Origin: Branchipolynoe longqiensis
Taxonomy: Eukaryota; Annelida; Polychaeta; Phyllodocida; Polynoidae
Direction: 5' to 3'
Assembly (NCBI GenBank): GCA_030323885.1
Contig: CM059203.1
Coordinates: forward strand, 1,488,001 to 1,552,000
DNA length: 64,000 bases
A model generated the notes under the pieces. It worked only from the letters and a program-made list of their open reading frames with translations, did no database searches and was not told the origin of the DNA. The translations under genes and the position numbers were made by a program. Positions 1-64,000 of the stretch are shown here, one piece after another; within the stretch, counting starts at the first letter, position 1; every line of letters begins with the position of its first letter.

Positions 1-453
1 TAATACTAAGATGGCTCACTCCCTATCTCTCCCATGTAAATTTTGCAGTGCCACCTTGTGGTGGGTTTGATCAGCCCGGCTGCTGGTTGGTGTTTCACAT
101 GTAAACACATACAATTATATTATACATGAGATAGGTAAGTATGAATACACATCAATATGAAATTGCTAGGAACAAATACACATCATCATCAGCATCATCA
201 TCATCGCCATCATCACACATCTTTCACATTCATATATACATTGATACATATAATATAGCACCTGTTTAAACAAGCAAACAGCCAGCGCACCAAGTTGTGG
301 GTTTGATCATTTTGATTACACATTACAGGCTGAGTGAGCCGTCTTAGTATTATACAGTATTTGATGCAAACCAACCATTGCAAATTATTCAATTAATTCA
401 CCACATACACACATCATAAGGGTGTTATTTCATGGATTGTGTAAGATTCCTAC
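1..453. other. Intron, nothing recognised
   Basis: Intron 3' of coding exon 8. It contains a short ATC/CAT-rich stretch (about 180-215). I see no exon or mobile element. Confidence 0.6.
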
Positions 454-663
454 CTTAAATCCGGAACTGGTACCCCTTCCACCAGACGTAAATCTGAGAA
501 ACATGTTTGTCCCAGATGAGCGTGTATTTGGTGGTAAGGTGGTGTCACAGTAGGTTCCCTGATGCAGTCCATGTATTGTAGCACCATTGACAATAAATAG
601 GACATCCACCCTACATAGATAGTCCCACTCAAGGTTGAATGCCAGGAAGACCAGTGAGATGAT
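454..663 (-). CDS. Coding exon 8: CUB2 second half
   Basis: 210-nt exon, phase 0-0, acceptor TTTCCAG, donor GTAGGA. It encodes IISLVFLAFNLEWDYLC, then VDVLFIVNGA, TYCD and FTSGGRGTSSGFK. It is parallel to exon 5 and supplies cysteines 3 and 4 of CUB2. Translation is open to the donor, so the coding sequence continues beyond the left window edge. Confidence 0.92.
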
Positions 664-3600
664 CTGGAAATTGGAAAGCACAATTTAAAAAGCGCCCTTT
701 CTATTTGTACCGACCGATGGTCAGTGGACGGCGTGTGTAGAAACTGATTAGTAATTCAGGAAGACGGAGGCAGAATAAAATGACAATTAAGGTTTTATTA
801 ATCTGAGGTTATGAGCCGGGAGGGAGGTGGGGGCTTCGGCTTCAGTGTCCTGGGTTCAGTCCGTGCACTCCCTCAACAGCCGTGCACTTTATGACATGAG
901 AACAGGCACATTCACATGCATAGGCACATGTACAGCATAGACACATACACAGGCACAGACACACACTGGCACAGGCACAGACACAGGCACATACATAGGC
1001 AGGCACACATCCACAGGCACAGACACAAACATACAGTACATACAGTACAGACACAGACACATACACATACACAAAGTGAGACAGGCACAGGCATAGACAC
1101 ATGCACATGCACATACATACATACATACCCACGCACATACATGGGAACATGCACACACACATACACACAGGCACATACATGTACAAACACATGCACATAC
1201 ACATGCACATACACACACACATACACATATATACACACAGGCACAGGCACTGGCACTGGCACATACATATACACATGCACATACAGAAACACAGCCACAT
1301 GCAGACACACATGCACATACATATACATAAGGCCATACACAGGCACATATACATGCACATAGGTACATAGACACATACAAAGGCACATACACATACACAG
1401 ATACACACAGATGCAAGGACACATGCATGGACACAGGCACATGTACACACACATGCACATGTACAACCACATACACATGTACATACACATACACAGGCAC
1501 ATACACATGCACATGCACATATACAGGCACATTCACACACACATGCATATGCACATACAGTACAGACACAGACGCATGCACATACACTGACTTAGACACA
1601 CATACGGGCAGAGACAGATACACATGCATTTGCACAGGCATATACATAGGTACAGACACACACACATACATAAGCACATACTCACACACATACACACACA
1701 GGTGCCTCACCAGCTCCAGTGACTTTTCTACCCATTCTTTTGTATTTTTCTACATTGTCAAAAGCTAGTATTCTGAGGTGTGTTTCTCTTCTAGTTTCGA
1801 GCATGCAAATATTAGCCTGCTTCTGCATGTATAATGTAGGGTGTCTGTTTTCTAGGCCCAGGCATAGCTTCAAAGCTCTATTTTGTTGTCTTTGCAATTT
1901 CATTTGTGCTTGTTTGTTCCCACCCATGTAAATCCCATAGTCAAAGTATGGTAATATCATTGATTTGTAAATCTGGATAGCCATGTTCTTCTTCATGCAT
2001 TGTAATTCAAATGTTCATCTAATCTAAGTCCTAGATACCTGTATTCTGTTATTCTTACCAGCATTTTACCACCTAGTGAAGCTGCTTTGTATTCTTGATT
2101 TTTCCTACCACTGTTTTTGAAGATTAGTGTTTTGAATTGTGTAACATTGATGGTTATTTTATTTGCATTGCACCTGTCATTTAACTGTTCTAGTTTATGG
2201 TTCAAACTGTTTATTACATCTGTTTTGTTATTACCTATTGGGTATATTACTGTATCATCAGCATGTCATTGAATCATGTCTGTTTTTAGCCAGACATCTA
2301 GGTCATTTATGTATATGATGAACAATAATGGACCCAGTACTGAGCCTTGTGGCACTTCAAATTTGATTAGTAGTTGTGGAGATAAGCTTCCATTTGCCTT
2401 AGTTCTCTGTTGTCTTCCCCATGGTTAGTCCTCTATCCAGGCTAGGGTATTTCCTCTTATCCCTATGATATCCAATTTTTTTACCATCATTGTGTGATCT
2501 ACTGTATCAAAGGCTTTGCTGAAGTCTATGAAAACTGTACCTACAATTAGTTTGTTGTTGATTGCTGGAAAGGTGTCATCTGTCAATGTTCTATTGTTTT
2601 GACAGTTGAGTGACATTTTCTAAAACCTCCCTGTCTTTCATTTAGTATGCAATATGTGTCTAAGTGTTCATTTATATTCATGGCATATATTCTCTAGTAG
2701 TTTACCTGAGGTCTGTAGTATCGACATAAGTATATAGTTGCCCATGTGCTGCCTATCTCCTGTCTTGAAAAATGGTGTGACGGTGACTACTTTCCATTGT
2801 TCAACAAATTCACCTAATTCAAATGACCTATTGAACATTGCTGTCATTGCTGTGGGGATTGCCTGTAGGGCATCTTTCATTACTATGGCAGAGATGTTGT
2901 CTATTCCACTAGCTTTTATTTGTGTCCATGTTATTTATCAGTGTTAAGACACATTTGACAAAACAACTATTATAACTCAATGACTCGAGAATCACTACCC
3001 CATCTTTAGACCCATTACCATCACTACATAACTACATCTTCAACCAGCAATGCACACAATATAAACCACTATGCATGCACAACATGGCACTATTTAAAGA
3101 CTAACCGTTATTAAAACCAAATCTAACTGATATACACACACAGCATATGATTTAACCACTGGTGTACATTACTGCACACTCTATCTTGATGCATATAGAT
3201 ACCTTGCACTATGTTCAGTATATATGCTGTACACTATGCAGCATAGGCTGCTCCCCCACTTTCTTTTATGTTCAGAATGGGTTGTGCTGCACACAATGCA
3301 ACACATTCCACTTCCACTATGTACAGATGAAATGCGACCACTCCGACGGCTGGAAGACCAGTGCCCCGGCGCTGACAAAATATGTATTCAGATGAATAAA
3401 AATATTTACCAAAAAAAAAAAGAAAAAAAGACTTCATCTTAATTTGTTGTACAAGTGTAAATGCTGTTTATTATCTCTATGCTTTTGTATTCCCATGGTG
3501 TATGGAATTTCTCAGATAGCTTGTCACCTATTGTTGAGAAGTGTGTGTTTAACTTGCTGGCAATAGTTTCTGGTTTTTCTAGGTTGCCTCCTTCATCTAA

Positions 3601-6600
3601 GAGTGCGATTATTTGTTTGGTTTTTGTGTGTGGGATGAAGTTTTTTGCATTGTTCCAGAATGTGTTGGTACCATTTTTACATGTGGTATCTTGTTTTATT
3701 ATGTATTTTCTTTTAGCTTCTGTGACTAGTGTTAGTGAATTCCCTCTAGCCAATCAGTATACATTTGCTGAATAAACTTTTACAAAAAACATTTTTAATT
3801 CTTGTAATGCGACATGCATGCCACATATCCCCACATACCCCCACCTCCTGAGCGCTATGTACTATTTGAATGGTCCCTTATATAAATAAATGACATGGAT
3901 GTACTCACATTGTTAGCAGGAGCCTTTATCCTCCATTGACAGAGAGCCCTCTTGGGGTACTGATGAGGAAAGTTTGGCGATGTGATCTCTCCAGAAGTGG
4001 TCAATGTCTGCACATTCCCGGCACAAGCTGCAATTAGGTCTTGGTTGGTTGTGGAATTTTACATCCTGGCAACATCTCAAGTCATATCAGGACAGGTACC
4101 AACTTGTGAGAGTGCACACTCATGGCGACTTTATAGTGTTGTCCCACTGGGAAATCAAGATGCCTGCACTTTGACCTGATTGATGTCCCACTCAGTCACA
4201 TTATCCTGACACTGAGCTAGCCAGCCCTTGCCATATCCTATTAATGCCTAGCATCAGGCTAGTAAGCTATAAGTATCAATTTGATAAGTTATTCATTTGA
4301 CTCGACCAAGAATCGAACTCCCAATTTCCAATATGCGAGGACCGCGCTCTACTGATTCGGCCACTACACCTGATATTAGTTTTTTTTAGATAAATGGGTC
4401 ATTCTCTGAAACTGGGCCCTAAAGTCTGACATGGAAACCAAAAGTAAAAACCTTCCAAATAATAGCAGAAAACATATTAAATAATAGCAGAAAACATATT
4501 AAATAATAGCAGAAAACATATTAAATAATAGCAGAAAACATTCTAAATAATAACAGAAACCAGGCTCATATGAAGGTTTACAAGTTTTGCAGATGTCAGA
4601 CTTGAAAAAGAAGCTATTTCAGTTTTTGATTTTGATCTCCTACATGTTAATTAATATGTTAATATCACTTGTATAATATAGAAATCAAAGACATGCACAG
4701 AACATCATTTAAGCATACACAATAAAGTCAGACAAGACTTTATTGATAACATTTGAGCAAAAATGATTATGTCTTACAAGAAAATAGTTGACAAAAGTTG
4801 AAAAGAAATTTAGGTAAATGCATTGTGTTGATGTGTAAATTTTCACATTTTCACTTTAGCCCAAAGTCATAGAATCATACTTGTTATAGGTTTTATGGGA
4901 TAGATTAAATAAATGTAATATTTCTAGCACACCTAACACACAGAGGCAACATTACTTATTGGACTTGCTATCAATAAAAGAAAGAATATATGGTGCCTAG
5001 TTTTAACAAATGACCCAAATACAAAAGATATCCTAAGGTGACTATGCATTATGGTATTAAAGACATATAAAGGACTACCAGACCATAGCTACATGATGAT
5101 AAAGTACACTGACAAAGTTTTCGTGACTTGTGTGACTTTTCAATGCGAGTACCTTTGTCATGTTAATGTTTCAGTTCATTTGTGAATAATTAATTGAGCT
5201 AATATGAGTTAAATGAGCTAATTGAACTAATATGGGATACATGAGGACATGCTAGAACGAATGAATGCCCATTCAAGGAGTCTGAAGCAGAATTCCTGAT
5301 CCCTGAATATTGAGATTTACATCAGATTTAAGGTCAGTGTAGATCTGATTTATTTGAAATATTTAAGGAGAAAGTGGATATATAAATCATGGCCTCTTAA
5401 CTTTGCATCTTTGCTTTGGCTAGAAGACAAGTACATTGGTCACGTTGGCCGAGGCTAACATGGGTAATTTGCTCATGAAGCTATGTCTATTTCTGTCTTC
5501 CTTATGCTTGCCTGTTCCCCATCTCCTCACTTTCTCATGGCACCCCCTGCAGGACACTTCGCTTTCCCACCCACAACCCTCTAACTAAGGGGTGAGCACT
5601 GATTCATCTTCCTTCGCCTGTCTCCTGGTGCTCATCTCCAAATTCTGAGGTCTTGCCTCGTCCCTGCTCCTGGTCAGCAATTGATGAACATTTGGGTCTC
5701 TGCCACCCATTAGCCATGAATCTGCTCAGCCTCTGTGGTTACGATTACTTTTGTTAATAAATTCTTTAAAAAACACTTTTCTGCTCCTTCTTCTCTTAGC
5801 TGAGTGTAGTGAATTAGCACTGACAACATCTTATTCAGAGCAATAAAATCACTTGAACAAAAAAAAAAACTCCCATTCTGTAGACACTTACCCAAGTTTC
5901 CGGCGCCGCCGTTAATGCCGAAGGTGACTGATATCTGTAGGAAAGAAGGGAGTGAGACTTGCTCTGATTGGTTGGTTGGTGGACTTTTATGTCCTGGCAA
6001 CATCTAAGGTAATATCAGGATGGGTACGACTTGAGACAGTGTGCACCAGTGCGCCCTCATCACAACTTTATAGTGCTGCCCCACTGGGAAATCAGGCCAT
6101 CTGCACCATGTCCCGATTTCCCACTTAGTCGCATTGTCAATGTTCATATCAACATGGGTAATTTAACCTGTGAAACATGTAGACTGCTTTCTATGGATGA
6201 GACCATTGGCGCCATCTATATTTTAACCGAGAACTAATAATATCTACCGATTGAGCTGCCACCTGGTGTAATTTACTTATAACTAATCGATGACGTGGCA
6301 ACTTTACGATCACTTAGACTGGAGCACCTGGACTGGGAGGATGTGTCTTTAACCTTCAGATTTAAAAGGATTTACAAAGATGCCGGCGGCAAAGAACACA
6401 AGATCAAAAAGACAAGATGACCCTTCTCCAGATAGACAGGTGGGTGTGCCGAAGAAAAATAAATAAAAAACAACGTCAAAGTCGATGGCAAAATCGGCCA
6501 AGGCTACGCCAAACTGGCAGCCGCATGCGACACAAACAAAGGAAAGACGTGACTCTAATGGCGGAACTGCGCAGCAACAAAGCGACGTGGCTTTGCCACG

Positions 6601-9600
6601 TTCTTCTGAGGCCGGATTAACCGTTGCCCTGGCAACTCTTCACAGACAAATGGGGGATATTAAGGATGGGATTAACGCATGTATCGATCAACTGCAGCTT
6701 AACGCGGAACGGCGCAGATCAAGGTCGGTTACGCCTCGGAGGCATGAGCATGCAGCTACTACGCAGCGGGAAAAGTCTGGTGACGTCACGCTATGTGGAG
6801 GTGGCCATGACACTTTTCTGGATCGTTCTAGATGGCGGTCGACTGGCCCGAGGTGCCGTCGTTCATCGTCGAGTCAATCGACTGTACTGACATCGCTGGA
6901 AACTAGACGGCCACCCCGTCGAAGATCGGCAGAACGGGTGTTCAAAACTTATTCCTTCCTTGGCGACGAGCGCTGCACGAGACCTGATGGGACGGGACAG
7001 TTCGTCTCCGATGCCCTGTCGCCTGGAGCCGGCCGGGACGATGAACGGGAGGATGCGGTTAACAAACTCTTGGTCGCGGCTGGATCTGCACTCGGCAGGA
7101 AAAGAGGTAATAAGATACTTGCACCTCATATATATGTGATTAGGGGTTCAAAGAACGATAAGATTGGTATGGAGGAAGCGTCCTTTGAGGAGTACATGGC
7201 AGCGCTCTGTCGATTTGTAAGGATAGGGAGTTGCCGCATGGCTGGCAGCGTCACGTCTTTGAGCACATGCATCAGATAGCAATAATAGCGGCCAACTGGC
7301 ATTGGCACACTTGTCGTCAATGGTCGGAGACAGTCTTCACCATGATAGCTGACGGGAGGAGCGGCTCAACAAGGCAAAGGGCACACATGCGCACAAGAGT
7401 GATGGGATCGGTACGGCTGCATCGTCGGCTCCTGCCGCAGCTGGATCTAAGTCAGGAGAGTACGGTAGACCTGATTACAATAGGTAGGTGGATGGTAAGC
7501 CCTGCCAGCCGTGGAACTGGGGCAATGATTGCGGCTTTGCGATGTCGCACGGGCTTCAGCATGATCGTCGATGCCACTTGTGCGCGTGGTGTGCTAATAA
7601 GTTCAAGAAAGCAAACCCGCATCAGGAGAAGGCCTGCCAGAACAAGAGGCACTTCAATGAGAGAAACAACCAACAGAAGACTGAGAGTAAGGATTTTCAG
7701 TAAGTGGATGCGGGGACCCTGCTCACCCTGTCCATGCTGGTACTGTGAGTGTGGGACGTGTGCTAAATCAGGCTCAGGATTGTGCGATACCACTTGACCC
7801 AGATTGCAGTTGCTCTGAGATCTTATCTGGAGGCATGGCGGGTAATCTGGAAATAGCAGATAAAAATGTCGGAAAGGTAACCCTTGGACATGGCTTTACA
7901 CAGTCTGGATACGCTTTGCCGGTGGCCGACGGTCGTGGGGGTGTGGAGGTGCTACGGCCTGTGGGGCAGCCGCGGGACCAGTACGATCGAGTGGGGCACC
8001 AACACGTAGGTAAGGGGGTTGATGCTGGGAGAGATATTGTGACGATCAGTGCTGTTGATGATGTGTTAAATCCATGCTATGACGACAGGGAGCCTGATAG
8101 GCTGCTGGTGGAGGAACAGGTCGACACGGATGATGTCGAGTAAGTAATACAAAATATCCCTGAGTTACAGCGCCCCGCATACAACCCCCCCCACACACCT
8201 GCTACATACAGGCATACCTTGGATGGCATATGGCCTCACCCTGTGGACAATATCTGGAGTGGTGGTATGAGGTTTCTTGATGTTTACATGCAGGTTAGGG
8301 CGGGAGCTCTCCCAAATTACCTTGGCCCTCGTATGCCTATATCATCAGGCTTGAACATTACGGCATGGAGAGAACTCTTAGTTAACTATCATGATCTGCA
8401 GGTCGTCGACTTTCTGGAATATGGGTGGCCGGTCGATTACACAGCGGATCGACCGCCAGTTGCCTCGGTTGCTAACCCAGAGAGCGTGGCCCACATGACA
8501 GACTATATTAAAATTGAGTTATCGTACGGTGCTATGCTGGGACTGTTTGATGTGCCACCATTCCGGCCATGGACACAGGTGAGTCCTATGATGACACGAC
8601 CTAAGAGGGGTTCGGATAAACGTTGTGTGATTGTCGATATAAGCTACTCACCTGGAGCTAGTGTTAATGCTGGTATTAGGAAATCCCAGTACCAAGGCCA
8701 GCAGATGACCTACACCTTGCTGGGCATATCTGATCTGGCGGATGAAATCACACGTCTTGGCCAGGGAGCTCTCATCTGGTGCGTCGACTTGGCAAGGGCG
8801 TATCGACAGCTGCAGACATGCCCTTTGTCCGCTCCACTACTGGACATTACCATTGATAATAAGATCTATCTTGACTTGGCACCACCATTTGGCTGCAGAA
8901 CATCTTCTATGGCGGCTCCTCGCACTACCAATGCGGTAGTATATCTAATGCGGAGGAGTGGCCATCATGTCCTATGCTACCTCAACGACTTTGTCGGGGC
9001 GGAAAAAACCAAACATGAAGCTGAGGCTGCTTACACTGAGATATTCGACCTGACGCATCGATTGGGCCTTGAACTGGCGCCTGCTAAGTGTGTCTGTCCC
9101 ACTACTGAGCTCGAGAGGCTGGGATTTTCGGTTTCTACAATGGACATGACCATAACTATCCCACAAGATAGGCTGGATGAGGTGGTTGGAGAGTGTAGGG
9201 CATGGAAGACGAGGGTGCTGGCCTCGAGGAATGACCTGCAGCGGCTGGTTGGGCTCCTCCAGTACATCACAAGATGTGTGCATCCAGCAAGGAGGTTCAT
9301 GTCCAGAATTATGTCGGCTCTCAGGAACACACCATACAGGGGTAGGCACATTGTTCCCCCTGAATTAAGCCTTGACATGGGATGGTTCGCACGGTATGCC
9401 ACACACTCAAATGGCCTTGTGCTTCTGCCTGCTGCTGAGCGTGAGAGTTGGGTTATTGAGTGTGACTCATCTCTGCGCGCTGGGGGGGGGGGGTGCATTC
9501 GCCAACAGACTACTACTCCGAGGAGTACTCCCAACAGCTCCTTGAGGAGCGGCATATGATTGCACAGCCCGAGACTCTAAACCTGGTTGTTGCACTCAGG

Positions 9601-12600
9601 AGTCTGTCACCACATAAGAGCCAGCAATACATGGTTCTCATAAACACTGACAATGCCACTTCGCAGCAGGTGCTCACGTCTGGCACAGGACGTGGTCCAG
9701 TGATATGTGCATACCCACGTGAGATCTGGCTCCTATCTGCTAGCAGGAGTCTGGAAGTCATCATTCGCCATAAGCTGGGCAAGGATATCATTCTGGCTGA
9801 TGCCTTGAGTCGGAGGTGTTTTGATGAGCGTGCTGAAAGGACGGCTACGGACATGGTCAAGGATGCTGGTCTGAGACAGGTCCATGTTAGTCATGATAAT
9901 GTCCTTACAGGTGACTTGTAACCTGGGTCCAGACTATAACTTTTTGCCATCTTTCCCCAGGTTACTCACAGATACATCACCAGAGGCTGCTTGACGCTGT
10001 GGCGGCTGGACTATCAGTCGGCACATGGAGAAACAAACTGGCTCAGGCCAGGGAGTGTTGTGCCTACATGGTGGCTCATCATGTCGATCCACTCGCACCA
10101 TCTCAATATCATGTGATGTCGTACATATTACACCTACAAGATCGCCTTGCCTCTCCAACTGCCATACTCAACTACATCAGTGGCGCTAGGTCATGGGTCC
10201 TCATGCTGGATGGACGAATGGCACCGTTTGACACATACCTGGTTGGCCTCCTCAAGAGAGGCGTCAGTCGTGGCTCGACTCACATTCCGGCTGAGGCACC
10301 TCCGATGACACCTGTCGATGTGAGGAATATCATGCGGTTCTTCAAAACCGTTGGTCCTAATCGTTATGTGCTGAGCGCTGCACTCATGATCGCATATTTC
10401 ACGTTGCTTCGGCAAAGCAATATCTTCCCCACATCATCAAGCTCTGACCCGGGTCATTATCTCAGAGCTAAGGATGTGAAGCTAACAAATATGGGCATCA
10501 ATGTCCGTGTCCGATCATCGAAGACACACTACAAATCATCGTCTCCTAGAGACATCGCTATCCCTCCGATCCATCATTCAGCGTTCTGCCCAGTGCAGAC
10601 GTGGACAGAGTACATTTCCAGGACATCGCTCTATGACGAGGGACCGGCGTTCCTCACCTCAGAGGGGTTCCCACTTCAAGCCCAAAGTTTCATCTCAGTG
10701 GTCAGAGTAGCACTGTCCATGGCAGGTCACCCGGCACCTGGAGCTATTACGATGCACAGCATGAGACGTGGTGGGGCACAGGTATGTACTCACCAGGGTT
10801 CGTCCCTGGAAAATATCAGACAATTGGGTCACTGGACTTCAGATTCTATATATACCTATATTCATAAAACTCTGGTGTCCTTGGCTCCTAGATCACTAGC
10901 AAATTATTTTGGTTAGTGTCTGGTATCCTCAAACTATTGTCCAAAAATCACAATCAAGACTAATGTAACAAGTAAGAAAAGATTTAATAAATGCCACTGT
11001 ATACTGTACTTGTGTCGCATTGGTTGAATTGTCAATGTTGATATCAACATGGGTAATTTAACCCGTGAAACATGTACACTGCTTTCTATGGACGAGACCA
11101 TTGGCACCATCTATATTTTAACCGGGAACTAATAATATCTACCGATTGAGCTGCCACCTGGTGTAATTTACTTATAGCTAATCGATGACGTGGCAACTTT
11201 ACGATCACTTCGACCGGAGCACCTGGACTGGGAGGACGTGTCCTTAACGTTCAGATTTACTCTCCCTCCCACCCGGCTATATAGTGTTCATTGGGTTAGT
11301 GTCTGGTATCCTCAAACTATTGTCCAAAAATCACAATCAAGACTAATGTAATGAGTAAGAAAAGATTTAATAAATGCCACTTTATACTGTACTTGTGTCG
11401 CATTGGTTGAATTATCCTGATACTGAGCTAACCAGTACTTGTTCTATCCTAGTAATGCCATGTGCCAGGCTAGGTAGTGACACGCATCAATTTTGTAATT
11501 CATTAGTTTGACTCACCCTGGATGATGTCAGTGGTAACCAAGGATGCGAGACAGCAGCGCCACCATAGCACCTCTTCCGAACGGCACGGACGCGTGGCCT
11601 AACCAGTAGAGCACAGGCTTCCCGAACGGAAGATCTGGAGTTTGAATCGTGGTCGATTCAAAGCAATCACTTATAAAATTGATACTTGCAGCGTTCAGGG
11701 TCCGTCTCGGAGGCGCCTCGGAGGCGCCCGTGACGTCAGGCTAGTCTGAACAACAATAGCAGTTGGTCGCCTCGAAAATGGCCGCCCCCACAGGCGGCGG
11801 CCATTTGCAATGGACAAGCTGTGCTGTGATTGGCTGAAACAACTGGATACGGCGGCCATTTTCGAGACGCTTTTTGTCTCTACTATGAAAAGGGAGGCGT
11901 CGCCGAGACGTCGCCGAGACGGACCCTGAACGCAAATAGAGCAAAAAGCATCGCCGAGACGTCGCCGAGGCGCCTCCGAGACGGACCCTGAACGCGGCCC
12001 TGGCATTAATAAGCTAGTACAAGCACTAGTCAGCACAGTATCAGGATAACCTGACTGTGTGTGATATCAGGCCATGGTGCTGGTGTCCAGGTCTCCCAGT
12101 GGGACAGCATTATAAAATTTGCCATGAGTGCGCACAGCCACAAGTCGGTACCTGACGTGATATGACCTTGGATGTTGCAGGTCATAAAACCTAAACAAAC
12201 AAATGACCAAATGGCATGACGGGCCACACCCATGGGCCTCAAGTGAACAGCTCAGTTTAGCTCAGCACCCGAGCTGTGTGATAACGTCTGCTTGTGCAGT
12301 GTTTGTGTCCACCTACACACCCCAAACTAAATGACTCATGGTAGGCCTAAGCAGCCTGGTAAAGTTCTAAGAAGAATTGACATTTTCCCAGATGGGGCTT
12401 GAACCACCATTCATATGCTATTTTCTGTCAAATACACATAAAGATATATGTGATCTATAATGCATTATATATGGTGTGCAGGTATTGCAGGTATTGCAAT
12501 ACCTCAGACAGTCTGATGCCCCTACCCTGCAGAGTTGTAAACCAATGTCTTGTGGTACAGGTTCTTGACAGAACCAAAGGCTAAGGGAGCAAACCCTAAA

Positions 12601-15600
12601 CAGAAAACCATGTCACTGTGGCAGCATTAAGGGCCGTTGATGTATGGAACTCCCAACATCTCCTGACCAGCCACTGCAGGGATAAATAGTTTTGCACCTG
12701 TCTGGACATGTTCTTGCCAGTGTGAAACCTATATTTGCTCCCCGAAAGAGTGCCGCTGGTAACTTGCAAAAGCCAGCAGCACTTCAACACTTTTGCCGGC
12801 AGCTTTCATGAAATGGACCGACTCATGGACATCATTCACACAGCAGAGAGCTAAATGGAGAGCGGCAGTCAAGTAATGAAAGTAGTCTTTGTCGCATCGC
12901 ATCGACAGCATGATGATGATGATGAATGCATTATGCAAGTGTAAAGACGCGTAAGGGAATTATTATTATTATTCCTATACTTCGTAAGACCCAATACTGT
13001 ACTGGTGGTGCGACCTGCGGCCTCCTCACCTCCACCGGATGTAGACCAGTGTCAGTCACACTAGAGGATTGATATATTATATATATAGGAAATTATGATG
13101 TCCTGCATTCTAAATTAAGGTTTGTATCATCAGATTGTTAAGGAGGTGGATATTCTTCTTGCTGCAGTAAATGGAAATCACGCAGATATCCTGTGAGTTT
13201 TGCGTGCATGTTCATAACTAACCCAAATACTGTGAGAGCAATTTGACATAATGGGAATAATATGGGAACAAATTAAAACCAATTAAATGGCATGTTGGCC
13301 TAGGCTTGATTAATTCATTTCAGCGCTTTGTTTCGAAACTTCTTCAAGTGGTGCCCTCTGTAGCAGAGTGGTTAGAGTATCTGACTTTTTTTCTAGATCA
13401 GACTCCTAACATAAAGCTTGATGGTTCAATTTCCCGTGCCATCACCTCTGTCAATTTGGATTTCCACTGCTGTGTATAACTTACAGCATCATCAAAGGCC
13501 AGTTGCTCTTATACAATGTCTATGTGGTGTTGGAGGTTAAAAATCCCTTGTTCGGTAACAGTGTATGCTCCGGCTTTCTATTGATCAAATGTATAATGGT
13601 GAAGAAAATACTATTCAGACCTAACCATGATAGGCAGTATAAATGTTCAATACCAATGACATATCTGTATATAAGACTCTTACCTTGAATCCACTAGCAC
13701 TTCTACGTCCGTCAGACGTAAACTTCAGTTCTATGTATCGTCCAGTTGACAGTGTTCTGCTGGGAATGCCGTAACCACACCAGGTCGATACTAAGGTTCC
13801 ATTATTGTAAATCTTGATGCTGTCAGATAGACATGATACTGAGCGTTCAATATCGAACCAGGTGAATGCGACTAAAACTTTCTGCAAGACAAAAATAAGA
13901 CAAAGTAGACAGTTAGACCTATTGATCTCCTGTCCTGAATAGCTCCGAAAAATCAGTTTGTTTCCAATGTACAAACACTAAATACTCAAGTTCAGTGATG
14001 AGTAACGAAGCTGCCTATGACTATGTAAGTTAGTTGTAAAAGGCCAGTGGTGGTGTTTGTATTTTATTTATGTTTTATTTTGGGGAGGGGGTAAGGGACG
14101 ATAGTGGTGTTTGTATGCCATGTCTCAATTTACACCGTTAATTTACAGATCTGTTGTTCTATATGAGTTATAACTATTATTGATGACATTTACCAAATCC
14201 AGCATAAATAGTATAATTGCCTTCCAGTAATGAATATGAACCATTGAATATGTCACACAACCATAGCATAGCTTATGTTTCTGGGATAATGAAGACAATA
14301 ATTCAACAGCTTTATCTGTATTCTGGAGTTATCTCCAACATTTGATGAAGTCAAATACAATTCTCTCTCTCTATGTATATATGGATATGTAATAGAGACA
14401 TCTGAGTTAGACCTACACATCATGGGCCATAATATATAGAACACATAATGCATTGGTTATGTTGGCGAGGTCAACATGGGTAATTTGGCCACGAGGCAAC
14501 GTGCTGGTAGTTTTCCTCGCTAACACATGTACGCACACTGGTCATTCTGGCCCTGCTCGCCAAACAAGCAACTTCGCGTTTCATTACAACCCGTGCACAG
14601 GGCGTGGTAGTCTACGGCCGGAGATGTGCGATATGGCTCCTGTCAAGAAACGCCGGGGGAGGCCCCCCACTACTGCTGCACTGCGGCGGACGCAGCCGGT
14701 GAGGCGTGCAAGAAATAACCATCAACCGCAGCTGGAGGCAAGGGAACCGGCTCGGGACGACGACCAGCAAAGAAATATAGTTCCTGACAACGCAGCAACA
14801 CCTGCAGCCAGGGGTGTGGCGCAACAGAGAGGAACGATTCGTCTATTGAGGCAGCAGAAGAATCGGATGGAAGCGGATTTTGCCAACAGGTTGGACGCAC
14901 TCGAACGGGTGGCAGCGGCGGCAGGTGCCCACGCCCCACCTCCCCTGCCTGTTTCGGCTGTCAGTACGCCGCGTCAACCGCTCCCGCAGCCGTTAGCGCA
15001 GTCATCGCCGAGGCCTGGTGTGTTGCATGCCCTGCCCATTGTGTCGCCAGCCCCCCTGCGCCTCACCCCATTGGTTACTCGGTCATATGCAGCTAGGCAG
15101 GTGCCGTTCATGCCGCCTCCGCCTTTGTCGTCCCCGGGCCAGCAACACGTGCCCGCCGCCGTGGTCACTCAGAGTGCATTCAACATGCCTGCGCATAGCC
15201 AGTTGCCGCAGGCACTGCCACGCCTTTCGCAGCAGCTCAACTACGCACAAGTGACGCCAGACGTACTGCTAGAAACCACACAAGCATTACAGAAGCCAAA
15301 CGGTATGGTGAACCTCCCTCATCATTTTCTTACGCAAGGCGATGCATGTAAGAAGATAGCTTTGGGGGAGGCCACGTGGGGGGAGTATTTCGCTGCCATG
15401 AGAAGGCTGGCGGAACAGCCCTCTTTTCCACAGCATGGGTCCCTGCATTATTGTAGCATGAAGAAGAGCTTGCAATTATGGCAATAACTTGGGATTGGCC
15501 AACTTGCCGGCATTGGTCAGAGAAAGTGTTTCAGATGGTGGTAGATGGGAGACTGAAGGAGGGGTGGCATGACATTTCGCCGATAAAAGGTCTGCAGAGG

Positions 15601-18600
15601 GACGTGTGTACTTAGGCGGTGCGTGCTCTGAAGGCAAGGCCCCAGACCTACCACGTGCCGGACTATCGTCAGCAGGCAGCCCCGCCCCCTATAAATGTGC
15701 AGGCAGCAGTGCCTTCCGTGGCCACGGCCACTGGGGTCCCAATTAACAGTAGGGATGATTTATCTAAGCAAGCGGATGGCAAACCATGATATTTGTGGAA
15801 CAGGGGGAAAGAGTGTGGCTTTGCTGCATCACACGGTGCGCTTCCGGAACGATATCCACACATATGCGCATGGTGCGCCTATAAATTCAAAAGTCAGCTG
15901 GTACACAAGGAGCAGGATTGCATAAAAAAGAGAAGATTCACTCATAAGAAAGCTGCTGCTGATAATCCCGCCGCGGCTCCTCCTGTAAGTGTTAGTTGTT
16001 CATGTGTTCTGCCAATGTCTTGTATGTGTGATAAAGCTACGACCTCGGACCATGTGGCGCCGACTGTTGTTAATTCTGCTATTCCCAACCCGCATGCGGT
16101 TTCTATCTGCCCCTCCCCTCCTAAACCACACCCTCCCTTCTGCCCACCATCCCCGCCCACTACCCACCCCCACCCCGTAGCTCCCCTCCTACTGCACCGG
16201 TGAGCCACGTGGTCTCGGGTGGTGTGCACAGAGCGGCGGGGCAGCTAGTGGGTGCCCCGTTGCACAGTGTGTTAGCTGTTGTTGATACTAGCGGAGTGGT
16301 GGGTGCAGCTAAAGAGCAGTCCGTCGGATCCCTGTTGACGTCGCTGGTTCTCCTCCTCTTCAGACCTCACACATAGCAGAGAAAGGAGATTTTGAAGTAA
16401 GTGGTCCATTAAGCGATATATCGAAGATAAAAAGGGTGTGCGTAAATTATCTGGATACGAGCTAATAGAAGCAAACTGCTATTGGATGCTGCATACAAAA
16501 GATGCAGACATTAGAGACAATAGAAGATTCGTACAGCATTTGGCACACTCCTCCTTCCTTCTATTCCAGCGGTGGAGGGCTCCTCGGCACCCCCTCACTC
16601 CCCTGACACTTGATCTCTGATTTTTCTCTTTACTCCGCTCCTCATGAGATTCCTTACTTTTATCAGATTATTCATTATTTACCTCTACTTGTCCTCTTGT
16701 TACTCTGTATGCCCTGTATGCTCTGTCTGAGGCGAAAATAAACACGCTTTATTTCCACCCCCGCCTCCTCTCTTCCTTTTCGCGCATCACATTACTGTGG
16801 TGGACATACAAAATGCCTACAGATCCGTGTCTATACATCCCATTGATAGATGGCGGCAGGGGCTGCAGTGGAACTTCGGCAGTGGAATAAAATATTTAGA
16901 AAATTAGCAATTTCATTGTTTATTCATGTAAACGGCATGGGGTTGATGGGGTAGTAAACTACCTTGATGACTTCGCCATATCCGGCATGTCATGGGACGC
17001 TTGCTCAAAATCCCAAGTAACAATCTAACAAGCTAATAAAAAATACCAACTGTCAGACAGTTGGTATTTTTTATTAGCTTGCTAAAATAACTTCCCCAGC
17101 TCAGTTCACTCGCTTTCTGGGAATAGATATTGATACCGTCCAAATGCAGTTGCTCTTGCCGGAGGATAAGATTAGGAAACTCAAAGCTCATCTGATTTCT
17201 TTTTTGAACAGGCGTAATGCAGCCCGTCGAGACTTAGAAAGGTTGGATGGGCACTTGGTGCACTGCGCCACTGTTGTCAGAGGTGGGCGCTCCTTTTGTA
17301 GCCGGGTCTACGATGCTAGCAGAATGCTCAAGCGCCCATACTACCAGTTTCGCTTAAATATAGGGTTCAGGGAGGAAGTAGCCCGGTGGCTTAGTTTTTT
17401 GATCGTTTCAACAGCCATCATGCCGAATGTATTTCAGACTATTCCGATGAGTCCAATTCAAGCTTCGGTGCCGCACATACAAATGACTGGTGTGGGGGGT
17501 TTTCAATCCCGATGCTTCTCAGGACTTACTGACTCAAATCAGTCATCAACATGCCAACACTAACGAGGTGTGCAATGACACACACATAAACGTAAGGGAA
17601 ATGTGGGTGGTTATTAGTGCCGCCACCCATTGGGCGGAAAGTTGGAGGGACAAATCTGTAATCTTTGTTAGCGATAATACCACTGTTTGTGCTGCCCTAG
17701 CGACAGGGTGCTGTAAGAATAAAGAGATCATGATATGGATTTGTGAACTATTCTGACTTTGCTCTGTTGCATAGTACCCACGATATGCTGGATGAAAGCT
17801 TTGTAGTCGGCTATGGTTAGGCTCTGTATCTCAATTATCCAGCATACGGCAGCCTCACTGAGTTTGTACGCATTTAATTTCTTTAAGGATTTCGAACCAA
17901 CAATGTAACGTTTTAACGCCCACTTATGTCTTTGTTGTCTCACTGAAGATGTACTTTTGCTGCCGCTGCCGGCATTGTGAACGGGTACGGCCAGTGCCAT
18001 ACGATAAATGACCCTGCGTTTCGGTCAGCTTCCTGCGGTTGTGTCCTTGTTCCTCTAATGACCTTGAGGGGAGGTCATATGTTTCGCCATTGGCCGTCGT
18101 CTTGCCTTCTGCTGTCCCTTTTGTCATATCCTTCACTCGTCGACCCAGCAACTTTTGCCTTTCCATGCGGTCTTCCCGCTGCAGTCGCTCAATGTCTGCC
18201 GCTATTGCCCTCTCCTGTTCGTCCAGAGAGAGGGTCCAAAACTCTGTCGTGAGGCTCTCATCGTCCGTTTCCTCATGTACTGCCGTATCTTTTTGCGCTG
18301 TAGGCGGCGGAGCCGTGGCCATTTTATGTGTACGCCAATCTTGTCACTCTAGTTTGCACATGGTATGTGCCGTCACCTGACAGCCTAGGCTTGGTTTTCG
18401 GCATTGACTCACAAATGCACAACAATTAGTACTATTACCGTACCATACTACGGCACTAATAGTGTTACACCAACCGGTTGAATCCTGGTGTGTGCCATTA
18501 CCCCGGCGCTGTGTTGCTATGAGACCTCGGCAGGTGTTGACTCGTTGAATTTTTGGATCAAAAAGATTGGTCCCTTATTGGACAATAAATAATATCATGA

Positions 18601-21600
18601 TGTATTAATAGTAATAATAATAATAAACCTCATACCGAAGATGTATACCCGTATATCCATATACTAGCTATATATATATGAAGTAAAATGCCAATTCACT
18701 AGATTTATCTCGCAAATCATATCCTTTAATGTTCTCTAATATCTAAATGTGCATATCTGACCATGGTTTGACAGATATATAACTTGTACTGTACTGTTCC
18801 ATATCTGACCATGGAGTGACAACAATGTTTTGACAGAAAGGTGGTGCACTCACCTGGCCAGGAGGCGCGACTAACTGCCAGTTGCACTCAGCATTATTTG
18901 GGTAGGCCCTCGGGAAGTTTGGTGATCTGATCTCTCCAGGACTGCTTACCGTCAGGTTGTAACCACTGCAAGCTACAACATGAGATAATGTAGCAAAATG
19001 ACTAAAAAGAAGTGTCATTGTCTGATGAATTCTAAATAAGTCAAATGCCTACCATTAACTGTACTGGCACTCTGCTGGCCTGACTGGTGGTGTGGGAGTG
19101 TTCTCAACTTTTAGAACAGATTGTTCTATAATAGTTAATAAGGCAAGCAATCTGCCCTGTGTGTGTAACCATGCAGAACTTGCACAGTACTAAAACTGCA
19201 TAGTTTGATGAAAGCATCAAACTTTCAAAACCAAAGAACTAGCCTAGATTTGATAGTACATGTCCAACTTGGATATTGATGTGTCGAGAGTAGGGCCTAC
19301 ATGTCCAACTTAGATATTGATGTGCATATTAAGCATTCGCTTCTGTGTAGAAGGGATGTTGCACCAATTTATTAGAATGTGTTGCTGCTGAAGCCTATGG
19401 TATCAGTATTTTGATGTTTTTGCCAACAATAATTATGCATGTTCTTCAAACTAAAGTAAAGCAGATTATAATGATCAACTTTATGCACTTATCTCAGAAA
19501 ATGCTAGAACCTAACAACCATTGCAGATAGGCTGTCGACATTAACTTTAGAAGAACAAGAAATGTCGTTAATGAAAGACATATCGGAGATGGAACTGAAG
19601 GAAAGGGTCTCAGCATTACAAGAACGACGAACAGTAATGATGCAGCGACGGCAAGAGCGACAGCGAGTCGAGGAGGTGGCAGAACGAGGGGCGGCAACCT
19701 GGAAGGAGGAATGGCCGACGGCAGAAAACGCCGGTGCAACGACGACACCGGCGGTGGGCGGCAAGGACGAACACTCAAGTTATGGAATGGCAAAGCCGAG
19801 ACAACGGTCGCAAACACGAAGGCGGCGATGAACACCATCAGACTCTAGAAGTAGAAGCACCAGCAGCACTAGAAATAAGTGGAGCCTGAGGAGATATGCA
19901 GTGTTGGGGAAAGAAGTGCGTAAGTTAAACTGCTACAAACTAATTACGGCTTCGATACGGTGTAGCAGGAAATCGCAAACCCTGTATATCGCAAACCCCC
20001 ACTTGTGATTTCCTAGGAAATCGCAAACCCCCATGCCATATATGGGCATGGGGGGTTTGCGATTTCCTAGGAAATCGCATATCCCCCCTGGAGATCGCAA
20101 ACCCCCCATTCGGCGGCGGCGGCGATTTGCTTAGGGGTAAAGGGAGGAGATATTCGTCGCCGGGAAAACAAACGAACTCAGAATAGTTCAGATGTGTGCC
20201 ACAGGGGTGGTACATGCTTAGTACTGAACTTTTCCACTTGGTGGTGTGCAGGAGAGTGACCTAGATTGTTGTGCCATTGGCTGGTTGAGTGGAGAGAAGG
20301 GAGGGTAATACTGAGGTATTTTCAATCTTCTTTAGAGTAGTGCAATGAGGAAGTATATTTGCATAATATAAAATATATGTTAGTACAATTACATTGCATA
20401 ATTCGATGAGAAACAGATATAGATGAAAAACGTTTTTTTGTTGATGAATGTAAAAAAATGGTTCTGCTGTGGATGGGGTTTGAACCCACACCACCAAACA
20501 ACTTCAGATTACAAGTCCAACACTCTAACCACTAGGCCATAGAGACAACACATAATTAGTAGTCTCACTTCAGGCTATTTGTGTATAGGACGTCACATAT
20601 AAAAGGTACGTACATACGTACGCACGCACGCACGTACGTACGCACGTACGCACGCACGCACGCACGTACGTACATACGTACGTATGTACATATACCTTTT
20701 ATATGTGACGTCCTATACACAAATAGCCTGAAGTGAGACTACTAATTATGTGTGGTCTCTGTGGCCTAGTGGTTAGAGTGTTGGACTTGTGATCTGAAGT
20801 TGTTTGTGATGTGTGTTCAAACCCCATCCACAGCAGAACCTTTTTTACATTCATCAACAACAAAATGTTTTTCATCTATATCTGTTTCTCATTGAATTAT
20901 GCAATGTAATTGTACTAACATATATTTTACATTACACAAATATATTTCCTGATTGAACTACTCTAAAGAAGATTGAAAATACCCCAGTTTTACTCTCCCT
21001 TATCTCCACTCACCCAGCCATTTTTAAAACAACAGCTGCCAGCTATTCCCAGCCTCAGAACTGACCCACTTCTGGTGGTGAAGTGGGTCCCTTACTCTCC
21101 CCACACATACTTGGTTCATTTAAACATAAAAACTAAACAAAGTTGTGCTTGGAGAGCATTTGTCGGAGTATGCGCAGTGTCCCAGCGAGCTATAGCTGGT
21201 CCATTTAAACTGCGATTTGTTTAGGGTTAAATTGGTCAAATTTCACTTATTTGGTTACCAATTTAACCATAAATTCGAAGCGTTATTAAGGCTACCGCCG
21301 CATTGGCGGCGATATTACTAGTTATATTTTCGAATCGACGAACGTAAAGTAAACAAATCGCCGCCGCCGCCAGTATGGAACGCGACGTCGATTTGTTTAT
21401 ATTACGTTCGGCGATTAATATCGCCGCCAATGCGGCGGTAGCCTTAATGTTAATAACGCTTCGAATTTAGGGTTAATTTAATGAAATTTCACGATTTGAG
21501 TATGTAATTCTGTTAAATATGGTCGCATTGAATAGATTTGGCCCGAATCGGTCCCTAACCTGCACGTTATCCCTGGCTACAAAACACAGGGGGGTTTGCG

Positions 21601-24600
21601 ATTTCCAGGGGGGGTTTGTGATTTCCTAGTAAATCGCAAACCCCGGGGTGTGCAATTTCCAGGGGTTTGCGATTTACTGCCACAACGGTGGTGTCTCAAC
21701 TTACAAGGTCTAACGGGGAAAGACCTACGTGCATTCATGGAGCATATCTGCTTAATGGCATCGCATGCAAGGCAAAACGATTTTCGAGATTCGACACATG
21801 TCGAATATGATAAGGATATTAGAAAATTAGCTGAGGTAGAAGGTTTCGCAGCATTTGGTAGTCAGAACACAGGACTCTGCATGTTTCATTACGGAATACA
21901 TAACATGCGAACACGGAAACAGACAAAAGCCGTGTTTACACGGGGAGTTGTGAAACGATCTAGACAAGGCGATTTATATGAGGCGTTTTTGAGGTGCGTT
22001 TACACGGACAGAGTTTAAAAAGTGTTTTGGCACCGGGAACCAGCAGCCTGTGGTGCGCCTGTAGCCGGCGAGCACTGCTAGGTGTTTAGTTTACACTTGT
22101 CAATTCGACTCAGATGAAGCTGCTACGTTAATATCGCTTGGAATTTAAGGTTAATTTAATTTAATTTAATTATTTGAGTATGAAATTCTGTTAAATATGA
22201 TCGCATTCACTAGATTTCGGCCTAATCGGGCCCTAACACTGCCGGGAACGAGCTGAATCGCTTCATCTATACTACCTCGCGAGGTGGTATTGATGAACCG
22301 TTTCATATGAAGCGATTCAGCCCTAAAACGCCACAGAGGTGCGTCTACACGGCAAATGTGAGGCGATCTAGGCAAGGCGTTTTATATGTGGCGTTTTAAA
22401 TCGCCCGTGTAAACAGGGCTAAACACTGTGCGGAAAAGTAACATGCACACAAAACGGGTGCATGTAAACGACAACGGGTCCAGTGCGGCGGAAGTAAATA
22501 GACTCATGAATATTAAGTTTGACCTATATATATGATGAATCGACCTTGAACTTGGTCTCCGCATCGCTTCTGTGCTTCATTGAGTTTGCCGCGCAGTGCA
22601 AAACATTAGTTTTATTCAAAATTAATAGAAATCCAGAGCCCTAACCTTATCAATTTAATATAATCTTTTTGGTAAACATGTTTTCTATATGTGTACCAAG
22701 CGATTTGTTTCTAGGTGGTGTGGTTTTAGAGATATTTCACTTTTTCTGTATGAAGATTGCTCACGACCATTGTCAATGCCTTGAGTTTGTCGGTATGCGC
22801 AGTGCAAAACCTAGTTTTATTCAATTATTTTAATTATTTATTCAATTATTTTAATGATTATTTTGGTATCGCTGAGAGGGGGGGGGGGGTATTTTTGGGG
22901 ATACCTCACTTGACTTGTTGTACATTTACAAAACACAACAGGTGGAGTGTGTTCTAGGATGCCCTCGTGGTTTGTTATTAGAACACATATAACTTACTTC
23001 ATATTTCATAGCAATCGTATATTTAAGTTCGTTTTTTTATCAAAACATCTTGGTTGAATACTTTTCCCCTAAGTTGTGTGTGGCTGGATGGGTGTGATAC
23101 ATCACATATAGGTCAAACTTAATATTCATGAGTCTATTTACTTCCGCCGCACTGGATCCGTTGTCGTTTATATGCACCCACACAAAACACGGTAAGGTGG
23201 GGTGCTACCGTTGGAATAGGGACAGTGGATTCAGTCGAATGGATGAGTTGTGTAATTTTGGGCATTGGTGTCTGAAATGTGCCAGCAAAAATCATAAAAA
23301 ATACAATTGCAAAGAATGATGTGTGAATAGGGACACCGGTGAAACAAAAGTAACTGTGCATAGTAATTATGTTCAACAACACTGTGAGCAGCATAAACTA
23401 ATCGATGTAATTCATTCTAATTGTGTGGCGGTTAAGCCAGGTCAAAATGCTGTTAAAATTGTTACATGTGCGTCGACCGACATGCAATTAGCCGTCGATA
23501 TAAATGGAGTGGCGAGTAGCCTGACAACAATAAATACCACCCGCCGGTGGTGGTCACAATGGGTCGGTTGATTGCCAAGTTAATAAAACAATTGTGAATG
23601 TTGACTGTATAGCAAATGTTACATGTACAAACGATACTCAATTGACGTTTCAGAGCAGCAGATTATATAACCACCAATTAGGGTGTAATGACAACGAAAC
23701 AAATGCAATTGAAGTACAAGGCCAAGTTGCAGAATATGGTACAACTGGATTAATAATGAAGGAGCTTGTACAGATCATATATTTTATGTCGAAACAGTAA
23801 GACAAGAATATTGTAAATGGAAGTTCCACATTAGAGAAACAAAACAAGCACAGCCGACTATAATTACAGTAAATGAATGTATGAACGGCGTTTGCACGTG
23901 TTGTCATTACATAGCCAGAAATCGTGTGCAGCTAAAACCTTGCCGTTTTTTGTGTAAAATGTTTCTCCGAGGCGATTCAGACCCCCATTGGGTGTACATT
24001 ATATCGGGGGGGGGGGGGGAGGTATTTAGCTTTCATGTAACCAATACAGACTGCCCGGCGGAATATGATACAATATTCAAGAAAATCCGCAATAAATTAT
24101 ATAAAGATATTATAACACAAAAACTTTTGATAGAATTAGATCAAGAAATAATTTCCTTTAGCAGCAAGACCCCTCAGTGCGTACATAATATATTTTGTAT
24201 ACCTAAGGAAGGAAGGGGGAGGGGGATAGTGGACTGTAGCAGACCAAAGGGAAAATCGGTAAACAATTTCACAGATGAGGTGTCTCTAAAGTTTAACTAT
24301 AAGAGTGTCGACGACGTTGTCGACCAACTAGAGCACGGAGATTACTTCGCTACGGTAGACTTGAAAGATGCATATCGGTCAATCAACATACACCCAATGG
24401 ACAGAGCTGAACAGGGGTTAGTGTGGGACTTTGAGAGGGAACAAGGATTGGGACCTGAATATATGGTAGACAATAGGCTATGCATGGGTCTATCTTCTAG
24501 TCCGTTCATTTTTTCAAAGGTGTCCGAATTTATAGTTAGGTGTGCTCTCAGAGAAGGGATGGGAAAAATAGTTAATTATCTGGATGATTTTTGTGTTATT

Positions 24601-27600
24601 GCTCCAGACTGGTATAGTGCCGCAGAGCAGCAAAATAAATAAATTAGCTTATTGCGCCGGCTCTGGTTTAATATAAGCTATACACAATTAATTAGCCCGA
24701 GTACAAGGATAAGAGAGACCAGACGGGGTGGCCGAATGACTTAGAGCGTCTGTCTCCCGTGCTGGTAGATCGTGGGTTCGAGTCCCGGTCGAGTCAAACC
24801 AATGACTTTAAAATTGATACTTGTCGCTTCCTAGCCAGGCGCTCGGCATTATTAGGATAGGGCAAGGACTGGTGTGCTCAGTGTCAGGATAATGTGACTG
24901 AGTGGGATACCAGGTCATGGTGCCGGCGGCCTGGTTTCCCAGTGGGACAGCACTATAAAGTCGCCATGAGTGCGCACTGTCACAAGTCGGTACCCGTCCT
25001 GATATGACCTTAGATGTTGCTAGGACGTAAAACAGCAACAAACAAACAATACAAGGATAAGATCTTTAGGAATACTCATTGATTCAATTAAATTAGAATT
25101 AACTCTGCCAGAAGATAAATTGCTAAAATTACATAGCTGTTTGCTATCATTCAGGGGAAGGAAGAAAGCAACTAGACGAGAATTGGAAAAACTTGGTGGT
25201 CTGTTAGCTCATTGTGCAAAAGTAATACGTGGCGGTCGAACATTCTCTCGACGTATTTATGATTTAATGAGTTCTGTTGCACAGCCGTATTATAAAATTA
25301 GATTGAGTGCAGGTTTCAGAGAAGACGTCGAATGGTGGATTAGTTTTTCAAAGGAATTCAATGGGAAAGCGCTAATGTTGGGGAAGTTTGCAACAGTGAA
25401 GTCCATCTATACAGATGCCAGTAAATGGGGATATGGAGCGTTACATAACAATGATTGGTTAGTAGGATGTTTTGACGAACAAACAGGAAAGCGTATTGAG
25501 GAAACAGTAAAGCATCACTATGCAGCCAGATTGACAAATAAAAACAGCTCACATTAATGCACAAGAGATGTGGGCGGTATATGCAGCTGTAAGGAGATGG
25601 GGTCCTATATGGACTGGGTCTTTCATAGTAATGATTACAGACAGTGCGACGGTCGAGTCAGCATTATGCACTGCCAGGTCAAAAAGTAAACTAATTATGC
25701 ATTATCTGAGGCACCTATTTTGGTTGTCGATAAAATTTAATTTAGTTTTTACTGCTGTGCATATTAATACGAAAGCTAATGTAATAACGGATGCTTTAAG
25801 TAGATTAGATACAGCCCGCATGCAGAAATAATATATGAAGCAGACGAAAGCAAATGTCTATGTTGTATCGAATTATATAACCGATCCCTCTCTTTACAGA
25901 AATCGATAGGCTTGCAGCAGAGCAGAGGGAATTTCAGCTTAAGTGCTACACACCAAGTTCAATGTCAACAAGAACAGTTCAGGTTAAAAAATATTTAGCC
26001 TTCATTGATGAATTTTCTGTAATGCACGCTCCTTTGCCATGCTCTTATATGCAGGTCGGATTATATGCTACTTGGTTGGCAAGGACAATGAAATATTCTT
26101 CAATTATTAATTATATTAGTGGTCTCAATTATTTTCTTAGAGATCAGGGCTCAACTCAAAGCAACTATTCAGACTTTATAATTACTTCGACCCTAAAAGG
26201 TATTCGTAGGGAATTAGTTGATAGGGCGAAGCAGGCTATGCCATTACTTCCCAGCATGTTGCAATGCATTTTCTCTCAGTTAACGGTGCATTCGGGTCAT
26301 ATAGCATGGCGAGCAGCTGTACTGTGCAGTTTCAGGGGGTTATTGAGAAAATCGAATGTTATCTTGTCGGATGCGATGCTACTTCGTAGAGACTTTAAAT
26401 TTCATCCATGGAGGATGTTATTAACCGTTCGAAAATCAAAGACGATACAATTCCAGGATAGGGTATTAGATATTCCTATATCTTGATGTTATGATTTAGA
26501 GTTGTGTGCGGTGCATTGGACAGAGAAACATTTTACTGATTGTCCAGCACCAGGAGATTGGTATGCTTTTCGTGTACCGGATGACGGAGGTGGGAGTACC
26601 CCATTGACTTATGACATTTACCAATCGACTTAAAAAAAATGTGGAGGCCGTGTTGGTCTTGATATTAATTTGCTATCTTCTCATTCACTTCGCAGAGGTG
26701 GTTGCACGTATTTATTGCTTTGTGGTGCTTCCCTGGAGGAGATTCAAACCAGGGGGGACTGGACTAGCAACGCAGTGTTTCAATATTTGAAAACTCCTCT
26801 GACAATACACATTATCAATGACATGTGAGTAGCAGCCAGTTTGGCTGCCGAAAGTTGAGCTGGGTTGGGGGACTCGGAGGATTCTTTGGCATATTATACC
26901 CCCACCAGATGACTAATAAATGAACTCAGCCCAACTTGGTTTGTTTACCTTTCTCCTGGAGTGGCTTATATATTATATAATTAGTGATGCAAATAGGGTC
27001 ATTCTTCATAATTCCACTCATAGGGCTTGGCATGACCAGCCGATTGATTGGACTGGGCCAGTCCAACCCCTCATCTTGGTGAAGTCGGGGCCAAAGTGCA
27101 GTGTTGGTCCACAAGGAGACTTGGCCCCTTGCAGTCCTCATGCACCAGGATCCCTTCCTCCACCGACACGAGCCGCGACTCACTGCAAACGAGTCACCCC
27201 ATTTGTCGCCTTTTACGATCTGCAAGGGGGTGCAAGGGAACTATTCTACCCCGGGGGGGTTCAAGTCAGATAAAGTCGGATCAAGTCAAGCCGGGTAAAG
27301 TCATGTCAGGTAAAGTAAGGTCGGGTAAAGTACAGTCAGGTAAAGTAGAGTCAGGCAAAGTCAGGTCGGGTAAAGTAGAGTCTGTTAAAGTATAGTCGTG
27401 GAAAGTTGACTTTGAGTAAGAGTGTATTGCACATGTAATATACAATGTATCTGGACACTTTGATTATTGTTTTGTATGTATATGCAGCATAACCCTGTTA
27501 AACCAAGCTCAGTTAAACCAAACGATTGGTTAATCCAAACACATTTTTAGGGTCCCTTCAAAATAGTACCATTTATCCTATAAAAAAGTTGGTGGTATCT

Positions 27601-30600
27601 CAGGTGACCTTATATCCACATGAAAGTTGGATTTAAATGTACCGGAAGTGGCTTGGGGCAAGACATTCTGTTTGGATTAACTGATAATTTGGGTTAAACG
27701 ACTTTGGTGTAACCAACTTTTTTATATGATAAATGGTAGTATTTTGCGGGCCCCCCAAAAAGTGTTCGGATTAACCGATTGTTTGGTTTACCGAGCTTAG
27801 TTTAACGGGGTTGTACTGTATCCATATATAAGCATATATTTGGTGAGTGGTTGGCATTTTTATTTGATTTAATTCACTTTTGTTTGGTACTTTTTACTTA
27901 TATTCACATATTTGGGATGTGGTGCAGGGAGGCTCGGAACCGTGAAGCTGGGAGGCTATACATACCGTTTTAAATGCGATGAAGTGTTTATTAATATATG
28001 TATATGTGTGTATATGTATATATGTATATATGCTGTCACAACAATCAAATAAATCAAATAAAATAATATTTAAGGTAGGTTTTTCTTAATGTTGTACCAG
28101 CAATATATATTGGTATGCAAAAAATATATCTACATGATGCACAACAGTCCCCACAGGACCTCCCCCAGTGGCAAGTGGAAGTATATGAGTGGGCCACAGA
28201 CCAGCATATACCCCCATGGTTGGCTGGAGGTTCCTCTATTGTTTGGGATTTATGGCTATACCAACACAGTTCTATCATGGGCAGTTCTGTACTGTAGCCA
28301 TGTGTTGTAACTACTGAATTATTTCCTAATATTCACTGTTAATTTACTCAATCCGGTCCCAACTAAATGTCCTAGGAATATCCAGGAAATTAGATATAAT
28401 TGTTGGCTTTCTAGTGATGTATTCCAGCATGAAAATATCCCAAAACTCAGTAACCATATTTTTGAACCTGCTAACTAATCATATATCAAATTCGACCTTG
28501 GAAATTGAACTGGGGGTCGAATGAGGTATTTAATCACCATAGCCCAATCGAGGTAAGCTCTCCAACCTGTTTACTGAGTGATCTTGTGTCTCTATGGATT
28601 ATCCTCCTGCATAACCCTGCCTATGCGGCTGCTTGGCTTATGCTACTGCATAACCACGTCTGCTGCTGCTTGTTGCCCAGTGAGTTCCCCAAGGAATGAA
28701 CAACACCATCATCATTTGAGCTTCAATATTGAACTGGCTTTCAATGGTTCTACGCTCCCCTTATATACCCCTTTCTGTTTACAACTTTGCCTTTGGACTA
28801 CTGTGTTCTCAGCATGGTCATGCCCTCACCTCCACCTCATGCATCCTTCAATGTGTTTATGCGTACATGAGAAAACAACACAACCGAGTCGTCCTTCCCT
28901 GGATCCTATTTACCAGTGGCTATCCCCATGTATTTCCGACTCTTTGTAATCAGCACAATCAGTACAATCAGTACCCATATACCCACAGCATCCCCTCCTG
29001 TGCATCCACCCCGGCCCACACTCCGACCAACATCCATCCCACCTGTGCCCTTGGGACCTAGTGATTGAGTACTCCAGCCTGCTTCACGATGGGTCAACAG
29101 GCCTCCCTTCCACCACCGAGTTTCTAGCACGGAGTCTGCTAGTTACTTACTCATAACTATATACTGCAGATTTAATGCTCAAAATGAACCAAGATAAAGA
29201 CATGCTCATGTCTTTACAATAGGGTCTAATCTGTTCCTTAAAATGTTCACAGTATTAGATTATAAAGTGTTCCACTCATCCACCAGTATTCTAACTGTCG
29301 GTGTTGGTAATCACATTTATATCCCTACAAATGAAAGTATCAGACTTCTGTCAAATGACAGCAACAATGAGCTCAGATGTAATTTAAAAGTGGTTAAATT
29401 TGTATAAAATGACAGCAAAGGTTAACTCACAACACCTAGGTATGAGGCCTAGCAGTCCAGTTCTTCTTATAAACACTCAAATATATGGTTGGTTTATGTT
29501 GGCATAGAGGTGTCGGATATAGAGATTTCCCCCTATGCTAGACCTAACCAGGCTGAAGCTTAGGCCTACTAATACTAGTTCTATTTAATTGGATTGGAAC
29601 TACATGGCTAAAACCTTCACCTCTATCCAGAGTATCGGTGAATGACAACCCTGTCTAAATCTCAGCAATAACTGGCTTGGTAGGATTCAACTATAAATAA
29701 TATATGGAGATCCTTGTTCCAGGGCTCAATGTTTATCTGTATTGACGTACAGTGGAGGAACTTTGAAATTATTCAAATAAACAACCAGAAGAAACAAACA
29801 TGATGGTGGCCACAGAAAGCTGTCACTTCAACTTAAAGTATAATAATCTACATGATTTCATAAACCATTCATCCTAAATGTATCGGGATATGATAGATAT
29901 TATGCATCTGAAGAGTAGGTTGTATTTAACAGTTTAGATTAAAAGATCATGTGCTTCTTTCCATTATCCAGCCTTCCAACACCCTTTCTATGGGGTTGTT
30001 TAGTATCCATGTCACTAGTTGGGGTTTGTGGTAATCTTTTTGTTTTTTTGGATCGCGATATATTTGTTGGTATATATCCAACTTTATTGCATTGATATCC
30101 CAGATAGAACCTATTTATTCATGAATGTTGTAATGAATAAGCTAAGAAAAAGTGAATGTAGCTCCTTATTAGCTGAAGTCATTAAAAACAGATCTAGCAT
30201 TGAATGAGCTTCTACATTACCTGGATGTGAAGTCTGCCGCTTTTGTCTGCTCCTCTGTAAAATATATAAGCAAAATACATTAATTAAATTAAATTACTTC
30301 TGAATAGTGCATAGCAATTTAAATGTGTGGTGCCTGTATGGCACAACTAACAAGGATCACACATTTAAACTATGATCATGGCCAATGCTCATGAATGCAC
30401 TGGCTTAATGGCAACATCTAACATAGATCGGTTTTTATTCTAGTTGGTTGAGTTATCCAGTATATTTTACTAGTGTTCATAGATACCGCTAAATGCTATA
30501 TATGAATAACCTACCGTAAGACCTTGGAGGTATTCCACAAAGTCATCATCATTGCTTCTACCCTCATGTAATGGTCTATTGGCACTGTAAATACAAAAAC

Positions 30601-33600
30601 CATACATTTATTAAATTCATTCAGCAGCAGCCTATCTTTTGTCAGTCTTTCCCCAATGATCAAGCCTGACATCGGTGAATTGAATCAAGTTACTAAAACA
30701 AATCTCAGAAGATCTAAATCGAATTGGATTAGTGCTGCCCAGCAGTGAAAATAAGTGTTAACACATTTATCCGTTATAAGCAGGGTAAATAAATTCATCA
30801 CTAACAACAAAAGAGGTGCATTCCATTTGGAATGGAGGTGTGTGTTTGTACGAGAGAATAGGTCAATGAGTGAGTGAATCCATGTGTGACGAAGCACACG
30901 TAACAACTCTCCCAAGTGAGATGGAGTAGATGGTAGAGTGTTCACTATCTCGGCCGGAGGCCGTGGGATCAATCTCCCGGTGGATAAACCAATGAACCAA
31001 AAGCTGACCAAATGTATATTTGTTACTACATATCCCGTCCTGATGATACCATGATGTAAAACTCCAACAACCAACCAACCAACATAGCCTAGCATTCAGC
31101 ATTGTTAGGATGTTTGTTTGTTGTTGTTTTACGTCCTAGCAACATCTAAGGTAATGGCGTCTTTATAGTGTTGCCCCACTGGGAAATCAGGCCGCCAGCA
31201 CATTATCTTGACACTGAGTGAACCAGTCCTTGCCCTATCCTAGGAATGCCGAGTGCCAGGCTAGGCAGCAACAAGTATCAATTTTTAAGTCATCGGTTTG
31301 ACTCGACCAGGTTTCGAACCCACAATCTCATTAGTTCAGAGCCCCTGATCTCCCAAAGCAGAGGAAGGACACTCAACTCATTCCGCCACCCCATCTGGTC
31401 ATTGTTAGGATATGGAAAGTATTAGGGCAGGAGCTCCAAGTATCATATGGCTGTGTATGCATGGTACCATGGTTTGTTAGGGTGCGCCTTGCGGCCTGCT
31501 ACCTCCGACTTCAGCACTCAAGGTTTTCTGTTTGGGTTACCTAACCCTTAGCTCCTGATCAAGGGACCTACCTACCTTGGGAGCACAAGGGGCTTGAGCT
31601 TATAACATTGGCTCTCGCTTGCATGATGTACCTGTCATGGGACACATGAGGTATTTCAATGAGGACACCAGTGCCAACCGGTTGCCCACTCCTCGTCCTG
31701 TTAGAATCATCGCCAGTTGGTCCAGGGCTGCATATTCGACTGGGCAAGCCCACCTTATTTCACAGCTAACCATATTTAAAGGCCATGTCGCTATCCACCA
31801 CCTGCGACCCGCTGGGTTGGGGATGGTTGCCCCAGGGATGATCGCCCCGTAGCCGGATTCCCTCACACTGCGGCATTCAGGGTAACGAAGAAGCTGACAA
31901 AATGGCAAAGATGGGTGCAGAGGCAGAACAGCACGAAAACAGTGTTGACGTTAAGGAGATGAAGACCATCATTAATGCACACGAAAAAAGTTGGAGAGAG
32001 AAGACAGCAGCGCTTAACATGGAGAGAGACACTACCAAGCTGTGGAGGCTGGCTAGGGCACTCAATGATGAGGGCACCAGGGGACAGAAAATCACAGTAG
32101 AAGAAGAGGTAGAACTCTAACAGGGAAGGCAGCTGCAAATGCATTTGCAATTTCGTACTCAAAGGAAAGTAACATCACAGTTCCACGAATGCATGAGAAA
32201 GTAATTAGACATGAACTAAAGGTCAAAACAAGACACAAGGCCAACTATCATACTATGTCGAAAGATATCACCATGGCTGAACTGAAGACGGCCATTAAAC
32301 GGCTGAAACAGAAAAAATCTCCATGGCCAGACAACATTACAAACGAAATGCTCCAACACCTTGGCAACATCGCCCTCAAGAAAATGCTAGATATATTCAA
32401 CCTTAGTTGGAAACAAGGGCAAGTACCCCAGTCATGGAAGGAAGCCAGTATGATCCCTGTTTGGAAAAAAGGAAAGAACAGATCCAAGACACTGAGCTAT
32501 TGCCCTATCAGCCTGACAAGCTGTGTCTGTAAGACCATGGCATGCATTGTGAAGAAGCGTCTCCAGTGGTACATGGAGGCATAGAGCATCATTGGGCCTG
32601 AACAAGCTGGCTTCAGAAGCTACAGGAGCACAGAAGATCAAAGAACACACCTAGCCCAGATCATAGAAGATGGATTTCAACACCATAAAGTGACACTAGC
32701 TGCCTTCATTGACCTATAGAAGGCATTTGATAAGGTGTGGAAGGATGGTCTTCTTGTCAAACTACAATGCAGCGGCATCCAAGGTAACATGTACAACTGG
32801 ACCAAGTCATACCTGCACAATCGTAAAGCCTGTGTGACAGTTGATGGCTGCAGCAGCCGGAAGGTGCTAATGCATCAGGGAGTGCCACACGGAGGAGTTC
32901 TATCGCCAACTCTATTTATACTCTTCATCAATGATCTTGTGCCTGAGCTACCAAAGGGAATCCAAGCAGCGCTATATGCTGATGATCTGGTACTATGGTG
33001 CACAGAAAAGTCTGCATCAACAGCTACCAACAGAATTCAGCTTGCCTTGGACAAAATCACAAAATGGACCGACAACTGGTGTGTGGCAATTAACAAAGAA
33101 AAGTCATCAGCTACACTCTTCTCACTATCCACCAAAGGAAAGGCTGGTGATTTGACCCTGGGCAGTACCCCAATGCAGTGTGAAAACCAACAAACATACC
33201 TGGGAGTCACCTTTGACAAGAGGCTAACATGGAAGCCACACATAGAGAATGCACAGGGAAAAGCTATAAGGAAGCTGAACATCATGAGGAAGCTGGCAGG
33301 AACGCAGTGGGGGGCCAATGAGAAGATTCTCAAAAATGTATACCAAGGCACCGTACTACCACACCTGGAATATGGGTCCTGCTCATGGATGAGTTTGGCC
33401 CAGACCCACAGAAAAACTCTTGATAAAGTCCAGAACCAGGCTCTTCATATCATCACTGGGGCAATAAGATCTACACCTATTAAGAAGATGGAACAGATAA
33501 CAGGAATACCACACCTGATCATGAGAAGAGAAAGCAAAGCCATGATAGAGTTCATAAAAGCCAAGTATTTCAAAGACCACCTGATGAATACTAGAGTGGG

Positions 33601-36600
33601 AGAACGTTCTTCTGGAAGATTGAAAAGGTCCAGTTTTATGACTGAAACAAGAGCCCTGCAGACAAAACACCAAGCAAAGCTCCCAGTGAAAGTAGAGGCC
33701 TTAACCATCACTGATTCTCCTCCCTGGGAAAGAAAGCTGGAGAACTTCAGTATTAGTATCACAGTGCCTTACCTCTCCACTAAAGATGCACACGGTGAAA
33801 TGAGCAGGAAAATCCTGACACTGGCAATGCTTGATGAAAAGTACCCCCAGGAGGCATGGATCCATGCCTACACTGATGGTTCAGCTACAGATGCAGGCCG
33901 GAGAGGTGGTGCGGGGTATACATCAGGTACCCTAATGGACAAAGGCAGACAGAGGCAACACCAACAGGCCTTCACTGCACAAACTATAGAGCTGAGGTCC
34001 AAGCTGCTAAGATATTGAAAAGCACCACATCCACAGACTCTCAGCTAGTTTTCCTGACTGATTCCAGGTCTGTCCTTGAGGCAGTCACAGAGAACAAACT
34101 GCCACAACTCCAGGAAGCACTTCAAAATATCCACTGCTTCAGAATTGTGCTGCAGTGGATTCCCTCACACTGTGGCATTCAGGGTAACGAAGAAGCTGAC
34201 AAAAGGGCAAAGATGGGTGCAGAGGCAGAACAGCACGAAAACAGTGTTAACTTTCAGGAGATGAAGACCATCATTAAGTCTCTGCATAGATCACCAAACT
34301 CACGAGACAGCTACCATCAACTGTCAAGACAACATCAAGTGATCACCTTCCGCCTTAGGACTGGGCATAACAGGCTTAGCAATCACCTGCACAGATACTT
34401 CTGTGTAGTACCATCTGCCCTCTGCCCCTGTGGAGAGGAAGATCAGACTGCTGAGCATATCCTACAGAGCTGCTTGAACCATCACTCACTGAGGGAAGAG
34501 ATATGGCCAGCTCCCACTGACTTGCAGGAGAAGCTATACGGGACTGCAGATGTGCTACAGAGGACTGTCAATTTTATTATGAGAACTGGGCGCCAAGTGT
34601 AATTGAAGGCGAACAAAAAGAAGAAGGGCAGGAGCTTTTTTTGTTTATTCACAATGCCAAATATCAGATTTGTGAGTTTGTCGGATAAATTGAGGATTAT
34701 TGGGATACAATTATTTATTTATTTCAAATTCAGTGTATTTGGTATTTTCATTGCAGAGGGAACCCACCCACAATTGGGAAAGAAGATGGGAATATTATAT
34801 TAGTATCAGAGGTTGAGAAGGCTATCAATGATCTAAAGTCAGGTAAGGCTCCTGGAAGTGACCAGATAACATCAGAAATGATAAAAGGACTAGATAAAGT
34901 GGGGATTCAAATCATTCATTAGCTAGTAAATGACATTTATGAGACTGGATTTCTACCATTGAATATGAATGAATCCATATTTGTACGACTCCCAAAGAAG
35001 CCAAAACCAACATTGTGTACTGAGTACAGAACACAAGCCTGATGAGTCATATGGCGAAGCTGATCCTGACAATAATTTTACTAAAAAACAGACAGAAAAT
35101 TGAAGAACAAATCAGTAACATACAAAGTGGGTTTATATCTGGAAGAGGTACATGTGAAGGGATTTTCAATATGAGAATGATTTGTGAACCTTATTGTGAA
35201 ATGAACCAGGATGTTTATGCCAGCTTTATTGACTATGAGAAGGCCTTTGACCGAGTCAATCATGAAATGTTAATCAAATGTTTACAAGATATTGGTGTCA
35301 ATGGCAAAGACTTTAAACTAATTGTGAACTTATACTGGACACAACATGCATTTATAAAAAATGGAGCAGGGCCTATCGGATGAAGTTATGATTAAACAAG
35401 GAGTTTGACAGGGGTGTGTATTGTCACCATGTCTTTTTAACCTGTGCACAGAGATGATTTTCAGACACATTGAAGATTGCAAGGGAGTGACAATAGCTGG
35501 CATGAACGTCAACAATCTTAGATGTCAGTGTAATACTAGCAGACAGTGAGAAAAACCTACAAGATATTGTGAACAGAATCAATAAAGCTGGAATACTATT
35601 CAACATGAAGATGAATGCCAGACAGACCAAACCAATGTTCTAAGTAAAAAGACAGATAAACCAAATATCAATATAACCATAGATGGCACAAATATCGAAC
35701 AAGTATCCGAATTCATATATCTCGGACAAAAGATTAAAATGATGGGAGATGTGAGGAAGAAATTAAGAGAAGGATAACAATAGCCCAAACAACATTCTCA
35801 CAAATGTATAGAGTGTTAACATCAAGTAAGATATTAATACATACAAGGAAGCGTATTCTTCAGTGTTATGTCTGGTCTACTCTAATGTATGGAGCTGAGA
35901 CATGGACAATCTCTAAGAAAATGTACAAACGCTTAGCAGCATTTGAGATGTGGACTTATCGAAGGATGATGAAAATATCATGGACAAAGAAGATCACCAA
36001 CAAAGAAGTTCTCAGAAAAATTAAAAATAAGAAATCCTTGTTTTCCACTATACAGATAAAGAAACTTATTTATTTTGGCCACATCATTCGTCAGAGTTCA
36101 ATATACCGTACATTGTTGGAAGGGAAGGTGAATGGCAGCAGAGGGAGACCAAGAACATCATGGTTTACAAATATCTCACAGTGGATAGGCTTGAATTGTT
36201 CACAGTATATCAGAACAGCACACTATCGGGACAAGTGGAGAACCATTGCATCCAACCCTCGACTAGGGGATGGAACTATTGATTGATTGATTGCAGTATA
36301 CATTTTTTTTAAACAAGAACTAGATAATCTGTGTATCAACTGTAGTGATTTGATAGCAACTATCTTTGATTATTTTGTTGTTGCTTAAATTATCCAAGTA
36401 TTCTTATAACCACCCCACCAATAGCTGATGTTTAATTGTGCTGGGGTCGGTAACTAAACAAACAGACAAATCAGAACCTTTTTCTTTCTTTGATTTTATG
36501 GTTCCATGAATTAAATGAGAAGATAGTGCATGAACCATCTTTCTAGTTTCTAATTTGTATGTATTTGTGTTTTTCTTAGATAGTGGCACTTAGAAAAAGA

Positions 36601-39600
36601 CAGGGTCACACTAACAGGAGCTAACGGTAGGTTGCAAAGTTCAAATAGGGCAACCTATTTGTGTGGCGGTGTAATACACTTCAAACTAGCAACAGCTCCA
36701 TACTTCAGACGAATTGGTCATGTTAGCACAGACATGGGTAATTCTCAGCGGAACGGGAAGTGGTAGGAAACCACCTTTGTCACCACCTGTCGGAACCCGA
36801 GCAAACTAACTTACGACTACTGAATCCCTACACAGTTCAGGCTGCACTCATCTACGGTGGCACCCTCTTCCATCAAACGTCCGCATTTCTTATTGCTACC
36901 ACCTAACCAGCATCTCAGGCTACTATAGTATCTATGGTGGCACCACCTTCCGTAAAGCTTTGAACTAATGTAGTCGTTGTGTCGCCACCTCACTATTCCC
37001 TGCTCATGCTGATGTGACACAAACTGCTCCCTCGCTCACTTGCCACCTGGACACGAGCCTGCCAAGTCAGGTTGATCACCCGTAATTTGCAGAACGAGAA
37101 GACGAAAATGCCAAAATGCAAAACCATGCTACAGCAGACGACACCACCGGTACATGCTAGAGGCCGCCCTCGCTCTCGATCTTCACAGTGGTCGACCCAT
37201 GTCCACCGCCAAACCAGGAGCTGATAAAGAAACGCACACGATCATCAGACAGGCACCGCCAAGTAGACAAACGTGACGACGTGCACCACCGAAACTACAA
37301 AACGTGCCAGCCGCAAATGATCACCGTCAACCACATGCAGTGATTCTGACCACCGCAGCTCCATCGATCATCTATTTAACAGCCAAAGCAGCTCCCGTGT
37401 GACCAAGTGAGGTAGGCTTTCATTGATGCCCAACACTTTTGTAATACGCAGTGATAGGAAAGAGAAAGTATGGTTGGGCGAGAGCACATTTATGGAATAT
37501 TTGTGTGCCTTATTTTGTATGTGTAAGGACCCCTCTGCGACCCGATCATGGATAGAGCCAATCAGGGAGCACCAGGAACAATTAGCAAGCATGGCGTTTG
37601 ATTGGGAGTGCGAGTCATGCATCATGTGGTCGGAGCCAGTATTTTTGATTATTGACGATGGCCAGCTGCCCAAAGGCTAGGAGGACCTGTACGCAATCAA
37701 GAATGTGCAGCGAGATGCCTGCGCGGTCGGGTTCCAGCTGGCCACCACAAAACCGAGAACCACAGACTATTACAAACGAGCCGATGACTATGATTTTGGT
37801 AGACGGGACTTTTCGACTGAGACGAATGGCTGCCCATGCCACCATTGGAACTGGGGAGGAGATGCATGGTACCCTCCCAAAGCGCGACTCCACTGGCAGT
37901 ACACACACATGATCACCATACTGCATCTCCACCCTAGCACCACCAAAAACACAACTACAAAAACGGTGAGGGCCATCTTGTTTCTGCACATGTAAATACT
38001 TGTGATAACCTTGACTGTAACCATAGCGGCCTGCTCTCGGCACCCCTGCCTACCCCACTCACACCCTCACCCCGCTCCGATAGTGTATCAAGTAGCTTCT
38101 CTCGCCTCCTGGCGTCGCTGTGCCCGCTTTCAACACCCCCACCACCTCACCCTCACCTTCACCCGAACACCCCAGCACCTGCTCCCCCAACCACTTCTTG
38201 GTTAACTTTGTCTGTGACCATAGCAGCTTACTAAATGGGCTGTCACACTACGATGTATGGCCTTAGCATATGCTGATCTATGTGATTTTCGACCAACACG
38301 TCGGCATATGGTGTTATACGTTACATATACGTTGTGAATACGTCGGGTACGCTCGGGATACGGCGTCATAGGTCGTCTTACGTCGGCGTGCGTCGAGGCG
38401 ATCAAACATGTTTGTGCATGTTCAAAATTACGTATGTCGACGTATGGATCATACGTTGCTCATATGCTGTGTGTACGCTACGTGGATGTCGGCGTACGCT
38501 AGGAGCAGGTTGGGCTATGTTGGGACACCTTAGCTGTACGTTCAACCCGCGCCCTCCATGTGTCTCTAACTTATATACCACCAACACGTTTACTTTCTCT
38601 CGCATCGTGCCAGATATAATGATCACTAGAGCCGTGTTCACACGGGCAAAATGTGAAGCGAATTAGACAAATCGAATCATATGATGCGATTTAGTTTGAA
38701 AGTGTTTCGCGTTCACACGGGCAGTGCTTTGAATCGGTTTAAGGCGGAAGTGGATATCTGCGCATGAGCAAGTCCAGACTAACCAGCGCCATTTTGGATT
38801 CGTGGACGCCGGCACGAGAGAGTGTGGGTTCGACCTAGATATGTATGTACTGAATCGTATTGGTTTGGAACGGTCAAAACTTCTGCTGGGCAGTGAAACC
38901 CTAAAAATAAATGATAAAAAAAATATCTGTGCACCTCTAGCAGGTTCATAGACCAGATTATATAATATGCGCTTTTGATCAACCGGAAAGTCAACAAACT
39001 AAGGTGTCGACTGCGCATGCGTGTGAAGCTAGTTCGCTTATAAACCACCTCGTTAGGTGGTTTATATAAGGCGAATCATATGAATCGATTCAGCCCTAAT
39101 CCGCCTCACATCGCGTTCACACGGCAAAATGTGAGGCGAACTAGGCAAGGCGCTTTATATGAAGCGGATTACATCGCCCGTGTGAACACGGCTTATGACG
39201 GTGCTCACACTGTAAAGGACGTCCAAGCTGCTTGAGATCTGGTTGACAAGTGGTTTTATTATCGGTGACCCAAACTCGCCTCGGTGGGCATTTCCGCCCG
39301 TCTCTCCTTCATGCGTACATCGGTATCAATGCATATGACACACGCATACTATGACCTTTGCATCAGGAAGCTGGCGGTTACCCATGGTTTCGAGGCTTTT
39401 TCTAGTACACACACTGGAAAGAGTGTTCTGCATTACGGTCCTGACAACGTTAAAAGGAATTGTGCATCCTCATCGGCTTGCAGTGACAAGAAGCAGGTTA
39501 ACAGAGGGGGGAAAGCAAACATGGCATGTTATGCATGGAACAGTGAGCAGGGCTGTAGTAGAAAGGAGGAGGAATGTGGATAATGTGGCGGTAAGGGCCA

Positions 39601-42600
39601 CAAGAGAGTGACTTGTAAAGAATGAAGTGGCGGTATGGTGGGGCTGGGCAGGCATCGAACATTCGGTATGGTATGGGTGGAATTGTCGAACGCACGAAGG
39701 GAGAGTGAGGTGTGTACCGGTTACATCATGACGGAGCAGGTGTTCCGAACAGCTGTCCCTTGACCCAGTACATACAGGCCGTGGGTTGTGATGGCATTAG
39801 CGGGCCCAGGTGTGAGCTACCATTGCCTGATGCAATTGAGCATCGACATGGGACAATCAACCAAGTCAGTCAATGTTAGACTGGAAGGGAGAAATTGAAG
39901 GCGACATAATAGACATGAGCAAAGTACCCAATGAGGGGCATGAGGCTGTCGAGAGGTGAATATGGGACGAGGAGTCTTGTCAGCGAATATTGGCGGATGC
40001 GGTCAACAAAAGCCGTGTTTACACGGGGAATTGTGAAACGATCTAGACAAAGCGATTCATATGAAGCGTTTTAGATGCGTGTTTACACGGCGGAGTTTGA
40101 AAGTGTGTCGGTGCCGGGAACAAGCAGGCGCCTGTAGCTGGCATGCACTGCTATTTTGTTTAGTTTAAACACGTCGATTCGACGCAGATGTAGCTGCTAT
40201 GCTAATATCGCTTGGAATTTAAGGTTAATTTAATTAAATTTCATTATTTGAGTCTGTAATTCTGTTAAATATGATCGCATTCACTAGATTTCGGCGTAAT
40301 CGGGGCCTAACACTGCCGGGCACCAGCAATTAGTTACTGCTCCCCCTGTTCCCGGGACGCACTACTATTTTATACTATCGCCGCCCGGGAACAAGCTGAA
40401 TCGCTTCAAATAAACCACCTCCCGAGGTGGTATAGATGAAGCGTTTCATATGAAGCGATTCAGCTCTAAAACGCCACAGAACCGCGTCTACACGGCAAAT
40501 ATGAGTCGATCTAGGCAAGGCGTTTTATATGTGGCGTTTTAAATCGCCCGTGTAAACAGGGCTAAAGACATGGCAGGGAGAAACCGTAATGGAGAGGACG
40601 GATCGCCGACGGCATCAGGTGAAGTGCGGAATCATCGGAGTCAAGTTCCACACGCAGCTGGAGGCTATCCGAGGAGTGTCAGTGGGGGTGGGGTGTGCAA
40701 CATGATTACAACTGAGTGTCAGCAGACAGACGGGCATGAGGGACCATGCACTATCGAAGCAACACACAGACTTTGTACAGGTTGGTGCAACTTTGGCCCG
40801 ACGGGGCTGGGAGAACATGCTGTGTGTGCGTTATGAGGACGATGAACATTGGCACATCTCGGTTAGGGAGAATGAAGACGGTATTTATGTGACTTTTCGG
40901 GTGGACAATAACTATGTTGGGGGAAACTGTGACCATATCTATGACCTACATGGCGTGCACTGGCAGCTAAAACCTCGTCGTTTTTTCATTGAAACATTTT
41001 GTGGTAGCGAAGTTGATATGGATGCACTGTTTCTTTTGCAGGGTATTGTATTTGGTTTTCGGGTGATTGATGACAACTGTGGGGTGCATTATGATATTCA
41101 GTCAGAGAGGAAGAAATCCAAATGGGAGAGAGATAGAATAGAATCCCGTCTACTGGTGGAATTAGAGAGTGGAGTTCTAAGGCAAGTCAACAATAAACCA
41201 ACTTCTGACATGGTATTTTTTGTCGGTGGCAGGAGAAGTGTAGTCGACTGCAGCAGACCTAGAGAAGGCACCGTTAATAACTATACATCTGGGGTGGCTC
41301 CTATGTTTAAATATAAGGGTCTCGATGACGTGGTCGAATCTTTGGAGCGTGGTGACTACTTAGCTGACATTGATATAAAAGATGCCATTCGTGCCTTCTA
41401 GATCCACCCTCAACACTGGCAACAACAGGGGCTGCGCTGGGTCTTTGAGGGCGACAACCTTGAAACATATCTGATTAAAGGGAGGCTCTGTATGGGCCTC
41501 TCCTTGAGTCCATTCATTATTTCATGCTTATCGGACTTTATTGTTAGATGTGCAGGTAGGGAAGGAGTTGGCAGAATCATCAACTATTTGGATGATTTCT
41601 GCATCATCGGTGGCACGGAGAGTGAAATGAGTATTTTTCAACAACGGGTCCTCGCTATTCTGCGTAGATTGGGATTTTTTATAAGTTTTAACAAATTTGT
41701 TTCACCTTCGAAGAAAATACGCTTTTTAGGCATCAACATAAATTCAGATACACTGGAACTGACCCTTCCGGATGATACATTAGCTAGGCTACACGAGTTG
41801 TTAAGGCTATTCCAGGGTTGGAAGAAGGAAACCTGTAAGGATTTAGAGAGATTAGCTGGCCACTTGGCACATTGCGCAAAAGTAATTAGGGGAGGACGAA
41901 TGTTCAGTCGACGTGTATATAGCTTAATAGGCACCCATTGGGAGCCCTATTACCATGCTCGCTTAAATCCAGGCTGTAGGGATGACCTCAATTGGTGGGC
42001 CACCTTTGCAGAGAGATTTAATGGGAAGGCATGCATGTTAGGGAAATTTGCAGTGACCACCTCTGTGTATAGGGATGCCTCGAATTGGGGTTTGGGTGGC
42101 CACCCATGGGAGCGACTGGATAGTCACATCTTTTAATGGTGAGGATGATGAGGTGCTAAGACGGGAGATGGGGCACCATCATCTATCGGTGCCTGTTGGA
42201 GTAAATAGGGAGCATATAAACTTCAAGGAGATGAGGGCAGTATTGGAAGGAGCATTCTGCTGGGCCCAGGGATGGGAGGGCGCTGAGATTATATTTATAA
42301 CCGACAGTGTGGTGGTACAGGCTTCACTGAAGACGGGCAGGTCTAGGTCAGTCGAGATTATGGGGATGTTGCGTAAATTGTTTCGGTTGTCTGTACAACA
42401 TAATTTCACGTTCCTATCAACGTACATAAACACAACAGTTAATGTGGTGTGTGATGCGCTAAGTTAACTGGATGCGGAGTTGAGTATGGCTAGGATAAGA
42501 TATGTGGATGTAGGGGGGGTTATGTGCTGTGCACATCTCTTTGATGACCCGTTGTTCTGTCGTTCCAGAACTGGAGGTGCTGAGGGCAGAGCAGCGGGGG

Positions 42601-45600
42601 TATGAGAAGCAATTCTACTCACAGAACTCTATTACAACGAGATCTGTGTAGATATGAAAATACTTCGAGTTTATCGACAAATTCGCAGAGGATCGGGCGC
42701 CTCTCCCATGTTCGTCGGAGCGTGTGGCGTTGTACGCCGCCTGGCTTGCGAGGACTCTGACATACCATTCGGTGGTTAACTACTTATCGGGTTTGAACTT
42801 TTTCCTTTGCCAGAATGGCTCCTCGGCTATTAGATATGATGATTATGTTGTTCAGGCAACGATCATGGGCATTAGACGCCATAAGGGTGACACACCGCAC
42901 CGGGCTCTGCCAATTCTGCCTGGAATGCTTTTAAGAATTTTTGCTTTACTAAGTTTGAATGCGGGTCATGTTTCTTGGAAGGCCACAATGCTTTGCTCAT
43001 TTAGGGCTTTACTTAGGAAGTCACGAGTAACCGAATCAGACTCAGCATTGCACAGGGCGGATTTCACATTTTTTTGACTGGGGAATGCTCATTAGGATCC
43101 AATGCTAAAAAAAATACAGTTCTGGAGGTGCCAGTGGCTCGTTGTACGAATATAGCATTGTGTGCGGTATATTGGACAATTCACCATTTTAAGGAGTTGC
43201 CTGCAGCATGTGGCGGTTAGGATACCTGGAGTGGGTTGCAAGTCTTATCCCATGACTTATAAGGCCTATCAGGGGATGCTCAAGCTTTTCTCGAATCAGG
43301 TTGAGCTGGGCGAGTATTCTTTCACATCTCACTCCTTGAGACGAGGGGGATGTACATTTTTGGCAATGTCGGGCACCAATATTGAGGATATTAAAGTCAG
43401 GGGGGACTTGGTGTCTGAAACTGTCTATGCTTATTTAAAAACGCCGTTGCAGACTAGGATTTTGAATGATGTTCGGGTGGCTACAAGCCTAGTGTCAATA
43501 GAGGCGCTGACTGAGGAGTCTTGGGGGCCTGATGCGGTTTAGCTGGCTGTGGTTTGGGTGTTTATTGCTTGGCCATAGGGCCTCCTGAAATAAAGGTAGG
43601 CTTCCACCATTCCTCGTCTCGTGTCTCTTTCCTTGCCCCCCTTAGTCATAGCCAACTATATGTGATATATAATTTATTACGTGAGTATAAATGGGCGGAG
43701 CAGCTATTCGATATCGTTTTATGTAACTTTGTATTTAATTGCTTGCTATTGAGTATGTACGTATTATTATTTATTGTCCCATTTGCTGCAGGCCGGAACT
43801 CCCTGCTGGCCTCTGGCACCACCACCGTTTAGGCACAGGCCAGCCAGAGTGCGACAGGATCAGATGTGCTCCGAATTTTAAACTTTTTCTGTAGGTAGGG
43901 CTGTTTATTGCTCGGCCATAGGGCCTCCTGAAATAAAGGCAGGCTTCCACCACTCCTCACCTCATGTCTCTTTCCTTGCCCTCCTTAGTCGTAGCCAACT
44001 TTATAACAATAATAAAGGTGCTACACCACCTCCAGACCCACCTGTGTCTGCTCCAGCAGCCTCACACAGCTACACACTGCCCCGCCCCGTCCCGTCCCGC
44101 ATCACACTCCTGCCATCTGTAATTTCGCTGCTACAGTTTCACGGATTGTTGACACTGCTGATGATATTGATGGTGCTATGACATATGATGATAGACAGAT
44201 TGCCGATGACGACCTCAACGCCATTGTTAATGATGAAAGTGCCACCCACACGGACCCTCCCTACAACCTGCCGCTCACACCGGCCTGCTATCAACTGACT
44301 CTTATGAAGATTTGACCGTGTGTCGCCCCGTATGTGTGGGCCAATGCAGTATATATGAACATATACATGAAGGTGCGGGCATCCGGGCTCCCCAACTACC
44401 TCGCAGCAAGGATCCCCCGTCCCCTCTGGCCTCGTCATGCACAGATGGAGGGAGCTTCCCGCGGGCTACCACGACCAGCAGCTACTCGAATATTTGGAAT
44501 TTGGCTTTCCAGCAGACTTCATTGGGGACTGACCACCCTTACCTTCGATCGCCAACCATAAAGAGGACCTAGCACACCTCAAGTGGGTCGAGAGATACGT
44601 CGAGAAGGAACCCTTCGGCCCCGTCGACGATCCCCATTTGCACCCTGGGCCCAGACATGCCCGATGATGATCCGTCCGAAAAAGAACACAGAGGAGATGC
44701 AGGTCATCATCGATCTAAGCTACCCGAGGGTGGCGAGTGTTAATGCGGGCATCCGCAAAGGACAGTACCAGGGAAGGTCCTCCTCATACATGCTGACGTC
44801 ACACATCACAGCAGTGACTGCTCCATCTGGTCCGCCAACTTGGCCAAAGCGTACCACCAACACCAAGCTTGCCCACTCTCCATCCCCTTATACAGCATAG
44901 TGCTGCACAACAAGACCTACTTCGATGTTGTGCCGCTGTTCAGGTGCCGCACCTCCTCCCTAGTGTGTGCCTGAACAACAAACGATATGGTATACCTCCT
45001 CAAGGCCCGTGGACACCATGCACTGTGCTACCTCAATGACTTCGTCCAAGTAGCACGAATATCAGCAATGCGAGAGAAGCCTACTAAGAAATTGTCACTC
45101 TCGCCCTGGACTTTGACATTGAACTCTCCCCCACCAAGTGTGTCCCACCCACCAATAGCCTCGAGTGGCTGGGCTACACCATATCAGCCGAGCAGATGTT
45201 GATCCGCATACCTGATATCAAGCTTACAGAGGTTCTTTCAGAGTACAAACTCTGGACGGTCAGCCGTTGTGCATCCAGGAAGGACTTTCAGCACCTCATC
45301 GGCCGACTACAGCGCATCGCCCACTGCGTCGGACAGGCCAGGTGCTTTATGTCTCGGATCCTGGCAGCTCTCCGGTCCCCAGTCCCCAACGACCTAGTCC
45401 TGGGCATCACAAGTATCATACCACCTCCTTCCCCCAATGGGAATCGAGCATTCCTGGTCCTACCAATAGGAATCCAGCATTCCTGGTCTCCATGGATACC
45501 AGTAGTTTGCCCACCACCAGTAGCTGTATGGCTCCTTGGCCAACACCAACCTTGACCTTTTGAGTGTGGTGACGCCTACCCCAGCAGAAGGGCTAGGCCC

Positions 45601-46701
45601 TGAGTGCAATAACACCCAGACATGCCAGTACCACTATGCCTATTTAGATCCTACTCAGGCACCACCAACCCATATACACCGATCAGTAGTAGAACATTTG
45701 CACTCCCCCCTGCCGAATATCAGAATATTTTACATGAATAATGAGAACTTATACCACTTCTGTTTCGTTGTGATTTATATAACACACTGCTAGCAAAACA
45801 ATTAAATACAACTGTAATGCACATTGGTGACATTGTGCTGTAACTCACAAAGATGGAGGCGAAGTCAATGGTAGACTTTCTATATTCTCACTTTTAATCT
45901 AACTTTTGAGATATTTGAAGTGTAAACACACAGCAATAATTTTGACATACCTGCCAAAACCCTGATACCATAGGCTTCTGCAGTAACAGGTTCTATTAAG
46001 TTGTATCAGTCTTCCCTTCTGCATGGTGACAAAAGTTCTTAAATGCAACACTATCTAAGTTATATATCATGTAGAATAAAATCTAGATATTTGTTTTTGT
46101 CTTGAATTTTTTTTGTTTCATCAGATTATGCAGCTTTAAGCTTGGGAAGAAAATTTGAGCTTTTTGTAATTCAATACATGACACCTGTTGAACCCCAGCA
46201 GGTATACACTTATATCCAACAATACTTGGCGTAGATCAAAACTGTACATTTTTGTGTTCAACATTTTATTATATTTCTATTCTCAATCCATTTTCCAATG
46301 GGAAACAAAATGTCTCTTCATCACCGGGACACTGGTCCTCTGGCCTTAAGAATTAAGGTGCACATGAACTGATGAGATGGTATGAACAATATAGACAAAG
46401 CCAGATAGCTATCAGGATTTAGAAATATTATGAGGGGAAACATTGCCTAGCTTTGGAAAATGTGGCATTTGGAATGACCTTCATGTGTACATCATTCAAT
46501 ATGAGTCTTGCATACAAATAAAGATCAACTTCATTTAATCATTTAGTCATGTTCAATGGATGTGAAGCTATTTGCAGCATTTTACTTGAGAACTCTTTCC
46601 AAACAACATAATTCAGAGGATTGAATATGTGAAATAACTTACAGAGATGCACTCACTAAATCCCATGTCAACAGAACGCACAGACAAAGTTGCCAATCCA
46701 T
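454..46701 (-). CDS. Secreted two-CUB protein gene, eight coding exons, 3' end outside window
   Basis: Gene model joined on the minus strand: 46701-46643, 30584-30515, 30254-30221, 18972-18854, 13881-13684, 5934-5892, 4027-3909, 663-454. All introns are GT-AG and all phases fit (2,0,1,0,0,1,0,0). The total is 852 nt with no internal stop. The predicted 284 residues give a hydrophobic signal peptide (about 1-18), an acidic propeptide containing SNDDDFVEYLQ, the basic site RSRQKR, CUB1 (ACSG..., four Cys), a short linker (ISVTFGINGGAGN) and CUB2 (ACAG..., four Cys). CUB domains are extracellular beta-sandwich binding modules, so the product should be secreted and furin-processed. The two CUB first-half exons are both 119 nt in the same phase, as expected for domain duplication. 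More domains should lie downstream, beyond position 454. PCPE, neuropilin and PDGF-C/D also begin with CUB domains, but nothing here selects one. Introns of 0.26-16 kb are packed with transposons. The start could also be an upstream in-frame ATG at 46708 or 46717. Confidence 0.87.
901..1702. repeat. CA-rich degenerate satellite array
   Basis: About 800 bp built from CACATA, GGCACA and CACATGCACATA units. It reads as Cys/Val-rich or Thr/His-rich open frames in several registers, which is a composition artefact. It abuts the 3' end of the minus-strand LINE and may have grown from that element's tail. Confidence 0.9.
1690..3755 (-). mobile_element. Decayed 5'-truncated LINE (Jockey/CR1-like RT)
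   Basis: Reading from 3755 down, broken frames give an RT leader (NTFWNNAKNF, KLNTHFSTIGDKLSEKF), then finger motifs (EQWKVVTVTPFFKTGD), RT motif A (FIDFSKAFDTVDH), motif B (VPQGSVLGPLLF), the catalytic ADDT near 2260, and the thumb/C-terminal region (ILPYFDYG). Many stops and frameshifts show it is dead. No endonuclease domain remains. The coding frame is interrupted at 2945-3431 by a polyA-tailed insertion. Confidence 0.85.
2945..3431 (+). mobile_element. PolyA-tailed retrocopy-like insertion in LINE
   Basis: Non-LINE sequence splits the RT gene. Its plus-strand end carries AATAAA about 10 nt before an A-run (AAAAAAAAAAAG then AAAAAAAG), the layout of a reverse-transcribed polyadenylated RNA. 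A 77-codon frame (3162-3395) is not recognisable. No clear target duplication was found. Confidence 0.55.
3909..4027 (-). CDS. Coding exon 7: CUB2 first half
   Basis: 119-nt exon, acceptor TTGCAG, donor GTGAGT. It encodes ACAGNVQTLTTSGEITSPNF followed by PHQYPKRALCQWRIKAPANN, which closely parallels exon 4 (SGEI.SPNFP..YP....C.W...AP). The tail of a SINE lies about 14 nt upstream of the acceptor. Confidence 0.92.
4041..4376 (-). mobile_element. tRNA-derived SINE (family S1)
   Basis: Minus-strand copy of the same SINE seen at 24715-25049: a tRNA-like head (here near 4376) with B-box-like GGTTCGA, a central region (CAGTCACATTATCCTGACAC on plus) and a tail of AACCAACC type. It inserted immediately upstream of the coding exon 7 acceptor. 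Confidence 0.85.
4452..4560. repeat. 22-bp tandem repeat
   Basis: About five head-to-tail copies of AAATAATAGCAGAAAACATA plus TT, the last ones diverged. A minisatellite in intron 6. Confidence 0.9.
4561..5437. other. Intron, no feature recognised
   Basis: AT-rich unique-looking sequence between the tandem repeat and the solo YR unit. No coding potential or repeat recognised. Confidence 0.6.
5438..5815 (+). mobile_element. Solo YR-retroelement terminal unit (A-B)
   Basis: Begins after ATT with the YR 5' motif (ACGTTGGC...TAACATGGGTAATTT). It ends with a 3' B-type module containing a TTAATAAATTC poly(A)-like signal and the terminal GTAGTGAATT, as in the full elements. The length is 378 bp with no coding region. 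It is the form expected after recombination between the A repeats of a split-direct-repeat element. Confidence 0.7.
5892..5934 (-). CDS. Coding exon 6: inter-CUB linker microexon
   Basis: 43-nt exon with a strong pyrimidine tract, CTACAG acceptor and GTAAGT donor. It encodes ISVTFGINGGAGNL plus one base (phase 1), which with CT of the next exon gives Ala. The frame fits both neighbours. A SINE ends about 30 nt upstream, and a solo YR terminal unit begins 77 nt downstream, so the exon survives in a narrow strip of non-repeat DNA. Confidence 0.82.
5963..6135 (-). mobile_element. SINE S1, left piece, split by YR-A
   Basis: Tail and central region of an S1 SINE (CCTGGCAACATCTAAGGTAA on plus). 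It stops at GCATT, exactly where YR-A starts, and resumes with ATCCTGATACTGAG after YR-A at 11414. Confidence 0.85.
6136..6364 (+). repeat. YR-A repeat A1
   Basis: 229-bp left terminal repeat, starting GTCAATGTTCATATCAACAT, about 95% identical to A2. It contains the family motif AACATGGGTAATT. Confidence 0.95.
6380..7703 (+). pseudogene. YR-A ORF1: gag-like protein with Cys/His finger, frame-broken
   Basis: The ATG at 6380 (MPAAKNTRSKRQ) is in frame with the long ORF but meets a TAA at 6464. The frame then runs to 7279, shifts to the 7231 frame (DWHTC-like block ending VFTMIADGR) and again to the 7488 frame, which carries PWNWGNDCGF...CHLCAWC..., a C/H-rich putative nucleic-acid-binding finger. 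The block LVAAGSALGRKRGNKILAPH is conserved with YR-C and YR-E gag. The product would coat element RNA. One stop plus two frame shifts make it a pseudogene. Confidence 0.8.
7745..8143 (+). pseudogene. YR-A acidic leader of the pol frame
   Basis: 132 codons in the same frame as the RT. It is rich in Asp/Glu toward the end (DVLNPCYDDREPD, VDTDDVE), with a matching acidic block in YR-E/G near 44150 (DTADDIDGAMTYDDRQ). Function unknown; likely the N-terminal part of the pol polyprotein. It ends at a TAA that overlaps a perfect donor-like GTAAGT at 8140. Confidence 0.5.
8219..9921 (+). pseudogene. YR-A reverse transcriptase and RNase H
   Basis: RT (8219-9559) shows motif A CVDLARAYRQL, the pre-catalytic FGCRTSS block and catalytic-site motif YLND instead of YLDD. 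RNase H follows: ECDSSL (first Asp), ETLNLVVAL (Glu), NTDNAT (Asp), DALSRR (last Asp). The two are out of frame at a G12 run (9482-9493), a likely slippage mutation. They would copy element RNA into DNA. The closest homologous segments in this window are YR-C and YR-E/G. Confidence 0.88.
9961..10916 (+). CDS. YR-A tyrosine recombinase, intact frame
   Basis: The open frame starts at a GT following a CCCCAG acceptor-like site and ends TAG inside B1. It is about 305+ residues from the first possible start at 9999. An N-terminal SAM-like core-binding region leads to the catalytic set: Arg in FTLLRQSN, HSMRRGG (His-x-x-Arg), LGHW and the nucleophile Tyr in YTYI. It would integrate a circular DNA intermediate without making target duplications. 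A potential 50-nt intron (9911-9960) joins it in frame to RNase H. It could be expressed as part of that fusion rather than alone. Confidence 0.88.
10911..11030 (+). repeat. YR-A repeat B1
   Basis: 120 bp, beginning at the recombinase stop codon and ending GTTGAATT. Contains a TTTAATAAATG poly(A)-like signal. Nearly identical to B2. Confidence 0.95.
11031..11259 (+). repeat. YR-A repeat A2
   Basis: 229-bp second copy of A1, starting directly after the ATT that ends B1. This junction mimics the circle junction expected of the integration intermediate. Confidence 0.95.
11294..11413 (+). repeat. YR-A repeat B2 (right terminus)
   Basis: 120-bp copy of B1 ending GTTGAATT. The SINE sequence resumes with ATCCTGAT. 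Confidence 0.95.
11414..11523 (-). mobile_element. SINE S1, right piece
   Basis: Continuation of the SINE interrupted by YR-A: central region and part of the tRNA-like head, fading out in TTTGACTCACCCTGG. Confidence 0.8.
11592..12205 (+). mobile_element. SINE S1-like copy interrupted by a GC-rich foldback
   Basis: Plus-strand tRNA-like head (TGGCCTAACCAGTAGAGC, then TTTGAATCGTGG), body and ACAAACAAA tail. A 305-bp foldback sits in the middle (11691-11995). Confidence 0.8.
11691..11995. mobile_element. GC-rich foldback MITE
   Basis: Ends GCGTTCAGGGTCCGTCTCGG and its reverse complement, with about 28-bp inverted arms and repeated GACGTCGCCGAGACG units. An extra internal terminus lies near 11934. 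No coding capacity; minus-strand open frames are compositional. Confidence 0.8.
12206..13353. other. Intron, no gene recognised
   Basis: Mixed unique-looking sequence with short GATGAT and ATT runs. No supported exon. Confidence 0.55.
13354..13455 (+). mobile_element. tRNA-like SINE fragment
   Basis: GTAGCAGAGTGGTTAGAG resembles a tRNA A box and GATGGTTCAATTTCC a B box, with a plausible anticodon arm between. The acceptor ends do not pair, so this is a SINE head rather than a tRNA gene. Confidence 0.5.
13684..13881 (-). CDS. Coding exon 5: CUB1 second half
   Basis: 198-nt exon, phase 0-0, acceptor TTGCAG after a pyrimidine tract, donor GTAAGA. It encodes KVLVAFTWFDIE, then a cysteine and LSDSIKIYNNG, then STWCG, then FTSDGRRSASGFK. 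The FDIE and C-x3-D elements, the third and fourth cysteines, and the terminal F-x-S-D-x(5)-GF motif are typical of CUB domains and retain likely calcium-binding acidic residues. NGT is a possible glycosylation site. Confidence 0.92.
13882..14454. other. Intron, no feature recognised
   Basis: AT-rich intron sequence between coding exon 5 and the YR-B start. No repeat or coding segment identified. Confidence 0.55.
14455..16370 (+). mobile_element. YR-B: PAT-like element 5' part with gag
   Basis: Starts after ATT with GGTTATGTTGGC...AACATGGGTAATTT, the family 5' motif, and is followed by an ORF1 region. No matching RT, recombinase or B repeat is seen; the right part is lost and followed by fragments of another lineage. 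Confidence 0.75.
14633..15487 (+). pseudogene. YR-B gag-like ORF1 (frame continues broken to ~16000)
   Basis: 285 codons from ATG: a basic N-terminus (MAPVKKRRGRPP, AT-hook-like), a Gln/Ala/Pro-rich middle, and the conserved block GEATWGEYFAAMRRL. After the TAA the homologous block DWPTCRHWSEKVFQMVVDGR appears one base out of frame. At 15790-15950 the finger WNRGKECGF...CAWCAYKF appears. Comparison with YR-A and YR-C gag supports the call. Confidence 0.75.
16375..17756 (+). pseudogene. YR-J: deleted D/F-type YR element (gag and RT fragments)
   Basis: A gag piece (KLSGYELIEANCYWML, then FVQHLAH) is followed by a 3'-end-like module with AAAATAAACACG (16570-16790). RT fragments follow: VVDIQNAYRSVSIHPIDRW, VNYLDDFAI, FLGIDID, HLVHCATVVRGGRSF, and RNase H VSDNTTV. 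Many stops and deletions are present, and the recombinase is absent. A perfect 53-bp palindrome interrupts the RT at 17029-17081. Confidence 0.75.
17029..17081. repeat. Perfect 53-bp palindrome
   Basis: Two 26-nt arms (CAAGCTAATAAAAAATACCA and six more bases) around a single A. It lies inside a decayed RT gene. Confidence 0.97.
17757..18322 (-). pseudogene. YR-K: minus-strand gag N-terminus of D/F type
   Basis: From 18322 down: TLSLDEQERAIAADIERLQR, a coiled-coil-prone basic/acidic segment homologous to YR-D gag (TLTLEEQEMSLMKDI). Then, in a second frame, KKLNAYKLSEAAVCW and DYKAFIQHI. The pieces are joined by a frame shift, and the element stops at the junction with YR-J in opposite orientation. 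Confidence 0.65.
18323..18853. other. Intron, no feature recognised
   Basis: AT-rich with short TAA and ATAT runs. No exon. Confidence 0.55.
18854..18972 (-). CDS. Coding exon 4: CUB1 first half
   Basis: 119-nt exon, acceptor TTGTAG, donor GTGAGT. It encodes ACSGYNLTVSSPGEIRSPNF and continues through PNNAECNWQLVAPPGQ. The pattern C-x(25)-C, the SPNFP(R)AYPNN motif and the CxW after it are hallmarks of the CUB N-terminal half. NLT is a potential N-glycosylation site. It is the same length and phase as exon 7. Confidence 0.92.
18973..19490. other. Intron, no feature recognised
   Basis: Unique-looking AT-rich sequence with a short internal repeat (ACATGTCCAACTT twice near 19258 and 19299). Confidence 0.55.
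19530..19960 (+). pseudogene. YR-D gag N-terminal part
   Basis: LSTLTLEEQEMSLMKDISEM leads an Arg/Glu-rich, likely coiled-coil stretch, followed after a frame shift by VRKLNCYKLITASIRC. It is homologous to YR-K. The 1.7-kb composite insertion interrupts it just after that block. Confidence 0.65.
20278..21020. repeat. Large inverted repeat: head-to-head tRNA-like SINE pair around an ACGT core
   Basis: Arms 20278-20607 and 20693-21020 are inverse copies. Each contains a tRNA-like box pair (TGGCCTAGTGGTTAGAG and GTTCAAACCCC in the right arm). The centre is an 85-bp alternating ACGT/ACGC tract. Confidence 0.9.
21271..21468. repeat. Second foldback (GC-rich arms)
   Basis: Arms of about 46-52 bp: AAATTCGAAGCG...GCCGCCAATGC versus the inverse ending GCTTCGAATTT. 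A second inner inverse pair is GAACGTAAAGTAAAC/GTTTATATTACGTTC. Confidence 0.85.
21928..22420. mobile_element. Foldback MITE M1, copy 1
   Basis: 493 bp bounded by AGCCGTGTTTACACGGG and the inverse CCCGTGTAAACAGGGCT, flanked by AAA on both sides (possible 3-bp TSD). The centre has the palindrome ACCTCGCGAGGTGGT. Subterminal CATATGAAGCG-type inverse motifs are repeated. Confidence 0.88.
22456..23179. mobile_element. DNA transposon with 76-bp TIRs and 9-bp TSD
   Basis: 724 bp. The TIRs begin GGGTGCATGTAAACGACAAC and match over about 76 bp. The target ACACAAAAC is duplicated exactly at 22447-22455 and 23180-23188. A 9-bp TSD suggests a Mutator-like non-autonomous element. No transposase. Excision would restore the YR-D gag frame. 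Confidence 0.9.
23323..23880 (+). other. YR-D gag-pol spacer
   Basis: Decayed coding-like sequence with short open frames between the finger and the RT. No domain recognised. Confidence 0.45.
23881..25831 (+). pseudogene. YR-D reverse transcriptase and RNase H, SINE-interrupted
   Basis: RT shows VDCSRPKGKSVNNF, motif A ATVDLKDAYRSINIHP, MGLSSSPFIFSKVSEF and the catalytic NYLDDFC. There is a TAA at 24640. The alignable frame continues ISLLRRLWFNIS up to the SINE, then resumes at 25063 (LELTLPEDKL, LLAHCAKVIRGGRTFSRR). RNase H has YTDAS, EMWAV, ITDSATV and TDALSRLD, with a frame shift near 25545. Confidence 0.88.
24715..25049 (+). mobile_element. Full-length SINE S1 with 13-bp TSD
   Basis: tRNA-like head GGGGTGGCCGAATGACTTAG (A box) and GGGTTCGAGTCC (B box), a body of about 230 bp, tail AACAAACAAACAA. 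TACAAGGATAAGA is duplicated at 24702-24714 and 25050-25062. It is the reference copy for the family in this window. The conserved body may be one of the known SINE central domains, which I cannot assign. Confidence 0.93.
25910..26830 (+). pseudogene. YR-D tyrosine recombinase
   Basis: Starts EIDRLAAEQREF directly after CTCTCTTTACAG. It contains the Arg box FRGLLRKSN, HSLRRGGCTYL, RGDW and Tyr in FQYLKTP (Tyr position shifted to QY). In-frame stops at 26484 and about 26630 kill it. Confidence 0.82.
27262..27395. repeat. GTCGGGTAAA minisatellite, locus 1
   Basis: Roughly twelve degenerate 10-11-bp units of the GTCAGGTAAA/GTCGGGTAAA type. The same unit occurs at 61065-61192. Confidence 0.9.
27485..27818. 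mobile_element. Tc1/mariner- or pogo-type MITE
   Basis: About 65-bp imperfect terminal inverted repeats (CAGCATAACCCTGTTAAACC versus CAGTACAACCCCGTTAAACT on the other strand), with TA beside each end. No coding capacity. Confidence 0.78.
28045..28569 (+). repeat. Interspersed repeat R1, copy 1
   Basis: AT-rich sequence with landmark CCACAGGACCTCCCCCAGTG and end GGTAAGCTCTCCAACCTG. Other copies: 53521-53597 plus 57812-58334, and 60275-60866 (inverse). Class unknown. Confidence 0.85.
28570..30220. other. Intron, no feature recognised
   Basis: Mostly AT-rich unique-looking sequence. Short open frames have no recognisable similarity. Confidence 0.55.
30221..30254 (-). CDS. Coding exon 3: furin-site microexon
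   Basis: 34-nt exon with acceptor TTTTACAG and donor GTAATG. It encodes RSRQKRQTSHP and then one base (phase 1), which joins CT of the next exon to make Ala before the first CUB cysteine. RQKR|Q matches the R-X-K/R-R proprotein convertase consensus, so cleavage would free the CUB region from the propeptide. Confidence 0.8.
30515..30584 (-). CDS. Coding exon 2: acidic propeptide
   Basis: 70-nt exon with acceptor TTTACAG and donor GTAGGT. Its first base completes the Leu codon begun in exon 1. It encodes ANRPLHEGRSNDDDFVEYLQ and GLT, a hydrophilic acidic stretch consistent with a propeptide. It ends in phase 0 and lies only 260 bp from the next exon. Confidence 0.8.
30925..31080 (+). mobile_element. 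Second tRNA-like SINE family (S2) copy
   Basis: GTAGATGGTAGAGTGTTCAC (A-box-like) and GGGATCAATCTCCCG (B-box-like), ending in CCAACCAACCAACCAAC. Adjacent to an S1 copy. Confidence 0.6.
31112..31399 (-). mobile_element. SINE S1 with 12-bp TSD and internal deletion
   Basis: Inverse S1 copy lacking part of the body. CATTGTTAGGAT is duplicated at 31100-31111 and 31400-31411. Confidence 0.9.
31412..31855. other. Intron, unclassified
   Basis: No exon. A GGTGCGCCTTGCGGCCTGC stretch resembles one near 13008 (GGTGCGACCTGCGGCCT), hinting at an old dispersed repeat. Confidence 0.4.
31856..34602 (+). mobile_element. LINE with RT and RNase H (I-group-like), rearranged 5' end
   Basis: RT region from about 32000: KSPWPDNITNEML, AAFIDL-stop-KAFDKVWKDG (TAG at 32717), VPHGGVLSPTLF, catalytic YADDLVLW. 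An RNase H domain follows: YTDGSATD, LTDSRSV, IPSHCGIQGNEEADKRAK, then the C-terminal LRTGHNRLSNHL and CPCGEEDQTAEHIL motifs. Stops at 32581-32583 and 32717 and a shift near 34000 break it. Positions 31856-31977 are a misplaced second copy of the RNase H segment 34158-34279. No endonuclease remains. Confidence 0.88.
34650..36300 (+). mobile_element. Second decayed LINE (RT fragment, unassigned clade)
   Basis: EKAINDLKSGKAPGSDQ, IQSGFISGRGTCEGIF, ASFIDYEKAFDRVNHEM and, after the decayed catalytic region, YGAETWTISKKMYKRL, FGHIIRQ and GSRGRPRTSW. The 3' end is a GATT repeat (TGATTGATTGATTG). Multiple stops. Confidence 0.82.
36301..36715. other. Intron, no feature recognised
   Basis: AT-rich. 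A short hairpin (TAGGTTGC...GCAACCTA near 36630) is the only structure seen. Confidence 0.5.
37108..38200 (+). pseudogene. YR-E gag-like ORF1, frame-broken
   Basis: The ATG frame begins MPKCKTMLQQTTPPVHARGR (basic, RGRPRSRS). Later frames give HTFVIRS-like and GESTFMEYLCALF blocks, then DWECESCIMWSEPVFLIIDD, equivalent to the YR-A and YR-C gag core, and a degenerate finger CPCHHWNWGGDAW. Several frame shifts. Confidence 0.68.
38250..38560. other. TACG/CGTA-rich segment
   Basis: Dense in TACG, CGTA and GTCG words (for example TACGTCGGCGTGCGTCG), unlike its AT-rich, CpG-poor surroundings. No coding or clear inverted structure. Confidence 0.5.
38630..39193. mobile_element. Foldback MITE M1, copy 3 (diverged)
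   Basis: Ends AGCCGTGTTCACACGGGC and GCCCGTGTGAACACGGCT, with the central palindrome ACCACCTCGTTAGGTGGT and subterminal CATATGAATCGATT motifs. The flanking TSD is unclear. Confidence 0.88.
39284..39625 (+). pseudogene. YR-F gag core and finger
   Basis: YYDLCIRKLAVTHGFEAFSS is homologous to YR-D gag (IRKLAEVEGFAAFG). MACYAWNSEQGCSRKEEECG, a stop, then CGGKGHKRVTCKE form the finger. Confidence 0.72.
40011..40563. mobile_element. Foldback MITE M1, copy 2
   Basis: 553 bp with the same ends as copy 1 and AAA on both sides. Contains an extra CCCGGGA-rich inverse pair and the central palindrome ACCACCTCCCGAGGTGGT. Inserted in YR-F. Confidence 0.9.
40736..42470 (+). pseudogene. YR-F reverse transcriptase and RNase H
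   Basis: One frame from 40736 to 42136 with a single TAG at 41399, inside the motif A region (DIDIKDAIRAF). MGLSLSPFIISCLSDF, catalytic NYLDDFC, LGININSDTLELTLPDD and HLAHCAKVIRGGRMFSRR follow. RNase H shifts frame near 42100: RDASNWG, FKEMRAV, ITDSVVV, CDALS. Confidence 0.88.
42568..43542 (+). pseudogene. YR-F tyrosine recombinase
   Basis: Starts ELEVLRAEQRGY after GTCGTTCCAG. Arg box FRALLRKSR, HSLRRGGCTFLAMSG, VRGD and Tyr in VYAYLKTP all remain. Stops near 42650 and at 43075 and a small shift make it non-functional. Confidence 0.85.
43559..43657 (+). repeat. YR-F repeat B1
   Basis: 99 bp, TGTTTATTGCTTGGCCATAG to GCCAACT. Contains CTGAAATAAAGG (poly(A)-like). Over 90% identical to B2. 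Confidence 0.93.
43902..44000 (+). repeat. YR-F repeat B2 (right terminus)
   Basis: 99-bp copy of B1. A2 (43658-43901) lies between the two. Confidence 0.93.
44105..45560 (+). pseudogene. YR-G leader and reverse transcriptase
   Basis: Acidic leader (DTADDIDGAMTYDDRQ), then RASGLPNYLAARIPRP, VIIDLSYPRVASVNAGIRKG, catalytic-site CYLNDFVQVA (again YLND) and DFQHLIGRLQRIAHCVGQAR in shifting frames. Truncated near 45560 before RNase H is complete. Confidence 0.82.
45425..45735. repeat. Dispersed repeat R2, copy 1
   Basis: Shares CAGCATTCCT, CTCC(C/T)TGGCCA, GAGTGTGGTGA and ACATTTGCA(C/T)TCCCC landmarks with 51375-51665. Class unknown; overlaps the end of YR-G. Confidence 0.45.
45740..46642. other. 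Intron, no feature recognised
   Basis: AT-rich, unique-looking sequence just downstream of coding exon 1. Confidence 0.55.
46643..46701 (-). CDS. Coding exon 1: signal peptide
   Basis: Starts with ATG directly after a TTTCAG acceptor-like site (46703-46702) and ends at a consensus donor GTAAGT. It encodes MDWQLCLCVLLTWDLVSAS plus two bases (phase 2). The residues form a classic signal peptide with a Leu/Cys/Val core and a small-residue cleavage region (VSA|S). In-frame upstream ATGs exist (MHVMFQ precedes), so this could be a longer first exon rather than a spliced acceptor. No 5' UTR exon or promoter is recognised upstream. Confidence 0.8.
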
Positions 46702-47020
46702 CTGAAACATGACATGCATAAAGTGTGATTAGAATACAGGCAAATAAATACCTTGCATAGCTTACATTTAATGCAGTTGCTTCTCTAATATATCACCCCT
46801 GAATAGAGATGCTACTTTTGCTTTGTCGATACTGTGACAATTATAACATTTTAACATTTTAGTTTGACAGGGCCAGGGTTCGACTCCAGGGTTCAGACTG
46901 CACGAGAAGTGGATACTGAACTGTTAACCGATATCAATAGACACATGCTTGCTTTCATATTATGACAGGAGGATGACATCACAGACGGATAACAAAATCT
47001 ATTTTCAATCAATTGTGTAT
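46702..47020. other. Upstream of coding exon 1, nothing certain
   Basis: No promoter or 5' UTR exon could be supported. A tRNA B-box-like GGTTCGACTCC lies near 46878. Confidence 0.4.
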
Positions 47021-47213
47021 AAAGTAAAACCTCTCTAAATCGACCAACCATGGGACTGACTTTAAATGGTTCATTTAGGGAGGTGGTTGGTTTAGGACGA
47101 TTTGGTAATCATCACATTGATATTGTATAGGGGATCATTTGGGACCCAAATAAAGTGAAGGATCTAGGGGGATGGTCAATCTGTGGAGGTGGTCTGTTCG
47201 AGAGGTTTTACTG
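47021..47213. mobile_element. Pogo/mariner-type MITE with TA duplication
   Basis: Ends AAGTAAAACCTCTC and, inverse, CAGTAAAACCTCTC, flanked by TA at 47019-47020 and 47214-47215. Length 193 bp. Confidence 0.82.
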
Positions 47214-48027
47214 TAGTTTGTATAAATTGTTTTGATTGACATCAAATCATCAGATGTAGTATGACCACCCATGATGTGAACAGGATGATAGCTTCCAAAT
47301 TGTTCTAGGTCTCATTTCTTTAATGTGCAGCGCTTGCCAAATTAGCAGTGTTGAGTGGGTAACTGGTGGCTAGGGTGAAGTGTAGAGGGACTTTGGAGGG
47401 GTTAGTCACCAGACGTCATGGTGCTGTGGGTAATGGTGTGGAAAGAATGTGTGTGTTTGCAGTGACATTGGACAGGGATGGGCTAGGGGTGCAGCATTAA
47501 GCTAAGATTCCATATATGCAGTATGTGGTATCTGCTATGCGGTATGCGGTATGAGGTATGAGGTATGCAAATGTGGCAACAAATAGAAAAGCATGTAAAT
47601 ACACAGTAGTGCTTCCATATGTCCAGATGCAGATGTGAATGGATCGCTCCATGGATCGATCGGTGAAAATGTGAATGCGCATACTGCTTCAAACAAAAGG
47701 AACTTTGACTTTCCTTCACAAATGTGGAGCAAGAAAGATGAAAATAGCATGCTGCATGCATCATCATTTTCTCAGTGACGAATGGAGATGGGGCCCGAGA
47801 GGGGGCACCACCAGGCTTCCGCCGCGATACTAGCAATATGGTGATATTTCTACAAATCTAGACTTGTGTAATTCTTATGCATCACATACATGCACATTAT
47901 ATAACTGTAGTATGCACATTTATACATATATATATATTTATATGTGTATATATAGATATACTCCAGTGTGATGGTAATATCAATAATGGTAATATCAATA
48001 ATATCAGTAATATCAAATAATATCAAT
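47214..48027. other. Unannotated stretch with short tandem TATG(C/A)GG
   Basis: A short tandem of GTATGCGGTATGAGGTATGA lies near 47540. A minus-strand open frame (47483-47836) has no recognisable domain and is probably spurious. Confidence 0.45.
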
Positions 48028-48366
48028 TGTTTGTATGTTGTTGTTTTACATCCTAGCAAGATCTAATGTCATATCAGGATGGGTACCAACATGTGACAGT
48101 GTCCACTCATGGCGACTTTATAGTCCTGCCCCACTGGAAGACCAGACCGCCAGCACCATGACCTGATATCCCACTCAGTCACATTATCTTGACACTGAGT
48201 CAAACAGTCCTTGCTCTATCCTAATAATGGCGAGTGCCAGGCAAGAAAGCAACAAGTATCAATTTTGTAGTCATTGGTTTGACTCAACCAAGGTTCGAAT
48301 GCACTACCCCATGATCTACCAACACGGGAGACAGACTCTCTAACTCATTCGGCCATCCCGTCTGGT
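48028..48366 (-). mobile_element. SINE S1 copy
   Basis: Full-length inverse S1: tail GTTGTTGTTTTACATCCTAG on plus, tRNA-like head near 48366. Possible imperfect TSD (TAATATCAAATAAT/TAATGTCAATAATT). Confidence 0.85.
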
Positions 48367-48436
48367 TGGTGTAGTAATGTCAATAATTAGAACAATTCCC
48401 TTCTGTATTTGTATACCCGCATGATGCGTTATGCAT

Positions 48437-48472
<36 letters not shown>

Positions 48473-48544
48473 TATACACCTCATATTAGATGCATATATT
48501 TTATCCCCTCTGTCTCTACATATTATGAAACGCCATTTCTTGGT

Positions 48545-48965
48545 GTATTCAGTTGTTAGACATATCATTGAATATTTAATGATATGTCTCAATCGAATTC
48601 ATGATGTCATCAAATAGTTCATGATCTCATTAAATATTTAATGAGTTCATGAACTATTTAATGATATCCTTTATTCGATTTAGGCATATCATTAAATATT
48701 TAATGATATCATTAATTCGATTTGATCATGTCATGAAAGGTATTTGAACATATCTTTAAATTGGGGTCCTTTTTATTCTATTTAATCATATGATCAAATC
48801 GATTTGAACATATGATTAAATGTATTTTATCATATCATTAAATCAATTTTATGGTACAATTAAATATAGAGGACATTTAGACATATGTTGAAATGTATTT
48901 AGACAGATCATCAAATCGATTTCATGATCTCTTCAAATTGATTTGATGATGTGTTTAAATAGGAT
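48545..48965. repeat. AT-rich degenerate palindromic array
   Basis: Repeated ATATCATTAAATATTTAATG-type units with CGATTT spacers, period near 20-24 bp. It resumes after the pyrimidine tract at 49365-49410. Confidence 0.75.
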
Positions 48966-49020
48966 TTAGTTGACTGCTAGATAATGAATGCTCTCTGGAC
49001 GTTGGATGCATTTGATGATA

Positions 49021-49357
49021 TCCCCGTCCCCCTCTCCCTCTTCCCCTCCCAACCCCCTTTCCTTCTCCCCCTCCCGCCCCCTCCCCTCCTCCCGTCCCCC
49101 TCCATCTCCTAGCCCCATCCCGCTCCCATCCCCCTCCCCTCCCCCTCCCGTCCCTCTCCCCCAGTCCAACTCTCCCCCTTCCCCTTCTCTTCTTCTCTCC
49201 TTGTCTCCCTCTCCTCCTGTCTCCCTTTCTCCCTCTCTTCTTCTCTACCCTCTCTCCTTCTCTCCCTCTCTCCCCCGAGATCCTCTCCGCCTCCCTCCCC
49301 ATCCCCTCTCTCCCTCCCCCTCCCTCGTCCCCATCCCCTCGCCCCCGTCCCCTCTCA
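49021..49357. repeat. 340-bp polypyrimidine tract
   Basis: Almost only C and T on the plus strand (CCCCCTCTCC, CTTCTCTCC units) with few interrupting purines. Open frames here (Pro/Ser-rich plus, Gly/Arg-rich minus) are compositional. Confidence 0.95.
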
Positions 49358-49486
49358 TCATGATATGATAACATTGATTTAGACATTATAAAATAGATAT
49401 TGATATGTCTAAATACTGAATAAAACAAGAAATAGCATTCCATAGCATATATATATATATATTTATTTTTATTTATATAAATTATA

Positions 49487-50802
49487 TAATAAAATTATAT
49501 ATATATAAGTATCAGAGAAGAAGTCCTTTCAAGGTTGTATGAGTTCGGACCATAGAAGCAGGCATGCGCTTGGTACCGGCCGCAAGCGCTGGCATGCTGC
49601 CGCCGACAATATATATACTCTATGGTCTGCGCCAGTTGGCGCCACTCTTCCACTGACTGAAACATTTGCCGGATGCCAGGCTTATGTTGGCACTGCGGGT
49701 ATTCACATATGGCGGACGAGATGGAGTGCAATGCGAAAAATGGAGAAATCAACAACGTGCACCAGCAAAAAGCCGGCAAAGGTGCCGGTAAAACAAATAT
49801 TGCGTGATACTTCACTGTTACCGGCCATGCTAAGAGCCATTTTTGCTAACCTGGCCATGAGGCCAGGGCATATTGCCTGGCGTGCCGCTGTGTTATGCAG
49901 CTTTAGGGAGCTACTTAGAAAATGTCAGATAACCGAGGGGGACTCAGTACTCCGGTGCTGAGACTTCCAATTGTTTACATGGGGCATGCTAATAAACATT
50001 AGAAAATCTAAGACAATCCAGTATAGTGAGAGGGTATTGCAAGTCCCCGTGACAAAGTGTCCCGACTTGCTGTTATGTGCTGTTCATTGGACTTCGCTTC
50101 ATTTTTGTGATGTCAGAGCTCATCCCGACAGCCCAGCTTTTTTAGTACCGGTTGGCCCCTATTCATTTTCACCGTTGGAATATCAAACCTATCAGAAGAT
50201 GCTGAAATGCTTTGGCCGTAAAGCGGCTTAGATCCGGATAAGCTATTGTTGCACTCCCTCCGGAGGGGGGGATGCACATATTTCAATCCGTATCATAAAC
50301 GACGTACACATCGCTGCCAGGCTGTCAGGTGACTGATTCCATTAATTTAAAGAGCTATCTTTATTATTTTCTTGTTTATAACAAAAAAAAAGAAAAAAAA
50401 AAGATGCATCTATTTATTCAAAGGTACTCGGTTGGTCTGGGGAGGTTTGCTTCGCTCCTTTTGGCGTTTTCTTGCCAGAGATTTACATAAAAGACCTCAA
50501 ACCAATTTGTATTGTGTTGTCTCTTCGTAGCAGTGCTTATAAATTATATAATAATATTATATATATATAATTATCGGAGAAGAAGTTGTTTCAAGGTTGA
50601 ATGAGTTTGGACCATAGAAGCGGGCATGTACCTGGTTCCGGCAGCAAGCGCCGGCGTACTCGATGTTCTGCGCCAGCTTGAGCCACTCTTCCACCGATTG
50701 AAAAATGTTGTATTTGATTAAGGCAAGGCGTTTTCTTGCCAGAGAGTTACATAAAATACCTCAGACCAATTCGTATTGTGTTGTCTCTTCGTAGCAGTGC
50801 TT
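49487..50802 (+). mobile_element. YR-H: 1.3-kb YR element with split direct repeats, recombinase only
   Basis: A1 (49487 to about 49668), a recombinase fragment, B1 (50463-50538), A2 (50539 to about 50706), B2 (50727-50802). B1 and B2 are both 76 bp and nearly identical (GGCGTTTTCTTGCCAGAG to GTAGCAGTGCTT). No gag or RT is left, so this is an internal-deletion derivative. Confidence 0.87.
49740..50340 (+). pseudogene. YR-H recombinase remnant
   Basis: HIAWRAAVLCSFRELLRKCQ (Arg box), a stop, INIRKSKTIQYSERVLQVPV, then the HSLRRGG region in a different frame near 50250 and the terminal IRIINDVHIAARLSG. The segment holding the nucleophile Tyr is deleted. Confidence 0.8.
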
Positions 50803-50884
50803 ATCCATATATATTTATTATGTTAGCTATGACTTCTTTTATGTCCTCCTAAGACTTGGCACCTTTATGTTGGAAAGCAGTGAA

Positions 50885-51373
50885 CTAAACTTCATGCAAT
50901 TTACCAGTTGCATTAGACAACACAAAACGAATGATATCCAAGGCAGACACATCTGCTAGAGCCCCAATAAGTTCAATTAAGTCTAGGCACTCATGTAAGG
51001 CTCCTCTGTCTGTCGCGTCAAGAAGGGGAACCGACTTCGAGTAAGCTTTTAACAACCTATTGTGTACTTTTCGCTGTTTATGCTCTAATTGTAATAACTC
51101 CCGCTTTTCCGTCTGCTCTTCCCTGTCCTCCCTCAACTCAATATGTTCCCTTACATTAAACAATAGTTCCTCATTCTCCTCCTTTATAATATCAAGACTC
51201 TGTGACATGAATCTACTCCATGCTTCTATCTTTTCAATCTCAGCTGTATATGTACCCAATTCACACTGACCTTGAAACCAACAGTGAAATTCATCACGCA
51301 ATTGTTCCTCCTTATGGCCCATGACAGGCATTGATATGTCACCTGACCATATTCTCCACTGAGAATCAAGCAT
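50885..51373 (-). CDS. Intact 162-codon coiled-coil-like ORF, unknown
   Basis: ATG (51373-51371) to TAG. The centre is rich in Glu/Lys/Gln/Arg (EENEELLFNVREHIELREDR), predicting a coiled coil. The C-terminus is more hydrophobic (LHECLDLIELIGAL). A minus-strand AATAAA lies about 60 nt past the stop. There are no internal stops, unlike the nearby decayed elements. It could be a young retroelement ORF, a retrocopy or a single host exon. I recognise no family. Confidence 0.45.
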   Translation of the reverse strand: MLDSQWRIWSGDISMPVMGHKEEQLRDEFHCWFQGQCELGTYTAEIEKIEAWSRFMSQSLDIIKEENEELLFNVREHIELREDREEQTEKRELLQLEHKQRKVHNRLLKAYSKSVPLLDATDRGALHECLDLIELIGALADVSALDIIRFVLSNATGKLHEV

Positions 51374-51374
51374 C

Positions 51375-51665
51375 TACAGCTCCACTAATGAACATCAAGC
51401 ATTCCTCTGTCACCATGGCTACAATGATCTACCATGCGGTGTGGCTCCCCTGGCCACCACCTGCCTGAGCTGAGTGTGTGGTGATCCATGACTACAGAGG
51501 GGGAAGGGGCTAGTGGGTAGAGCTCCAAGTGCCCCTTACACACTATCTGATTAACACACAATGACTATTGACCAATGAATCAAGCACCACCAGCAACTAC
51601 ATAGACATTTATATATACCTTTTTCAACAATAGACCATTTGCATTTCCCCACCAGTGTCTAATTA
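51375..51665. repeat. Dispersed repeat R2, copy 2
   Basis: Counterpart of 45425-45735. Starts immediately next to the ORF above. Confidence 0.45.
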
Positions 51666-51699
51666 CCACACACAAAGAAGGAAAAATCAAAGCAGGCAG

Positions 51700-53520
51700 A
51701 AACGGCTGTTAAAAAAATGGTGGGAAATGACCAAAATCCTGAATATGTCGCAAAAACAGCTGTAAGCATAAGTCAGCACCTAAGCAAGGAGGATATAGTG
51801 AAATGGTAATCCAGATAGTAAAAGAGGAACTCACATGAGAAAGCCAGAAAAATGAAGATGAAAATATCACGGGAAATGACATGGGCGCAACCTGAAACGG
51901 AAACAGAAAGAACAAAATGAAAACAAACGACAATGACAATGACAACAAATATGAGAGCAAGATACCGATACTACAAAGCAGAGTATGAAAAACTCAAAAC
52001 AAAAGAAAACAACACCAATGCAAACAAAGCCACCAACAATGCAAGGAAAACACCCACTGAAATAAACAAAATGCCCACAGACCCGGCCCCAAAACCAAAA
52101 CAAACACAAAAACACAAAAAAACAAAAAGCTTGGCATTGTTGTGCATGGATCCCTGAAAAAGAGGATGAAAATATGGAGAAAGAAATCACAGACATGCTG
52201 AGTGAAGCGGGCTGTGACTTTGGGGAAAAGCAAAAACAAAAAGACAAAACACCGAAAAAAAGTGAGGCAGACAAGGAGCAGATGGAAGGCAACACCCAAA
52301 ACAAAAGGCCTGAAGAGGCACGCACACAGAAAATTGAAAACACCTAGAATGACCAAGGAGCATCAGACTCCAACTAGAAAAAGAATCGCAGAGAAAAGAA
52401 CTTTTCCAAAAAAAGAAAACTCTACAAACCAATAAAGACTATAACAAAGTGTCAATCAGGCCAGTCAGGACAGAAGCAGAAAGGCTGAGTGAAAAGACAG
52501 TGCAGCGAATGTACACACTGGCCATTGAAAGCAAAAGTGAAAACCAGAAAATAGAAACGGTCAAGGGCGGAGGGTGCAATATCAAGATACATGGGAAGAT
52601 GTACATGCCCAACAAGTTTGAAAAAATAGAAATACAAGAAATCATTCCGGAAAAGCAGCTACCAGGGAGCATGCCTGGGGAGTACTACTATCATGGCAAA
52701 ATTTCATAAAAACATGACCTAATGAGGCTGATAGACAACGCAGAGAAGCCATACATGATAGAGGCAATGGCCAAGAAAATACGGAAATCGCGAAAATGGT
52801 GCAAAACCAATGAAAAAGTCCTGGAATACATCGGCTGTGCGAAATTCACTCAAAATGAGAAATTAAAGAAAGATTTAATTGATGCTCCAGGAAATGCATT
52901 CAGGGAGTGAACAAAGTGCCCATACTGGGGCTCAGGCAGGTTCCTGGACATTGCCAGTGAAGGGGAAATAGTCAAACAGGGATACAAGAATAAAATGGGA
53001 GAAATCCTTCAAAACGTCAAGGTAAGCCTCACAAAGGCCAATGAATAGAAACCAAAACTAATAAGCAAAATAATAAATAGAAAATAGGCACAGTAAACAT
53101 AGCAAGCAAAACAGCTAAATAACATAATATTTAATAATGCACTAGTGAGTTATGTGAATGCGCAGATATACACAGAAAGCATAGACCTCTTCAGGCAAAA
53201 TAGGAGGAGGAGAAAAGAGCAAAGCTGCACTTATACCCAAGCATAATTCAAAACACAACTGACAGCTGCAAATTAGGACGACGACACAGAGTTAGCAGGG
53301 GGTCACAAAAGCAAATGGACACCACCATGGATAAAATAATTGTGATCAGTGGAGACTCAAGAGCAAAGGCATTAACCCAGCACCTGGAGGACAAACACCG
53401 CAACACACAAAAAAGTCTCAGTGGAGTCAGTGCCAGGGGCGACCATTGCCAGGATAGCGAGCACTGTGCACAGGAAAAACATCAAATCCACTCCACCGGC
53501 ATAAATATACCAACAATAAA
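51700..53520 (+). pseudogene. A-rich decayed coding-like repeat (possible LINE ORF)
   Basis: Lys/Asn/Thr-rich frames with stops: PVRTEAERLSEKTVQRMYTL, YMPNKFEKIEIQEII, MAKKIRKSRKWCKTNEKV, GEIVKQGYKNKMGEILQNVK. Near 53330 there is KIIVISGDSRAKALTQHL, which resembles a GDSx start of an SGNH-type fold. The strand bias and composition fit an old retroelement. No RT seen. Confidence 0.4.
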
Positions 53521-53597
53521 ATAAATCAAATGAAATAATATTTAACGTAGGTTTTCTTAATGTTGTACTAGCAAGACAAGCCATCTTTGTAGTGATT
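53521..53597 (+). repeat. R1 copy 2, left piece
   Basis: Start of R1 (AAATCAAATGAAATAATATT...AGACAAGCCATC), cut by YR-C. Confidence 0.8.
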
Positions 53598-53813
53598 ATG
53601 CATGTTGCGGTGGTAACATGGGTAATTTGGGATGCGGGACCGAACCACCTCACCTTTGTCTCTATGGCCTCCTCCACTATGATGCTACCTGGCGGATCGG
53701 CCGAGCACTGGCCAATGGTGGAGCCTAATTAGCTCACACCGACCAGTGCGCCTGAACCTGCCACGTGGCCACTGAAGCTTTCCCATATTTTCTCGCCATT
53801 TTCTCGCCTCACT

Positions 53814-55152
53814 ATGCCGTCCACCCGCAATAAGTGTCCTAGGGACGTAACTCCTGACTTGTCACCTGTGATGGAGCCTACACCAGTGAAAAAGACCCGT
53901 GGCCGGCCTAAATCGGTGATCCTGCGTGAAGACTCAACTAAGAAAACGCAGTCTCATTCAGGCCGCACCGAGGAATGGCGCGAGAGCCGCCCCACAACAG
54001 ATAGCCCCGCCAATACAGGGAATACCTGACGTAAGTCCTACACTGCCTATTTGCTTGCCGCTATGAATGGGCTTCAGACATGCATGGACGAAAGGCGAGA
54101 TCGCATATCACAGAGCATGACGGATCGCATGGACGAGATCGAGCAATCGACGACGAAACGGTGACGCACTGCATCACCTCCCTGTGATAACCAAGATGGC
54201 GGCCAATGCACATGGTCAACGGCCCCGGCTAGCCCCAGCGATGACGCCCGGTAGCCACCATGCTCATGCTCCCCAAGCCGGATCCGCAGCCATGGCCACT
54301 GCAACAATGCAGAGGATGAATGGGACGCTCCACCATCACATCCCGAGCAGTACTATGCCATGCCTGCAGATGACGCCAACAAACGTGAGTTTGTTCCTTT
54401 TCAGAATCCGTTTCGTACACCCGCAGCCATTGCCCGAGATCGGGCCGCCACTCATACCCCATTCTATGATGTGTTATCTAACACCGATCAGGAGGAAACG
54501 GATTGTAGTGATGTGGTTAATGAGTTGCTCGCTGCCGCGGGCTCCTTACTGGGTGACAAGAGAGGTGATGCTATCATCGCCCCCCATAGATATGTCATTC
54601 TTGGCCACTGCAGCACAAAAATTGGGCTTGATCAAGCAATGTGGGTGGAGTATTTTTCCGCGCTGTGCCGTTTGATAAAGGATAAAGCGATGCCGACGAG
54701 CTGGGTCAACACAATATGACTGGCAGACCTGCCGATGCCGGTCGGAAATAGTATTCACCATGATTAGCGACGGCCGGCTGCAATATGGGTGGGCTGACCA
54801 GTACGCCATCAAGGATATACAATGCGATGCATGCGTCAAAGGCACTAAGATTGATGGGAAGAAGGGCAGCCGTAATATGGCTGATGACACGCCCGCCCGC
54901 AAAGCCGAGAGCACAGCAGCATGTGGTGACAGGTCCGACTATGTCCGGCCCATATACAACAAAGACACGGACGGAAAGCCCTGCTCAAAGTGGAACTGGG
55001 GAAATGAATGCGGATTCACCTATGTACATGGTGCGCATCCAAATACTCAAAGGCAAACCCCCATGCTGAGAAAGATTGCCAGAATAAATGCCGCTTCTTT
55101 GAGTGAAAAAAATGCCCCAGAGAAGACCCAGGCTAAATCGGATTTTCATTAA
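53814..55152 (+). pseudogene. YR-C gag-like ORF1, frame-broken
   Basis: MPSTRNKCPRDVTPDLSPVM, then PVKKTRGRPKS; the core block ELLAAAGSLLGDKRGDAIIA with MWVEYFSALCRLI; DWQTCRCRSEIVFTMISDGR; and the finger CSKWNWGNECGFTYVHG. Spread over three frames. Confidence 0.78.
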
Positions 55153-55429
55153 GCAGCCGCCCACTCGGATACACTGACGATGGAACGCAGACCGCCCCCT
55201 GATCAGTTGACGGCGTGCCCAACGGTGAGCGTAACAGCCGCTACATGCATGACGGTGACCCAGGAGGCCTCTCGCTCGCCGTAGGTTCGCCGCCAACAAC
55301 CCCCCCACCCTGATACCGCACCAGCTGAAGCCACTGTTGTTGCTAGTGGAGCCAGCAAAATTTGTGCACAGAAAAGTGGAGCTTGGGGCACTGCTCGGCC
55401 CCTTTGAGCGACCCCCCTTCCGCCATAGG

Positions 55430-56430
55430 ACCTAGATTAGTCCAATGATGACCCGCCCGAAACGCATCTCATCCGAGAGGCATGTCATCGTCGACTTATC
55501 ATACCCTGGAAAGGCGAGCTTCAATGCTGGCATTCGACGTGTACAGTATCAAGGCGTGCCCATGTCCTACACCCTCCCGGGCATGCTCGACCTGGTGGAC
55601 GGGTCATACTTGGCGAGGGCATATCGCCAGCTGCGAACATGCCCACTATCAACACCGCTGCTGGGCTACATCGATGCCCCTCTGCCATTCGGCTGCAGGA
55701 CGTTGTCCATGGTGTGTGCCAGGACAACAAATGCCGTGGTCCACTTTATGCGAAAGAAGGAGCATTTCGTCATGTGCTAGCTTGACGACTTTGTGGATGA
55801 CGCTGCCGCACACACCAACGGGCACAGGAGGCATACGATGACTTACTCCAACTCGCCGGCAACCTCGGCTCGACCTCTCACCTGCTAAGTGTGTACCACC
55901 CATGAAAACGATCGAGTGGCTGGGCTTTGAACTATCCACGACAAGCAGGAGGCTCAGGATTACCCCCGCCAAGCTAACTGACGTGCTTACCGAGTGTGGC
56001 CTCTGGTCCATGGCTAAACAAGCGTCCCGATGGGGCCTCCAGAGACTCGTTGGCAGATTACAGCAAGTCGCGAAGTGTGTCAGGTCGGCCAGGAGATTTA
56101 TGTCACTGCACTGAGGGATGCCACCCATGAATGGGAGGCATGTCGTCCCTGAAGACCTCTTCCGCGACATCAACTGGTTTGACAGGTTCGCGGAGACTTT
56201 CAATGGGTCCGTCCTACTGCAATCAGCCCCCAAAGTCGGCTGGAGTATTGAGTGCGTTTCATCCCTCACCGGAGCTGGAGCCCACTCTCCCACCCATTTC
56301 TATGCCGAGTGGTACCCAGACAGGATACGGGAGAAAGGTATGACAATAGTGCACAGTTGGAGGTGGTCAATCTTGTGGCAGCTATCAAGGCCCTCCTCCC
56401 GAAAGTACCTCACCAGCATACCATCCATGT
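55430..56430 (+). pseudogene. YR-C reverse transcriptase and RNase H remains
   Basis: MMTRPKRISSERHVIVDLSY, SYLARAYRQLRTCPLSTPLL, then a TAG at the Tyr of the catalytic site followed by LDDF (an aspartate where YR-A and YR-G have asparagine). WGLQRLVGRLQQVAKCVRSA follows, and RNase H traces near 56330-56500. Confidence 0.8.
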
Positions 56431-56474
56431 AAGCACGGACAACCCCGCTTCCCAACACATACTCTCCACAGGCA

Positions 56475-57300
56475 GTGGCCACAACCCCGTTCTGGCCACG
56501 TGTGCCAGGCAGATATGGCTGCTGGCGGCCAAACTACATCAGCAGCGCCCAAACATGGCTCAGGGTGGTCTGGGGGTCAACGGCGGCATTCGACAGCTAC
56601 CCCGTCAGCCTCCTAAAGAAAGGGATACAGCGAGCCTCCCGGCACGTACCGGCCCAGGCCCCGGCATTAACTCCCGATGACATAAAGGGTGTTGTCAGAT
56701 TCTTCACCACCGCTGGGCCTAATGGCAAAGTCTTAACGGCAGCCACCCTAATGGTGTATTTCACGATCATATGCCAGTCCAACCTCCTCAAATGGACAGA
56801 CCCTGTGACCCGTGTCCATGCACTGCGAGCCAAGGACGTCACCCTTACGCCTACTGCCATGAACGTCCACCTCGCCTCCACCAAGAAAAGGTGGATGACT
56901 GGCGAGCACACAGACATCACCATGCTGGTGATACCGGGCTCCCCATACTGCCCGGTGGCGACATGGCTGGACTACATGACACGCAACCCACTGCCCCTAT
57001 TAGGCCCCGCCTTCATCACTGGGCATGCCCTCTCGCCCCTCCGCACTGCTTGCCACGACCAGGCTCACCCTCACAACAATTTGGTACCCTGCCCCTCGCT
57101 TGGTTACCCTCCACAGCCTCCGCCGAGGAGGGGCCCAAGCCTGTGCCCGCGCTTGGCTCGAACCTGGACGACATCCAGACATTCAGAACGTGGACCTCCT
57201 GAGTGGTCCATCTATACGTCCCCCGCGAGGCGATCCGGGCCTGCCCCACCATGCACTCCACTACCTTTGGCTGAGCGCCTGGAACAATTATAGGCAGCAA
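56475..57300 (+). pseudogene. YR-C tyrosine recombinase
   Basis: SLLKKGIQRASRHVPAQAPA and FTTAGPNGKVLTAATLMVYF align with YR-A. The first catalytic Arg is Cys here (FTIICQSN versus FTLLRQSN), likely a CpG decay. HSLRRGGAQACA is in the other frame near 57110. Inactive. Confidence 0.82.
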
Positions 57301-57407
57301 ACAATTGACCAGAATGACACCCAAACAATGTAACAAGAATAACATCAATGAAAGAAATCTAAATAAACTACCACTATATACCATTTCGGGTCCCGCATTA
57401 CTGAATT
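57269..57407 (+). repeat. YR-C repeat B1
   Basis: 139 bp, GGCTGAGCGCCTGG to TTACTGAATT. Confidence 0.93.
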
Positions 57408-57672
57408 GTGCATGTTGTGGCAGCAACATGGGTAATTCAGGATGCGGGACTGACCCGCCTCACCCATGTCTCTATGGCCCGACACTGGCACCCCTATATA
57501 CTGCACCCGACACCACCTCCTCCACTATGCTGCCATCTGCCGGATCGGGCGAGCACTGGCCAACGGCGGAGCCTGAGTAGCTCACACCAACCAATTCGCC
57601 CGAATCTGTCACGTGGCCACTGAAGCTTTCCCATATTTTCTCAGCCGTCCCACCACCCATCTAACATGACAA

Positions 57673-57811
57673 GGCTGAGCACGTGGGACAATCATAAGCA
57701 GCAAACAATTGACCAGAATGACACCCGCACAATGTAACAAGAATAACATCAATGAAAGAAATCTAAATAAACTACCACTATATACCATTTTGGGTCCCAC
57801 GTTACTGAATT
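57673..57811 (+). repeat. YR-C repeat B2
   Basis: 139-bp copy of B1 at the right end. Confidence 0.93.
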
Positions 57812-58334
57812 ATGCATTAGATGCAAAATCACAATGAATTGTTTATTATGCATATATATATTGGTATGCAAACAATATATCTAAATAATGTACAACAGTC
57901 CCAACAGGACCTCCTCCCCAATTGGCAAGTGGAAGTATATGAGTGGACCAAAGACCAGTATATACCCCCATGGTTGACTGGAGGTGCCCTATTGTTTGGG
58001 ATTTACTAGTATACCAACACAGTACAGTACTATCATGGGCAGTTCTGCCCTGTAGCCATATGTTGAAACTACTGAATTATTTCCTAATATTCACTGCTAA
58101 TTTACTCAATCCTGTCCTAACTAAATGGCCTGGAAATATTAAAGAAATTAGATATAATTTGTTGCTTTCTACTGATGTATTCCTATATGTAAACATCCCA
58201 AAACTCAGTGTGCCACAACCATATTTGTGAACCTGCATACTAATCCTATATACAATTTGACATTGGTAATTAAACGGGGCTTTGAATGAGGTATTTAACC
58301 ACCATAGCCCAATCAAGGTAAGCTCTCCAACCTG
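57812..58334 (+). repeat. R1 copy 2, right piece
   Basis: Continues R1 from ATGCATTAGATGC to CTCTCCAACCTG. Together with 53521-53597 it gives one R1 copy interrupted by YR-C. Confidence 0.85.
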
Positions 58335-59150
58335 TTTATCTCTGAGAATGGGTTAGAGTTAAAAAATAAATTGATAATCCATCATTTTAAGGAATTGGGA
58401 ATAGAGGTAACACATACAACACCATATCATCCACAGTCTAATGGAATGGTTGAGCATTACCATAGAACACTAAAAAGCATTTTGAGGAAATCAGTGAATT
58501 CTCATGCTCGTTTATGAGAAAATTCTTTACCTGATGTGATATATGCGTATCGTACTGTATCTTCTGATTGTACAGGTTTTTTTCCTTTGTTGTTAACCTA
58601 TGGTAGACATCCAGGTAGGAAATATAGTTTGATACTGCATCGATCAACAGGTATAACACATTCGAACTTAGCTTATCGAATAGACGATTTGTCTATAGCT
58701 TTAAGTAAGGCTGTCGAAAATCGACGAGAAAGTCAAAATTATAATATTGCTTGTCTGAGAAGGAAGGTGAATGCAATTAAATTAACTCCAGGTGATAAAG
58801 TTATTTTGTTAGTTAATGAATCCGGACCCTTGGAGAGGAAATACGATCCAGGATACATATTGGTTAGATCACAAGGTACAGTAGTGACCATGGTAGGGCC
58901 TAGGAACGATCGAAAAATTGTTAATCGAGATAAAGTTAGAATAGTTGATTCTAATATTATTTGGGATGATATAGCACCTAGATTAACATGTACGGCGAGG
59001 ACACAAGGTAAGTCACAACCTGCAATTATTCAAAGATGTTATATGCTTTTGTTGGGACACACTATTAAGAATGCATTTAGTTTTCTTAGTTCCAAAAATC
59101 TTACTCTGTGGATCCATGGAGGACCAAAGCCGCATAACACAACACCTTGA
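58335..59150 (+). pseudogene. Ty3-type integrase C-terminal half
   Basis: FISENGLELKNKL (catalytic-core Asp position is Glu), TPYHPQSNGMVEHYHRTLKS with the catalytic Glu, one stop near 58516, then FPLLLTYGRHPG, LTPGDKVILLVNE and a GPY/F-like region. A metazoan Ty3-like retrotransposon remnant; R1 cuts its 5' side. Confidence 0.8.
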
Positions 59151-59323
59151 TTCTTGTACTACCGTAATAATCATAGCGAATTCTCAAATCCTGAAATTGT
59201 ATTCCAGACTACTAATCTAAGAACTCTTTTCATACTCGACATACTCATGGGGAAAAAAAGTGAATGTGAATAGCTGACACAGTTCTTCTCTTCGGTATTG
59301 GATTAATTTTCACGAGTATATTG

Positions 59324-60274
59324 ATGGACGCGTACATACGGGAATTGAAACACCGAATCGGGCTCTGTGAATATGGTGCATTAGAGGAGTCACTGCTATG
59401 GGACCGGCTGGTGAGTGGAATCAAATGCGATAAGCTCAGAGACTGTTTGCTACAGACACCTAAACTGACATCGGACGTATGTGAAGAAATGTGGCCATTG
59501 AGCGAGCATCATGCCAAACAACTCACTGGTGGATATCTGGCTGAGTATGCATTAGACGCGATACGGCAACGGGATTCAGCACGCCAATCCAGCCAGCCAT
59601 CGGGATCGCAGCAGCCGTTCTACAGGCGACCGGCTGGGAGAGGCGGCCAACAGAACAGGAATGGTGGTAATCAACCAAAGTGTGGCTGGTGCGGCTACTT
59701 GCATCGCCGTGACCGAGAAGCTTGTCCAGCCAGAGGGAAGACGTGCGATGTGTGTAGCAAAATCGGCCATTTTGCGAAAGTCTGTCGAGGGAGGTCTGCG
59801 GCAGTCAACGAGCTGATGATGGGCAATGGAGATGACGAGGACGAGTCGCACGGTGAGCAGGTTGATACGGATCTGTTCGTGGGAGCCGTGTCGGAGGATG
59901 CACAGGACAGTGATCACCTGTGGTATGAGACCATAACTGTGGCAGGACGCAACGTCTGCTTCAAACTTGACACCGGCTCGGAGGCCAACTTTTTTAATCC
60001 CCAAGAATGTGTTCACGAAAATGCTGCATGCACAGATCAAACAGGCGAAGTGCCACCTGGTAATGTATTCAGGGGAGCGGATCACACCTCTGGGTCAGTT
60101 CGAGTTACAGGTGCGGGACCACCTGTTGCAGTTCCAAATCACGAGCAGTGGGTGTGCCATCTTGGGGAAAGACGCGTGTGTGCACCTCCGACTGCTCTCG
60201 CGCCTTGACAGCATCCGGGCAGAGGACAACATCGATGCAGCAAATATGGTAAAGGAATTTCAGGATGTGTTTAC
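59324..60274 (+). pseudogene. Ty3-type (Mag-like) gag-protease
   Basis: Gag C-terminal part with two knuckles (CGWCGYLHRRDREAC, CDVCSKIGHFAKVC) and an aspartic protease start CFKLDTGSEANFF. A one-base shift at a T-run near 59992 moves the rest to another frame (PKNVF...ILGKDAC, then FQDVFT), where R1 inserts. The nucleocapsid and protease would process and package element RNA in an intact copy. Confidence 0.82.
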
Positions 60275-60866
60275 CAGGTTGGAGAGCTTACCTCATTTGA
60301 GCTACTGTGGTTAAAGTACCTAATTCGAGCCCCGGTTCAATTTTGAAGGTCGAATTTCATATAGGATTATGGTGCAGGTTCACAAATATGGTTGTAGAAC
60401 ACTGAGTTTTGGGTTGTTTTCATATTGGAAGACATCACTAGAAAGCAAACAATTATATATAATTTCCTGAATATTCCTAGGACATTTAGTTGGGACCGGC
60501 TTGAGTAAATTAACAGTGAATATTAGGAAATAATTCAGTAGTTACAACACATGTCTACAGGACAGAACTGCCCATGATAGTGCTGTGTTGGTATAGCCAT
60601 CAATCTAAAACAATAGAGGAACCTGCAGTCAACCATGGGGGTATATGCTGGTCTGTGGCCCACTCATATACTTCCACTAGCCACTGGGGGAGGTCCTGTG
60701 GGGACAGTTGTACATCATTTAGATATATTTTGTGCATACCAATATATATATATATGTATAATAAATAATTAACTGTGATTATGCATCTGATGCATTACCA
60801 CCACAAATATGGCTTGTCTTCCTGGTACAACATTAAGAAAAGCTTTATTTTATTTGATTTATTTTA
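60275..60866 (-). repeat. R1 copy 3
   Basis: Full-length inverse R1, inserted in the Ty3-type pol just after FQDVFT. Contains the AAGACAAGCCATATTTG segment missing from copy 1. Confidence 0.85.
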
Positions 60867-60929
60867 GTGTTGGTTATCACTTTTTTTTTCTATTCATATT
60901 ATTTAAGGGAAGACCGGTGCCGGGAGGCC

Positions 60930-61192
60930 TGGCGCCGGCGCCGGCAGGCCGAGAGTCCCGGCCCCGGCAGACCGAGAGTCCCGGCCCCGGCAGGCCGAGA
61001 GTTCCGACGCCGGCAGGCCCAGAGTCCCGACTTTAGCCGATTCAACTTTACCCGACCTGGGTTTACCCGACCTGGCACAGGAGAGTCGGGCAAAGGAGAG
61101 TCGGGTAAACAATCTGGTAAAGTAGAGTCGGGTAAACTCAGGTCGGGTAAAGTCAGGTCGGGTAAAGTCAGGTTGGGTAATGTCAAGTATTA
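60930..61192. repeat. Two adjacent minisatellites
   Basis: 60930-61035: about four 24-bp GC-rich units (CCCCGGCAGGCCGAGAGTCC). 61065-61192: GTCGGGTAAA units shared with 27262-27395. Confidence 0.9.
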
Positions 61193-61337
61193 TTGCCATT
61201 GTTATCATTATATTGGTGTTATTACTATCATCGATATTATCATTATTTTTATCATTGTTATTATCATTATTATTGTCATTATTATTACTGTATTATTTGT
61301 ATTATTATTGGCATTATTTTTAGATTTACATATACAT
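61193..61337. repeat. ATT/ATC microsatellite
   Basis: TATCATTATTTTTATCATTG-type degenerate trinucleotide tract. Confidence 0.8.
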
Positions 61338-61340
61338 GTA

Positions 61341-61421
61341 TAAGACTTCCCTACGAATGACAAGGAGACCAGCAGATTGGGTTGGATCGTTTATTCGACT
61401 CCGGGCTGAGCGATAAATGCC
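61341..61421 (-). repeat. YR-I repeat B2
   Basis: 81 bp, identical or nearly so to 61615-61695; 3' terminus of YR-I. Confidence 0.92.
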
Positions 61422-61614
61422 CTACCTAATTCAAAAGCAAAAAACTGGAGGCAAGTGACGATTTGACCGTCTCGAGACCAACCGCCGGGGCCAAAGGAAG
61501 CAGCCAGAGGCTGGACGACGGCGATTGGCTAATATTCCAGTCGAGCCAAATCGAATAAATAAATAATAAATAATTCTCCGAGCATTTATATGTATATAAT
61601 AGATTATATATAAT

Positions 61615-61695
61615 ATAAGACTTCCCTACGAATGACAAGGAGACCAGCAGATTGGGTTGGATCGTTTATTCGACTCCGGGCTGAGCGATAAATGC
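61615..61695 (-). repeat. YR-I repeat B1
   Basis: 81-bp partner of 61341-61421. Confidence 0.92.
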
Positions 61696-61789
61696 CAAAG
61701 GAAGCCAAAGGCTACCACCCAAACCAATCAAGCTGTCTCAGTGCACAAGGTGGCTGCGACCCTCATGTCGTCCATAATCCGGACAGATA

Positions 61790-62085
61790 AGGGGGTTTTA
61801 GATATGCGTAGACTGTCTCATGGGCCCAGTCCCCTCGTACTTTGATCTCTTCCACAGTGGCCCCACATAAGGATAAGAAGGTGCAGCCACCCCGGCGCAG
61901 GGAATGTAAAGATAATCCTCCACATCCATACCGGGCCTTGAAGCAAAAGTCTTTAGCGTTTGTTGGTAAATTGCATAAGTCATAGGTGTCGAACCCCCCT
62001 CCCCATCAGGAAGCCTGAATGCTTCCTCTGAGGGTCCAGTGGGAAGCTGAGTCCTGATAACCCTTTTGCTCACTTCTCAGCTGAG
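61790..62085 (-). pseudogene. YR-I recombinase, both ends only
   Basis: The N-terminal EISQLRSEQKGYQ follows TTTCTTACAG (about 62085). A large deletion then leads to GGGSTPMTYAIYQQTL, HSLRRGGCTFLSLCG, VRGDWAHETVYAYL. The middle with the first Arg box is missing. Confidence 0.82.
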
Positions 62086-62089
62086 ATAT

Positions 62090-63313
62090 TTCTGTAAGAA
62101 AGTAGAGTGTAACACAGTTTAGCCCTACAGCAAAGCATGCCTTCAGGGTCAGTGTTAAAAATTCTCGTGTTACTAGCACTGTCGTCAAGGCGGCTTAGAG
62201 AGTCACAGATGACATTATCCCTACTGCGAATATAAACAGACTTAAACTCAAAATTCCTCTCAACGGCCATCCAAAACAACCTCCTGAGTTAGTACATGAT
62301 CCCAGTTGATCTAGATCTGCCTGTGCTCAGAGCGGCCCGCACGACAGCACTATCCGTAACCATAACAACAGTTGCATTTGACCATTTATGCGACCACCTC
62401 TCGCAGGCTGCGTACACCGCCGCCATCTCCTAAATATTTATATGAGCTGAAGCGACATGGCCCTCGGGGCTTGAGTGGTGGTGACCAACATAGCGAGCCA
62501 ACAATCTATCATCAGCTTCGACAAAAGAGCCGACTAACCAGTCGTTACCATGGAGAGCACCGAGGCCCCATCCAGATGTATCACTGTAAGAAGAGATCAG
62601 GGGGGCAAAGTGGCCAAGAATTTTGGCCTTACCGTTAAAGTGGCCAGAGAATGTGATCCACCATTCCAGGTCTTCACATACCCCCTTGGTCAGCCTAACC
62701 CTATGGTGGCCCTCCCTGAGTTTTGCGGACATATCGAATATCCTTCTCGTAAAGGTTCGCCCACCCCTGATCACCTTCGCACAGTGGGCTAGGATACTCC
62801 CGACCTGTTCCAGCTCCTTCTTCAAAGCTTTCCTCCGACCACTCATTGTCTCAAGTACCCGTCTCATCTTGTCTAATTTATCTATCGGGAGGGTGAGTTC
62901 TAACTTGTCGGAATCAATTATCATCCCTAGAAACCGCACCCGCGGGCAGCCTGGCTCACTTTCTTATAGCTGACATAGAAACCTAGTCTGCGAATAATGC
63001 CTAACACTAGCTTCTGGGCGCCCATCGCCTCGAATTTATTCCATCCTAATACACAGAAGTCATCGAGGTAATTAATTACCCGAGTAACTCCCTCTCTCAG
63101 AGCACATCTGACAATGAAATCTGAAATTTTGGAAAATATATAAGGACTGGAGGATAGGCCCATGCTAAGTCTGTTGTCTAGGTAATAGGCTCCATCATCA
63201 GCCAGCGCCCTAGCAATGGCAAGACCCTGACGAGGCCTGTCACATGGATGGATGGAGACAGCTCTGTAAGCATCTTTAATGTCTATTGTAGATAGAAAAT
63301 CTCCTTTCTCCAT
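62090..63313 (-). pseudogene. YR-I reverse transcriptase and RNase H
   Basis: From 63313 down: STIDIKDAYRAVSIHPCDRP, MGLSSSPYIFSKISDFIVRC, NYLDDFC, then a short shift to FLGMIIDSDKLELTLPIDKL, SILAHCAKVIRGGRTFTRR, WGLGALHGNDW. RNase H is at 62420-62170 (EMAAVYA, VTDSAVV, CDSLSRLD). Close to YR-D and YR-F; relatively few defects. Confidence 0.87.
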
Positions 63314-63339
63314 GCAGTCTGTGACAGTATCGATGGTTC

Positions 63340-64000
63340 ATACTGTTCATATGTTTCATTAACGACATGCCTGAGGACATCCATGCATTCATCCAGATGT
63401 TTGCGGATGATACAAAGCTGTATATGGAGGTTAACAGCCCTGAAGATCAACAGGCACTACAAAAAGACCTAACTGCACTTGAAGACTGGGCCAACCTGTG
63501 GCAACTATGTTTCAATGCACAGAAATGCAAGGTCATGCACCTGAGTAACAGAAATGAAAATCTCAGTTACTACATGCACCAAGATGGAGAAGAAGTCCAG
63601 CTCCAAGTGACAGAACTAGAGAAAGATCTTGGCATATACATGGACATCGGACTCACCTTCTCATATCACAGTGAACAAAAGGTGAACAAAGCGAACAAGC
63701 TTCTAGGCATGATACGCCGCTCGTACACGTATCTAGACAATGACACGGTGAAGACACTGTACACGTCACTGATCCGGCCGCACCTTGAGTATGGCAACAC
63801 GGCTTGGACACCGAAGTTCAAGAAGGACATGTCAATGATCGAGAGTGTACAGAGACGTGCTACAAAGTTATCACCAACCATAAGAGAACTACCATATGAA
63901 GAACGTCTCAGGATTCTCAACCTACCCAGCTTATACTACCGAAGGGCCAGGGGAGACATGATAGAAGCATTCAAACACGTCACTGGAAGATATGCGGTTG
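63340..64000 (+). pseudogene. CR1/Rex1-like LINE RT, C-terminal half, runs off edge
   Basis: An open frame from 63355 to the window end: FINDMPEDIHAF, catalytic FADDTKLYMEV, LQLCFNAQKCKVMHLSN-like palm/thumb motifs, LIRPHLEYGNTAWTP, RRATKLSP, EERLRILNLPSLYYRRARGD. No stop in the visible part. Truncated 5' at the RT; it replaces the YR-I left end. Confidence 0.85.

Follow-up and report, generated by a model that had tools for sequence, protein, structure and literature searches.

An eight-exon minus-strand gene in Branchipolynoe longqiensis as the probable 5' half of a gene of the multi-CUB serine-protease type, with exons more diverged than introns

Here, we describe an eight-exon gene on the minus strand of a 64,000-nucleotide stretch of the Branchipolynoe longqiensis genome (the window; C18:1488001-1552000 of the assembly searched, which comprises 1.85 Gb in 1914 contigs). 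We consider it probable, at roughly three in four, that what the window contains is the 5' half of a gene of the multi-CUB serine-protease type, and that this gene belongs to a large family. The family is best read as secreted, furin-processed and of the multi-CUB serine-protease type, and the window copy itself would also end in a protease. A gene that is invisible to ORF scanning could in this way be read from the raw sequence and was then confirmed by paralogues. Compared with its paralogue on C17, the exons of the gene have diverged more than its introns, a pattern that strongly suggests adaptive conflict, for instance with prey, pathogen or mate. The family would then be a rapidly diversifying one of extracellular, protease-type proteins in a lineage whose secreted recognition molecules are poorly mapped.

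All eight exons of the first-pass annotation were recovered over the same minus-strand span with the same phases (Table 1); every exon has AG/GT borders, and the joined 852 nt form the 284 open codons that had been claimed. The two first-half CUB exons, E4 and E7, indeed match in length, and both CUB domains carry four cysteines in the joined product and its alignment. E1 reads open and has the donor GTAAGT.

Table 1. Exons of the gene in the window (position 1 is the first letter of the window; phases are given from exon start to exon end)
Exon	Position	Strand	Length (nt)	Phase	Content
E1	46643..46701	-	59	end 2	start codon and putative signal peptide MDWQLCLCVLLTWDLVSAS
E2	30515..30584	-	70	2 to 0	propeptide exon ANRPLHEGRSNDDDFVEYLQGLT
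E3	30221..30254	-	34	0 to 1	furin-type site RSRQKR
E4	18854..18972	-	119	1 to 0	first half of CUB1 (Pfam CUB over the joined product)
E5	13684..13881	-	198	0 to 0	second half of CUB1 (CUB match and alignment)
E6	5892..5934	-	43	0 to 1	14 residues, closes CUB1, and linker ISVTFGINGGAGNL
E7	3909..4027	-	119	1 to 0	first half of CUB2; weak acceptor
E8	454..663	-	210	0 to 0	second half of CUB2

The product runs from a hydrophobic start through a short acidic propeptide and RSRQKR to two CUB domains. Pfam returned only CUB families for it, and PF00431 matched in two stretches with an E value of 2.6e-46 and 156.9 bits (curated cut-off 21.4). The residues E, D and D mark calcium-binding CUBs; in the alignment, the E5 half of CUB1 has all three, and in the E8 half of CUB2 the third acidic calcium residue is Gly. 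The propeptide, the RQKR site and the two CUB domains of the first-pass annotation are therefore supported, the propeptide and RQKR exons also being conserved in the C17 paralogue. Its signal peptide fared less well: the hydrophobic start in E1 fits secretion but lies in the weakest of the eight exons. RSRQKR, which C17 conserves, is a furin-type motif at which cutting is predicted. We suggest that the signal peptide would direct the chain into the secretory pathway, and that furin would then cut after RSRQKR and so release the CUB array immediately ahead of CUB1. The product, which is probably secreted, would be a zymogen or a binding protein that uses its CUB array for recognition; the CUBs may bind targets or partners, and the protease domain, where present, would be a trypsin-type enzyme.

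Splice sites were ranked with a simple score of our own against the 4026 GT and 3604 AG dinucleotides of the minus strand. The donors rank in the best 0.05-5.1% of GT; among the AG, E2-E6 and E8 have acceptors within the best 0.2-5.1% (E2 splice sites, best 1.5%; E3 splice sites, best 1.4%), but the acceptor of E7 reaches only the best 33.5%, so that the consensus splice sites noted at first pass hold as AG/GT borders throughout and are weak at this one acceptor. A copy of a SINE-type repeat ends 12 nt upstream of E7; we rejected it as the cause of the weak acceptor because the corresponding acceptors on C1372 share a similar context. Among candidates passing the threshold, E2 ranks third of the 14 in its interval, and E6 has the top score among three. 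An alternative E6 (12366-12321, 46 nt), which keeps the frame and reads NFTRLLRPTMSHLVW, was rejected for its lower score and because the CUB is not continued by it. For the first exon there are 33 phase-compatible candidates, counting nested ATGs, of which E1 is one; 14 of the 33 are hydrophobic, and the plus strand over this stretch, taken as a control, yields 24 such candidates with two hydrophobic ones. An alternative first exon at 37976-37909 with a strong hydrophobic run was rejected because its C17 counterpart breaks the run. Splice sites alone thus leave some exons unfixed; for most exons it is the paralogues that remove the doubt. At the level of sequence, E2, E3, E4, E7 and E8 are backed in this way; for E5 and E6 the case is made by their fit to the CUB, their splice scores and their phase.

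Two loci provide these counterparts. First, C17 holds counterparts of E2, E3, E4 and E8 in order within a 70-kb N-free stretch: that of E2 lies at 42894836 (77% identical, with a 1146-nt flanking block that is 93% identical), that of E3 at 42895165, where it reads RSRQKRQTSTP, and that of E4 at 42899160 (69% identical). The intron sequence around the shared exons also aligns with C17, and the collinear segments, broken by repeats, extend to window position 44382. Second, on contig C1372 an E7-like exon (69% and 65% identical) and an E8-like exon alternate twice, giving the exon order E7-E8-E7-E8-CUB3a-CUB3b-CUB4a. E8 counterparts are 53% identical in C17 and in both C1372 copies. No counterpart of E1, E5 or E6 was seen in the paralogue sequence read, and E5 had no match in C17 by blastn; for E1 this amounts to no verdict because its expected place (window 46701) would fall near an N gap at C17:42880494. 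The first-pass annotation had held that the lack of an orthologue with the same exon order would refute the gene, and the same-genome paralogues answer this point in part.

The gene extends further than its original description as a CUB-CUB gene, which proved too small: to the left of the window it continues into CUB3 and CUB4. CUB1 is encoded by a 119-nt half, a half of about 200 nt and a small exon, phase 0 to 1, that closes it, and a further small exon was therefore expected after E8. At the predicted place, the best of 12 candidates is a 34-nt linker exon (C18:1484287-1484254; IRYSFQPVNTT). Such 34-nt IRYSF exons are also present in C17 and behind each of the two C1372 repeats, where each of the three is the sole candidate. 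In three genes an exon of this kind comes after an E8-like exon, and E6 has the same role and phases. The linker is followed on the same strand by CUB3a, a fused CUB3b-CUB4a exon and CUB4b, all open, and the joined CUB3-4 piece matches PF00431 with an E value of 1.5e-47. The leftward search for remaining exons that the first-pass annotation had proposed thus recovered the linker, CUB3 and CUB4 and then reached an assembly gap: the gene's contig ends at 496 N (C18:1479936-1480431), 1.1 kb after CUB4b; a further gap lies at C18:1622914-1623412.

The assignment to a protease-type family comes from C17. There, the E8-like exon is followed by a 34-nt linker, CUB3a, CUB3b-4a and CUB4b, by a second set of CUB3a, CUB3b-4a and CUB4b, and by a third CUB3a and CUB3b-4a, a CUB5b exon and a closing exon at 42927746. 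Protease exons come next, with the catalytic His at 42928619 (IIGG, TAAHC), Asp at 42933838 (DIALL) and Ser at 42935836 (GDSGGP), and then a stop; joined, these pieces match the whole Trypsin profile PF00089 with an E value of 2.2e-60. An Asp lies six residues before the catalytic Ser, which we take to suggest trypsin-like specificity. The survey of CUB domains across the assembly scored 150 of 567 first-look candidates, and all 150 lie above the cut-off, so that there are at least 150 CUB candidates, many of them on C14 and unrelated CUB genes included. Nineteen of the 150 share the signature of the C17 E8-like exon (profile positions 27-30 to 108, 84-86 aa open, one TAA); the 19 include that C17 exon itself, which is the one read in detail. 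An unusual CUB-protease family is not strange in itself, because trypsin architectures are described as little conserved across animals and as subject to many lineage expansions (PMC6767649). A literature search gave, among the matches listed, no paper describing such an architecture in molluscs.

A second block on C18 bears on how the window copy ends. An inverted copy of the CUB3b-CUB4b block lies at C18:1627363-1630148, is 96.3% identical over 2.79 kb and is followed by CUB5 and the His exon of a trypsin; this first protease exon reads K-IVGG and matches Pfam Trypsin with an E value of 1.4e-13, and the activation site in C17, N-IIGG, is without the basic residue found here. Because the similarity starts at the end of a repeat and stops at the end of the window gene's contig, the inverted block may be the gene's own misplaced 3' half, a haplotype copy or a duplicate. 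We also considered a CUB fragment carried by a transposon and rejected it: the block's 5' edge coincides with the repeat end, which makes insertion of the repeat in the same intron the simpler account. On its strand as read, including 42 kb beyond the gap, the window copy showed no trypsin exon, and this would fit a protease-less, four-CUB family member that would bind, but not cut, the same targets or partners. We regard this as rather unlikely, given that the gene's contig simply stops at an assembly gap and that the inverted block, with its CUB5 and His exons, could be the missing 3' half or a haplotype copy. The preferred reading remains a gene of the serine-protease type of which the window holds the 5' half.

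The window gene also has one CUB more than C17 in its N-terminal part. In C17, E4 is followed by the E8-like exon, no counterparts of E5-E7 being seen between them, and a single CUB takes the place of CUB1 and CUB2. E5, E6 and E7 together comprise 360 nt, or 120 codons, with phase 0 on both sides, which is exactly one CUB. This cassette would have been gained in the window gene or lost in C17, and with phase 0 on both sides it could be skipped with the frame intact.

Several lines of evidence indicate that the exons of the window gene and C17 have diverged faster than the introns around them. First, the introns differ at 322 of 5218 sites (6.2%; 93.8% identical; the total covers six of the 11 C17 blocks, one per place), whereas the exons are 77-94% identical: E8 77%, the first CUB3b-4a part 81%, E4 85%, E2 86% and CUB4b 86-87%, with CUB3a (87-93%), the second CUB3b-4a part (92-93%) and E3 (94%) closer to the introns. 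Second, seven pooled pieces give a dN of 0.201 and a dS of 0.090, that is, 157.1 nonsynonymous changes at 892.8 sites versus 21.9 synonymous changes at 259.2 sites (two-sided p 2.8e-4; one-sided Fisher p 1.4e-4); the nonsynonymous changes also exceed those of the introns (p 5.5e-26). The pool holds one C17 copy per repeated exon and excludes E1, E5, E6, E7 and the 34-nt linker, which lack a C17 counterpart or are too short. The excess persists when the test is limited to the four window exons (p 1.9e-3) and when E8 is removed (p 0.013). E8 itself has a dN of 0.36 and a dS of 0.062, the latter at intron level; E3 has no synonymous changes, and E2 alone is reversed (dN 0.141, dS 0.242), with few sites. 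Third, among 39 pairwise comparisons (two of 41, those with the second C1372 copy of E7, being excluded as out of frame), dN exceeds dS in 15 of the 15 that set the window gene or the inverted copy against C17 copies, which are not independent of one another; in 13 of these 15, nonsynonymous changes exceed the flanks at p<0.05, the exceptions being two CUB3a pairs. The same direction is seen in all seven comparisons among C17's own repeats, which have very few changes, in one of two with the inverted copy and in none (of one) between the C1372 E8 repeats. Against C1372, dN exceeds dS in only one of 14 valid comparisons, and dS is mostly 0.24-0.49; the excess therefore belongs to the more recent splits. 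Within tests that are pairwise and treat sites as independent, the contrast with C17 points to diversification of an adaptive kind in the recent splits, although the adaptive cause itself is one that we infer.

Two other accounts of these data were weighed. The window copy might be decaying, with exons still open through a young duplication and a lost CUB3a acceptor as the first break. The acceptor of CUB3a is indeed AT in the window gene and AG in C17 and C1372 (an AG 6 nt past it keeps the frame), and transposons lie within several introns; yet the eight exons and CUB3-4 are open, the other splice sites are kept, and relaxed constraint predicts a dN/dS near 1 rather than the 2.2 obtained (raw ratio for E8, 4.8), all of which makes decay improbable. 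Exon-limited gene conversion from diverged paralogues in place of selection would have many CUB copies in the genome to draw on and has a parallel in the exon-restricted segment exchange described for snake toxins (PMC2711939), but is the least probable account, since imported exons should raise dS as well and the dS of E8 stays at intron level while its dN does not. Returning to adaptive diversification, we propose, tentatively and with more doubt than assent, that this is a large animal family of secreted proteases whose CUB array serves as a rapidly changing surface for recognition: positive selection would diversify the CUB exons, which are also added and repeated, while the intron frame is conserved, and the E5-E6-E7 cassette may be kept or skipped. 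If true, many target specificities would arise from one enzyme plan, as in invertebrate defence or gamete recognition.

The window contains further features. A DIRS-like element lies in intron 5 (8144-10913, plus strand), with a reverse transcriptase at 8144-9556 and a tyrosine-recombinase-type ORF at 9915-10913 that scores just below the Pfam cut-off. A LINE-type reverse transcriptase lies in intron 1 (32720-34015, plus strand); RNase H is found in many of its relatives, and among the best 120 of 439 matches the named relatives are mostly molluscan (Littorina, Batillaria, Ostrea, Elysia, Gigantopelta, Bradybaena, Dreissena and Ruditapes), the matches listed also including one record filed under a bivalve gill symbiont. 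The short interspersed repeat family occurs at 4039-4318, 5967-6118, 24717-25057, 31102-31331 and 48026-48390. Positions 902-1696 form a 0.8-kb degenerate tandem array of the CACATG type with long frames in several readings, and 50888-51373 on the minus strand is a 162-aa open frame rich in charged residues, with no Pfam match. Rfam and tRNA scans of the 64-kb window were empty.

Protein searches returned no close relative of the product; they gave two bird proteins (candidates of about 156-497 aa) and one protein each from Branchiostoma and Patiria (34% and 27%). The PDB matches comprise 42 distinct sequences, with cubilin, PCPE-1 and neuropilins as the best relatives. Cubilin is the best match (E 3.3e-53) and likewise has many CUBs. 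In cubilin, an EGF array lies between the furin site and the CUBs; in the exons found here there is none, E3 joining E4 directly in phase as in C17, and the paralogue ends in trypsin. PCPE-1, the second-best match (E 7e-33), shares two tandem CUBs. PCPE has an NTR domain after its CUBs, whereas CUB3-CUB4 exons follow CUB2 here. Unlike Tolloid and BMP1, the gene has no astacin domain between propeptide and CUBs, E3 joining E4 directly in the exons found. MASP, C1r and C1s resemble the family in their N-terminal CUBs and C-terminal S1A protease. The MASP order has an EGF between CUB1 and CUB2 as well as CCP modules; here only the 14 residues of E6 lie between CUB1 and CUB2, and no CCP modules were seen. 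The CUB-CUB start recalls NETO, and so does a prodomain before CUB1, which in Drosophila Neto is cut by Furin1 and can gate activity; vertebrate and worm Neto are without the long prodomain, and Neto carries an LDLa motif and a membrane span (PMC4344203), in contrast to the CUB3-CUB4 that follow CUB2 here, and the match is weaker (NETO2, E 2.6e-16). Ovochymases combine trypsin and tandem CUBs, but in OVCH2 the CUBs are at the C-terminus (PMC10850435), whereas here the CUBs come directly after the propeptide and the C17 protease is C-terminal. For the pattern of divergence, the nearest comparison is with snake venom genes, which concern other animals and domains and imply no venom-gene status here. 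Duplicated, secreted venom genes with KA/KS above 1 are described in PMC6062510, and venom genes with introns alike and differences in exons in PMC2711939; because these genes show it, exon-restricted divergence of the kind seen between the window gene and C17 can mean adaptive conflict.
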